Assembly (NCBI GenBank): GCA_947476045.1
Contig: CANJNZ010000029.1
Coordinates: 1-48,050 of the forward strand
Reading direction: 5' to 3'
Source of the DNA: Chthoniobacteraceae bacterium
GTDB lineage: Bacteria > Verrucomicrobiota > Verrucomicrobiia > Chthoniobacterales > Chthoniobacteraceae
DNA: 48,050 bases
Part shown: positions 1 through 48,050 of the stretch, one piece after another
Layout of the letters: each line of letters begins with the position of its first letter
How positions within the stretch are numbered: the stretch's first letter is position 1
The notes under the pieces: generated by a model
What the model was told of the DNA's origin: nothing
The model's input: only the letters and a program-made list of their open reading frames with translations
The model's database searches: none
Position numbers and translations under genes: made by a program

Positions 1-1
1 A

Positions 2-130
2 CTCCGGCATCGAATGAGGGACACCCTGCAACGTTACTGGGAGGACGCCAAATCCGTCCTCCAACTCATCGGTCGCGACTGGCTGCTGGTTCAACTAAAC
101 GCTATGCGGAAAACTCGAATGTCTGTTTAA
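2..130 (+). CDS. possible 3' end of an unidentified gene
   Basis: Frame 2 is open from the window edge to a TAA at 128-130, giving 42 residues that end in ...WLLVQLNAMRKTRMSV. The composition is plausible for a protein (amphipathic, with W, Y, L and charged residues), but nothing in it is recognisable. The start lies outside the window. It could equally be a chance open frame upstream of rapA. The 131-263 stretch that follows holds no gene; it has a TATAAC-like box at 199-204 but no well-spaced -35 element. Confidence 0.3.
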   Translation, partial: LRHRMRDTLQRYWEDAKSVLQLIGRDWLLVQLNAMRKTRMSV

Positions 131-263
131 TTTGAGCAGATGGTATTACGTAGCTTAGGCGACTGTCCTGTTGCTCTACTTTGCTGAAAAGCGGTTTGTA
201 TAACGTGCTTTATGCAACTCCATTGCCAAACGCATATCGATGCGTAGTCTCCGCGCCCTTTTT

Positions 264-2993
264 ATGAGCAAGCCAATAGCGGGACAACGATGGGTGAGTG
301 ACAGTGAGCCGGAGCTGGGGCTCGGGATTATTCTGCGCGCGGAGTTCGGGCGCGTGGAGGTGTTTTTCCATGCGGCGGGGGAGCAGCGGCAGTATGCGAT
401 GGAGTCGGCACCGTTGCGCCGGGTGCAGTTTGCGGTGGGGGATAAAATCAAATCGCACGAAGGAAAGGAACTGGTCGTGGAGGCGGTGGAGGATTGCAAG
501 GGGCTGCTGCTGTATCGCTGCGGGAAGCGCGATTTGCCGGAGGCGGAGCTTTCGGATTCGATCAGTTTCAGCAAGCCGGAGGATCGGTTGTTTGCGGGGC
601 AGGTGGATGAGCTGGCGACGTTCGATTTGCGCACGGAGGCGCTGCGCAGGCGGAGTGAACTGCGGCGCTCGCGAGTGCGGGGCTTTGTGGGAGGGCGTGT
701 GGATTTGCTGCCGCACCAGATGTTCATCGCGGGGGAGGTGGCGGGACGGCTGGTGCCGCGCGTGTTGCTGGCGGACGAGGTGGGGCTGGGGAAGACGATT
801 GAGGCGGGGTTGATTTTGCACAGGCTGCACATCACGGGCCGTGCGCCGCGAATCCTGATTCTGGTGCCGGAGCCGCTGGTGCATCAGTGGTTCGTGGAGA
901 TGTATCGGCGCTTTAATATGCTGTTCAGTCTTTTCGACGAGGAGCGTTGCGGGGCGATTGAATTGCACGACGCGGAGGCGAATCCGTTTCTCGATAGTCA
1001 GATCGTGATTTGCAGCATCGGCTTTCTCGCGAAGAGCGAGGCGCGCACGCGGCAGGTGGTGGAGGCGGGCTGGGACTTGCTGGTGGTGGATGAGGCGCAT
1101 CACATGGAATGGACGCCCGAAGCGGCGAGCCCGCAGTATTCGCTCGTCGAGGCGCTGGCGCAAAAAACGCCGGGGCTTCTCCTGCTCACGGCGACGCCGC
1201 AGCAACTCGGGCCGGAGGGGCATTTCGCACGGCTCCGATTGCTCGACGCGAACCGCTACGACGACCTCGGGAAATTTGTGGAGGAGGCGGAGCACTATGA
1301 GCAGGTGGCGCTGGCGCTGGATCGTTTGCTCGCGGGTCAGCCGCTGAGCGCGGCGGATCGGAAGCTTTTTGCAAGCCAGTCCCCGCGCATCGCCAAACAT
1401 TGCGACGCTCTCGCCGATGATGCAGCCGCGCGCACGAGTCTCGTGGGCGAGTTGCTCGATGCTTTCGGAACGGGGCGCGTGATGTTTCGCAATACACGCG
1501 CCGCGCTGTCGGGCTTTCCGAAGCGCAAGGCGCGCCTCGTGCCGCTGACGGGCGAAGACGAAACGGATGCGAAGGTGAAATGGCTGGCGGGTTTGCTGCG
1601 GGAGTTTGAGGGCGAAAAGATTCTGCTCATTTGCAAGACGCGCGCGCTCGTGGAGGAAATCGCCGAGCGTCTCCAGCGTGTGGTGAATGTGAATGCGGGT
1701 GTCTTCCACGAGGGGCTCACGCTGCTTCAACGCGACCGCAACGCGGCGTATTTCTCGGAGCCGGAGGGTGCGCGCATTTTGATCTGCTCGGAGATCGGCA
1801 GCGAAGGGCGGAACTTTCAATTTGCTCATCACCTCGCGCTTTTCGATCTGCCGTCAAATCCCGAATTGCTGGAGCAACGCATCGGTCGCCTCGATCGTAT
1901 AGGGCAGACGGCGACGATTCAAATCCATGTCCCCTACGTGAAGGGCAGCGACTTGGAGGTGCTTGCGCGTTGGTATCACGAGGGCCTCGGTGCGTTTGAA
2001 AAAAATCCCCACGGCGCGGCGGAGATCGGTCGAGAGCTAAGCGAGACTCTCGCGGCGCTCTGCGAGGAGTTTGATGCGAAGAAGCTGACCGCCTTTATCA
2101 AGAAGACGCGCGACCTCCACGCGAAGGTCGCGAAGAAACTGGAGCGCGGTCATGACCGCCTGCTCGAGCTGAATTCATGCAAGCCCGCGCAGGCTGCGGA
2201 ATTGATCCAAGCTGTCCGCGCTGCCGATGCGGACGAAGGTTTTGAAAAGTTTTGCATCGAGCTTTTCGATCACTTCGGCGTGCAGGTGGAGGACCACAGC
2301 ATTCGCACGTTGTTGCTCAAGCCGGGGCATCTGCTCACCGATGCTTTCCCTGCGATTCCTGCCGACGGAATGACGGTGACTTTCGACCGCACGCGCGCGC
2401 TCAGCCGTGAGGACATCGGGCTGATGACAGGCGACCATCCGCTCATCACGAGTTCGCTGGATTTGCTGCTCGGCGCGGAATCTGGAAACAGCGCCTTCGG
2501 TGTTTGGAAGGGTGGCTCTGAGGCCATCTTCCTCGAAATTCATTCCGTCGTGGAATGTGTCGCGCCCGCCGCGCTGCACGCGGATCGTTTCCTGCCAGCC
2601 ACGCCGGTGCGCATTGTGGTGGATCACGCGCTCGCGGATCATGGCGATGACGAGGAACTTCGCGAAGCGCGACTTGAGAAAGGCGATATTTTCCGTCTGC
2701 TCGACCGCGGCGCAGTGAAGCGAAAATTGCTACCCTCGATGTTGAATAAAGCGCAGGCGCTAGCTGCTGAGAAAATGAAGACGCTCGTCGCTGACGCTGC
2801 CACAGCAATGAACACCCAACTCGCCGCAGAAATCGAACGACTGGAAACACTCCGCACGATCAATGACCACGTTCGCCCCGAGGAAATCGCCGCCTTGCAG
2901 CAGCAGAAAAACGATTTGAAAAGTGCAATCGAATCCGCGCGTTTGAGACTGGATTCGCTCCGCCTCGTCCTTCGCCTGCCGGCGGGAAAATAG
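264..2993 (+). CDS. rapA: RNA polymerase-associated ATPase RapA (SNF2/SWI2 family)
   Basis: SNF2-family ATPase that binds core RNA polymerase and promotes its recycling after transcription. The N-terminus (GQRWVSDSEPELGLG, then SFSKPEDRLFAGQ) matches the RapA Tudor-like domains. The helicase core follows: Walker A in LLADEVGLGKTIEAG (about residues 167-181), DEAHH motif II (near residue 277), LLLLTATPQQLG motif III, and RIGRLDRIGQ motif VI. The C-terminal third is RapA-specific and ends in a coiled-coil-like stretch. At 909 aa it is close to the usual length of about 968. The frame is open from ATG 240, but ATG 264 gives MSKPIAGQRW, which fits the family start better. It is followed after 56 bp by the dehydrogenase operon, with no terminator seen between them. 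Confidence 0.93.
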   Translation: MSKPIAGQRWVSDSEPELGLGIILRAEFGRVEVFFHAAGEQRQYAMESAPLRRVQFAVGDKIKSHEGKELVVEAVEDCKGLLLYRCGKRDLPEAELSDSISFSKPEDRLFAGQVDELATFDLRTEALRRRSELRRSRVRGFVGGRVDLLPHQMFIAGEVAGRLVPRVLLADEVGLGKTIEAGLILHRLHITGRAPRILILVPEPLVHQWFVEMYRRFNMLFSLFDEERCGAIELHDAEANPFLDSQIVICSIGFLAKSEARTRQVVEAGWDLLVVDEAHHMEWTPEAASPQYSLVEALAQKTPGLLLLTATPQQLGPEGHFARLRLLDANRYDDLGKFVEEAEHYEQVALALDRLLAGQPLSAADRKLFASQSPRIAKHCDALADDAAARTSLVGELLDAFGTGRVMFRNTRAALSGFPKRKARLVPLTGEDETDAKVKWLAGLLREFEGEKILLICKTRALVEEIAERLQRVVNVNAGVFHEGLTLLQRDRNAAYFSEPEGARILICSEIGSEGRNFQFAHHLALFDLPSNPELLEQRIGRLDRIGQTATIQIHVPYVKGSDLEVLARWYHEGLGAFEKNPHGAAEIGRELSETLAALCEEFDAKKLTAFIKKTRDLHAKVAKKLERGHDRLLELNSCKPAQAAELIQAVRAADADEGFEKFCIELFDHFGVQVEDHSIRTLLLKPGHLLTDAFPAIPADGMTVTFDRTRALSREDIGLMTGDHPLITSSLDLLLGAESGNSAFGVWKGGSEAIFLEIHSVVECVAPAALHADRFLPATPVRIVVDHALADHGDDEELREARLEKGDIFRLLDRGAVKRKLLPSMLNKAQALAAEKMKTLVADAATAMNTQLAAEIERLETLRTINDHVRPEEIAALQQQKNDLKSAIESARLRLDSLRLVLRLPAGK

Positions 2994-3049
2994 TTTCTGC
3001 TGCAAGAAACCGTTGCCTGCCAAGCAACGCGCCCGCTAGTTTACAACCC

Positions 3050-4081
3050 ATGCTGCAAACCAGCCCAGCCACGCGAACCGAAGCGCGGCCCGATGAAAAC
3101 CAGACGAGCACGCTCACCGCGTATCGCTGGATGATCCTTGCACGCGTGCTCGAGGAAAAGCTCGCGAGTCTTTATCGTGGGGGAAAAATCACCGGCGGTG
3201 TGTTTCTCGGGAAAGGGCAGGAAGCGCTGAGCGCGGCCATCGGCACTGCGCTGCGCAAAGGCGACATTTTCGCGCCGCTCATTCGCGATATGGCGGGGCG
3301 GCTGGCATTTGGTGAGAGCGTGCTCGAAGCGGCGCGCACATATCTCGGCTCACGATTGGGGCCGATGCGCGGGCGTGATGGAAACATCCACCGTGGAAAA
3401 CCACGCGATGGTTACTACGCGATGATTTCGCATCTCGGCGCGATGGTTTCGACCGTCACAGGCGGCTTGTTCGCGCGGCGGGCGAGGGGCGAGACGGGTG
3501 TCGTCGGTGCAACCTGCATAGGTGATGGCGCGACTTCCACGGGAAGCTTTCATGAGGGGCTGAACATGGCGGCGGTCGAAAAACTGCCGCTCGTCGTGAT
3601 CGTTGCGAACAACCAATACGCTTACTCGACTCCCACCGCCCGGCAGTATGCGTGCGAGGATCTTGTCCAGCGTGCGGCGGGCTATGGTGTGGCCGGATAC
3701 AAAATTGACGGCACCGACCCGAGTGCCTGCGTCGAGGTTGTTCACGAAGCTGTCGCACGCGCGCGCGCCGGATCCGGACCGCAGATGGTGGTGGCGGATC
3801 TGCTGCGCCTCGTCGGTCACGGCGAACACGATGATTTTCACTATATGAACCACGCGCTGAAGCTCGCGCCCATCGGACGGGATTGTCTGGATGTCGCACG
3901 CGAGCAACTCATCGCATCCGGCGACGCAACACGCGCGCAACTCGACACGATGCGCAATCAGGCTGCCGCCGAGGTGGAGAGCGCCTGTGGGACTGCACTG
4001 CGCGAGGCGCTGCCAAATCCGAGCGAAGAAGATTGGTGCGCGCTGAGCACTCGCCGACTTTCCGAAGGAGGACAGCAGTGA
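3050..4081 (+). CDS. 2-oxoacid dehydrogenase E1 component, alpha subunit
   Basis: Thiamine-diphosphate-dependent alpha subunit of a pyruvate/branched-chain/acetoin-type dehydrogenase complex. It decarboxylates a 2-oxo acid and, with E1 beta, passes the acyl group to lipoyl-E2. The ThDP/Mg motif is clear: GDG at about residue 158, then about 27 residues to the NNQYAYSTPT segment (GDG...NN). SHLGAMV and the HGEHDD loop near residue 260 are also family-like. It is 343 aa, normal for the split alpha/beta E1 type. It is the first gene of an E1 alpha-E1 beta-E2 operon. The order fits both PDH and acetoin dehydrogenase, and the substrate cannot be fixed from sequence. No E3 gene lies in the window. 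Confidence 0.9.
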   Translation: MLQTSPATRTEARPDENQTSTLTAYRWMILARVLEEKLASLYRGGKITGGVFLGKGQEALSAAIGTALRKGDIFAPLIRDMAGRLAFGESVLEAARTYLGSRLGPMRGRDGNIHRGKPRDGYYAMISHLGAMVSTVTGGLFARRARGETGVVGATCIGDGATSTGSFHEGLNMAAVEKLPLVVIVANNQYAYSTPTARQYACEDLVQRAAGYGVAGYKIDGTDPSACVEVVHEAVARARAGSGPQMVVADLLRLVGHGEHDDFHYMNHALKLAPIGRDCLDVAREQLIASGDATRAQLDTMRNQAAAEVESACGTALREALPNPSEEDWCALSTRRLSEGGQQ

Positions 4082-4139
4082 AAATTTTCACCATCACAGC
4101 TTTGCAGCATTTTTTCTCCGCCCAAAACTAGCTTCGACC

Positions 4140-5141
4140 GTGTTCCAAAATCAAACCGCCACTACTGCTCAAACCGGGACGATTACCTACCTTGAGGCGA
4201 TCCGTGCAGCGCAGCGTAAATTGCTCGCGGAAGACGAACGCGTTTTCATCTACGGGCAGGACATCGCGGACTTCGGCGGCGCATTCAAAGCGACAAAGGG
4301 ACTGGCGAAGGAGTTTCCCGGACGCGTGATTGATTCGCCTATTTCCGAGGATGCGCAAGTCGGGCTCGCCATTGGCGCAGCGCTCGAAGGGATGCGCCCG
4401 ATTGTCGAAATGCAGTTCGCGGATTTTTCCACCTGCGGCCTCACGCAAATTCTCCAGCACGCGGCGACGATGTTTTGGCGGACGGGCGTGCCGTGCCCCA
4501 TCGTTGTGCGACTTCCCAGCGGTGGCACTGCGGGCGCCGGGCCGTTTCATTCGCAAAGCATGGAGGCTCTCTACGCGCATTATCCCGGCATCGTGGTGAT
4601 GACTCCCGCTACAGTCGAGGACGCCTACACGATGTTGCTCGAAGCTGTGGAAATTGATGACCCGGTCATCTTCTGCGAGCACAAGTATCTCTATTACCAT
4701 CTCAAAGCCGACGGTCTTCCCGATGTCGCTTTGCCTACAGGAAAAGCGCGCATCGCTCGCGCGGGTCGCGATGCAACGATCGTTACTTACTCGGCGATGG
4801 TTCACGAAAGCATTGCGTGCGCGGAGGAACTCGCTGCCGAGGGTTGGGAAATCGAGGTCGTGGATTTGCGCAGCGTGAAGCCGCTGGATACTGACACCAT
4901 TCTCGGGAGCGTCGCCCGAACGGGACGCTTGCTCGCTGTGGGTGAAGCTTTCCCGTGGGGCGGTGTGACAGCCGAGGTGCTTGCCCGCATTGCCACGGAG
5001 GGTTTCGGACTTCTTGATGCTCCGCCGATGCGTTTGAACGCAAAGGATACGCCAGTGCCTTATCACCCAAACCTCTGGGGCACTCATCGCCCGACCGCAC
5101 GGACAATCACCAGTGCGATGCGCGATTTGCTCCGTAGTTAA
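4140..5141 (+). CDS. 2-oxoacid dehydrogenase E1 component, beta subunit
   Basis: Beta subunit of the heterotetrameric E1. The sequence opens with the typical YLEAIRAAQRKLLAEDERVF and GQDIADFGGAF. It then has VIDSPISEDAQVGLAIGAAL with the conserved SE dipeptide, FADFSTCGLTQI, and the transketolase C-terminal domain (VDLRSVKPLD, GEAFPWGGVTAEV). It is 333 aa, as usual. The start is a GTG at 4140; the next in-frame start would cut into the conserved N-terminus. It lies 58 bp after E1 alpha and 16 bp before E2, so cotranscription is very likely. Confidence 0.92.
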   Translation: MFQNQTATTAQTGTITYLEAIRAAQRKLLAEDERVFIYGQDIADFGGAFKATKGLAKEFPGRVIDSPISEDAQVGLAIGAALEGMRPIVEMQFADFSTCGLTQILQHAATMFWRTGVPCPIVVRLPSGGTAGAGPFHSQSMEALYAHYPGIVVMTPATVEDAYTMLLEAVEIDDPVIFCEHKYLYYHLKADGLPDVALPTGKARIARAGRDATIVTYSAMVHESIACAEELAAEGWEIEVVDLRSVKPLDTDTILGSVARTGRLLAVGEAFPWGGVTAEVLARIATEGFGLLDAPPMRLNAKDTPVPYHPNLWGTHRPTARTITSAMRDLLRS

Positions 5142-5157
5142 ACTCAGACTTTCAGCC

Positions 5158-6345
5158 ATGCCCCGCATACCAATCATCATGCCGCAACTCGGCGAATCCA
5201 TTGCCGAGGCAACCATCGTTCATTTACCAATCAAAGTCGGCGATCCTGTCGCCGCCGATCAGGACGTGATGGAGGTTGAAACACAAAAGGCGACGATGGG
5301 CGTCACGGCACCGTGCAGCGGAACGCTGGCGGAAATTTCAGTCGAACTGCAAAAGAGCTACGCCGTCGGAAGTGTGCTCGGCTATCTTGTTGTGAGCGCT
5401 GAGGACGCGCAGCGACTCGGACTGAGCGAGCAAGCTCCGAAGCTGGAGGGAGGCGATACCGATGGCTATAATGCCCCCACTGCCACGGCGAATGTCATGC
5501 CGACCGTCCACGGTCTTCCTGTTCCCGCGCACGCGGGCGGGCTCGCATATATGTCGCCACGGATGAAGGCGCGCATGAACGAACTCGGCCTTCACGCTGC
5601 TGATTTGGCGGGTATTGCCGGAAGTGGAGCGGCAGGGCGCGTAACCATCGAGGACCTCGAAGATTTTCTCTACCGCCTCGATGAACACGAGCAGACGAAA
5701 GCCTCGCCAATGCGTATTGCCGTTGCTGACGCGATGCGCCGTTCGTGGACACGACCGCTCGCGAATGTGGGTCGTCCTGTGCAACTCGACGCATTGCTCG
5801 CTCATCGCAAACAGCAAACACCGAAAGCTGGGCCTGCGCTTTACGCATCGCGAGCTCTCGCCATCGCGCTCGGTGAAAATCGCGCAATCGCGGGGCGTCT
5901 GGTTGGTGGCAAAATTGTCCACCCAAAGGCGATTGATGTCGGATTTGCAGTCGAGGCAGACGATGGCGTGCTAGTCCCCGTTTTGCGCAACGCGGATCAA
6001 GTGTCTCTCTCAAAACTCATCGCCCGCTACGACGAACTCGTCGAACTCGCCCGCGCCCGCCGCCTGCCTGCCAGCGCGCAAGGCGGCAGCATCGCGACAG
6101 TGACGAATTTCGGGACATTTGGCCTGACCTGGGCAACGCCCATTCCGCTGCCTGAGCAGACGCTTCTACTCGGTCTCGGCGCAGGACGGGTCGTTCCGAA
6201 TTGGGACAAGGCGAAAAGCCAGTTTGTTCCTGTGACGGAGGCGGAACTCACGCTGAGCTTCGATCACCGTGTGCTCGATGGCGGTGCGGCTGGACGACTC
6301 TTGCAGCGAATCGTTGAACTCCTACAAGCACCCGAGACGCTTTGA
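5158..6345 (+). CDS. dihydrolipoamide acyltransferase (E2) of the 2-oxoacid dehydrogenase complex
   Basis: Core E2 subunit that carries the lipoyl group and transfers the acyl group to CoA. It has one lipoyl domain (residues about 3-78, lipoyl-lysine K44 in EVETQKATM), a peripheral subunit-binding domain (about 131-171, SPRMKARMNELGL...GAAGRVTIEDL), and a catalytic domain with HRVLDG at 370-375 (His370 is the presumed catalytic residue). At 395 aa it is at the short end for an E2. The frame is open from 5113, inside E1 beta, but ATG 5158 gives MPRIPIIMPQLGES, the standard lipoyl-domain start. It is the last gene of the operon. The 19 bp to the convergent SprT-like gene contain no clear terminator. 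Confidence 0.93.
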   Translation: MPRIPIIMPQLGESIAEATIVHLPIKVGDPVAADQDVMEVETQKATMGVTAPCSGTLAEISVELQKSYAVGSVLGYLVVSAEDAQRLGLSEQAPKLEGGDTDGYNAPTATANVMPTVHGLPVPAHAGGLAYMSPRMKARMNELGLHAADLAGIAGSGAAGRVTIEDLEDFLYRLDEHEQTKASPMRIAVADAMRRSWTRPLANVGRPVQLDALLAHRKQQTPKAGPALYASRALAIALGENRAIAGRLVGGKIVHPKAIDVGFAVEADDGVLVPVLRNADQVSLSKLIARYDELVELARARRLPASAQGGSIATVTNFGTFGLTWATPIPLPEQTLLLGLGAGRVVPNWDKAKSQFVPVTEAELTLSFDHRVLDGGAAGRLLQRIVELLQAPETL

Positions 6346-6364
6346 GCCGGTGCAGTGCTTGGCG

Positions 6365-7009
6365 CTATGAGCCAACTTTGAGAGTTTTGCTTTCTACCTT
6401 CTCAAAACGATAGCGCGCGTCGTAGCGGCCACGATTGTGTTTTCTGCAACAGCGGATGCAGGCTGCGCCGCGTGAGAGCGGTTTCACCCGCGCAATTTCC
6501 ACTGCGCACGATGGGCAGCGATATAAAAGTTTGCGTGCGACTGTGCGGCGGGGCAGGGGAAGTTCGTGCGTGCGCTTTTCGTCCTTTAGTCCGAGGTCGA
6601 GGCAGGCCCTCTTCCACTCGGCTCCGTGGGGCGAAATGCGGCGGCCTTTTGCCCGATCGTGCGCGAGGAGATGGGCGAGTTCGTGGCGGAGTGTGCGCTG
6701 GATTTCTTCCTCACCAAACTCTGCGAGCCGTGGATTTAAAGTTATCAACGAATGACGCCAGTAGGCCATCCCGGCGGTGCTGCGCATTCGCGAGTTCCAT
6801 CGGACTTTCAGCACGCTGGCGAGATGGTCTGCTTGCTGCGCGATGAGCAGGGCCTTTGCTTCCGCAAGTAGCTTTTCGGAACTCGGAATTGAGGGATTTT
6901 CTGCGCTCGCATTCTCGCGTTTCTCGGTGCGGGGAGCCCCCGTCATTTTGACAGGCGCTTTGATGAACAGGCGCTTGAGAAAATCGAACTGCATGAGCGT
7001 GAAAATCAT
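6365..7009 (-). CDS. SprT-like zinc metallopeptidase domain protein
   Basis: SprT-family protein with a gluzincin-like active site: HELAH at residues 109-113 with a third ligand candidate in SPHG at 128. A C-terminal zinc ribbon follows (C165-x2-C168 and C184-x2-C187). RSTAGMAYW and LNPRLAEFGEEEIQRTLRHE are typical of the domain. Bacterial SprT proteins are poorly characterised; eukaryotic Spartan degrades DNA-protein crosslinks. It is 214 aa, longer than E. coli SprT (about 165), with a charged N-terminal extension. ATG 7009 overlaps the stop of the upstream cysteine desulfurase by 4 bp (ATGA), which suggests translational coupling. An alternative start is the Met at residue 6. Confidence 0.8.
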   Translation of the reverse strand: MIFTLMQFDFLKRLFIKAPVKMTGAPRTEKRENASAENPSIPSSEKLLAEAKALLIAQQADHLASVLKVRWNSRMRSTAGMAYWRHSLITLNPRLAEFGEEEIQRTLRHELAHLLAHDRAKGRRISPHGAEWKRACLDLGLKDEKRTHELPLPRRTVARKLLYRCPSCAVEIARVKPLSRGAACIRCCRKHNRGRYDARYRFEKVESKTLKVGS

Positions 7010-8145
7010 TCCGAGATGCGCGCGAAGACACTACGCATCCGCGAAATCACCTCGTCAATTTCCTCGGCGGTTGTCGTTTTTCCGAGGGAAAATCTCGCAG
7101 TCGCTTGGGCGATTTCGACAGGCACGCCCATCGCGAGTAACACGTGTGAAGGCTGGATGCTGCCGACCATGCACGCACTACCGCTCGATACGCAGATGCC
7201 CGCGAGGTCGAGCGAGATGATCAGGCTTTCGCCATCCATTTCGGGGAAGCTGACGTTCAGCGTGTTGGGTAGGCTGTTCTCGATGGAGCCATTGCGGATG
7301 GCTGCCGGAAAAATGGCACGCACGCCTTCCCAAAGTTTTTCACGCAACGCGCTCTGGCGGGCGATTTCATTTTCGAGATCAACAAGTGCAAGTTCAGCGG
7401 CGGCGGCGAGGCCGACGATTGCAGCTGTGTTTTCCGTGCCGGGCCGCCGGTCGCCTTCGTGGCTGCCTCCAAATGCGATTCGCTCAATCGGTAATCCGCC
7501 GCGCAGCCACAGCAATCCCGCACCTTTTGGTCCGTAAAATTTGTGGGCGGCGAGAGACACAGCATCAAAGCCGCTTGCACCCAAAGGCGGCAGCGACTCC
7601 TTACCGAAGCTCTGTATCGCATCGCTATGAAACAGCACGCCACGCTCGCGGCACATCGTGGAGAGTTTTTGCACGGGTTGCTTTACGCCAGTCTCGTTGT
7701 TCGCAGTCATCACTGAGACGAGCGTCGTCTCCGGTGTAAATGCGGACGCGAGGCGCGCGGGATTGAGTTGTCCGTTCGTCTCCACGGGCAGGAAGCTGAC
7801 GCGGAATCCCTCGCTCTTTTCCAAATGCTCAAACGCGTGCAGCACCGCGTGGTGTTCGGTGGCGCAGGTGATGATGTGTTTTCCCCGTTCTGTGTTTTTG
7901 CGGGCGAGGCCGATGACGGCGAGATTGTCCGCCTCCGTCCCGCCGCCCGTGAAAATGATCTCGTGAGGACGTGCGCCGAGTAATTTCGCGAGCCGGTCTC
8001 GCGCATCGTCTATCGCAGCGCGTGCTTCGCGTCCTGCGGCGTGGATGGACGATGGATTGCCGTGCCAGCGCTCAAGGTAGGGCCGCATCGCTTCGAGCAC
8101 TGCCGGGGAGAGCGGAGTGGTGGCGTTGTGGTCGAGATAAATCAT
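7006..8145 (-). CDS. cysteine desulfurase (NifS/IscS family)
   Basis: PLP enzyme that converts cysteine to alanine and hands persulfide sulfur to Fe-S assembly or thiolation pathways. It shows the YLDHNATTPL start, the TGGGTEADNLA and ATEHHAVLH segments, the PLP-lysine in AAHKFYGPKGAG, and the catalytic cysteine loop SSGSACMVG...PSHVL near the C-terminus. It is about 379 aa, normal for the family. The frame opens at 8157, but Met at 8145 gives the family N-terminus MIYLDHNATT. No Fe-S scaffold gene is adjacent, so IscS and NifS cannot be told apart. It is coupled to the SprT-like gene downstream, and serine acetyltransferase lies nearby. Confidence 0.92.
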   Translation of the reverse strand: MIYLDHNATTPLSPAVLEAMRPYLERWHGNPSSIHAAGREARAAIDDARDRLAKLLGARPHEIIFTGGGTEADNLAVIGLARKNTERGKHIITCATEHHAVLHAFEHLEKSEGFRVSFLPVETNGQLNPARLASAFTPETTLVSVMTANNETGVKQPVQKLSTMCRERGVLFHSDAIQSFGKESLPPLGASGFDAVSLAAHKFYGPKGAGLLWLRGGLPIERIAFGGSHEGDRRPGTENTAAIVGLAAAAELALVDLENEIARQSALREKLWEGVRAIFPAAIRNGSIENSLPNTLNVSFPEMDGESLIISLDLAGICVSSGSACMVGSIQPSHVLLAMGVPVEIAQATARFSLGKTTTAEEIDEVISRMRSVFARISE

Positions 8146-8259
8146 CACAGCGAGCATCTGATCTTCGTCGCAGCTTGGCGAATCGTTTTGCCGATTGAGT
8201 TCAAATGATGGCGAAAAATCGAAATGACTCGCAGAAAAATGCTGTCACTTTGCACACCC

Positions 8260-8478
8260 ATGAATCTGAAGTTTTCCCAACGCCTGATGTGTGATATTTC
8301 TATATGCACGCTTGTGCTCACATTTGCTGGCTGTGCATCAAAAGAGGAAAGAGCCGCTCAGCAGCGATGGGAAACGGAGGACGAGCGCGCTGCCCGCCAT
8401 GTATTCCGTTCTGGCTGGATAAGGCCCTCGGTCACGGAAGAGGACAAAGATTTTTACTACCGTTCGTTTTTGCGCTGA
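8260..8478 (+). CDS. small putative lipoprotein
   Basis: Short ORF of 72 aa (84 if started at 8224). It has an N-terminal hydrophobic segment, ICTLVLTFAGC, ending in a lipobox-like Cys, followed by a charged tail with EERAAQQRWETEDERAARH. Phe at position -3 of the lipobox is less common than Leu. The gene lies between the divergent cysteine desulfurase and the convergent serine acetyltransferase, 10 bp from the end of the latter. Function is unknown. The lipoprotein call rests only on the signal-like N-terminus. Confidence 0.5.
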   Translation: MNLKFSQRLMCDISICTLVLTFAGCASKEERAAQQRWETEDERAARHVFRSGWIRPSVTEEDKDFYYRSFLR

Positions 8479-8488
8479 GCGACTGTCG

Positions 8489-9397
8489 CTAAATCACCCA
8501 GTCGTTCCCGTCCATGCCGGCGCGCTTGTCTTTATCCAGAACGCGAACGCCCTGCCCCTCGGCGAGGACGAGACTGCGCGCAGGAACGCCGTGCGTTAGA
8601 AATACGCTTGCTCCAATCGTCGATCCTGCACCGATGGTCGTGTCCCCGCCCATGATGGTCGCGTTCGCGTAAATCGTGACGTGGTCCTCGATACTCGGGT
8701 GTCGCTTTTGCCCGCGCAGCGCCTGCCCGCCAGCGAGTGATTTCGCGATGAGCGAGACGCCTTGGTAAAGTTTCACGTGTTTGCCGATGACGCTGGTTTC
8801 GCCGATGACGACGCCGGTGCCGTGGTCTATGAAGAAGTGGCTGCCGATGTGCGCGCCGGGATGGATGTCTATACCGGTGCGACTGTGCGCCCACTCGGTC
8901 ATCATGCGTGGGATGAGCGGAACCTCGAGCGCGTGCAATACGTGCGCGCTTCGCTGAATCGCAATCGCCTCAATGAATGGATACGACAAAATCACCTCGT
9001 CGCTTCCACCCGCTGCCGGGTCGCCTTGAAAAGCGGCATCCACATCCGTGGCGAGCATCTCGCGCACATGTGGAATGGCTGAGAGAAAATCGTGTGCAAG
9101 GGCTGTGGCGCGCGCATTCGGGCAATCGGGCTCATCGAGGCGCAGGCTCTTGCAAATTTCCTCCGCGAGATTCTGCCCGATCGTATATACGCGATGCGCC
9201 GTGATGCGCGGCAGATGGCTGCTGTGGACAGGCTCCAAATCGTGAAAACCCGGAAAGAGAAGCTGAAGCAGCTCCTCGCAGATAGTCGCAATGGCCCGTT
9301 TGCTGGGCAGATTTGCGCCGTCCACGTGGTTCGTGCCGCCCCCTGTGGAGTAGGAGCTTAGGATGCTTTCGGTGATATTCGCGGGATCTTTTTCCAT
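8489..9397 (-). CDS. cysE: serine O-acetyltransferase
   Basis: First step of cysteine biosynthesis: L-serine plus acetyl-CoA gives O-acetylserine. The C-terminal half is a left-handed beta-helix of hexapeptide repeats (GIDIHPGAHIGSHFFIDHG, then GVVIGETSVIGKHVKLYQGV, then ANATIMGGDTTIGAGSTIGA). It contains the His and Asp residues of the DIHPGA and FIDHGTG segments that form the CysE active site. The N-terminal helical domain is longer than in E. coli CysE (302 aa against about 273), as in the EpsC/SrpH-like subgroup. It is divergent from rplL, with a 274-bp intergenic region. Confidence 0.9.
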   Translation of the reverse strand: MEKDPANITESILSSYSTGGGTNHVDGANLPSKRAIATICEELLQLLFPGFHDLEPVHSSHLPRITAHRVYTIGQNLAEEICKSLRLDEPDCPNARATALAHDFLSAIPHVREMLATDVDAAFQGDPAAGGSDEVILSYPFIEAIAIQRSAHVLHALEVPLIPRMMTEWAHSRTGIDIHPGAHIGSHFFIDHGTGVVIGETSVIGKHVKLYQGVSLIAKSLAGGQALRGQKRHPSIEDHVTIYANATIMGGDTTIGAGSTIGASVFLTHGVPARSLVLAEGQGVRVLDKDKRAGMDGNDWVI

Positions 9398-9474
9398 GCG
9401 TCGGCGGCGACTATGGGGTAGAGAGGGCGGGGGATAAAGGAGGAACGCGCAGGCGATTTTCTCAAAAACCCCGC

Positions 9475-9502
9475 TTGACTCGGGCGGGGCATCCCCTAAT
9501 TT
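9475..9502 (+). promoter_or_regulatory. candidate sigma70 promoter of rplL
   Basis: TTGACT at 9475-9480 and TAATTT at 9497-9502, separated by 16 bp, lie in the cysE/rplL intergenic region in the rplL direction. Transcription would start near 9510 and leave a leader of about 160 nt. The -35 box is a five-of-six match; the -10 box is weaker. Confidence 0.45.
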
Positions 9503-9509
9503 CCGCGCT

Positions 9510-9670
9510 CCTTTTCCGCTGCTGCCAATCGGCGGGACACGTTGCCTCGTGAGAGGTGCGTGAATTCACAAAAACAACAACACATATGGTTCCTCGTCGG
9601 AACGGTGGCAGCCGTTCTTAATTGGCCTGAAGCCTCGGGCCGCGACGACACCGACAAAAAAACACATACC
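9510..9670 (+). promoter_or_regulatory. structured 5' leader upstream of rplL
   Basis: About 160 nt without a convincing gene. Two short, mutually exclusive stems are visible near 9588-9615: GTTCC/GGAAC and AACGG/CCGTT, which share the GGAACGG bases. A 7-bp hairpin with a 4-nt loop follows at 9624-9641 (GGCCTGA/TCGGGCC with one wobble). An A-rich single-stranded stretch follows and runs to the start codon, with no good Shine-Dalgarno. Overlapping stems are what an autoregulated ribosomal-protein leader would show (L10-type leaders control rplJL in many bacteria). No match to a known leader family could be tested here. Confidence 0.35.
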
Positions 9671-10060
9671 ATGGCAGATATCAGCACAATCGTTGATCAA
9701 CTCAGCAGCCTCACCGTCCTCGAAGTCGCGGACCTCGTGAAGCAACTCGAAACCAAGTGGGGCGTCAGCGCCGCGGCACCAGTGGCCGCAGTCGCAGCCT
9801 CCGGCGGTGGTGGTGGCGGCGCAGCCGCTGCACCAGCGGAAGAAAAGACTGCATTCGATATCGTCCTCAAAGAGGCCGGTGCGAACAAGATCAACGTCAT
9901 CAAGGAAGTCCGCGCCGCAGTGCCCGGCCTCGGCCTCGCCGAAGCCAAGGCCCTCGTCGAAGGCGCGCCAAAGACCCTCAAGGAAGGCGCGACCAAAGCC
10001 GAAGCCGAAGAGATCAAGAAGAAGCTCGAAGCAGCCGGCGCGAAGGTCGAGATCAAGTAA
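9671..10060 (+). CDS. rplL: 50S ribosomal protein L7/L12
   Basis: Stalk protein of the large subunit that recruits translation factors. Layout: N-terminal dimerisation domain ([24 protein letters not shown]), an Ala/Gly-rich hinge with a run of six glycines, and the C-terminal factor-binding domain ([54 protein letters not shown]). It is 129 aa, a normal length. The frame is open from 9542, but ATG 9671 gives the family start [11 protein letters not shown]. Oddity: rplL normally sits between rplJ and rpoB. Here it stands alone between cysE and an M50 peptidase gene, with its own promoter, leader and terminator. Confidence 0.95.
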
Positions 10061-10080
10061 TCTCAGACTCTCATTTCAAA

Positions 10081-10120
10081 GCAAACGCGCAGGGGAAACC
10101 CTGCGCGTTTTGCTTTTTCT
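10081..10120 (+). terminator. rho-independent terminator of rplL
   Basis: A strong GC-rich hairpin starts 21 bp after the rplL stop. The perfect 9-bp core CGCGCAGGG/CCCTGCGCG has a GAAA loop and is extended by GCAAA/TTTGC with one bulge; T-rich sequence follows. It lies between the convergent rplL and M50 genes and may also act on the minus strand, although the tail there is less T-rich. Confidence 0.85.
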
Positions 10121-10152
10121 GAGTCTGGCCTGATTCCTCAGAAAGTTTGCAC

Positions 10153-11298
10153 TCATGCCTGAGTTTGAGACTCGCGGAGTTCCGTAATGATTCGTTTTAC
10201 GATGGACATGTGCCCTGCATATTTTTCCGCAGTTACAGCAAGCGTCCGCGCTTCATCGTGAGCGCCACGTTTCGCAGCGATTCGGGCAAGGTAGGCGGAG
10301 CTGATACCATGGTCTATAGGGGCCGAGCTTTTCGCGATGACCTTCTTTAGTGTCGTTTCGGCTTCGTCAAATCGCCCTGTCTCAAACATCAGCCCGCCCA
10401 ATGTGCCGTGTAGCGTGATGACATCCGGGAACTCCGCTATGAATGTCTGCAGAAGCTCAATGGCTTGCGGCATCGCTTCTATATCGCACCCATACAAAAC
10501 GACAGAAGCGAAAGTGTCAGCGGCTTCATAGCGAGTATGTTCGCCCTTTGCGATGCTGGTATCATGGAGGATACGCTCAGCGATTCGGCGGGCGGGTTCC
10601 CATAATTCAAGCCCGATGAAGTATCCGGCTAAAGCCTGTTGCTCTTTTAGCGGAAGAGCATCCGCTGGGGTTTCGGTCAGCTTTCGCACCCAATGCGCTG
10701 AAACCTGCTGCCTGCCTTGCTCGGCAGCGTAGGTCGCTTCCACAAAAGCATATTGGCGAAAATAAGCGCCAGCCTCTGGCAGTGGCTTCGTGAAAAGCCA
10801 CCAGATTTGTAGCGTGTCATTTCCAGTATCAATACGAGCCATTTTAACACGAGATGGAATAAGATTAAACAGTATCCTCAGTTCGAGTATGATGCATATG
10901 AGGAGCACGTTAAAATAGAGGTCTAGCTTTCCATAGACCGGCCCCGTGGAATTGATCTGGCAAATGAGAAAGGCTAAGTAGGAAAGTGAGAATAGCGGCC
11001 CCATTGCCAGGACGATAAATTGCCGCAAGCGATACCACGCCAAGGTTGGCGCAAGAGATATGACGTAGCCTCCATTCGGATATGGCGAAAGGTAGCACCG
11101 CGTCGCTCCGATCCACCTCGGCGAGCGCTTTTCAGTCCCGATGGACACCTCGAAGATTCGGCACCGCGCAAGCAGCGCACCAACAATGTGCCCAAGTTCG
11201 TGCCATGCAATGCTAAGCCAAAGCCCGATATAAATGGTCACCAACATCACCGCTAGAACGGCGACTGCGTATAGCCACTCTATCGCCGCAAAGATCAT
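10153..11298 (-). CDS. M50-type membrane metallopeptidase fused to a TPR-like region
   Basis: Site-2-protease-like membrane protein of 381 aa. It has an N-terminal membrane segment followed by HELGH at residues 33-37 (zinc site). Further membrane segments are seen at about 85-110 and 125-155, and an NLIP...DTGND segment could supply the third zinc ligand (the usual M50 motif is NxxPxxxxDG). Residues about 190-380 are soluble and helical with TPR-like spacing ([38 protein letters not shown]). The substrate is unknown. Its ATG overlaps the acnA stop by 4 bp (ATGA), so translation is probably coupled to aconitase. It could be a non-proteolytic homologue, as the second motif is imperfect. Confidence 0.7.
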
Positions 11299-14006
11299 GC
11301 ACTCAGCAACTGCCGCAGCACATACGGCAGGATGCCGCCATGGCGGACGTATTCGACCTCGATGGCGGTATCAATGCGGCTGCGGAGCGTGACTTTCTCC
11401 TCGGTGCCGTTCGCGCGGTGGATGACGAGTGTGATGTCGCTCATCGGCTTGATGTCGTCGCTGAGGCCGAGCAGGTCGAACGACTCGGTGCCGTCGAGCT
11501 TCAGCGTCTGCGCGGTCATGCCGTCGGGGAATTGCAGCGGAAGGACGCCCATTCCGCAGAGGTTGCTGCGGTGGATGCGCTCGAAGCTCTGCGCGACGAC
11601 GGCCTTCACGCCGAGGAGCGCGGTGCCTTTCGCGGCCCAGTCGCGCGAACTGCCGGTGCCGTATTCTTGTCCGGAAAAAATCATCAGCGGCGTTTTCGTC
11701 TCCGCGTATTTCATTGCAGCGTCGTAGATGGGCATGACTTCGCCGTTGAACTTCGTCACGCCGCCCTCGGTGCCGGGGCACATGAGGTTCTTGATACGAA
11801 CATTCGCGAAAGTGCCGCGTGTCATGATACGGTCATTGCCGCGGCGGCTGCCGTAGCTGTTGAAATCCTCAAACGCGACGCCGGCTTCCGTGAGGAACTT
11901 GCCTGCGGGCGATGCCTTCTTGATCGCGCCTGCGGGAGAAATGTGATCGGTCGTCACGCTGTCGCCGAAGATGCCGAGCGGACGCGCGCCTTTGATCTCG
12001 CCGATGCGACCGGCAGACATTCCGAAGTTCGTGAAGAATGGCGGCTCCTGCACGTAGGTGCTCTGCTTGTTCCACTCGAACACGTCGCCGACGGTGCCGG
12101 GGATTTCGTTCCACTTCGGATTTTGCGAGGCGAAGTCGGTGTAGAGTTTGCGGAAGATTTCCGGCGACAGCGCGGTGCTCATCACGTCGCGGACTTCCTT
12201 CTGGCTCGGCCAGATGTCGCGCAGATAGACAGGCTTGCCGTCCTGGCCGGTGCCGATGGGCTCGCTGCTCAGATCAATATCCACGCGGCCCGCGAGCGCG
12301 AATGCGACGACGAGCGGCGGCGACATGAGGAAGTTCGCCTTGATGTTCTGATGCACGCGCGCCTCGAAGTTGCGGTTACCGGAGAGCACCGACGCGGCGA
12401 CGAGATCGTTCTTCGTCACGGCTTCCTCGATGGCGGGATGCAGCGGACCGCTGTTGCCGATGCACGTCGTGCAGCCGTAGCCGACGGTCTGGAATCCGAG
12501 CGTGTCGAGATACTGCGAGAGGCCGGTCTTGTTCAGGTAATCGGTGACGACGCGCGAGCCAGGCCCGAGCGAGGACTTCACCGCGGGGTTCACTTTGAGC
12601 CCACGCTCGACGGCCTTCTTCGCAAGCAGGCCCGCGCCGAGCATCACGGACGGATTGCTCGTGTTTGTGCATGAAGTGATCGCCGCGATGAGCACGCTGC
12701 CATTGCGAATAGTCGCAGCGCCGGTCTGCGTGGGATTTTCGCCGGTTAGAGAAAGCTCCACCTTCTTCTCCGCCAGATCCGTTGCCGGCTTTCCGTAGCC
12801 GCCGTCGGCGACGGGCTTTGAAAACAGCTCGGTGAACTTGCTGCCGAGGTCGTTGAGATTGATGCGGTCCTGCGGGCGTTTCGGGCCGGCGACTCCAGGA
12901 ACGACAGTCGAGAGATCGAGTTCCAGTTCCACGCTGTAGTTGAGCTGGCCTTTCGTCGGAACGCCCCAGAGGCCCTGCGCCTTGTAGTAGTTCTCGAACG
13001 CCGTGCATTGCGCCTCAGTGCGCCCGGTGCCGCGAAGGTAGGCGACGGTCTCTTCGTCGATCGGGAAGAAGCCCATCGTCGCACCGTATTCGGGCGCCAT
13101 GTTTGCAATGGTCGCGCGATCCACGACGGCGAGCGCCTTCGCACCCGGGCCGTAAAATTCCACAAATTTTCCGACGACCTTCGCCTTGCGGAGCATTTGC
13201 GTGATGTGCAGCACCACGTCGGTCGCAGTCACACCCTCAGCCACCGCGCCCGTGAGATTCACACCCACGACTTCCGGCGTGAGGAAATAGACCGGCTGTC
13301 CGAGCATTCCCGCTTCTGCCTCGATTCCGCCGACGCCCCAGCCGACGACGCCAAGACCGTTGATCATTGTCGTGTGCGAGTCAGTGCCGACGAGCGTATC
13401 GGGGTAATACGTGTCGCCACTGGAGAGCACGCCTTTCGCGAGATACTCGAGGTTCACCTGATGCACGATGCCGATGCCCGGAGGCACGACGCCGAACGTC
13501 TTGAACGCCTGCTGGCCCCACTTGAGCAGTTCGTAGCGCTCACGGTTCCGCTTGAATTCGAGATCCAGATTTTTCTGCAGCGCATCGCCGCTGCCGAAAA
13601 AGTCCACCTGCACCGAGTGATCCACCACGAGATCCACGGGCACGAGCGGCTCGATCATTTTCGGATCACGTCCGAGACGCGAAACCGTCGAGCGCATTGC
13701 TGCGAGGTCCACGAGAAGCGGCACACCGGTGAAGTCCTGCAACACCACGCGCGCGACGACGAAAGGAATTTCCACCTGCGCCGGAGCCTTCGCATTCCAG
13801 TTTGCGAGCAACTTCACATCCTCCTCGCGCACGCGCTTGCCGTCGCAATTCCGCAGCACGCTTTCCAGCACGATGCGGATGGATATTGGCAGTTTTGAAA
13901 TCGGCCCGATGCCCGATTTTTCCAGCGCAGGCAGACTGAAAAGTGTGCCCTGTTTTCCGTGCCCCAGATCGAAGTTTGTCAGCGTCTTGAATGCGTCGTT
14001 GCTCAT
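11295..14006 (-). CDS. acnA: aconitate hydratase
   Basis: [4Fe-4S] enzyme of the TCA cycle that isomerises citrate and isocitrate; the 903-aa length fits the AcnA/IRP1 type. Cluster cysteines are visible in [16 protein letters not shown] and in [12 protein letters not shown]. Other family blocks are [47 protein letters not shown], and [24 protein letters not shown] in the swivelling C-terminal domain. The frame extends upstream to 14045, but Met at 14006 gives MSNDAFKTL, like family N-termini. A perfect inverted repeat sits 45 bp upstream. The gene is coupled to the M50-TPR gene downstream. Confidence 0.95.
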
Positions 14007-14050
14007 ATTTTTAAAATGAAAGAGCGTGGAGAAAAGCGGACACATCCTTT

Positions 14051-14077
14051 CTGCGCAAGCATAGCCGTATTGCGCAG
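14051..14077. promoter_or_regulatory. perfect inverted repeat upstream of acnA
   Basis: CTGCGCAA at 14051-14058 and TTGCGCAG at 14070-14077 are exact reverse complements separated by 11 bp. They lie between divergent acnA (start 14006) and tRNA-Ser (14136). The centre-to-centre spacing of 19 bp, about two helical turns, suits a dimeric regulator. No T-rich tail follows on either strand, so it does not look like a terminator. The regulator, if any, is unknown. Confidence 0.4.
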
Positions 14078-14135
14078 GCAGTAAAAATCCGCTGGCATTC
14101 CGCGCTTCCGCAGCTATGCATCCACCCCTCGAAAC

Positions 14136-14225
14136 GGAAGGGTGGCTGAGTGGTCTAAAGCACTCGACTCGAAATCGAACGTGGGGTAAAACTCACCGTG
14201 GGTTCAAATCCCACCCCTTCCGCCA
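14136..14225 (+). tRNA. tRNA-Ser (anticodon CGA)
   Basis: A 90-nt class II tRNA with a genomically encoded CCA. The acceptor stem GGAAGGG/CCCTTCC has discriminator G, followed by CCA at 14223-14225. The anticodon loop CTCGAAA gives CGA, reading UCG. A long variable arm (GTG...CAC) and the T arm GTGGG-TTCAAAT-CCCAC are present. The outermost anticodon-stem pair (27-43) appears to be a C-A mismatch; the other four pairs are sound. Confidence 0.93.
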
Positions 14226-14232
14226 CTCTTGC

Positions 14233-14982
14233 TCAATTTCTCCGACGCTGAAATCGTCCCCGCCATTGAGACTGGGGCTTAGGTGTCGGGTTTTCTTCTT
14301 CGAGTTGGGGCGCGTATTCGGCGACGTAGATCATGTGGGCGAAACGCTTGGCGCGTTCGTGCGCCTTGGCGGGGAAGGCTTCCACGTAAAATCCGGAGCG
14401 GCTGAGTTTCGCCATGAAAGCGGGTTCCTCACATGCGGACCAGTAGGCGACTTTTGCACGAGGCTTCAGCGCGCGGGCGACGAGTTGAAAGCCGTTGCGA
14501 TTGTAGAGATGCGAATTGCCCGCCTGGACGAGCGAGGCCGGCGTATGATCGGTGTCGAGCAGGATGGCGTCGTAGTATGCGGGCTTGGAGCGGCGGATGA
14601 TTTCGAAAACGTCGTCGGTCAAAATCTCGACGCGCGGATCGTTGAGCAGTGTGCCGTTCACTTTGCGAAGCAGTTCGCGATTCCACGTGACGACATCGGG
14701 CAGGAACTCGGCGACCTGCACGGTGGCTCCACGGCCCACGAGTTCGAGCGCGCGTTTCATCGTGTATCCGAGGCCGAGGCCGCCGATGAGGATGCGCGGA
14801 TGCGGTTCGCGATGGAGTCCTTTGCACGAGAGGTCAGCGAGGAGGAGTTCGGAACTCGTGGCGGTGCTGCTCATGAGCTGGCGGCCGTTGATTTTCAAAA
14901 AGTAATCACCGTCGTGTTCGTGCAGGCTGAATAGCGAGCCGTCCGGCGTTCGTGTCTGCGCGAGGGTGATGAAAGGCTTCAT
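14233..14982 (-). CDS. spermidine-synthase-like SAM-dependent methyltransferase
   Basis: Rossmann-fold protein of the spermine/spermidine synthase superfamily, 249 aa. The glycine motif is in ILIGGLGLGYTMKRALELV. The acidic strand end is VQVAEFLPDVVTWNRELL, followed by DPRVEILTDDVFEII and the YDAILLDTDHTPASLV segment. The aminopropyltransferase substrate residues are not obvious, so polyamine synthesis is not claimed. The frame is open to 15156, but everything upstream of Met 14982 overlaps the 3' end of glnD. With this start it follows glnD by 10 bp and is probably cotranscribed. Confidence 0.7.
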   Translation of the reverse strand: MKPFITLAQTRTPDGSLFSLHEHDGDYFLKINGRQLMSSTATSSELLLADLSCKGLHREPHPRILIGGLGLGYTMKRALELVGRGATVQVAEFLPDVVTWNRELLRKVNGTLLNDPRVEILTDDVFEIIRRSKPAYYDAILLDTDHTPASLVQAGNSHLYNRNGFQLVARALKPRAKVAYWSACEEPAFMAKLSRSGFYVEAFPAKAHERAKRFAHMIYVAEYAPQLEEENPTPKPQSQWRGRFQRRRN

Positions 14983-14992
14983 GGTTGGATTT

Positions 14993-17743
14993 TCAAATTG
15001 CGCGAGATGCGATTCCGCCGAGAGTTTCGCGGATTGCATGGAGCCAGTCGGGGTCGGTGACTTTGTGGCCCTTGATGTCAGTGAGATAAAAGCTGTCGAT
15101 GGCCGCACCTTTTTCCGTTGCGATGCGCGCGGCTGCGATTTGAAAACCAGCGTCACCGATGGTGCTGAGCAGTTCGTAGAGGAGGCCGAGACGGTCGGGG
15201 GTCAGGATATCCACGACAGTATAGAGCGGGTGGGAATCCGTGCTGATGGCGATTCTCGTGGGGAAATCCAGAACCACGGCGTGCTTGCGGGCGAGCGCCT
15301 TGGTGAGCAGTGGGGCAAAGTCGTAGCGTTCGCCTTGCAATGCGTCGTTGATGAGGCGTTCGACTTTGGCGATGTCACGCTTGTCTTCCACGGCTTCGTA
15401 GCGAGTGGTGCTTACGCGGAATACATCGAGCACAAGGCCGTCGTCGCGGGTGAAAATATCCGCGCTGAGAATATTCAACTCCGTGGCCGAGAGTGCGCCG
15501 CAGATGCGCGCGAGGAGTTGCTGGCGGTCCCATGTGACGATGTGAAGTTCGCTGTGGCCGGCATTTTCGCGTGATTCCCAATGGATGACCGGACGAAGGG
15601 TATACTCGTCGCTGTTCCAGCGTGTTTCCAGAAACTCACGAAACATCCGGAGATGCGCGGCTATTTGCTCCCCGTTGTTATTCTGAAAATAACGCTCCGG
15701 CATTGCTTTGAAATGCGCATCGAGTTCGAGCGCGTAGTCGGCGGGCAGGAGCTTCGATACGCTGGCGAGCAGGTCGTTTCGTTCGATTTGACGCTGTTTG
15801 TGAAAGCCAGCGCTGTCGGCAAAAAACTGGGATGCGCTGCGATAGAGCTGCCAGACAAGAGATTGCGTCCAGTCATTCCAGAGTTTGTCGTCGCCGACTC
15901 CGAGACCGTCCGCAACGGTGATGAGCATCAGCGCATCGAGCCATTCCTGGTTTTGCACGATGCCTGCAAATTCCTCGATGGTAGATTCGTCCTGAAGGTC
16001 CCGCTGACGTGCGGTCTTGGCGAGGATGTCGTGGCTATCCACGAGGAAGGTGAGCATCTGCCGCTGGTCGCTTGAAAAGCGTAGACGCTTGGCGACCTTG
16101 CTGGCGTTTTCGGCGCTCACGTCGTTGTGGTGACGGCTGTTTGCGGCCTTGCCAGTGTCGTGAAGCAGCAGCGCGAGATAGAGCACGCTGGTGTCCTCGA
16201 TCTTTTGAAAAAGCTCCTTGTAGCCTTCGAATTTCTTTTCGTCGGTATCGAGCAGTGTATCGAGCTTCTCGATGCAGACGAGCGTGTGCTCGTCCACCGT
16301 GTAGCGGTGAAAAAACTCGTGCTGGACAAGCGCTGTCACGCTGCCGAATTCGGGCATCCATTTCCCGAGAAAGTCCACGCGGTGCATCGCACGCAGCACG
16401 TGTCCGACTTCGCCTTTGTGGCGCAGGATTTCGATGAAGACCTCGCGGTTTTCCTGCATGTGCAGGAACGTTGCATCCACATACTTCAGACGCCGGCGCA
16501 CGAGCTGCCGCAGTTCCGGCGACATGCGCAGGCCGCGTTGTTGGACGTGATGAAACAGTCGCATCATACGCGGCTTGTCCTCACGGAAAATGTGGCGGTG
16601 CTGGTAGTGCATCCGGCCATCAAAGGCGACAAATCCATCGAATTCCTCGCGCTTCGCTTTGTGTCTGCGGAAGGGGAGAAATTTGAAAAAGCCACGGGGC
16701 TTTGGTTCATCCGGCATCGGCAGTGCGAGACGCTCTGAGACGAGTTCAGTGATTTCGTAAATGGCCCGTGCGTGATTGTAGTAATCGCGCATGAATGCCT
16801 CTGTGCGACGCAGCACGTCCGGGAACTTTTCCTTGTATCCAAGACGATCCGCGAGGTCGCGTTGCTGGTTCACCATGATCACATCCGTGTGACGCTGGGT
16901 GAGCTGGTGAAGCTCGGTGCGTAGGCGGAAAATCCATTCGTAGGCGCTGTCAATTTCACGCTGCTCTGCCTCGTTGAGATATTTTCTCTCCACCAGTTCG
17001 CCTGTCGTGCGCACGCTGTATTTGAAATACGCCATCCACATCAGGTTCTGGAAATCGCGCAGGCCGCCGCATCCGTTTTTGATGTTCGGCTCCTGCATAT
17101 AAACGGTGTGTCCGTATTTCGCGTGACGCGCTGCCTGATCCTCGACGCGTGCTTTCAAATACCTGTCCGCGTGCCCGCTCACACACTCTTTTTGAAAGCG
17201 CTGCCCGAACCTCGCAAACAACTCCTTGTCGCCGAAAAGCAGGCGCGCTTCGAGCATCGCGGTGCGCGACTGCATCTCCTTGTTTGCCTCCGCCATCGTC
17301 TCGTCGAGGCTCCGCGTGGGGCAGCTTGGCGTGTAGTCGCACGCGTAGATGATGTGCTGCGATTCCTTCACGATTTGCTCCACGCCCGGTGGAAGCTGCG
17401 CGCCACCTGCGTGGAGAAAGGTCAGATCGATGTCGCTTTTGGGATTCAGTTCCCGTCGTCCGTAGCCACCAAGTGCGACCAAAGCGAGACGCGGCACTTT
17501 TTTACCCGATGCCGCGAGCGCATCGAACTGCTCCACCATGAGATGACAAAGCCAGTCATCAATCATCTCCGCACGGAGCCGTCCGCCTTCCAGCCCGCCC
17601 TGTGTCTTCTGCGCTTCTGCCAGCTTCTCCTCCTCGGCACGCAACACCTTGTTATACTCCTCGACCCGCACTTCGTATGCAAAGTGCCCGTCGGCCTTCA
17701 GCCGCGCGGCGATCTCATTGAGTGTTTTTGCAAAACGTCCCAT
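14993..17743 (-). CDS. glnD: [protein-PII] uridylyltransferase / uridylyl-removing enzyme
   Basis: Bifunctional nitrogen sensor that uridylylates and deuridylylates PII according to glutamine. Order of domains: nucleotidyltransferase (GGYGRREL at 92-99, SDIDL at 103-107), a GlnD helical linker (MQEPNIKNGCGGLRDFQNL), an HD domain (HEFFHRYTVDEHT, then LLLHDTGKAANSRHHNDVSA), and two C-terminal ACT domains (HSELHIVTWDRQQLLARICG; YTVVDILTPDRLGLLYELL). About 916 aa is normal. Met at 17743 is chosen; the frame also allows 17755. The PII and glnA genes are not in the window. It lies directly downstream of pgi (about 20 bp). Confidence 0.93.
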   Translation of the reverse strand: MGRFAKTLNEIAARLKADGHFAYEVRVEEYNKVLRAEEEKLAEAQKTQGGLEGGRLRAEMIDDWLCHLMVEQFDALAASGKKVPRLALVALGGYGRRELNPKSDIDLTFLHAGGAQLPPGVEQIVKESQHIIYACDYTPSCPTRSLDETMAEANKEMQSRTAMLEARLLFGDKELFARFGQRFQKECVSGHADRYLKARVEDQAARHAKYGHTVYMQEPNIKNGCGGLRDFQNLMWMAYFKYSVRTTGELVERKYLNEAEQREIDSAYEWIFRLRTELHQLTQRHTDVIMVNQQRDLADRLGYKEKFPDVLRRTEAFMRDYYNHARAIYEITELVSERLALPMPDEPKPRGFFKFLPFRRHKAKREEFDGFVAFDGRMHYQHRHIFREDKPRMMRLFHHVQQRGLRMSPELRQLVRRRLKYVDATFLHMQENREVFIEILRHKGEVGHVLRAMHRVDFLGKWMPEFGSVTALVQHEFFHRYTVDEHTLVCIEKLDTLLDTDEKKFEGYKELFQKIEDTSVLYLALLLHDTGKAANSRHHNDVSAENASKVAKRLRFSSDQRQMLTFLVDSHDILAKTARQRDLQDESTIEEFAGIVQNQEWLDALMLITVADGLGVGDDKLWNDWTQSLVWQLYRSASQFFADSAGFHKQRQIERNDLLASVSKLLPADYALELDAHFKAMPERYFQNNNGEQIAAHLRMFREFLETRWNSDEYTLRPVIHWESRENAGHSELHIVTWDRQQLLARICGALSATELNILSADIFTRDDGLVLDVFRVSTTRYEAVEDKRDIAKVERLINDALQGERYDFAPLLTKALARKHAVVLDFPTRIAISTDSHPLYTVVDILTPDRLGLLYELLSTIGDAGFQIAAARIATEKGAAIDSFYLTDIKGHKVTDPDWLHAIRETLGGIASRAI

Positions 17744-17764
17744 GTCCCGTGGCAAACGTGCGCC

Positions 17765-19309
17765 TTAAACGAGTGCGAACGTCTGCGCTCCGGGTGCCCC
17801 GGCAGATACGCGTTTCACCTTCGCATCGTTCGTCGCGAGATGTGTGAGCGCGTGAAAAACGGACTCCGCATCCTCGCCGGTGCTTGCGGCGATTTGCGCA
17901 GCGCGCTGAGGCTGCGCGGTGAGAGCCGCGCGAGTGTTGAGCAGTGTTTTCAGCACGCTCGCGGCGGCTTTCTTACCGGCCTCGACGCCCGGTTGATGGT
18001 AGGCGTTGATGTTTACGAGCGACGCGTAGAAACCAACGGCGCGCTCGTAGAGTGCGATGAGCGCGCCGACCGTGTTCGCGTTCACTTCGGGGATGCTCAC
18101 GGTGATGTTCCCGCGCCCTCCCTCGAAAAGCGCTGTGCGTGTGCCGCGCAGGAAACCTTGCAGATAATCGCCGCATTTCACGCCCGGCTCCACCTCGATG
18201 CCCGCCGTGTCGCGCGCCTTGCGCACTTCGATGAGAGTGGCGAAGAAATTGTTCACGCCGTCGCGGAGTTGCTGCACGTAGGCGTGCTGGTCGGTCGAGC
18301 CTTTGTTGCCATAAACGGCAATGCCCTGTTCGGCGACTTTACCATCGAGATCGTGCTTTTTGCCGAGGCTCTCCATCACGAGTTGCTGGAGGTATTTCGA
18401 GAAAAGACAGAGCCGGTCCTTGTATGGCAGCACGACCATGTCTTTCGCGCCTTTTCCTCCGCCAGCGAAGTGCCACATCAGCGCGAGCAACATCGCGGGA
18501 TTTTTCCGAGTCTCGCCGACGCGCGTCCACACATCCATCGCAGCCGCGCCTTGCAGGATTCCGCCGACATTCACGCCTTGCAGCGCGAGCGGGACGAGAC
18601 CCACGGCGCTCATCACACTCGTGCGACCACCGACCCAGTCCCACATCGGGAAACGCGCGAGCCACTTCGCATTGGACGCATATTGATCGAGCTGCGAGCC
18701 GACGCCCGTCACGGCGACAGCGTGCTTGTTGAAAGCGATGCCAGCGCGCTTGTAGGCGGCCTCGGCCTCCAGCATTCCGTTGCGCGTTTCCGGTGTGCTG
18801 CCGCTTTTTGAAATGACCACGACCAGCGTGTGTTCGAGGCGTGGCGCGAGTGTTTCGAGCACGCGATCCATTCCCTGTGGGTCGGTGTTGTCGAAGAAAT
18901 GCAGCCGCATTTTATCCGCGCTGGTGCCGAGTGCGTCCGCCACGAATTGCGGCCCGAGCGCCGAGCCGCCGATGCCGATTACGAGCACTTCGGTAAATTT
19001 GCCGCTCTTGTGCGCGTCGAGCGCGAACTGCCGGATGGACGCGTAGCAATTCCCGATTTCGTCTCGCAACTCCGGCGTCGGTGCCAGCTCTGCGCAGCGC
19101 AGCCAATAGTGGCCGACCATCCGTTTCTCGTCCGGGTTCGCAATCGCCCCGCGCTCCAGCTCGCCCATCGCCGCGAACGCCTTTTGCGCCGCCGGCTCCA
19201 TGCCCGCCAGCCACTCGTCGGTGAAACTCATGCGGCTGATGTCCAGCGACACACCGAGTTCATCATTGGCCACGTAGTATTTTTGAAAGCGATCCCAGAG
19301 CGTTGACAT
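17765..19309 (-). CDS. pgi: glucose-6-phosphate isomerase
   Basis: Glycolytic/gluconeogenic isomerase converting G6P and F6P. SIS-type sugar-phosphate sites are seen in [13 protein letters not shown] and [32 protein letters not shown], the presumed catalytic Glu in [11 protein letters not shown], the His in [14 protein letters not shown], and the Lys in [12 protein letters not shown] complete the active site. It is 514 aa from Met 19309 ([13 protein letters not shown]); the frame is open to 19339. It lies 54 bp after the ABC exporter and about 20 bp before glnD in one minus-strand cluster. Confidence 0.93.
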
Positions 19310-19363
19310 AAGGCGCGGAGTGAAGCTGGCAGGCGGCACGCTGGCAAGCCGCAGGGCAGGGGA

Positions 19364-21187
19364 CTACGTGAGATTCGCCGAATGGTAGAGCTTCGCGTAA
19401 TGCCCGCCGCGCTCGACGAGTTCCGGCCCGCGCCCTTGTTCGAGCACCGTGCCTTCGCCGAGGACGACGATGCTTTCTACGCGATGCACCGTGGCGATGC
19501 GATGCGTGATGATGAGCGTGGTGCGCCCGCGCATCAGTTCTTCGAGCGTGGTCATGATCGCCGCCTCGGTCGTCGGGTCGAGCGCGCTGGTCGGCTCGTC
19601 GAGAATGAGCACCGGCGCGTTTTTCAAAAAAGCCCGCGCGATCCCGATGCGCTGCCGCTGCCCCACGCTGAGATGCCCGCCTCGTTCGCCCACTTGCGCC
19701 GCGTAGCCGCCCGGCATCGCCATGATGAACTCATGCGCCTGCGCCCGCTTCGCCGCCTCGATGATTTCCTCTTCGGTTGCATCGGGCCGCCCGTAGGCGA
19801 TGTTCTCCCGGACCGTCGTGGAAAAGAGCAGCGTGTCTTGCAGCACGATGCTGATTTGCGCGCGCAGCGATTTCTTCGTCACGTCACGGAGGTCGTGTCC
19901 GTCAATCAACACGCGCCCTGCCGTCGGATCGTAAAAGCGCGGCACCAGCGAAAGCAGCGTGCTCTTTCCCGCACCCGTGCCGCCGACAAACGCCACCGTC
20001 TGCCCCGGCAAAATGTGCAGATTCACATCGCGCATGATCAGCCGCTGCGGGTCGTAGCCGAACGCCACGTGCTCGAACACCAGCTCGCCCAGCGAAGTCG
20101 GCAGCACCGTCGCCGTCGGCGAATCCGGCACGTCGTCCACGCGGTCGAGCACCTCAAAGCACCGCTGCGCGCCCGCCGCCGCGCTTTGCAGCGCTGACGC
20201 CACTTGCGTGAGCGCTTCGAGCGGCTGGTAAAGCATCAGCAGCAGCGTCGAGAGATACCAGATTTGCCCCACCGTCAGCGTCCCCTCCATCACGTGCTTC
20301 GCGCCGATGTAAAAGATCATCGCCGAGCTTGCCGCGATGAGCGTGCCCACGAGCAGCGCACTTTTCATCGAGGTCGCGTTCAGCATCATGCTCGCCTCCA
20401 GACTCTGGCTCGCGCTCGTGCGGAACTGCGCCACCTCGTGCTCCTCGCGGCCAAACGCCTGCACCATCTTCACCGAGCTGAGCCCCTCCTGCGCCACCGT
20501 CAGCACCGCGCTCTCCTTCTCCGCGATCACCGTGCTCTCATTGCGGATGCGCTGCGCGAAAATGCGGATCGCCAGCACCATGAACGGCACCACCACCAGC
20601 GACAGCAGCGCGATCTGCCAGTCAAAAATCCACATCGTCGCAAACGTCCCCACGAGCGCGATGGTGCTTTGGAAAATGAAGAACCACTTGCTGTAAATCG
20701 CCTGGATGCTCTGCGAGTCGTAGGCCACGCGGAACGAACTGTCCGCACTCCGCCGCTGGTCGTGAAATTTCAGCGGCAGCGAATGCAGCCCCGCGTATAG
20801 CTCCGTGCGCAGCCGCAGCAGCGCGTGCAGCCCCACCCGCAGAGTCAGCACATTCACAAAATAGCCGATGCCCCCCGCGAGCAAATGCAGCACCACCATC
20901 ATCGCGCACACCCCGCCGAGAATCGCAGGCGCGCTCCACGCCCCGAGATCGTGCCCCCAGACCGACAGCCCGTGCGGAGAGTGCGCCGAGGCAGGCAGCA
21001 GTTTATCCACGATGAACGCCAGCGGCCACGGACGCAGCAGATTGAAAGCACTCGCCAAAAGCGTCAGCAGCATCGCCGCAAACGTCGGCCCGACATGCGG
21101 ACGGAAATAAGCAAGCGCTCGGCGGTGAATGGACATCAGCCCCCTCAATAGCCGCACCACCGTAGAATTGGCAACGCTCCGTCTCAT
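19364..21187 (-). CDS. MsbA-like ABC exporter (fused TMD-NBD)
   Basis: Half-transporter with a six-helix type IV exporter membrane domain (about residues 20-320) followed by an ATPase domain: Walker A in FVGGTGAGKSTLLSL, signature LSVGQRQRIGIARAFL, Walker B VLILDEPTSALD, H-loop THRIA. This resembles MsbA, the lipid A flippase, and related lipid/multidrug exporters; the substrate is not determined. It is 607 aa from ATG 21187, or 590 from ATG 21136, which has a GAGGGGG Shine-Dalgarno-like run just upstream. The frame stays open to 21961, but that part runs through the repeat and antisense to the PIN gene and is not family-like. Confidence 0.88.
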   Translation of the reverse strand: MRRSVANSTVVRLLRGLMSIHRRALAYFRPHVGPTFAAMLLTLLASAFNLLRPWPLAFIVDKLLPASAHSPHGLSVWGHDLGAWSAPAILGGVCAMMVVLHLLAGGIGYFVNVLTLRVGLHALLRLRTELYAGLHSLPLKFHDQRRSADSSFRVAYDSQSIQAIYSKWFFIFQSTIALVGTFATMWIFDWQIALLSLVVVPFMVLAIRIFAQRIRNESTVIAEKESAVLTVAQEGLSSVKMVQAFGREEHEVAQFRTSASQSLEASMMLNATSMKSALLVGTLIAASSAMIFYIGAKHVMEGTLTVGQIWYLSTLLLMLYQPLEALTQVASALQSAAAGAQRCFEVLDRVDDVPDSPTATVLPTSLGELVFEHVAFGYDPQRLIMRDVNLHILPGQTVAFVGGTGAGKSTLLSLVPRFYDPTAGRVLIDGHDLRDVTKKSLRAQISIVLQDTLLFSTTVRENIAYGRPDATEEEIIEAAKRAQAHEFIMAMPGGYAAQVGERGGHLSVGQRQRIGIARAFLKNAPVLILDEPTSALDPTTEAAIMTTLEELMRGRTTLIITHRIATVHRVESIVVLGEGTVLEQGRGPELVERGGHYAKLYHSANLT

Positions 21188-21196
21188 GCCCCAATC

Positions 21197-21400
21197 CGCC
21201 ATCCGAATCGAAGATGGAGCCGGGGCAGAGGTGGGAGGCTCAAATCCGCAATGCCCGTTGCCGCCGCAACGTCCCTCCGGGCTGCCTGTGGCAGGCGATG
21301 TCGTTCCACTCCGTTCCGCAATCCGCAATCTGCAATCCGAAATAGCGAAGCTCGCTTCGCCGCTTGCCCTCCCCGCGTTTTCGTGGTTTTTCGTCCGCGT
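21197..21400 (+). repeat. dispersed modular repeat, copy 1
   Basis: Non-coding composite repeat between the ABC exporter and the PIN gene. Module B is at 21205-21246 (inverted GAGCC...GGCTC inside). A short AATCCG-like run follows, then core module A at 21253-21318 (66 bp), then a CAATCCG-type microsatellite and the AATAGCG end motif. Module A contains two hairpins: GTTGC/GCAAC, and GCCTG/CAGGC around a 3-nt loop. Module A differs from copy 2 at only two positions. The module order here is B-C-A-C, against A-B-C in copy 2 and A-C in copy 3. Confidence 0.85.
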
Positions 21401-21406
21401 CCAGTA

Positions 21407-21874
21407 ATGCGAAAACTCTACATAGATACCTCGGTCATCGGAGGCTTTCACGACACGGAGTGGATGGATGACACCCGTCTCCTCTGGCAGCAGGCCGCAG
21501 CGGGGCATTGGCAACTTGTCACATCCATCGTCGCCGAGGCGGAACTGCAAAACGCACCTGCCAACGTCCGCCAGCTCTTTGCGGAAACATTCGGCTCTGG
21601 CAGCATCCTCGACACCAGCGCCGAGATCGAGGAACTCGCCAACGCCTACATGGCCGCCGCTGTCGTTCCGCCAAAGTTTGCCGATGACGCCCTGCACGTA
21701 GCCACGGCCACCGTTCACGGCATCCGCCTCATCGTGAGCTGGAATTTCAAACACCTCGCCAACGTCCGTCGGGAAGATGCCTTCAATGCAGTGAACATCT
21801 TGCACGGATGGCCCGCTGTCCGTATCGTCAGCCCCAAGGAGATCATCCATGCCGACCAAGACCAGCAAGACTGA
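21407..21874 (+). CDS. PIN-domain protein, probable toxin ribonuclease
   Basis: 155-aa PIN-domain protein with the conserved acidic residues: the Asp in LYIDTSVIGG near the N-terminus, the Glu in IVAEAELQNAP, the Asp pair in FADDALHVATA, and the later SWNFKHL segment. This is the VapC-like fold of Mg-dependent RNases used as toxins. The frame continues upstream to 21251 through the dispersed repeat; ATG 21407 gives the family start MRKLYIDTSV. The stop overlaps the next small gene by 26 bp, which is typical of a toxin-antitoxin pair although the toxin comes first. RNase activity is inferred from the fold only. Confidence 0.8.
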   Translation: MRKLYIDTSVIGGFHDTEWMDDTRLLWQQAAAGHWQLVTSIVAEAELQNAPANVRQLFAETFGSGSILDTSAEIEELANAYMAAAVVPPKFADDALHVATATVHGIRLIVSWNFKHLANVRREDAFNAVNILHGWPAVRIVSPKEIIHADQDQQD

Positions 21875-22070
21875 ACGAGGCTTCGATGCCGTGGCCGAAA
21901 GCCGCCGCTGGAAGGAAATCGTCGCCGGTGCCACCGCAGGCATGAGCATCGCGGAACGCATGGCGTGGTTCCGCAGTCAGTCCTCGGTCGCCGCCATCCG
22001 CAACCGCACGCATCCCGCCGCAGAACCGCTGCTCCTCCGCGAAGACCCGCCAGACAAAGACGCCCGCTGA
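21849..22070 (+). CDS. small partner of the PIN protein, probable antitoxin
   Basis: 73-aa protein whose start lies inside the 3' end of the PIN gene. It has a basic N-terminus (MPTKTSKTERGFDAV), a helical middle (RRWKEIVAGATAGMSIAERMAWFR), and a C-terminal EDPPDKDAR. No DNA-binding fold is recognised. The overlap with a PIN gene makes an antitoxin role likely. Its IAER...EDPP pattern recurs in the decayed ORF about 80 bp downstream, so the two seem related. Confidence 0.6.
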   Translation: MPTKTSKTERGFDAVAESRRWKEIVAGATAGMSIAERMAWFRSQSSVAAIRNRTHPAAEPLLLREDPPDKDAR

Positions 22071-22124
22071 TCGTCTCACGGAACGCTGGGCGGAGTTTCA
22101 GAGGCAGTTTCTTTCGGAAAACCG

Positions 22125-22316
22125 ATGACACCCGACCTTTAACGCATTTTTCAAAGCAAGCGCAGCTACCGGCAGCGACTCGCAGAGCGCCCCATCGCCG
22201 AAAAACTTCGGATGCTCGACGCCATGCGCGAACGCGCCCTACTCATCCGTCCCGCCCCGGAGCACGCGCAGTCAGCCATCCTCCACGAAGACCCGCCCAG
22301 CGCAGACAAGCACTGA
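22125..22316 (+). pseudogene. decayed antitoxin-like gene with an in-frame stop at codon 6
   Basis: Translation from ATG 22125 reads MTPDL, then TAA at 22140-22142, then continues in the same frame as RIFQSKRSYRQRL, AERPIAEKLRMLDAMRERA and onward to EDPPSADKH with a normal stop at 22314-22316. The IAEKLRMLDAMRERA block resembles small proteins often found next to nucleotidyltransferase-type toxins. A single C-to-T change (CAA to TAA) would explain the break. No toxin partner follows; the dispersed repeat starts 10 bp later. Confidence 0.6.
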
Positions 22317-22326
22317 CCAGGCACCA

Positions 22327-22520
22327 GTTCCTCGTCCCCCATTGCCCGTTGCCGCCGCAACGTCCCTGCGGGCTGCCTATGGCAGGCGATGTCGTTCCAC
22401 TCCGTTCCGAAATCTGAATCGAAGATGGAGCCGGGGCAGAGGTGGGGGCTCAAATCCCAAATCTAAAATCCGAAATCCGAAATAGCGTTGCCCTCCCAGC
22501 GCATTCATGGTTTCTCGCTC
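22327..22520 (+). repeat. dispersed modular repeat, copy 2
   Basis: Order here is the shared lead-in GTTCCTCGTCCCCC, core module A at 22344-22409, module B at 22416-22456, then an AAATCCG-type microsatellite and AATAGCG. The sequence then shares TTGCCCTCCC and a GGTTTNTCG stretch with the end of copy 1. Over the 83 bp shared with copy 3 (22327-22409) there are three differences. The start codon of the giant ORF at 22507 lies inside the end of this repeat. Confidence 0.85.
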
Positions 22521-25500
22521 GCGTTCAACGTCCGCTCTGCTCGTTATCGCCGGCAATAATGGCGAGGAGCGGCTGATTTCCAACGTCGATGCCCGTATCG
22601 CGGACGACGAGGCGCCGGGACTCATCGTCACGCAGTCGGCAAACTCCACGAATGTGATTGAGTCCAGCGATCTGGTCGTGCTGGGCGAGGGCTTCGTGAA
22701 CAAGGTGCTCACGGGCAGAAAATATCTCGCGATCACGTCGCCCGCGAAGAATGCACCGGCAGGAACTTACAGCATCACGGTGAGCACTCCGCTTGGTGCC
22801 GTGCTGGCTACAGCCAGTGTCGCGGCCAGCGGCACGGCATCGATGGATAGCATCGCGGCCCAGCTCGCTACGATTCTGAACGACGATCTGGATGTTACTG
22901 CGCAATACGACATCACATCCGACGGCGGCATCTACAGCGCAGTCTTTAATATTGGCGCTGAGAACGGCGCGCAGATCATTGTCGCATACGACACGCTACC
23001 ATCCGGTGTGACTGCGAAGTTTGTCACACGCTTCACCGGTGACTTCGGCGTAGCCGTTCTGCGCGAAGTCGGTATTCACGATTCCATTTATACGGCGCAG
23101 AACATTGATCTCGCACGCTGGAGCGCTGCGTCCAATTCAGACATCGTGAGCTATATGGCCTCGGGGACGCCGAAATGGCATCCGCATCTCACCATTCTGG
23201 GCACAGGCGATGGTAATACGGACTTTTACCGCTTCAGCATCACGGATGCGATGCTGCGCGCGCAAAACGGGCCAATCACAGTGACCTTTGATATCGATCA
23301 CGGTTTTGACTACAGCGACCCGGTATTCTGGCGCAGCGTCATCAAGGTTTACGATCAGGACGGACGTCTCATCGGACAGGGTTCGGGCTTCTCGGATCCG
23401 CTGGACTTTGCGCAGAGCGGCACTGGTAGCAGCACCTACTACGATGACTTCCTGACTTACACTTTCTCGCAAAAGGGAACTTACTATATCGAAGTGGACA
23501 ACGGCTTTGGATTTGGCGGTCTGCCAACCGGAGTGGATTACACGTTGCATGTCAGCATTCCGCAGCACGCCGTTTCGGGCTTTGTATTTGCGCCCGAGGC
23601 GCTCAGTGAAGATGAGGACAACAATGACGGAGTCACCAGCACCACCGCTCAGAACGTGGATGCCAAGGCGAACTTCTTCACATTCTTTGATCCGAACATC
23701 GGCAACGTCATCTTTGGAGGGGGCATCAACTCAGAAACCCCATACGTGCGCATCCAGGGCAGTGGCGATGGCACCTACGACGTTTATTCATTTGTCGTCA
23801 CGAATCAGATGCTCAACCCGAACTCCGTCGAGTCCATCACGCCGGCCGGAGGAGATGGGAAGACATACTACAAGGAAGTGGTATTCAAACTTTCTGGCCA
23901 GATTCACACGGGAGATGTCTGGACGCTGCCGGACGTGCGTTATCGCAGCTATACCCATACGGTGGTTGACGGCGATACGCTGCAATCCATCGCGCAGGCT
24001 CTACTGGACCAGTTGCCAAGCCGGTTCTTTATCCCGCGCGATAATGGAAACGGAACGTTCAGCACCACAAACACCACTGCGGATGGCACCATCACGCTGA
24101 TTGACGAGGCAGGCTTCACATTTGGCGGCTTGACGCAACTCATCCCGCGCGCAGGCACCGTGACTCGCTCGACCACGCCGAAGGATTCGGCCAATGCCGA
24201 TGTCACATTCAGCGAGGCGGACATCACGCTAAGCAACATCATCAACACTGCGGAGACGGATGCAGTGAACGCGACCCCGGGCGACATCTGGTGCGTCACC
24301 GTCACCGATGCGAAGACAAATACCTCGGTTACAAGGTCTCATCCAGTTCCAACAACAGGCGAGACACTCGCGCAGGTCGCAACCGCTCTTGCGACTGCCA
24401 TCGGCAGTTCCTTCGGCGCGACGCCTAACGGAGCAGGCATCCACCTCTCGAAAGTAGATGGCTTCCGACTGAGCGTGAGCGTGGCTGGTGAAAACACGCG
24501 CGGCTACATGAGCATCGCTGGACGCCCGCTTCTGAAATACACGGCCGTGACGCTCTCGCTGGGTGCCGGCACAAATACGAACGCAGCTGACGGCGATGCA
24601 TGGACAGTGGCTCTCGACGGAATTGATTACACCGTGGATGTCACCGATTCGGTCACCCCGCTTGATACTGGAGTTGCAGAGTCATTGAAAACCCATGCCG
24701 TCACCGCAGGCTATACCGTCACACGCTCGGGCACATCGCTCACAATCAGCCGCGCGACGGCCTTTACGCTCACCAGCTCCGTTACAAGTTCAGTTTCGGC
24801 CAGCGCCATCACAGTTTCTGGCGGCACGACTTACCAGCCTCAGTTCACCACGGCGCAGTGGGACAGTGCGGACTATATTCTCGCGGGGCCGGTTCGTGAG
24901 GGAGATCGCTGGACGTTGACGCTCAATAGCGAAAGCTTCTTCCGCGTTGTCAGATCCACAGACAATGCGCAGGCCGTTGCGAATAACATCCGCGACTCGA
25001 TCAACAATGATCCCGACAATCATTTCACCGCGACCGTGCTCGGATCGAATGCGGCTGGATGGCGCATCCATGTCACTCCAAATGACACCGCCAGCAAAGG
25101 ATTCACATCGAGCTTCAGCATACTCAGTGAAGGCAGGGGAATTACAGTTACCGGCACACTGGAGTCAGCGGTGTTCACATTCAACGGGACACCACACCTG
25201 GGTGAAAAATGGCGTATCAAACAGGGAACCACCGAGCTTTACGCGCACGATGTCACAAATCCGGGAGGAGTAATCGAGACTACCGCAACGGTGATTGATG
25301 CGCTTGTAAATAGCATCAACAGCAATACCGCAGATGTCTATGTGGCGCGCGCGGAGGAAGGAAACAAACTCGTGCTTACCAGGGTGGATGGAAGTGCGCT
25401 GCCGACACCTCTCACCGGGGAAGTCGTGCCAGCAGGCTCCTTCTCCTCGATAGACGCCACCGGGAACAACAGCTCAGCGCTTGAATTCAGCGGGACCCCG

Positions 25501-28500
25501 CACATCGGGGAAATCTGGCGTATCACCGTGGGGACACTCCCGGCGATTGATTACGCAATCACCAGCACAAGTCTCGAAACCGCAGCGCGCGGTGTCGCAG
25601 CTGCGGTCGATGCGCTTACGGGCTATGTTGCAGTTGCAAATCCATCCCCGCAGACGACCGGCAACTGGCGTGTGTCGTTTGTGCGCATCTCGGCAAACAT
25701 GCCGACCGTCACGGTTGATGTTCTGCCCGGAACGACCGATTCGCCAAGCTCCCTCGCCACACATACGGTCACACTTACACGCACACCGGCTGTCGGCGAG
25801 GTGTGGAGGATTGATTTCCCGTCCAATATCTTCGCTTCGGTTACGGTTCTCGACACGGACGCCGGCACGCCGGTGGTTCCGGAAACGCTCGATGCGCTGG
25901 CCATTCGTCTGGCTGCTCAAGTGGACGCACTCGCGGGTTACGTGGCACCGCCGCCAGTCGCTGGAGTCATCACAATTACCAGCGCCAACGGCACTGATAC
26001 GTTTACTGCTGACCTCTCCGTCAATGGTGCAGTAGCCAGTGCTGCACCTACAGCCGATCCTGCCTTCGCCATCGTTAATCTGGGGGTTAACGCGAATGAG
26101 GGTGACACATGGTCGTTTGGCCTGCCGCTTTCTCCATCCGGCACGCTCACGGCAAGTGCCACGGTCGGCATAAATGGCTTCCTGGATCTGCTCAACGGCT
26201 TTGTTGCGGATATCGACAGCGACGCATCCTACACCGCTGGCTACGAGAACAGTGTTACTTCACACACCCTCGTCATCACGCGTCAGGGCGCTACCTTTTT
26301 GCTGACTAACAGCGCTCTTACCGTGACATCGCCTGACACCATTACCGGTGGCACAAAAACCGGAACGGTGATCGGACGCAGCCTCGATTCAAACGGAGCT
26401 ACGGTTGCAGGCAACGGGACCCCGAATGTAGGCGATACTTGGAGCCTTACTTTTGCCGGAGCGACATACTCCACAATCGTAGTCACCGCCGATACCAATG
26501 CGACTGTCGCGACACGTCTCGCGGACTTGGCGAATACAGGCAGCGGTGCCGAACACGCGGTAGTCAATGAGGGTGGGGTTATCTATCTTTCGACATTTGG
26601 CTCGGCCTCCACCGCTGCAGGGGATGGCAATGTGGCGGTCACCCTTGCGCCAGTGCACGGTGGTTTCATCGTGGATGGTGTTGCGAAGGCGGCGCAGAAG
26701 CAGACGGTGGAACTGTTCCAGACAGATGGAATTGCTGTCGGCGACATCTGGAGGCTCTACATCAAGAATGCATCTGGCGTGTCCACGCTGTATGATTTCC
26801 CGGCCAGTTCAGCCGACTATGGCAACGTCACCGACGGTCTCGCTGGTAAATTGCCTACTGCGACCTACGACGCTGCAACGAACACCACGGATGACTTTAT
26901 CCTTGATGTGTCGCGTGATGATGGAGCGCCTGTTCGCTTTGGAAATGGCAATACGGTCTTTGATTCCGCGCTCTCGCATACTCGTCCGAATGCCTACACA
27001 GGTCGCACGAATGTGGATGACACACGCACACACTACCTGCCGTCTTCAACGATCAAGCTGGCGAATGATCCTGACGCGGGCGGATTCCGCTCCGGTGATG
27101 TGTGGAGACTCTTCCTGGATAACCAATACTACGAATACGAAGTGCCGAGCGGCCTTGACCGTCCGCGCACACTGAGCACGGTCGCCGCCGGATTGGTTGC
27201 CGCACTGCGCGGCGCAGTATCTGTGCGGACGGTGACAGGCGGCAGCTCCGTGGCAAATGAGGTGCAGGAAATTTACCTCAATGTCCCGCCTGCGCCAGCC
27301 GTTCAGGGGACCTTCAAGTTGACGTTCCGTGAGGGGTCGAGCGCGACAGCAAATACGCTGACGACCGCAGACATCGCGTGGGGTGCGACCGCTGCGGACG
27401 TAGCGCTTGCACTCAATGATCTGACGCTCAGCACAGGGGACAAACTCAACGTGAGTGTGACAGGAAGCGGCACACAGGCCGATCCATGGCGAGTGACCTT
27501 CCTGAATCCCGGCAGCTTCAACGTGCCCGTCCTCACGGGTGCTGTGAAATTCGACGGCACTGACGCTGACCTGCTGGCGGATGATGTCGGCAACCCTGCT
27601 TACGATGTGACTTACACGACTGGCGAAGTGCAGTTCACCGTCACGGACCGCGATTCGACCGCGGGCAATCAGGATCCATTCATCTTCGACGTGAAGCGTG
27701 GCGGCAAAGTTCACGTGGTGCTCGATATCGATAAGAGCAACCTGCTATATGATTACTTATATATCTTCGGCTACACGGCGAGTGTGGCGGTCGAACTGGT
27801 AAATGGCAGCGGCACTGTTCTGGCGAAGGATCACTACGGACTTTCCAGCCATCAGAATATCGCGGATCCCGGTAGTGAGACATCGCGCGATGCGTTCCTT
27901 GAATACGACATCACGCAAATCAGCGGCACGAGCGAGACGTTCTATGTTCGCGTCAGTTCGTATATCGATTTCGACGAATTCGGATTCTACGGCATCCCAA
28001 GCTATTATTACTTCCCTGACGGTCTGGCTGGCGGAGTGGTGCCCGGTCAAAGCTACGAACTGAACATGTCGATTCAGGGTCACCAGACAAACGAATCGGC
28101 CATCGGTCTGGTGGGCAAGACGCTCGCCATCGTGGGCGGAACGGGAGTGGGTCAGACCGCGCTCATTCTCGGCTATGATGCGGAGGCGAAGGAATACACG
28201 CTGGATCGCGCATGGACGACCACCCCGGATAACACAAGCAAGTTTGAAATCAGCTATCATCTTTCCGAGGAATTCCCCGGCACGTATGCGACGAAAGCGC
28301 AAGTTACCGACAGCTACTCGGTCACGCTTACAAAAAACCCGGGCGCACTAGTTTATCTGAGAGCCGTTCCATCACTCACGCGCACCTACAACTCGAACCT
28401 TGCGTTTGATTCCTCGCAGAACAACGGACGCAACGAGACGGTTCAAGTCCGCACAGCCACGCAGCAGGCGACAATCGAACTGCGCGGAGTCGTAACCGAC

Positions 28501-31500
28501 GGAGAAATCTGGACGCTCAAGCTCACCGAAGCCGATACATCGACGCCGACCAACGCTGCGAAGAAGCCGCAACCATTCAGCTATGCCGCAGCCAGCGGAG
28601 ACACGCTGGAACACATCGCATCGGAACTGAGCGCGAAAGTGGATGCCACTGCGCTTTTCGTCGCGACTGCAAATGGCGCAACCATAACTATCACTTCGAA
28701 GCGTGCGCCATTCTTCACGCAAGTCCTGCTCAGCCGCGGCGGCGCCGACATCACTCCGACCTACACATCCGGCGCACTCACCAGCGCTGGAGTGAAACTC
28801 ATCGGAACACCGACCGTGCGCTACCCGGTTTCCGAAGTTTGGAAACTCACACTCAACGGGGAGGACTTGAATTACCACGTCAACGTAGGCGACACGCTTG
28901 CCGATATTGCCGCCGGATTGGTTGCGGCATTTAAGCGCGACGGTCTCACCGGGACACCGACTGCCGAGCGATTCGACGGCTTCACAGTGGCAGTGGATGG
29001 AGCGGACAACACCAAACTGAATATCACCAGCTCAGCAGCGTTCACTCTGGCCTTTACCGTAACAGGGGATAGGAACGGTGCGTTGCTCACTGGCACTCGC
29101 GATACGACGGGAGCCTTCAACAATCTAAATGTAGCACTGACCGGTCATCCGAACGGCGGCGCTGCAACGCCAGAAGTTTGGAAACTCAGGCTTGGGTCTG
29201 CGGATTTGAAATACACTGCTCAGGTCAATGATACGCTTTCGACTGTGGCAAACGGGCTGCTTGCCGAGTTCAATCGCCAGGGTCTGGGCACGCTTTACAC
29301 TTTTTTAGTCACCACCTCCTCGATTGAGGTGGCCCGCATCGGCGGGGCAAGTTTTGCGGCATCATTTATCGTCACTCCAAATTACGAAACACAGTCGATC
29401 GTCACGCCATCTGTCATTTTCGCCCCGGATAGCTGGGATGGCGCTGCGACCATCACCCGCGGCAGTGGCACACCTGCGACGCCGGCGACAGATGGCGCGA
29501 TTTACTATGATGAGACAAACAAGGTTTCGTATCTCGGCGCAGGAACCGAGTGGGTGACGCTTACCAACTGGAATGTCTCCCAGGAAGTGTATGTGGAGGC
29601 CATCGACGATAACTTTGTGGATGGTTCAGACGCGCTGGTGTTCCCGTCGCCCGAGCAGCGCGTGAATGGCATACGTGGTCCGCTCACCATCAACGGTGGC
29701 ATCGGCGTCGCTGAGGATGCGTTCCTCAACGATCCATTCCGTCTGCCCGGCGAGACGAACTTCCCGCTGCCTGACGGACGCGTGTATGGGCCTGTCGCAG
29801 CAGGGTCGGTGGGTCGAATCACCGATACATACTCCATTCACACTCTGCCGGAATACGGTGAGCGTCTCGGCTTTGATCCGCGCACCAATCTCTCCCTTTA
29901 CAACGTAACGCTTCTCGATGGCGGAGCCGAAGGCAGCTTCCTCGATCTGCTGGGCACAAACTCCAACATCCTGACGGTGGCGTTTAAGAATGCCTTCGCC
30001 GCGAGCGCAACGCTCAGCGGTTCCGGAAACGTCACCTTCACAGGTGTGCCGCTTGCCTCAGAGGTTGGCTCCATTCAATGGCGCAGCGTGATGGTCAGTC
30101 TCTCCGGCGTGGCGAGTCGCAATGAAAAATGGAACGTCAGCCTTGATGGAACAAATTACACGGTGCGCAGCGTCACGCTCTCCGCTGCCGATGTCGCCAA
30201 TCTTAACGGCGCCATTTCCAAATTGAGCGGCGCGCCGTCCACCGGAACCAGTCCGCTGACCTATCTATGGAGCCTCTTCACCGCCGGCGAGAAGGCGAAC
30301 CTGCTGGATGGCGCAACAAGCGCAGCGGCCAAACTCAGCATCCTCCTGAGAGTGCTCAATGGCGCAATCACCGACAGCACTGCGCTGAATGTCCATGCGA
30401 ACTTCCAAAATGTCGTTCTTTCGAGCGACACGATTAATCTCATTACGCAAAATCCGACCGGCGAAGCGCTGCTGCGTTTGAATCGCCTCCTCATCAATGA
30501 TGCGCTCACCGGTGCCATCGCGCCTGATACTTCGACGCTGCTTGAAATGGTGGACAAGCTCCGCGCTCAGTTGCCTGTTGTAGGCGACGTTCCAGTTTAC
30601 ACGGTGGATTTCTTTGCGAGCGTCTTTGGAAACCGTCTCATTGTTACTCGAAACGGGGTTCCATTCACCTTCGACTTCTCAGTGGATGCAACGAGCACGA
30701 TCCGCGCGACAGTCCGCGGCACACCCGACACGATGCCCGTGGGCGCGATATGGACACAGGCAGCCTGGGTATTCACCGGTGACATCAGGGCTGGCGACAC
30801 GGCGGCAATCTCGTTCGCTGGCATGACATTCAATGCGGCAGTTCCATCAGGTGCCACGGCTGACGCGCGTGTCGCGGGCCTCACGGCACTGCTGAAAAAT
30901 GCGATGATGCTGGATACAGTCGGAGTTCCTGTCGGAATCCCCAGTATCACCCAAGGCACTTTAGCTAGCGCGTTCCAGCCGGGAATCACGGGCGACACGA
31001 TCCTCTTCCGCAACAACGTCGAGGTCGCCACGCCATTCGAGATTTCCGCAAGCGCAAATCTCACGCTAGTCACCACCCCGGACAGACCCGCCTCCGGCAA
31101 GGCCGCACGCGCCGAACTCAAAGTCGCGGTATCGAGCATTTCTGTGAACGACATATTCACGGTCACACTCAATAGCACACCATTCAGCTACGCGGCGAAA
31201 CGTGGAGACCGCGCAGCGGATGTCCTGCTTGGGCTCCGCGATGTGATTGCTCGCAGCGCCATCGGCGCCACTTTCCTGCCCGCAATTGTGGATGGCGCGC
31301 TTACGATCAAGTCGCTGCAAATCGGGGACTCCTATTTCTATGCACCGGTAAATCTCAACACACGTGTCACTGAGAGTGAACAGGTGGACATCCTGAATGT
31401 CTTCAATGCCGACAGCCCCGCCGATGACAATGGCACACTCACCGAAAGCACCGTCACGGGCCTCGGCATGGGCGGCGGCGCGGTCGTCGGCGGCCGTGCA

Positions 31501-32307
31501 TTCGACGGTGGAATTACCTACGGCAATCTCGAGGTTGTAAATATCCTACTCGGAACCGGGAACGACCACTTCACCGTGGAGAGCACACACCGCGGTCTCA
31601 CATTTATCACGACGCAGATCGGCGCGGATGTCGTGGATGTGAAGACCATTATGGGGCACACCATCATCCAGACAGGCGATGGAGTGGACGTGATCAATCT
31701 CCGCAGCAACGACCTCGTCCTCGATCAACTCAGCGGCAATCTTGTTCTCGATGGTGGCGATGGACGCGATGTTCTGAATGTCCACGACAACTCCGGCCTC
31801 GGCATCCTCACCACCTCACAGCCCGGTGTTCTCGATGTGGATGACGCGCGCACGGTCTTCATCCGCGCAGCAGGTGGTCACTACATCCTGCGCAGCACCG
31901 GCTTTGGGCAGGCGCTCACAGACAGCGTCGGGGTCACACGCTTTGCCGGCTACGCGGAGGCAGCGCTTGATTTCAGCATGGGCCAGGCGCAACTCCAGCA
32001 GGCGCTCCGCACACTCTTTGCCTCCAATAACATCATCGTCTCCGAGGTCCGCGGTGTCGGTGTGACCACCTTTGCCGTATCGCTCACAGCAACGGGAACG
32101 CCGCGGCTGGCTTGGACGATCGTGTGCAAAATTCGCCTGTTCCGTTCGGCAACACTGGCACGCTTACTGCCACCGGCATCACCGGGCTCGACATGTTCAC
32201 GTTGTCCGAAGTGCAGAAGTTCACCGTTCAGGCGAAGAGCGGTAAATATGTTCTCCGCGTGCCTGGCTACGGAGTGGAAACGACGCTTGCCTCGACTTCC
32301 AATGTGA
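22507..32307 (+). CDS. giant mosaic surface/secreted protein, part 1 (5'-truncated)
   Basis: Uninterrupted 3,266-codon ORF. It opens in the middle of a Calx-beta-like module (NVDARIADDEAPGLIVTQS) with no signal peptide, directly after the repeat. Next come PPC-like modules (about 23,170-23,570, 23,740 onward and 27,690-28,080), then at least 15 copies of a module with G-[DE]-x-W-x-[LI] (see separate entry). Calx-beta-like segments follow (VTLTKNPGALVYLRAVP; NWNVSQEVYVEAIDDNF), then a helical insert at about 30,190-30,600, and a beta-solenoid with NDHFTV/GVDVINL repeats from 31,530. The sequence is compatible with extracellular adhesion or matrix binding, but no ligand is known. Real coding ends near 32,110; the last 65 or so Arg/Ser/Cys-rich residues are out-of-frame read-through. 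The protein continues in the next ORF. Confidence 0.8.
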   Translation: MVSRSRSTSALLVIAGNNGEERLISNVDARIADDEAPGLIVTQSANSTNVIESSDLVVLGEGFVNKVLTGRKYLAITSPAKNAPAGTYSITVSTPLGAVLATASVAASGTASMDSIAAQLATILNDDLDVTAQYDITSDGGIYSAVFNIGAENGAQIIVAYDTLPSGVTAKFVTRFTGDFGVAVLREVGIHDSIYTAQNIDLARWSAASNSDIVSYMASGTPKWHPHLTILGTGDGNTDFYRFSITDAMLRAQNGPITVTFDIDHGFDYSDPVFWRSVIKVYDQDGRLIGQGSGFSDPLDFAQSGTGSSTYYDDFLTYTFSQKGTYYIEVDNGFGFGGLPTGVDYTLHVSIPQHAVSGFVFAPEALSEDEDNNDGVTSTTAQNVDAKANFFTFFDPNIGNVIFGGGINSETPYVRIQGSGDGTYDVYSFVVTNQMLNPNSVESITPAGGDGKTYYKEVVFKLSGQIHTGDVWTLPDVRYRSYTHTVVDGDTLQSIAQALLDQLPSRFFIPRDNGNGTFSTTNTTADGTITLIDEAGFTFGGLTQLIPRAGTVTRSTTPKDSANADVTFSEADITLSNIINTAETDAVNATPGDIWCVTVTDAKTNTSVTRSHPVPTTGETLAQVATALATAIGSSFGATPNGAGIHLSKVDGFRLSVSVAGENTRGYMSIAGRPLLKYTAVTLSLGAGTNTNAADGDAWTVALDGIDYTVDVTDSVTPLDTGVAESLKTHAVTAGYTVTRSGTSLTISRATAFTLTSSVTSSVSASAITVSGGTTYQPQFTTAQWDSADYILAGPVREGDRWTLTLNSESFFRVVRSTDNAQAVANNIRDSINNDPDNHFTATVLGSNAAGWRIHVTPNDTASKGFTSSFSILSEGRGITVTGTLESAVFTFNGTPHLGEKWRIKQGTTELYAHDVTNPGGVIETTATVIDALVNSINSNTADVYVARAEEGNKLVLTRVDGSALPTPLTGEVVPAGSFSSIDATGNNSSALEFSGTPHIGEIWRITVGTLPAIDYAITSTSLETAARGVAAAVDALTGYVAVANPSPQTTGNWRVSFVRISANMPTVTVDVLPGTTDSPSSLATHTVTLTRTPAVGEVWRIDFPSNIFASVTVLDTDAGTPVVPETLDALAIRLAAQVDALAGYVAPPPVAGVITITSANGTDTFTADLSVNGAVASAAPTADPAFAIVNLGVNANEGDTWSFGLPLSPSGTLTASATVGINGFLDLLNGFVADIDSDASYTAGYENSVTSHTLVITRQGATFLLTNSALTVTSPDTITGGTKTGTVIGRSLDSNGATVAGNGTPNVGDTWSLTFAGATYSTIVVTADTNATVATRLADLANTGSGAEHAVVNEGGVIYLSTFGSASTAAGDGNVAVTLAPVHGGFIVDGVAKAAQKQTVELFQTDGIAVGDIWRLYIKNASGVSTLYDFPASSADYGNVTDGLAGKLPTATYDAATNTTDDFILDVSRDDGAPVRFGNGNTVFDSALSHTRPNAYTGRTNVDDTRTHYLPSSTIKLANDPDAGGFRSGDVWRLFLDNQYYEYEVPSGLDRPRTLSTVAAGLVAALRGAVSVRTVTGGSSVANEVQEIYLNVPPAPAVQGTFKLTFREGSSATANTLTTADIAWGATAADVALALNDLTLSTGDKLNVSVTGSGTQADPWRVTFLNPGSFNVPVLTGAVKFDGTDADLLADDVGNPAYDVTYTTGEVQFTVTDRDSTAGNQDPFIFDVKRGGKVHVVLDIDKSNLLYDYLYIFGYTASVAVELVNGSGTVLAKDHYGLSSHQNIADPGSETSRDAFLEYDITQISGTSETFYVRVSSYIDFDEFGFYGIPSYYYFPDGLAGGVVPGQSYELNMSIQGHQTNESAIGLVGKTLAIVGGTGVGQTALILGYDAEAKEYTLDRAWTTTPDNTSKFEISYHLSEEFPGTYATKAQVTDSYSVTLTKNPGALVYLRAVPSLTRTYNSNLAFDSSQNNGRNETVQVRTATQQATIELRGVVTDGEIWTLKLTEADTSTPTNAAKKPQPFSYAAASGDTLEHIASELSAKVDATALFVATANGATITITSKRAPFFTQVLLSRGGADITPTYTSGALTSAGVKLIGTPTVRYPVSEVWKLTLNGEDLNYHVNVGDTLADIAAGLVAAFKRDGLTGTPTAERFDGFTVAVDGADNTKLNITSSAAFTLAFTVTGDRNGALLTGTRDTTGAFNNLNVALTGHPNGGAATPEVWKLRLGSADLKYTAQVNDTLSTVANGLLAEFNRQGLGTLYTFLVTTSSIEVARIGGASFAASFIVTPNYETQSIVTPSVIFAPDSWDGAATITRGSGTPATPATDGAIYYDETNKVSYLGAGTEWVTLTNWNVSQEVYVEAIDDNFVDGSDALVFPSPEQRVNGIRGPLTINGGIGVAEDAFLNDPFRLPGETNFPLPDGRVYGPVAAGSVGRITDTYSIHTLPEYGERLGFDPRTNLSLYNVTLLDGGAEGSFLDLLGTNSNILTVAFKNAFAASATLSGSGNVTFTGVPLASEVGSIQWRSVMVSLSGVASRNEKWNVSLDGTNYTVRSVTLSAADVANLNGAISKLSGAPSTGTSPLTYLWSLFTAGEKANLLDGATSAAAKLSILLRVLNGAITDSTALNVHANFQNVVLSSDTINLITQNPTGEALLRLNRLLINDALTGAIAPDTSTLLEMVDKLRAQLPVVGDVPVYTVDFFASVFGNRLIVTRNGVPFTFDFSVDATSTIRATVRGTPDTMPVGAIWTQAAWVFTGDIRAGDTAAISFAGMTFNAAVPSGATADARVAGLTALLKNAMMLDTVGVPVGIPSITQGTLASAFQPGITGDTILFRNNVEVATPFEISASANLTLVTTPDRPASGKAARAELKVAVSSISVNDIFTVTLNSTPFSYAAKRGDRAADVLLGLRDVIARSAIGATFLPAIVDGALTIKSLQIGDSYFYAPVNLNTRVTESEQVDILNVFNADSPADDNGTLTESTVTGLGMGGGAVVGGRAFDGGITYGNLEVVNILLGTGNDHFTVESTHRGLTFITTQIGADVVDVKTIMGHTIIQTGDGVDVINLRSNDLVLDQLSGNLVLDGGDGRDVLNVHDNSGLGILTTSQPGVLDVDDARTVFIRAAGGHYILRSTGFGQALTDSVGVTRFAGYAEAALDFSMGQAQLQQALRTLFASNNIIVSEVRGVGVTTFAVSLTATGTPRLAWTIVCKIRLFRSATLARLLPPASPGSTCSRCPKCRSSPFRRRAVNMFSACLATEWKRRLPRLPM
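23905..31220 (+). repeat. array of degenerate G-[DE]-x-W-x-[LI] modules inside the giant protein
   Basis: Modules of about 65-115 residues with a recurring head: GDVWTL (near 23,911), GDIWCV (24,281), GDAWTV (24,592), GDRWTL (24,901), GEKWRI (25,201), GEIWRI (25,507), GEVWRI (25,797), GDTWSF (26,101), GDTWSL (26,431), GDIWRL (26,740), GDVWRL (27,094), GEIWTL (28,501), SEVWKL (28,831), PEVWKL (29,170) and NEKWNV (30,121). Versions without Trp are GDTAAI (30,793) and NDIFTV (31,147). The better copies continue as a beta strand with NG and Y, then GDTLxxIAxGL, a helix, and a final strand pair ending in ITSS or ITR. Spacing is about 200-400 nt with three longer gaps that hold other domains. No family name is recognised. 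Confidence 0.75.
32085..32130 (+). other. single-base frameshift joining the two giant ORFs
   Basis: Upstream of about 32,108 the frame starting at 22507 reads VTTFAVSLTATGTPRL. Downstream of about 32,106 the frame of the second ORF reads AGLDDRVQNSPVPFGNTGTL. A solenoid module pair (GHYILRSTG...AGYAEAALDF before, GKYVLRVPG...AGYADVVLDY after) runs across the junction, so the two ORFs are halves of one protein. Net change: one base missing, or two extra. No canonical slippery heptamer and no homopolymer longer than three is present. Sequencing error, a real mutation or a larger deletion between modules cannot be separated here. Confidence 0.75.
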
Positions 32308-35300
32308 CGCGCAGCGCAGGCTACGCTGATGTGGTTCTTGATTATGCGATGACCGCATCGCAAGTCGCCGCTGCCCTGCGTGAGGCATACGGCTCTGCGA
32401 ATATGGATGTCACCATGGCAGTCACGCCCGGCGATAAGACTTACACAGTCACCTTTGTCCGTGACTTCGCCGGCAGAGACTTCAAGCAACTTGCATGGCT
32501 GCCGGGCGTGCTGGCTCCCACTGACCTTACGAATGTCTCCGGCCTTACCGCAGCGCTCGCCGCAAACAACAGCCTGGCCAATTACCTGCGAACACGCCTG
32601 CCGGCCAATACGCTGAATAATTTGAGCGACAGCGCGGCACTGCTGGCCGGATTGAATTTCATCATCGGCGATACTGTCCCGCTTTATGATGCAGCGGCCT
32701 TTGCTGGTGTTACACTCAGCCAGGCTACGCGCGACGCTCTTGCACGCAACCCGGGCGGCTCGGAGCTGGCACTGCTGCACCGCCTGCTACTCAACGATGC
32801 ACTGAGCACCTTCATCGCCGCGACACAGCTTACACCAGCGGAAGACGCTTCCGCTTTCGTCGCCCTTTCTACGCTGCGCGATGGCACGACAGTCCCCGGA
32901 GTCGGCGTGACGAACCAGCAGGTGATCAACGTCAATGCGACGACAGGCACGTTTACCATCGGTTTCCGCCTAAATGCCGCTGCCGCTGCCGAAGTTCTGC
33001 ACGGTAAGTTGGTGACAAAAGATGGAGTGCTCGTTGTGCAGTCGCCATATGTGCCTTCGATCAGCGGGACGACGGTTACGACCGGATCGATTCCGCTTGG
33101 CGCGACGGCGGACGTGATCGCGCGATTCCTGGATCCGGTTCTCAACCCGAACAACAGCGACCTCGATCTGCCACACACGGACAATTTCGTGGTCACTCGC
33201 ACGGCAGGAGCCATCGTGTTTACCTTCCAAGGTGCTTATGCGGGTTACTCAATCCAGCCCGACGACATCACGGCTCTGCCGGGGGCGCTCGCGCTGCCGC
33301 CGCAGACAATCACAATTAATGCAAATGGCGGCACCTTCCGCATCGGCCTGCGCCTGCCGGGTGGACTCACTTACACACAGCCGATCGTTCATAATGCGAG
33401 CGCAGATGCCGTGCTGCGCGCACTGGCACCGCTGGTGGAGCCAGCGAATGCCACCACACCGCGCAGCGAGGCTCCGCTTACGGCAAATGTCGCCGTCACC
33501 AAGCAGGGCAATGTGTATGTCATCACTTTCCAGGGAGACGCGGCAGATCTCCGTATCGTGCCGGGAGACATCGATGGAGCCCTGCTCGACTTTGTCACGG
33601 ACGATGTGAATGCGCGCGGAACTGCGATACTGGGCACGCAGCTTGAGGGAATTGCCTACTATGGCTTCGAGGAAATGAACCTCGACCTCGCTGATGGCAG
33701 CGACATCTTGAACATCCGTGGCTCGGCTGACGGAACAGTGACGAATGTTCGCACGCATGGCGGCGACGATCGCATCTACATTTCATCGCAGGCCGATCGC
33801 CGTGCCGACAACATCATCGGCTATGACTACCTCAACGGCACGCTCAATGACATCCGCGGTATCCTCAATGTGGACGGCGGCGCGGGTCGTCAAACGTTGA
33901 TGATTTCGGATGAAGCCGCCGTTCTTGGCGACACCGGCGTGGTCATCACCGATAACTTCACCGGCACCGGCCTGCCATCCGCTGAAATCCTCATCTCTGG
34001 TCTAGCGCCCGGAATTATCACGTATGGCGCGCCGAAGGCGAACGGCAACTTTGCGAATGGCATCACGATTTGGAGCGGCTTTGGAGATGACGAGATCGTG
34101 ATTGATGGAACCCTGCGCCGCGATGGTCTGCGCACCATTACGACACTCAATACCGGACTCGGCGACGACACGGTTACCGTTGCGCTCACTGCGGGTGAGG
34201 ACGACTTCTTCGTGCTGAATACACAAGGCGCGTATCACAACCAGCCTACGCTGACAGACAAGGACAAGGTCTTCGCGCAGGGGTCCACTCTACCGCTCAT
34301 CATCTTTGGTGGTCAGGATGCGGATGAAATCCACGGCGGCATGGCTGGAGACCTTCTCTTTGGTGACCGCGGTCAAGTGCTCTACAGTGATGGTGGAAAT
34401 ATCGTCGCCGCTCTCGGACACGCCGGCCCGGGTGACTTCACGGATGGAGTAATTCGTCCGCTGACGCTTGCATTCACAGAATACGCAGACATTGGCGGAG
34501 GCGATCACATTTACGGACGCGAAGGGCGCGACCTCATCTTCGGCGGCTTCGGCGGGGACTTCATCTATGGCTTCGATACGAACCTCACCAACTCCGATGT
34601 GCAGGCCGATGTGCTCGTCGGTGACAGCGGAATGGGCACGTTCATCGCCGGGGTGCTCATCGAGGTGCGGACGATTGCGCCGTCTGTCGGCGGTATGGAT
34701 ACCATCGTTTCCGGCAAGGGCGCGAATATCGTGCTCGGCGGGGCCGAAGGTGACGATATCACACTCGCAGGCAACGATGCGTTTGATGTGGCGCTGGGAG
34801 ACAACGGACGGGCGACCTACGACATTGTGAGCGGACTGCTCCTGCGCGCAGAAACAACTGACTCCGCAATCGGCGGAGTGGATACGATCCGTGGCGCTGA
34901 CAGCGCAAACGTCATCCTTGGTGGCGCAGCCGGCGACTTCATCACCACGACAAATGATACCCGGCGCAACTTCATCCTCGGCGACAACGGTGAAGTAACC
35001 TTCGACCTTGCTGGCATGGTGATTCGACTCACCACCACGGACCCGGCGATTGGCGGCAGCGACACCATCGTGAGCGGTGCCGCGAGCGATCTCATCGCGG
35101 GCGGCGCGGGCGGCGACAATATTTCCAGCGGAGCAGGGGACGACTTCGTGCTCGGCGACAATGGTATCTTCGCATTTGCACCGGCGGGCACGCTCGCGAC
35201 GATGACTTCAAGTGATCCTGCCATAGGCGGCAGCGATACAATCCTTGGCGGCGACGAAGAAGACATTATCTTCGGCGGCACCGGAGGAGATGCGCTGCTC

Positions 35301-38300
35301 AGCGGCGGCAATGGACACGACATCATTCTTGGCGATGCCGGCTTCTACGACGCCTCGCTGCCGCTGAATCAAAACTTCCTCTCCATCTTTACCGGCGCAA
35401 ACAATGGCGGCGGGGACGACAATATTTACGGCGATGCAGGCGATGACTTTATCCTTGGTCAGCAGGGTGCGGATCAGATTTTCGGCGGCGCTGGAAATGA
35501 TGACATCACCGGCGGTCACAACGTCCTCGGTGGCGCGGATGGAGGCGACTTCATCGATGGTGGAGCGGATGCTGATGTCGTGCTTGGCGACAACGGACTC
35601 ATTTCGCGTCAGATCATCGCTGGCTATCCATCAGCATGGCGCACGTATCCCGCCCCATTTGACGATGTCGTAATCCGCACGGTCGTTCGTTTTGATGACA
35701 TTGATTTGGTGGCGGGCAACGACAACATTAACGGCGGTGACGGACAGGACACGCTGCACGGCCAGCGCGGCAATGACGTAATCGACGGTGGCAATGGTGA
35801 TGACGAAGTCTATGGCGAGACAGGCGCCGACATCGTCAGCGGTGGCGACGGCAACGACGTGGTGCTTGGCGATAACGGCTTTGCGCAGCGCGCATTTAAC
35901 TCCGATGGCACGCCTCGCCTGAATGCCAACGGCTCGTGGCATCGCGATATCTTCCTCGAAGACGTGGGTCGTTTGACAGGCGTTGTGAAGATGGACGTGC
36001 ATCCGTTGCGCCTCGACGACCCTGCGCTCGCGAGCAAGTTGCTCAATGCCGACCTTGCCATCCTTGGCGGAACTTATCTGCCCGGCGGCGCAAGACTCAT
36101 CAACAGCGACAGCGGAGCATGGGATACCGAGTTGCTGCTCGTGGACTTGCTGCCAGCCGACAATGACACCGTCAACGGCGATGCTGGCGATGACTTGCTC
36201 TTTGGTCAGCGCGGAAACGACACCATCAACGGTGGTAGTGGAAGCGACGTCATCTTCGCCGATGGAGCCTTCAATTCACTGCCATTCGGAACGAATCTCC
36301 CGCAAATCGTCAGCGGAATCCGAATCATCGGGGTTGATGCCGGTGTGCCTTATACGGTCGCGGCTGGCGGCAGCGTCCTCGTTCCAAACATGGCGCTCCA
36401 GCCGCTGGAACTGAATGGCACTGCTCCGCAAATCAACTTTGTGCCGAACTTTGCATTTGGCGACCTCGCGGCAGCGGACACGCTCCGCCGCAACGATGGT
36501 GCGGTCAGCCTGCCGCTCATTTCGCTCGTGCCGGATCTCATCCATCACACGGACAACCTGCCGGGCAATGATGTGATCGACGGCGGCAGTGGCGGCGATA
36601 CGATTTTCGCAGACGATGTGCTGGTTGGCACGCTGCCGTTCCAGGGCATCGCAGCGATCGACAGCGCCATCGAAAACGTCCGGAGCACTGCCTTCTCTGT
36701 CCTCACGGCGTTGCATGCGCTCTCGCTGGATTATGACTTGCAGCAGGGCGGCGTCGGAGCGCCTCGCAACATCCTCATTGGAAATGACACCATTGCTGGC
36801 GGTGACGGCGATGACTACATCTATGGCGACAACGCGCTCCTTGCTGTGCCGTTCGCGACAGGCAGCCCCGCTTCCACGTCGAACTTCACCATAGCTGCGC
36901 TGCGCTACCATAATTTCCTGCGCGACCTCGAATACGTGGCCACTGACTTCCTCAACATGGCGCAGGAAGCTCACGTGGGTGTGCTCCGAAATCTTGTGGA
37001 CACTGCGCTCCTCACAAATCCGACGCGCTCGCCGGCGCTCCGTCCGAAGCCGCTTGCTCCTAACTTCCATCATCTGTTCATCGGCAACGACATCATTGAT
37101 GGAGGCGCTGGCAACGATGTCATCACCGGCGATGCCGGCGTGGTGCTCGCGCCGGTGCTGTCGGGTCGCAGCTTCTTGAAAGTCACCGATGCGCTCGGTA
37201 TCACACCACAGGTGCTTAAGGACACGCAAACAGCGCTCGCTACGCAGCAGAAGGTGCGCGCCGCAGAACTGGCATATCATCTCGTTACAAACGTCGCCAA
37301 CTGGTCGGTGCGCCAGCCTTCCTCGGCAGACCTCCGCCTCATCCCCGCCGTATTTGAATACAACCTCTATATCGGCAATGACACGTTGCGCGGCGGCAAC
37401 GACAACGACCTGCTCATCGGCGACCGCAGTATTCTGATCATCCCAATCATCGCCGATGTAACGAAGACCGCGAAGGTGGCGCAGGCCGAAATCGCACGCT
37501 TGCTTGCAGACTTCCAGGTATTGCTCGGTGGCAATGCCTACGCCTCCAACTATCGCTATACGGCAGCAGCTATCGGCCATGCCGGTGGCGCGAAGGGTGT
37601 CGCGCTCGTGGCAAGCTATGACGTGATGAATGGCGACGCAGGAGACGACATTGCGTTCGGTCGTGACGCTGCTTTCGTCCTGCCATTTGTCAGCGCCACG
37701 CCGACGACACTTCTCAAGCTCGACTTTGCATTTAGCAACAGCGGCACAGGGTTGATGTTTGTTTCCTCGCGATTCTCCAACGGTCGCACGGTGGCACCGG
37801 GCAGGGACTTCATGGACGACAGAATCGGCAAAAACACCCAGCTCGCCCAGACAGGCAACGTCAGCCGCACCGTCACTGAGCAGATGCGCAATCTCGCATT
37901 CAATTCTCTCACGACAAACCTGCGTGAGTTGCTGGGCGACATTGGCGCGACGGGCGGTGTAATTATGCCAGGAGGCGATGTAAGCGTCCTGCCTCCAGGT
38001 GCGACAACTGTGCGTGAGGCGACCCTTTCGATCAGTGTCGCTGTCCAGCAGAAAGGCAGGAACGCCTTTATCCTGAATGCACTGCTAGAGGGTCTGGCGC
38101 TACCATCCCGCTTTGCCTCTGTCTGGCAGTTGGTCGATGTTGCCACTGGAAAGATTATCGTTAGCGGCACTGGGTCCGAGTTCACCTTCGCACTGCTGAA
38201 GGCCGGCGACTACCGGGTGAATCTGATCGTTGCGGATGTGAGCAGCGGAACCTTTGGCATCACCAGCGCCACCATCCATTTCAATACTGGCCGCACCGTC

Positions 38301-41300
38301 ATCCATGCTGGTGTTACAGGCGCACTCAGCGGCTACATTAATCAGCCCGTGAAATTTGTTGCGCTGCTGGATGACGTCGCGCTCACCGGGCCATACAGGG
38401 CGGACTGGCAGGTCTTTGACTCCCTGGGCGCCGTGGTGGATGGCACCAGTGCAGCGCGCACGTTCACGTTCACTCCCGGCGCGGACGGGGTATTCACTGT
38501 GCAGCTAACACTCACGGATACTCTGACAAACCTCACTGCCACCGTGACGCAGGTTCTTACAATCAGTTCAAATGCACGGACGCTGCCTCTGGCTATTGCA
38601 GGTCCTTCGACCGGCGTGCGTGGAAAGGTGCTCACATATACAGGTCAACTCCTTGCTGGTCAGTTAGGCGCTCCTGACTTTGGCGCAAACTACGCGGCCA
38701 CCTGGACCGTGTTTGATCACAAGAACAGCATTGTCGCGACAGGCAGTGGCTCGCAATTCCTCTACCTGCCTGTATTGCCCGGTCAGTATCGCGTTCAGCT
38801 TCAACTCGTGAACTCCGTAAGCGGTGAATTTGGCGTAGCCGTTCAAACGCTGAACGTCACAGCGCCAGCACCGACATTCTCGACAGGCATTAATGGTCCG
38901 ACCATCAGCACACGCGGTCAGGCAGCGGTCTTCGACGCCCTGGCCAATGGCGCAGCACTGCCGGATGGCTATACGGCTTCTTGGAAAGTAACGAACTCAG
39001 AGGGTGGCGTTTTGGCCACCGGAATCGGAGCGCGTTTCACCTATGCAGCAACAATGCCGGGCGAGTTTAGCGTAGCCCTTGCGATTGTTGACACCAAGTC
39101 TGGCGATGCCGGTTCCGCGCTGGCGACCCTTCGGATTGTGCAGCCCGACGTTTCACTCACTGTCGGCATCACCGGGCCGACTGTAGCGCAGACTGGAACC
39201 ACGCTGAACTTTGGCGGTCTGCTCGACGGCGCGGCGTTCAACGGAAACTATACCGTTTCATGGCGCGTCTTTGACTCCGCAAACACAGAACTCCCCGCAA
39301 GTGCTCTGGGTGCAACGAACGCGCGCGAATTCGCCTTCGCGCCGACGGACGCAGGCGCGCACACGGTGCTCTTTACACTCACCGATCCGGTGACTGGTGC
39401 GGTGGGTCTTGCATCTCTCGTTCTGAATGTGGACACCACAATTCCGACGGACACGCTCACTCATACCATCACTCTCATAGGTCCCGTGTCTGCGCAAGCA
39501 GGGCAGCGTCTTGTTTACGCAGGCCTGCTCGACGGAACGGCTGTGCCGCCGAATTTCCAGATTACATGGAGCGTCATTGATCTGGCTGCAACTAGTGGAA
39601 GCCCGGTGGACACCGGCACCGGCGCCGACTTCATCCACACACCTGCCGCAGGCGACTATTCGGTGCAGCTAATCTTGAAAGACGCCAGTTCGACAGTCAT
39701 CGGATCGGCTGTCACCACATTGCACGTCGAAGCTGCTGCGCCGGTATTTGATGCCGGAATCACAGGACCGCTGACAGGTTTCGTCGGACAAATTCGCAGC
39801 TTCAACGCACTCACCGCAACGCCCGCCGGATACACAGCAACCTGGACTTTGGTAAATGGCGCGAATGCCACAATCGCCAGCGCCAGCGGTGATCAGTTCG
39901 TCTTCGCGGCACCAGCGGGCGGTTTGTATCGCATCAATTTCACCGTCACCTCGCCGGACGGTTCGGAGCGTAGCGCGACCACCTACTTCACATCAACAGA
40001 CGCCACGCCAGTGCTGCCTGTCACAATCACTGGCCCGGCGAACGGCGTGCTCAACGCGCCGTTCACCTTCACGGCGCTGCTGGAGGGCGCGGGTATTTAT
40101 GCTGGCTTTGTGAAGACGTGGACTTTGCTTGATGGTGCGAGCGTGGTGCAGACTGGCAATGGCGACAGTTTCACGATTACGCCGACAACAGCAGGGCAGT
40201 TCACCGTCCGTTTTGATGTCGCTGATGCTGTCACCGGCGCAATCGGCCACGCCACCACACCGTTCAATGTCAGCCCCGCTTCTTCAGCATTGAATGTCAC
40301 GTTCAACGGCCCGGCGCTTGGTGTCGTCGGACAAGCGCTCGTGTTCGACGGATTGCTCGATGGTGCTGCGTTCGGTGAAAACATCGTCGCGACGTGGAGT
40401 GTCACCGATCAAAGCAACGCCGTTGTTGCGCAGGGAAGTGGTGCGCAGTTCACATTTGCTCCGACCAGCGTGGGTCAGTTCAGCATTCGCTTCAGCCTGC
40501 AGGATACGACAGCCGGATCTTTCGGAACGGTGAGCGCACCGCTCAGCGTTGCTCTCATTGGCGGTCTTGATGTCGCACCAGTCGCACCGAGCAGCCTTGG
40601 CATTGACGGGCCGGATAATGCCGTCCGCGCGCAGGCACTCACATTCCACGCGCTCCTCGATGGTGCGCAGATCGTCGGCAGCGGCTACGAAACCGCATGG
40701 CAGGTGATTGATGCCGCGAACCTCGTCGTCGCCACCGGCCTGGGTAATCAATTCACCTTCACGCCGACGGACGCCGGAGTCTTCAGCGTGCGCGCATCGC
40801 TCACAAACAGCGTCACCGGCGCACTCCTCACCGCAAACACCAGCGTGAACGTTTCCGTCTATCTGCTCACGCCGGATCTCGACCCTGCGAATGTCGGAAA
40901 GTCCATTCTGCTCGTTGGCGGCAGCATCGGAGCGGACGTGATTCGCTTCACCAAGTCGCGTATCGCGGACACGATCACGCTCAATCTCGATGAGCGCGAA
41001 ACCGGCGCGGAGAAGCTCAAGCAGGACTTCATGCTTATCAGTCGCATCGCAGTGTTCGCCGGCTCCGGCGATGACTCGGTCTCCATCGCACCGGTGCTTG
41101 AAATCCCGATGCACATCGAGGGCGGCGCCGGACGCGATTCGCTCACCGGTGGCAAGCTGGGGGATACGCTCCTTGGCGGATTCGGCGATGACACGCTCAT
41201 CGGCGGCGACGGTGCGGATGTTCTCGATGGCGGACGTGACAACGACACCCTGCGCGGCGGACTTGGTGATGATGCTCTCATATCCACGGATACCGGCGAC

Positions 41301-42521
41301 GACATGCTCTTTGGCGATGGCGGAAACGACACCTTCCACCTCGCGCCTCGCAAAGTGGAATCACACATCAGCGCCGACGGCGGGGCAGGGGATGACACAT
41401 TCAATATTCCAGCCAGCGCGCGCGACAGCCGCATCACCATCATCACCGGCCTTGGCAGAAACACCGTAAACATCGGCAGCGCAGCAGGCGTGCTTCCGGC
41501 AACAGGCGGCATCACCGATGATGTCCTCGGCAGCATCGAAATCACCGCCACTCGCAAAGACACACTCAACGTGGACGACACCGCCACACTCCGCGCGAAA
41601 GTATGGACGCTTGGCGCGAACACACTCACCGATGGCTCGTTTACCCTCACACATCGCGGCCTCGGTGCGTTGAATCTCTTCCTCGGCTCCGGCAGTGATT
41701 CCATCATCATCGGCGGCACCTCATCCGCCCTCACTGATGTCTTTGTAAACGCTGGCGACGACATCTTCGACCTCCAGACCACAGGCGCAACTACCTTCAC
41801 ACGTCTGGAAGGCGGCAGCGGCGTCAACACTCTGAACGCCGGTGTCAGCATCAACAAGCTCAGCGGTTTTAAAGGCGGCGTCTTCTACTTCGGCAGCGGC
41901 GCGGATGCCTTCAACGCCGACGACAGTGGTCGCCGCGCAATCAACACCGGCGCACTGAGTGCGGGCGACGCAACACAAAGCGAACCCATCAATCTCTCCG
42001 GCTTTGGAATGAACATCGCTGGCATCAGCGCCACCGGCATCGCTGGTGTGAACATCAAACTCGGTGGAGGCGCAGACACGCTCACCATCAACAACACACC
42101 GTCCGTCCCCGTCAGCATTGATACCGGCGCGGGCAACGACATCGTCAAAATCCACGCCACACGCGGCGCGCTCAATATCGCACTGGGCGAGGGCAATGAC
42201 ATCGTCAAATTCGGCAGCAGCCTCGCCATCACAGGCAACTCCCCGATCTTCGTCCGCGGCCCCGTCACACTCGATGGCGGCACCAACTTGAAAGACCGCG
42301 ACATCCTCGACGTAAATGCCAGCGGTCTCCTCGGCATCGGCGAACTCACCACCACCACACTCACCGGCATCGGCTTCATTCAGCCCGTGAACTACAGCGC
42401 CTTCGAGTCCGTGAAAATCCTCCTCGGAGCGGGAGACGACACATTCACCCTCGGAGCCGGCACCAGCGCCTACACCACCCTCAACGCCGGTCGCGGCAAC
42501 AACACCATCATCCGTCTGTAG
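32112..42521 (+). CDS. giant mosaic surface/secreted protein, part 2 (RTX and Ig-like)
   Basis: 3,469-codon ORF with a nominal TTG start, more probably the continuation of the preceding ORF. Order: solenoid module (32,214-32,500), a helical insert resembling the one at 30.2-30.6 kb (RLLLNDALS here, RLLINDALT there), strand-rich modules (32,900-33,620), and solenoid (33,650-34,290). A calcium-binding RTX block with many LGDNG motifs follows (34,311-37,690), then ten Ig/PKD-like domains (38,022-40,857), a short canonical RTX block (about 41,045-41,350), and a solenoid tail of GAGDDTFTL/GNDIVKF repeats. RTX repeats bind calcium on export and are typical of type I secreted proteins. No T1SS genes and no obvious sorting domain are present. 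It ends 15 bp before convergent cotH. Confidence 0.85.
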   Translation: MDDRVQNSPVPFGNTGTLTATGITGLDMFTLSEVQKFTVQAKSGKYVLRVPGYGVETTLASTSNVTRSAGYADVVLDYAMTASQVAAALREAYGSANMDVTMAVTPGDKTYTVTFVRDFAGRDFKQLAWLPGVLAPTDLTNVSGLTAALAANNSLANYLRTRLPANTLNNLSDSAALLAGLNFIIGDTVPLYDAAAFAGVTLSQATRDALARNPGGSELALLHRLLLNDALSTFIAATQLTPAEDASAFVALSTLRDGTTVPGVGVTNQQVINVNATTGTFTIGFRLNAAAAAEVLHGKLVTKDGVLVVQSPYVPSISGTTVTTGSIPLGATADVIARFLDPVLNPNNSDLDLPHTDNFVVTRTAGAIVFTFQGAYAGYSIQPDDITALPGALALPPQTITINANGGTFRIGLRLPGGLTYTQPIVHNASADAVLRALAPLVEPANATTPRSEAPLTANVAVTKQGNVYVITFQGDAADLRIVPGDIDGALLDFVTDDVNARGTAILGTQLEGIAYYGFEEMNLDLADGSDILNIRGSADGTVTNVRTHGGDDRIYISSQADRRADNIIGYDYLNGTLNDIRGILNVDGGAGRQTLMISDEAAVLGDTGVVITDNFTGTGLPSAEILISGLAPGIITYGAPKANGNFANGITIWSGFGDDEIVIDGTLRRDGLRTITTLNTGLGDDTVTVALTAGEDDFFVLNTQGAYHNQPTLTDKDKVFAQGSTLPLIIFGGQDADEIHGGMAGDLLFGDRGQVLYSDGGNIVAALGHAGPGDFTDGVIRPLTLAFTEYADIGGGDHIYGREGRDLIFGGFGGDFIYGFDTNLTNSDVQADVLVGDSGMGTFIAGVLIEVRTIAPSVGGMDTIVSGKGANIVLGGAEGDDITLAGNDAFDVALGDNGRATYDIVSGLLLRAETTDSAIGGVDTIRGADSANVILGGAAGDFITTTNDTRRNFILGDNGEVTFDLAGMVIRLTTTDPAIGGSDTIVSGAASDLIAGGAGGDNISSGAGDDFVLGDNGIFAFAPAGTLATMTSSDPAIGGSDTILGGDEEDIIFGGTGGDALLSGGNGHDIILGDAGFYDASLPLNQNFLSIFTGANNGGGDDNIYGDAGDDFILGQQGADQIFGGAGNDDITGGHNVLGGADGGDFIDGGADADVVLGDNGLISRQIIAGYPSAWRTYPAPFDDVVIRTVVRFDDIDLVAGNDNINGGDGQDTLHGQRGNDVIDGGNGDDEVYGETGADIVSGGDGNDVVLGDNGFAQRAFNSDGTPRLNANGSWHRDIFLEDVGRLTGVVKMDVHPLRLDDPALASKLLNADLAILGGTYLPGGARLINSDSGAWDTELLLVDLLPADNDTVNGDAGDDLLFGQRGNDTINGGSGSDVIFADGAFNSLPFGTNLPQIVSGIRIIGVDAGVPYTVAAGGSVLVPNMALQPLELNGTAPQINFVPNFAFGDLAAADTLRRNDGAVSLPLISLVPDLIHHTDNLPGNDVIDGGSGGDTIFADDVLVGTLPFQGIAAIDSAIENVRSTAFSVLTALHALSLDYDLQQGGVGAPRNILIGNDTIAGGDGDDYIYGDNALLAVPFATGSPASTSNFTIAALRYHNFLRDLEYVATDFLNMAQEAHVGVLRNLVDTALLTNPTRSPALRPKPLAPNFHHLFIGNDIIDGGAGNDVITGDAGVVLAPVLSGRSFLKVTDALGITPQVLKDTQTALATQQKVRAAELAYHLVTNVANWSVRQPSSADLRLIPAVFEYNLYIGNDTLRGGNDNDLLIGDRSILIIPIIADVTKTAKVAQAEIARLLADFQVLLGGNAYASNYRYTAAAIGHAGGAKGVALVASYDVMNGDAGDDIAFGRDAAFVLPFVSATPTTLLKLDFAFSNSGTGLMFVSSRFSNGRTVAPGRDFMDDRIGKNTQLAQTGNVSRTVTEQMRNLAFNSLTTNLRELLGDIGATGGVIMPGGDVSVLPPGATTVREATLSISVAVQQKGRNAFILNALLEGLALPSRFASVWQLVDVATGKIIVSGTGSEFTFALLKAGDYRVNLIVADVSSGTFGITSATIHFNTGRTVIHAGVTGALSGYINQPVKFVALLDDVALTGPYRADWQVFDSLGAVVDGTSAARTFTFTPGADGVFTVQLTLTDTLTNLTATVTQVLTISSNARTLPLAIAGPSTGVRGKVLTYTGQLLAGQLGAPDFGANYAATWTVFDHKNSIVATGSGSQFLYLPVLPGQYRVQLQLVNSVSGEFGVAVQTLNVTAPAPTFSTGINGPTISTRGQAAVFDALANGAALPDGYTASWKVTNSEGGVLATGIGARFTYAATMPGEFSVALAIVDTKSGDAGSALATLRIVQPDVSLTVGITGPTVAQTGTTLNFGGLLDGAAFNGNYTVSWRVFDSANTELPASALGATNAREFAFAPTDAGAHTVLFTLTDPVTGAVGLASLVLNVDTTIPTDTLTHTITLIGPVSAQAGQRLVYAGLLDGTAVPPNFQITWSVIDLAATSGSPVDTGTGADFIHTPAAGDYSVQLILKDASSTVIGSAVTTLHVEAAAPVFDAGITGPLTGFVGQIRSFNALTATPAGYTATWTLVNGANATIASASGDQFVFAAPAGGLYRINFTVTSPDGSERSATTYFTSTDATPVLPVTITGPANGVLNAPFTFTALLEGAGIYAGFVKTWTLLDGASVVQTGNGDSFTITPTTAGQFTVRFDVADAVTGAIGHATTPFNVSPASSALNVTFNGPALGVVGQALVFDGLLDGAAFGENIVATWSVTDQSNAVVAQGSGAQFTFAPTSVGQFSIRFSLQDTTAGSFGTVSAPLSVALIGGLDVAPVAPSSLGIDGPDNAVRAQALTFHALLDGAQIVGSGYETAWQVIDAANLVVATGLGNQFTFTPTDAGVFSVRASLTNSVTGALLTANTSVNVSVYLLTPDLDPANVGKSILLVGGSIGADVIRFTKSRIADTITLNLDERETGAEKLKQDFMLISRIAVFAGSGDDSVSIAPVLEIPMHIEGGAGRDSLTGGKLGDTLLGGFGDDTLIGGDGADVLDGGRDNDTLRGGLGDDALISTDTGDDMLFGDGGNDTFHLAPRKVESHISADGGAGDDTFNIPASARDSRITIITGLGRNTVNIGSAAGVLPATGGITDDVLGSIEITATRKDTLNVDDTATLRAKVWTLGANTLTDGSFTLTHRGLGALNLFLGSGSDSIIIGGTSSALTDVFVNAGDDIFDLQTTGATTFTRLEGGSGVNTLNAGVSINKLSGFKGGVFYFGSGADAFNADDSGRRAINTGALSAGDATQSEPINLSGFGMNIAGISATGIAGVNIKLGGGADTLTINNTPSVPVSIDTGAGNDIVKIHATRGALNIALGEGNDIVKFGSSLAITGNSPIFVRGPVTLDGGTNLKDRDILDVNASGLLGIGELTTTTLTGIGFIQPVNYSAFESVKILLGAGDDTFTLGAGTSAYTTLNAGRGNNTIIRL
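34311..37690 (+). repeat. RTX nonapeptide block with LGDNG punctuation
   Basis: Clusters of GGxGxDxxx-type nonapeptides (GGAGGDNISSGAGDDFVLGD; GNDDITGGHN; GQDTLHGQRGNDVIDGGNGD; GDAGDDIAFGRD) are separated by 30-150-residue spacers. Many clusters end in LGDNG or a close variant (ALGDNGRATYD, ILGDNGEVTFD, VLGDNGIFAF, VLGDNGLISR, VLGDNGFAQR), marking a higher-order repeat of about 60-65 residues at 34.7-35.2 kb. Asp and Gly positions fit the calcium beta-roll. Confidence 0.9.
38022..40857 (+). repeat. ten tandem Ig/PKD-like domains
   Basis: Ten consecutive domains of about 85-95 residues share a pattern: a strand ending in xGP, GQxLxFxALLDGA, YxAxWxVxD, VAxGxGxxFTFxP, AGxFxVxLxLxD, then TGxxGxAxxxLxV. 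The first copy starts at TLSISVAVQQ, the last ends at TANTSVNV. The central copies (5, 8, 9, 10) are the closest to one another. The conserved Trp and the layout of about seven strands suggest an Ig-like or PKD-like sandwich. The array probably acts as a rigid stalk between the two RTX blocks. Confidence 0.85.
41045..41350 (+). repeat. C-terminal canonical RTX block
   Basis: About ten back-to-back nonapeptides: GGAGRDSLT, GGKLGDTLL, GGFGDDTLI, GGDGADVLD, GGRDNDTLR, GGLGDDALI and so on, ending in LFGDGGNDTFHL. This is the classic GGxGxDxLx spacing without spacers, unlike the interrupted block upstream. Confidence 0.92.
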
Positions 42522-42536
42522 TCCTCGCGCGTTGCT

Positions 42537-43766
42537 TTATTTGAGCTGCCGCTCGATGGCCTTGCTGCGGACGTTGAAGAAGTCGCGGATGCGTTTGACC
42601 TCGTTGGGATAATTGGCTCCGGCGGCGGCATCCACTTTGGCGATTTCGGGCTGGAGTCGCGCTTGAAGTTCGTCGAGGCGCTTGTTCCATTTTTCGGGAT
42701 CCATCAGCGTCCCGTTGATCTCGGTGAGGCGCTTTACATACCGCGCCTTGCCCTCCGGCGTGGAATAGACGCCTTGCGCGACGAGGCCCTGCGGGGTTCT
42801 CGGGCCGGCCCATGGATTGGGGCCGATGGGTGGTAAAGCCGTGACCTGGTCGGCGCTGGCTGCGTGACCGCGCACGGGGAAAAACTCCTGGTCCATGCCC
42901 GAGGGAATGATGGTGATCTTGTCACGCTTGGGGTCGTGATAGACGCGGTAATTGTTCCGGTTGTAAATGTATCCGTCCCAATCTCCGATGATGGTGAGCA
43001 CGACGAACACGTTGATGAAGGCGTCCATATCGAGCAGCTTTTCCAGCCGCTCAAAACGTTTTTGCGGGTCGGGCTCGCGGGCGGCGGCGGTGAGCGCTTT
43101 CAAGTCGGCCCAGTCCTTCACATCCTCCTTGGTGCTTGTCAGTTCAAGCTGCTGATCCACGTCGCGCAGAAATCCACCGTCGTAGAAATTGCCGTCCGCA
43201 TTTTTGAAATGCCGCTTCAGAAACTGCGAGTCGTAGCCTTCTTTCAAATAGTAGAAGCCACGCACCTGACCGTTGACGCTCACGATTGCGTGTTGGATGC
43301 GAGCGGCAGGTGCGCCCGCAGCGCCCATCAATTCGCCGCAGACGAGTTCCGAGAGGTAGCTGCCGTCCTGCGCGGAGTTGGCGAGATGCCATTTCGACAT
43401 GCCGTGAAACTTCTCCTTCCCGCCAAATTTTCCCATGCTGATGGTGAAACCGGCCTTCTCGGTGATCTGCCGGAAACTGCCGGAGCCGCCGCGGAGATGG
43501 ATACCGACATCGGGATACACTTTGCCGTCCACGGTGAGCGTGGCCTTGATGTATTTGCGCGGCTCGGCGAGCAGCGGGCCGACGGGTTTCACGAAGCCGG
43601 GCGTCAGTCCAATCGTGATATCCACGCGCGGAATTTTCGCGCTGTTAAAAAAAGCATCGCTATCCGCAGCGGATTTGTCCGGCGATTTTCCTGCGGCAAA
43701 ACCGACTGTGCAAATCAATGTGAGCAATAGGATGACGGCCCTAACCGCCGCAGATTTCTGATTCAT
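42537..43766 (-). CDS. CotH-like secreted protein
   Basis: 409-aa protein of the CotH kinase-like family (CotH of Bacillus is a spore-coat protein kinase; homologues in Gram-negatives are exported and mostly uncharacterised). An N-terminal signal peptide is likely (about residues 8-25, hydrophobic VILLLTLICTVGFAAG). Family blocks: VGIHLRGGSGSFRQ, FHGMSKWHLANSAQDGSYLSE, VRGFYYLKEGYDSQFLKRHF, GDWDGYIYNRNNYRVYHDP, and ITIIPSGMDQEF. The C-terminal 90 residues are helical. It lies 50 bp downstream of the broken gntP and is convergent with the giant gene. Phosphorylation of the giant protein would be an attractive but untested idea. Confidence 0.8.
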   Translation of the reverse strand: MNQKSAAVRAVILLLTLICTVGFAAGKSPDKSAADSDAFFNSAKIPRVDITIGLTPGFVKPVGPLLAEPRKYIKATLTVDGKVYPDVGIHLRGGSGSFRQITEKAGFTISMGKFGGKEKFHGMSKWHLANSAQDGSYLSELVCGELMGAAGAPAARIQHAIVSVNGQVRGFYYLKEGYDSQFLKRHFKNADGNFYDGGFLRDVDQQLELTSTKEDVKDWADLKALTAAAREPDPQKRFERLEKLLDMDAFINVFVVLTIIGDWDGYIYNRNNYRVYHDPKRDKITIIPSGMDQEFFPVRGHAASADQVTALPPIGPNPWAGPRTPQGLVAQGVYSTPEGKARYVKRLTEINGTLMDPEKWNKRLDELQARLQPEIAKVDAAAGANYPNEVKRIRDFFNVRSKAIERQLK

Positions 43767-43816
43767 GCTTTTAAGCTTTTTGGGACGCTATGCCATGCGC
43801 CATGGATGAGCCAGCT

Positions 43817-45165
43817 TCATACAAAGCAATCGACCGCGAGGATGAAGATAATGGCGACGATGGCTATGCCGGTTTCTACAACGGTCCATGTCTTCAAGGT
43901 CTGCCCGATGCTCATGCCGAGATATTCTTTCACGAACCAAAAGCCGGCGTCGTTGACGTGCGAGAGGATGAGCGAGCCGGCACCCATGGCGAGAATGAGC
44001 AGCTCTTTGTTCACGCTGGGATCGCCCGCGATGATGGGGGCCATCAACCCAGCCGCAGTCGTCACGGAGACTGTGGCGCTGCCGATGGCGTGCGCAGCAG
44101 GCCCGCAATGCACCAGCCGAGCAGCAGCGGAGAAATCGGAAGCGTTTTGCCCCATGCGCCGATAGCAGCGCCAACGCCCGAGCTATTGAGCACCATACTA
44201 AAGCCGCCGCCGGCGCCGATGAGCAGCAGCAGACCGGCGACCGGCGCGAAGCAGGTGTCGCTGAATTTCAGGATCTGCGTGCGCGTGAACCCGCACGCGA
44301 CGCCAAAAGTGTAAAACGAAACGAGCACCGCGACGAGCATGGCCACGGTGGGCGCGCCGATGAACTCCGCCCACAGCCGCACCCCGTTCCCGGCGGGCAG
44401 CGCGACCTTCGCCGCAGTGCCGATCAGCATAAGCAGCACGGGCAGCAGCATGGTGAAAACGCTGACTCCAAAACCCGGCGGACGCGGCGCGGTGGAGCGT
44501 CCGCTGAGTTCCGCAAGCAACCCGCCCATTTCCACCGGCACGCGCGGCACCACCCAGCGCGCGAGCAGCGGGCCGGTGATGAGCGCGGTCGGTGCGCCCA
44601 CCAGGATCGAGTAGAGGATCGTCTTGCCCGTATCGGCCTGGATGAGAGCGATGGCCGCGAGCGGGCCGGGGTGCGGCGGGATGAGTCCGTGCGCGACGGA
44701 AAGCCCCGCTGCCAGCGGCAGAGCGAGCCGCAGGATGGGCGTGCCGGTCTGCCGCGCGAGCATGAAGGCAATGGGGCCGAGCAGGACGATGCCGACATTA
44801 AAAAAAATCGAGATGCCGATGACGAAGGCCACGATCATGATCGCATAGTCCAGCCGGGCCGGGCCCAGCCAGCGGACCATGGTCATGGCGATGACTTCCG
44901 CCGCGCCGGACTCGGAGAGGAGCTTCCCGAGGATCGTGCCGAGCCCGATGATCATGACCAGTCCGCCGAGAGTCTTCGCCACGCCGCCCTCGAAACTGGT
45001 GACGATATCGCCCAGCGGCATCCCGCTGCCCAGCCCCACTCCGAGCGCGGCGATGACGATGGCGACGACGGCGTTGCACTTGAATCGCGCTATCAGGACG
45101 ACGAGTCCGACGATTGCGGTGGCGGCGAGGGCGAGGAGTCCATTTGGAGGCAGAACGGCAAGCAT
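43817..45165 (-). pseudogene. gntP: GntP-family gluconate/hexonate permease, split by a frameshift
   Basis: Multi-span permease for gluconate-type sugar acids, proton coupled. Start Met 45165 (MLAVLPPNGLLALAATAIVG). Family segments include FNVGIVLLGPIAFMLA, LSVAHGLIPPHPGPLAAIAL and LIGAGGGFSMVLNSSGVG. At about 44,087-44,095 the frame breaks: one frame runs to IAGLLRT then meets a stop at 44,062, while the frame one base off continues AIGSATVSVTTAAGLMAPI to a stop at 43,817 with normal family sequence. One missing base (CGCACNGCC read as CGCACGCC) restores a protein of about 449 aa, the usual GntP length. It may be a sequencing error or a recent mutation, since both halves are otherwise intact. 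Open frame upstream to 45399 is not family-like. Confidence 0.8.
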
Positions 45166-45181
45166 GAGGGGCGCGACTATA

Positions 45182-45195
45182 GGCAGCCGGCTGCC
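45182..45195. promoter_or_regulatory. perfect 14-bp palindrome upstream of gntP
   Basis: GGCAGCCGGCTGCC, a full palindrome, lies 17-30 bp upstream of the gntP start in the divergent gntP/dehydrogenase region. A second, shorter dyad, CCTCA/TGAGG with a 5-bp spacer, is at 45343-45357, near the dehydrogenase start. Either could be an operator for a sugar-acid regulator. A GC palindrome of this size can also arise by chance. Confidence 0.25.
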
Positions 45196-45388
45196 GCTAG
45201 GAAGATCGCGCGCAGAAAATTTTCCGTCTTCGAGTGCCGTTGCCGCACAGCCGCTATGAAGTTTCGTGGTGCCTCCGATGTCAGGAACCCCGGAGTTGGT
45301 GAAAAGCAGTTGCACCGCAACGCAGGCAGTTATACGCCATCTCCTCACTGAATGAGGCCGCCCAGCCTCCACTTTTCTATAACCCAAT

Positions 45389-46417
45389 ATGTCTGCCATT
45401 CAATTTACCGCGCCAAAGGAAATCAAAACGATCGACTGCGCTGATGCGGACACTTGCGGGCCGGATGAAGCCATTGTGCGCACCCACCGCATGGGCATCT
45501 GCGGCACCGACCTCTCGGGCTATCTCGGAAAAATGCCATTCTTCTCCTACCCGCGCATTCCCGGACACGAACTGGGATTGGAAGTCATTGCCCTCGGAAA
45601 AAACGTCCGCCACCTCAAAGTCGGCGACCGCTGTTCGCTGGAGCCCTACATCAACGACCCGCTCTCGCGCACCAGTCGGAAAGGCAACCCCAACTGCTGC
45701 CCGGGCGTGCAAGTGCTCGGCGTGCATGCCGATGGCGGTTTGCGGACCAATCCGTGGACTGTTCCAGCGCGCAAACTTCATCCCGGCAATCAACTCAGCT
45801 ACGATCAGCTAGCCTTGGTCGAGACCCTGGCCATCGGCCTGCATGCCGTCGAACGCGGCAACCCGCAGCCCGGCGAAACAGTTCTCGTGATCGGCGCAGG
45901 CCCGATCGGGCTTGCCTGTTTGGAGTTCCTCAAGCTCATGGATATCCAGGTCATCGTCATGGACATGGTGCAAAGCCGCCTGGACTTCTGCAAAAACAAC
46001 CTGGGCATCACCGGCATCCTCGCCGGCACCGACAGCGCCGCCAACAGCGCCGCATTGCACAACCTTACAGACGGAAATCTCGCGGATGTCATCATTGATG
46101 CCACGGGAAGTGCGCAATCCATGTCCACCTGCTTTCAGTTCGCCGCCTTCACCGGACGTGTCGTTTACGTAGGGATTACGACTCAGGAAGTCAGCTTCCC
46201 GCACGCGCCCGTCTTTCATCGCCGCGAACTCACGCTGCTGGCATCCCGAAACGCGCACCCGGCCGATTTTCCGAAGATCATCCAGTTGATAGCCGACGGA
46301 AAAATCAACACCGGCATCTGGATCACTCACCGCATCAAGTTCAACGAAGTGCCCGAAAAGTTCCCCGCCTTCACCGACCCCAAACTCGGAGCCATCAAAG
46401 CGATCATCGAAGTCTAG
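45389..46417 (+). CDS. medium-chain zinc-dependent dehydrogenase (hexonate/polyol dehydrogenase-like)
   Basis: 342-aa MDR-superfamily oxidoreductase. Catalytic-zinc residues: Cys38 (GICGTD), His60-Glu61 (PGHE) and Glu145. NAD(P)-binding Rossmann motif: GAGPIG at 169-174, with an acidic strand end at VIVMDMVQSR. It resembles L-idonate/galactonate/gulonate-type dehydrogenases (VLGVHADGGLR block); the substrate is not fixed. Its divergent neighbour is a GntP-type permease, which supports sugar-acid metabolism. Oddity: the structural-zinc loop reads INDPLSRTSRKGNPNCC, so three of the four expected cysteines are replaced (Asp90, Ser93, Ser96) and only Cys104 remains. The start ATG 45389 is the first good start after the dyad. 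Confidence 0.85.
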   Translation: MSAIQFTAPKEIKTIDCADADTCGPDEAIVRTHRMGICGTDLSGYLGKMPFFSYPRIPGHELGLEVIALGKNVRHLKVGDRCSLEPYINDPLSRTSRKGNPNCCPGVQVLGVHADGGLRTNPWTVPARKLHPGNQLSYDQLALVETLAIGLHAVERGNPQPGETVLVIGAGPIGLACLEFLKLMDIQVIVMDMVQSRLDFCKNNLGITGILAGTDSAANSAALHNLTDGNLADVIIDATGSAQSMSTCFQFAAFTGRVVYVGITTQEVSFPHAPVFHRRELTLLASRNAHPADFPKIIQLIADGKINTGIWITHRIKFNEVPEKFPAFTDPKLGAIKAIIEV

Positions 46418-46438
46418 CACTCTCCAAAATCGCCCCCC

Positions 46439-46610
46439 GTTCCTCGTCCCCCATTGCCCGTTGCCGACGCAACGTCCCTGCGGGCTGCCTGCGGCAGGCG
46501 ATGTCGTTCCACTCCGTTCCGCAATCTGCAATTTGCAATTCCCTGTCCCCAATCCGCAATCCGCAATCCGAAATCCCAAATAGCGTTGCCCGCCTCTCGC
46601 TTCCGTCATC
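46439..46610 (+). repeat. dispersed modular repeat, copy 3
   Basis: Lead-in GTTCCTCGTCCCCC, core module A at 46456-46521, then a CAATCCG/CAATTTG-type microsatellite, AATAGCG and TTGCCC. Module B is missing. Same orientation as copies 1 and 2. The inner hairpin here has perfect GCCTG-CGG-CAGGC arms. It fills most of the intergenic region between the dehydrogenase and the terminator of the NHL gene. Confidence 0.85.
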
Positions 46611-46636
46611 TTCGTGCGGATGCCTTGCGGCAAAAA

Positions 46637-46675
46637 CACAAAGGCCACCCGCCTTGCGACGGATGGCCTTTTGTG
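46637..46675 (-). terminator. rho-independent terminator of the NHL-repeat gene
   Basis: Hairpin with CACAAAGGCCA on one arm and TGGCCTTTTGTG on the other, loop of about 16 nt, 20 bp downstream of the minus-strand stop at 46695. On the minus strand the stem is followed by GTTTTTG, a T-tract. The stem could also end + strand transcripts. Confidence 0.75.
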
Positions 46676-46694
46676 AAAGGACGCCTCTCCCGGT

Positions 46695-47888
46695 TTACGG
46701 GAAGACCACTTTGTAGATGCCGGTGCTGCCGCCAACGAAGGTCGCTTTGTAGAGCAGGTCGCCGGTGCTTTGGCTGAAGTTCCGGCTCTGGCCACCCACA
46801 CCTGCAGCAGGCATGGCGAGGAAGCTCAGTGCCGTTATCACCTTGCCATCCAGCGTGTCGCCTTTGCGCACGATCAGTTGCAGCGCGCCGGCCGTGTCCA
46901 CCGCCCAGATGCCGATGTTGTTGGACGGGATAACTCCGCCGGGGCCGGGCAATGCCACGGTTCCGCTATTCAGATTCGCCAGCATCACCACGCCGCCCTG
47001 ATCCGGCAGCACTGTAGAGGTGAACGTGGAGAACGTCGCCCCAGCAGGGCAGCCGGGGGCTTGTGCTCCTCTGCGCGCCACCAGGTGCAACGTGCCGCCC
47101 GTGTTACTCCAGATGCCGATGTTGTTGGCGGTGAGCGCAGGCAGGCTCGTCACTCCGCCCACGCCCGTTTTGAGCGTGCCATTGAAGGCGATTTCCTCGT
47201 TGGCGTTATACAAAGGGTCGCTCATCGCGCTGAAGACGGCGCTGGTGGTGCCCACTGCGGTGTCGCCCACGCGGATGATGAGTTGGCGGGTGCCCGTGCT
47301 GTCATCTGCCCAGATGCCCTTGGTCTTGCCCATCAATGCGGTTGTCGCGGCGGTGCTGGTGCCGGTCACCGTGGCATAGAATGCCGTGTGGCCATTCCCA
47401 TTCATCGCGGGGTTGCCAAAGGTCACAAACTTCGCGTTGGTCAGCCCTGCGGCTGCGTCGTCTTTTATAGCTACGATGTTGTCACCGTTCGTCACTTTGC
47501 GGATCGTGTGGTTTTGTGTATCCGCCACATAGATATTTCCGCTGTTGTCCACGGCCACGCCAGCGGGCTGCTTAAACTGCGCCAGATTGCCAGTGCCATT
47601 CACGCTGCCATAGACTCCGGGGGTGCCAGCTAGGGTAGTCACCACGCCAGCGGGCGTCACTTTACGGATCGTGAAGTTAGAGCTGTCTGCCACATAGAGG
47701 TTTCCTGTGCTGTCCAGCGTCACACCTTGGGTATCGCTAAATACCGCCGCGCTGCCAGTGCCATCGGCGTATCCATAGACACCGGGGGTGCCGGCCAGAG
47801 TAGTCACCTCACCAGCGGGCGTCACTTTACGGATCGTGAAGTTAGAGCTGTCTGCCACATAGAGATTTCCTGTGCTGTCCACTGCCAA
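46695..47888 (-). CDS. NHL-repeat protein, 5'-incomplete
   Basis: At least 397 aa. The N-terminal part holds three NHL/beta-propeller repeats of about 55 residues with the consensus GVAVDSTGNLYVADSSNFTIRKVTPAG and VTTLAGTPGVYG (seen here in pieces). The remaining 270 residues repeat a pattern around IGIWAxDxxGxxxLIVRxGDT (three to four copies), as in proteins that describe themselves only by 'choice-of-anchor' style repeats. The nominal start is TTG 47888, in the middle of an NHL repeat (NEPRGLAVD precedes it). The frame is open to the window edge at 48050, but the sequence beyond about 47,905 does not look like NHL or a signal peptide. The gene is therefore either truncated or continues outside. 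Function unknown; probably exported. Confidence 0.65.
   Translation of the reverse strand: MAVDSTGNLYVADSSNFTIRKVTPAGEVTTLAGTPGVYGYADGTGSAAVFSDTQGVTLDSTGNLYVADSSNFTIRKVTPAGVVTTLAGTPGVYGSVNGTGNLAQFKQPAGVAVDNSGNIYVADTQNHTIRKVTNGDNIVAIKDDAAAGLTNAKFVTFGNPAMNGNGHTAFYATVTGTSTAATTALMGKTKGIWADDSTGTRQLIIRVGDTAVGTTSAVFSAMSDPLYNANEEIAFNGTLKTGVGGVTSLPALTANNIGIWSNTGGTLHLVARRGAQAPGCPAGATFSTFTSTVLPDQGGVVMLANLNSGTVALPGPGGVIPSNNIGIWAVDTAGALQLIVRKGDTLDGKVITALSFLAMPAAGVGGQSRNFSQSTGDLLYKATFVGGSTGIYKVVFP
47630..47885 (-). repeat. two near-identical NHL repeat units at DNA level
   Basis: A stretch of about 75 bp (from the TAGTCACC region to the TTTCCTGTGCTGTCCA region) occurs twice, 165 bp apart (55 codons), with only a few differences. 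Such identity points to recent unit duplication in the propeller. Confidence 0.8.
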
Positions 47889-48050
47889 GCCTCTGGGCTC
47901 GTTAACCCAAGTTCCGCAGTTCGCAGTCCGCGGGAAAAAACTTTTCTCTGACGGGCTTCGTCCGTGCGTGGGCGGCGTCTCTGTTGGTCTGCGGGTTTGG
48001 GCGTTGTAGTGAAGAAGACCCCATTGCGGAACGCGGCGCGTTGGTGGGAT

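What the first reader, a model, noticed from the sequence alone, without database searches (positions are those of the whole stretch)
22507..42521. One giant mosaic gene of about 20 kb split into two ORFs by a single-base frameshift
Seen: two abutting + strand ORFs of 3,266 and 3,469 codons overlap out of frame, and a solenoid module pair continues across the junction near 32,100. The tail of ORF 1 after the junction is Arg/Ser/Cys-rich shadow sequence. Joined, they encode about 6,670 residues, among the larger bacterial proteins. No slippery site is visible, so programmed frameshifting is unlikely.
Basis: partly seen in the sequence, partly recalled or inferred. Interest (0 to 1): 0.75.

Follow-up and report, generated by a model that had tools for sequence, protein, structure and literature searches.

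The report
Broken tail-end of a giant gene
Two long neighbouring reading frames in a Verrucomicrobia bacterium are not one complete giant gene but the last quarter or so of a far larger surface-protein gene that has lost its front end beside a dispersed repeat and has its frame broken once.

Summary
Two + strand ORFs (22507-32307, 3,266 aa; 32112-42521, 3,469 aa) overlap out of frame, and the coding frame switches near 32,100. Relatives show they were once one gene: in 8 of 8 informative homologous loci (9 found; one has an N gap there) the matching parts lie in one stop-free frame. No -1 slippery heptamer is present.

First, this is not the whole gene. In a relative of the same family the counterpart is one open frame of 22,536 aa; ORF1+ORF2 match its residues 16,500-22,533. 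The C-terminus is complete, but ORF1 starts mid-gene, directly behind a copy of a dispersed repeat. The relative's LEPR-XLL N-terminus is missing, and the two searched parts of the missing region (residues 1-3000, 13,500-16,490) were not found elsewhere in the assembly. Second, the frame break lies between two old copies of a module that relatives carry once, so the indel size is unknown and "single-base" is unproven.

Best reading: a 5'-truncated, frame-broken remnant of a known kind of gene. Whether truncation and break are biological or assembly/sequence errors needs reads. Programmed frameshifting and gene fission are unlikely.

The parts
22324..22500 (+). Copy of a dispersed repeat ending in (AAATCCG)n, directly upstream of ORF1; probable 5' breakpoint
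   Evidence: related copies at 21195-21356 and 46436-46594 in direct orientation; 93-nt core has 12 matches (itself included) in the own genome; (AAATCCG)n pattern 32 partly overlapping matches against 0 for the reversed control
22507..32115 (+). Coding part of ORF1: homologous to residues 16,500-19,426 of the 22,536-aa relative; first 14 codons unmatched in G014 (13 in L091, 4 in L089)
31789..32115 (+). Module A: diverged extra copy of a module that G014 and L091 carry once
32076..32150 (+). Region of the frame switch (ORF2 in the -1 frame relative to ORF1); best estimate near 32,100
   Evidence: Codon scores; homology
32116..32307 (+). Shadow tail of ORF1, scored non-coding in this frame
   Evidence: Negative codon score; Arg/Ser/Cys 23 of 63
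32112..42521 (+). ORF2: module B, RTX calcium-binding repeats, PKD domains, complete C-terminus (relative's residues 19,322-22,533 of 22,536)
32112..32510 (+). Module B, counterpart of the single module of relatives
   Evidence: 51-53% identity to G014 and L091
46436..46594 (+). Direct copy of the dispersed repeat at the far side of the block (95% over 93 nt)
   Evidence: homology to G001 resumes at 46,583

Best explanation
ORF1 and ORF2 are the 3' part (about 27%) of a giant LEPR-XLL/RTX-type surface-protein gene. A rearrangement at a dispersed repeat removed the 5' part with its start and probable export signal. A small insertion or deletion broke the frame between two old copies of one module. 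The intact relative (22,536 aa in G014) is most likely an exported, calcium-stabilised surface or adhesin-like protein; that role is inferred from domains only. The window copy, lacking that start, is most likely a recent non-functional remnant. Shown: single-frame relatives, mid-gene start, repeat at the edge, place of the frame switch. Inferred: order of events, loss of function, that both defects are biological.
For: G014 counterpart is one open frame of 22,536 aa with a LEPR-XLL N-terminus. ORF1+ORF2 match its residues 16,500-22,533 in order. Five loci with DNA further upstream (L088, L089, L091, L092, L093) carry stretches matching G014 between residues 15,380 and 16,563 at 39-48%. In L089, L091 and L092 these run on into homology to ORF1 from its residue 5, 14 and 103; in L088 and L093 the next ORF1 match begins only at about 1916-1932. 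Own-genome searches with G014 residues 1-3000 and 13,500-16,490 find no copy outside the window. A dispersed repeat ends 6 bp before the ATG. Relatives run through the junction in one frame, 8 of 8 informative. In the close genome G001 sequence like the NHL gene end lies directly before the ABC gene, without the block.
Against: Only one frame break in 20 kb and no in-frame stop inside the two coding stretches. ORF1 is about as similar to L091 (mostly 33-46%, one stretch 25%) as G014 is to L091 in that region (30-39%, 52% at its end), so there is no sign of relaxed selection. The genome is a draft in 123 contigs, and the 5' edge sits at a repeat where assemblies can misjoin. G014 residues 3,001-13,499 were not searched in the own genome, and the empty N-terminal search had no positive control.
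Confidence: 0.58

Rival explanations
1. Assembly and sequence error: the real gene is intact and far longer; the contig was misjoined at the dispersed repeat and an indel error broke the frame.
For: Repeat copies 93-98% alike over 76-93 nt lie on contigs C2, C65, C34 and C70 as well as in the window and one sits exactly at the 5' edge; draft genome of 123 contigs; frame break unique among 8 informative relatives; no sign of relaxed selection. A passage of PMC3711429 expects singleton frameshifts validated by BLASTp to be sequencing errors rather than genuine indels.
Against: The two searched parts of the missing region were not found outside the window. Neighbouring genes such as the RapA homologue and aconitase match their families nearly end to end in one frame, so indel errors are not frequent here. 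No homopolymer longer than 4 at 31,900-32,310.
Confidence: 0.25
2. Gene fission: duplication of a module gave ORF1 a complete last module and ORF2 a complete first module, and both are now made as separate proteins.
For: The frame break sits between the two module copies; both ORFs are long and stop-free.
Against: 0 of 8 informative relatives split here. ORF2 starts with TTG and has no clear ribosome-binding site by eye. ORF1 starts mid-gene without the LEPR-XLL N-terminus. The copies are only 32% identical with no significant DNA similarity, so the duplication is old while the break is known only here.
Confidence: 0.08
3. Shortened but working gene: ORF1 is expressed from a new start at 22507 and makes a shorter protein, with ORF2 lost or separately made.
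For: ORF1 has an ATG and a long open frame; C-terminus of ORF2 complete.
Against: No LEPR-XLL match and no ribosome-binding site by eye; the edge lies inside a region that continues in relatives.
Confidence: 0.06
4. Programmed -1 ribosomal frameshifting joins the two ORFs.
For: ORF2 is in the -1 frame and overlaps ORF1 by 65 codons.
Against: No X_XXY_YYZ heptamer; no conserved frame break in relatives.
Confidence: 0.02

Closest known systems
   Same: Same family by the tool's kinship table; matches in order over residues 16,500-22,533; same C-terminal end
   Different: One unbroken frame with LEPR-XLL N-terminus and 16,500 further residues; one junction module instead of two; none of 16 window frames found on its contig
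LEPR-XLL domain-containing giant proteins (NF012209)
   Same: The G014 relative carries the domain over the cut-off, 21.7 against 17 bits
   Different: Window gene lacks that end; the own genome has a separate 1,104-aa LEPR-XLL frame on contig C21 without BLAST match to G014's giant. The short model also passes the cut-off in 1 of 14 control genomes
RTX calcium-binding repeat proteins (PF00353)
   Same: 7 matched stretches in ORF2, E 1.2e-32
   Different: NCBIfam hits to RTX toxin models are far below their cut-offs and their best stretches lie in the repeats; no toxin domain was reported
Giant genes of Planctomycetes and other PVC bacteria (PMC5177795, PMC12057145, passages read)
   Same: Very long genes; a passage cites most giant genes as encoding surface proteins or PKS/NRPS
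   Different: Those passages describe long genes as such; this one is a broken tail end

Membership tests
LEPR-XLL giant surface proteins | LEPR-XLL sequence near the N-terminus | tested here: not met
   No match in ORF1; none seen by eye in the three frames of 21,901-22,720; present in the G014 relative
LEPR-XLL giant surface proteins | Homology in order to a member | tested here: met
   residues 16,500-22,533 of the G014 frame
RTX repeat proteins | Calcium-binding nonapeptide repeats | tested here: met
   PF00353, 111.9 bits against cut-off 23
RTX repeat proteins | Export by a dedicated type I secretion system | tested here: inconclusive
   The adjacent ABC transporter has a match in 32 of 34 genomes searched, while ORF2-head homology at E<=1e-20 was found in 2 of 40 family genomes, so it does not look dedicated; secretion itself not testable
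Programmed -1 frameshift genes | Slippery heptamer X_XXY_YYZ | tested here: not met
   none at 32,031-32,307 in any phase
Programmed -1 frameshift genes | Frame break conserved in relatives | tested here: not met
   0 of 8 informative loci broken; a ninth, L092, has an N gap there
Pseudogene | Disabling change absent from relatives | tested here: met
   Truncation and frame break against relatives
Pseudogene | Relaxed selection or loss of expression | tested here: inconclusive
   No excess divergence against L091; expression not testable here

The most novel reading that the evidence does not exclude
A giant protein gene was split into two working genes at a duplicated boundary module, so each half keeps a complete end module: evolution of giant proteins by module duplication followed by fission.
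Probability: 0.07. Interest if true: 0.6.

Novelty: new member of a known kind. Interest (0 to 1): 0.3.

Why it matters
It shows that an apparent 'one gene split by a frameshift' can be the tail of something more than three times longer, and that checking relatives upstream of the first ORF matters as much as checking the junction. It points to a 67.6-kb open frame in a Verrucomicrobia MAG and to homologues with the same local order at the junction in Roseobacter, Mariprofundus, Pelagicoccus and a planctomycete. If the losses are real, dispersed repeats are one way such giant genes are cut down. For the window itself the finding is fairly ordinary: a broken or mis-assembled gene.

Tried and rejected
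Programmed frameshifting: rejected (no heptamer; relatives unbroken). Independent genes: none of the 8 informative relatives splits here. A second independent break in L092 looked exciting (frame 1 to frame 2) but is an N-filled gap, so that row was dropped from the count. Missing 5' part on another contig: the LEPR-XLL frame on C21 is a separate 1,104-aa frame; searches with two parts of G014 found nothing outside the window; the tool itself warns that an empty answer without a control shows nothing. Dedicated secretion partner next door: the ABC gene is widespread. Synteny with G014: no match at E<=1e-10 for 16 window frames. Viral contigs: no relative. First genome-contig scan: no relative. 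Fold models of modules A and B have only moderate confidence (pLDDT 63.6 and 65.2); both show strands, one main helix, then strands. The PDB search with B gave no match at E<=0.001. The gene's own codon table was read in the wrong frame for ORF2 and is discarded; one search replaces it. G001 as empty site: suggestive only, since the G001 contig is 3.8 kb and the NHL match is 85% over 265 nt and could be a paralogue; G006 has yet another sequence there. That 16 neighbouring frames lack internal stops is no evidence, since they were chosen as ORFs. Recalled, not tested: the Calx-beta-like look of the ORF1 start and the guess that the order is Chthoniobacterales.
Full report
What is there. Two + strand ORFs of 3,266 and 3,469 codons lie at 22507-32307 and 32112-42521. 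ORF2 is in the -1 frame relative to ORF1. A codon model from the gene's own usage places the switch at 32,076-32,105 and prefers the switch to reading on in ORF1's frame by about 88 bits; codon usage of other window genes gives 32,073-32,150. Homology supports ORF1's frame to about 32,115, and ORF2's frame from 32,112 in L089 and from 32,151 in G014 and L091. The ORF1 tail after 32,115 scores as non-coding and is Arg/Ser/Cys-rich, 23 of 63 residues. No X_XXY_YYZ heptamer lies at 32,031-32,307.

Was it one gene? In L092 the place of the junction is a run of N, so it says nothing. In the other 8 of 8 the parts matching the end of ORF1 and the ORF2 side lie in one frame without a stop. The three Roseobacter loci are not independent lineages. 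The frame break is thus known only from this genome.

It is not the whole gene. In G014, a genome of the same family, the counterpart is one open frame of 22,536 codons that begins with a LEPR-XLL sequence (21.7 bits, cut-off 17). ORF1 matches residues 16,500-19,426 at 28-41% over the main stretches and 60% over the first 50 residues. ORF2 matches residues 19,322-22,533 at 55% over about its first 2,700 residues and 44% over its last 1,270, with a shift in the repeat region between them. The C-termini coincide. ORF1 however starts at G014 residue 16,500 after 14 unmatched codons (13 against L091, 4 against L089). Five loci with further upstream DNA carry stretches matching G014 between residues 15,380 and 16,563 at 39-48%. 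In L089, L091 and L092 these run on into homology to ORF1 from its residue 5, 14 and 103; in L088 and L093 the next ORF1 match starts only at about 1916-1932, so their order differs there. L091 residue 1204 corresponds to ORF1 residue 14, and L091 matches G014 at 48% across its residues 61-1265. So the window gene is cut inside a region that continues upstream in relatives.

The cut lies at a repeat. A stretch at 22,324-22,500 ends 6 bp before the ATG of ORF1. Related copies lie at 21,195-21,356 (parts in another order) and 46,436-46,594, all in the same orientation. The 93-nt core has 12 matches at 85-100% in this genome, itself included, three of them in the window; the (AAATCCG) pattern has 32 partly overlapping matches with up to one mismatch against 0 for the reversed control. 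The 24-kb block between the last two copies holds ORF1, ORF2, a CotH-kinase gene, a GntP permease and an alcohol-dehydrogenase-type gene. In the close genome G001 (95% DNA identity over ABC and PGI), sequence 85% identical over 265 nt to the end of the window's NHL gene lies directly before the ABC gene, as an empty site would look. G006 differs again there, and the G001 contig is only 3.8 kb, so this is suggestive only.

Is the missing part elsewhere? Own-genome searches with G014 residues 1-3000 and 13,500-16,490 found no copy outside the window; the second gave only two weak matches in the window itself. Residues 3,001-13,499 were not searched, and one search had no positive control. The one LEPR-XLL match over the cut-off in this genome is a separate 1,104-aa frame.

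The junction itself. The last part of ORF1 (module A) and the first part of ORF2 (module B) are copies of one module: 32% identical, with no significant DNA similarity. G014 and L091 have a single copy, closer to B (51-53%) than to A (34-36%). The frame break lies at the joint between the copies, where the end of A is also shorter than in relatives. The size of the indel therefore cannot be read off, and 'single-base' is not shown. AlphaFold models of A and B have moderate confidence and a similar strand-helix-strand order.

How it most likely works. The relative's LEPR-XLL start and the PKD domains and RTX repeats found in ORF2 suggest an exported calcium-binding surface protein; this is inference from domains. 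The window copy lacks that start and is broken, so it is most likely a recent remnant. Against this, ORF1 is no more diverged from L091 than G014 is in the same region, and there is no second break in 20 kb. The loss is then recent, or the defects are assembly and sequence errors, which the repeat at the edge makes plausible. A passage of PMC3711429 expects singleton frame breaks validated by BLASTp to be sequencing errors rather than genuine indels.

Distribution. ORF2-head homology was found in 2 of 40 genomes of the family, own included, at E<=1e-20, and in 2 of 387 genomes of a phylum sample, own included (there the outside match, in G328, covers part of the query in an 8,942-aa open frame). 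At E<=0.001 among 57 relatives it is 4 of 57, own included, two of them short partial matches in frames of 925 and 742 aa. None of the nine other genomes of the genus has a match at E<=0.001.

Literature. PMC12057145, PMC11573180, PMC5177795 and PMC3711429 were read as passages only; PMC12863079 was searched for five terms with no passage found. Giant genes of PVC bacteria up to about 85,800 aa are described (PMC12057145, citing a preprint I did not see), so length alone is not new. LEPR-XLL appears in 2 papers of the library (listing only). Other searches were (listings).

Verdict. Observation confirmed, interpretation partly supported, interest 0.3.

Noticed in passing
L086 / G014:C91:56655-124265: A single open frame of 22,536 codons (67.6 kb) with LEPR-XLL start in a Verrucomicrobia MAG.
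   Followed up: partly
L088 near 5963-5965: Roseobacter sp. GAI101 homologue shows one in-frame stop between two long open stretches; the NP10 homologue (L094) is open from 2 to 16630.
   Followed up: no
window 42537-43766: The CotH-kinase gene next to ORF2 is one of six related copies in this genome; G001 also has six matches at E<=1e-40.
   Followed up: no
window 19364-21961: In the listed matches the first 224 or more codons of the ABC frame have no counterpart, and DNA homology to G001 ends at 21,188, so the real start is probably near or below there and the gap before ORF1 is larger than the ORF suggests.
   Followed up: partly
window 22033-22316: Between two repeat copies lie short duplicated fragments (38 nt, 74%) ending in a stop codon.
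   Followed up: no
window 21195-21356: Third copy of the dispersed repeat, upstream of the ABC gene.
   Followed up: partly
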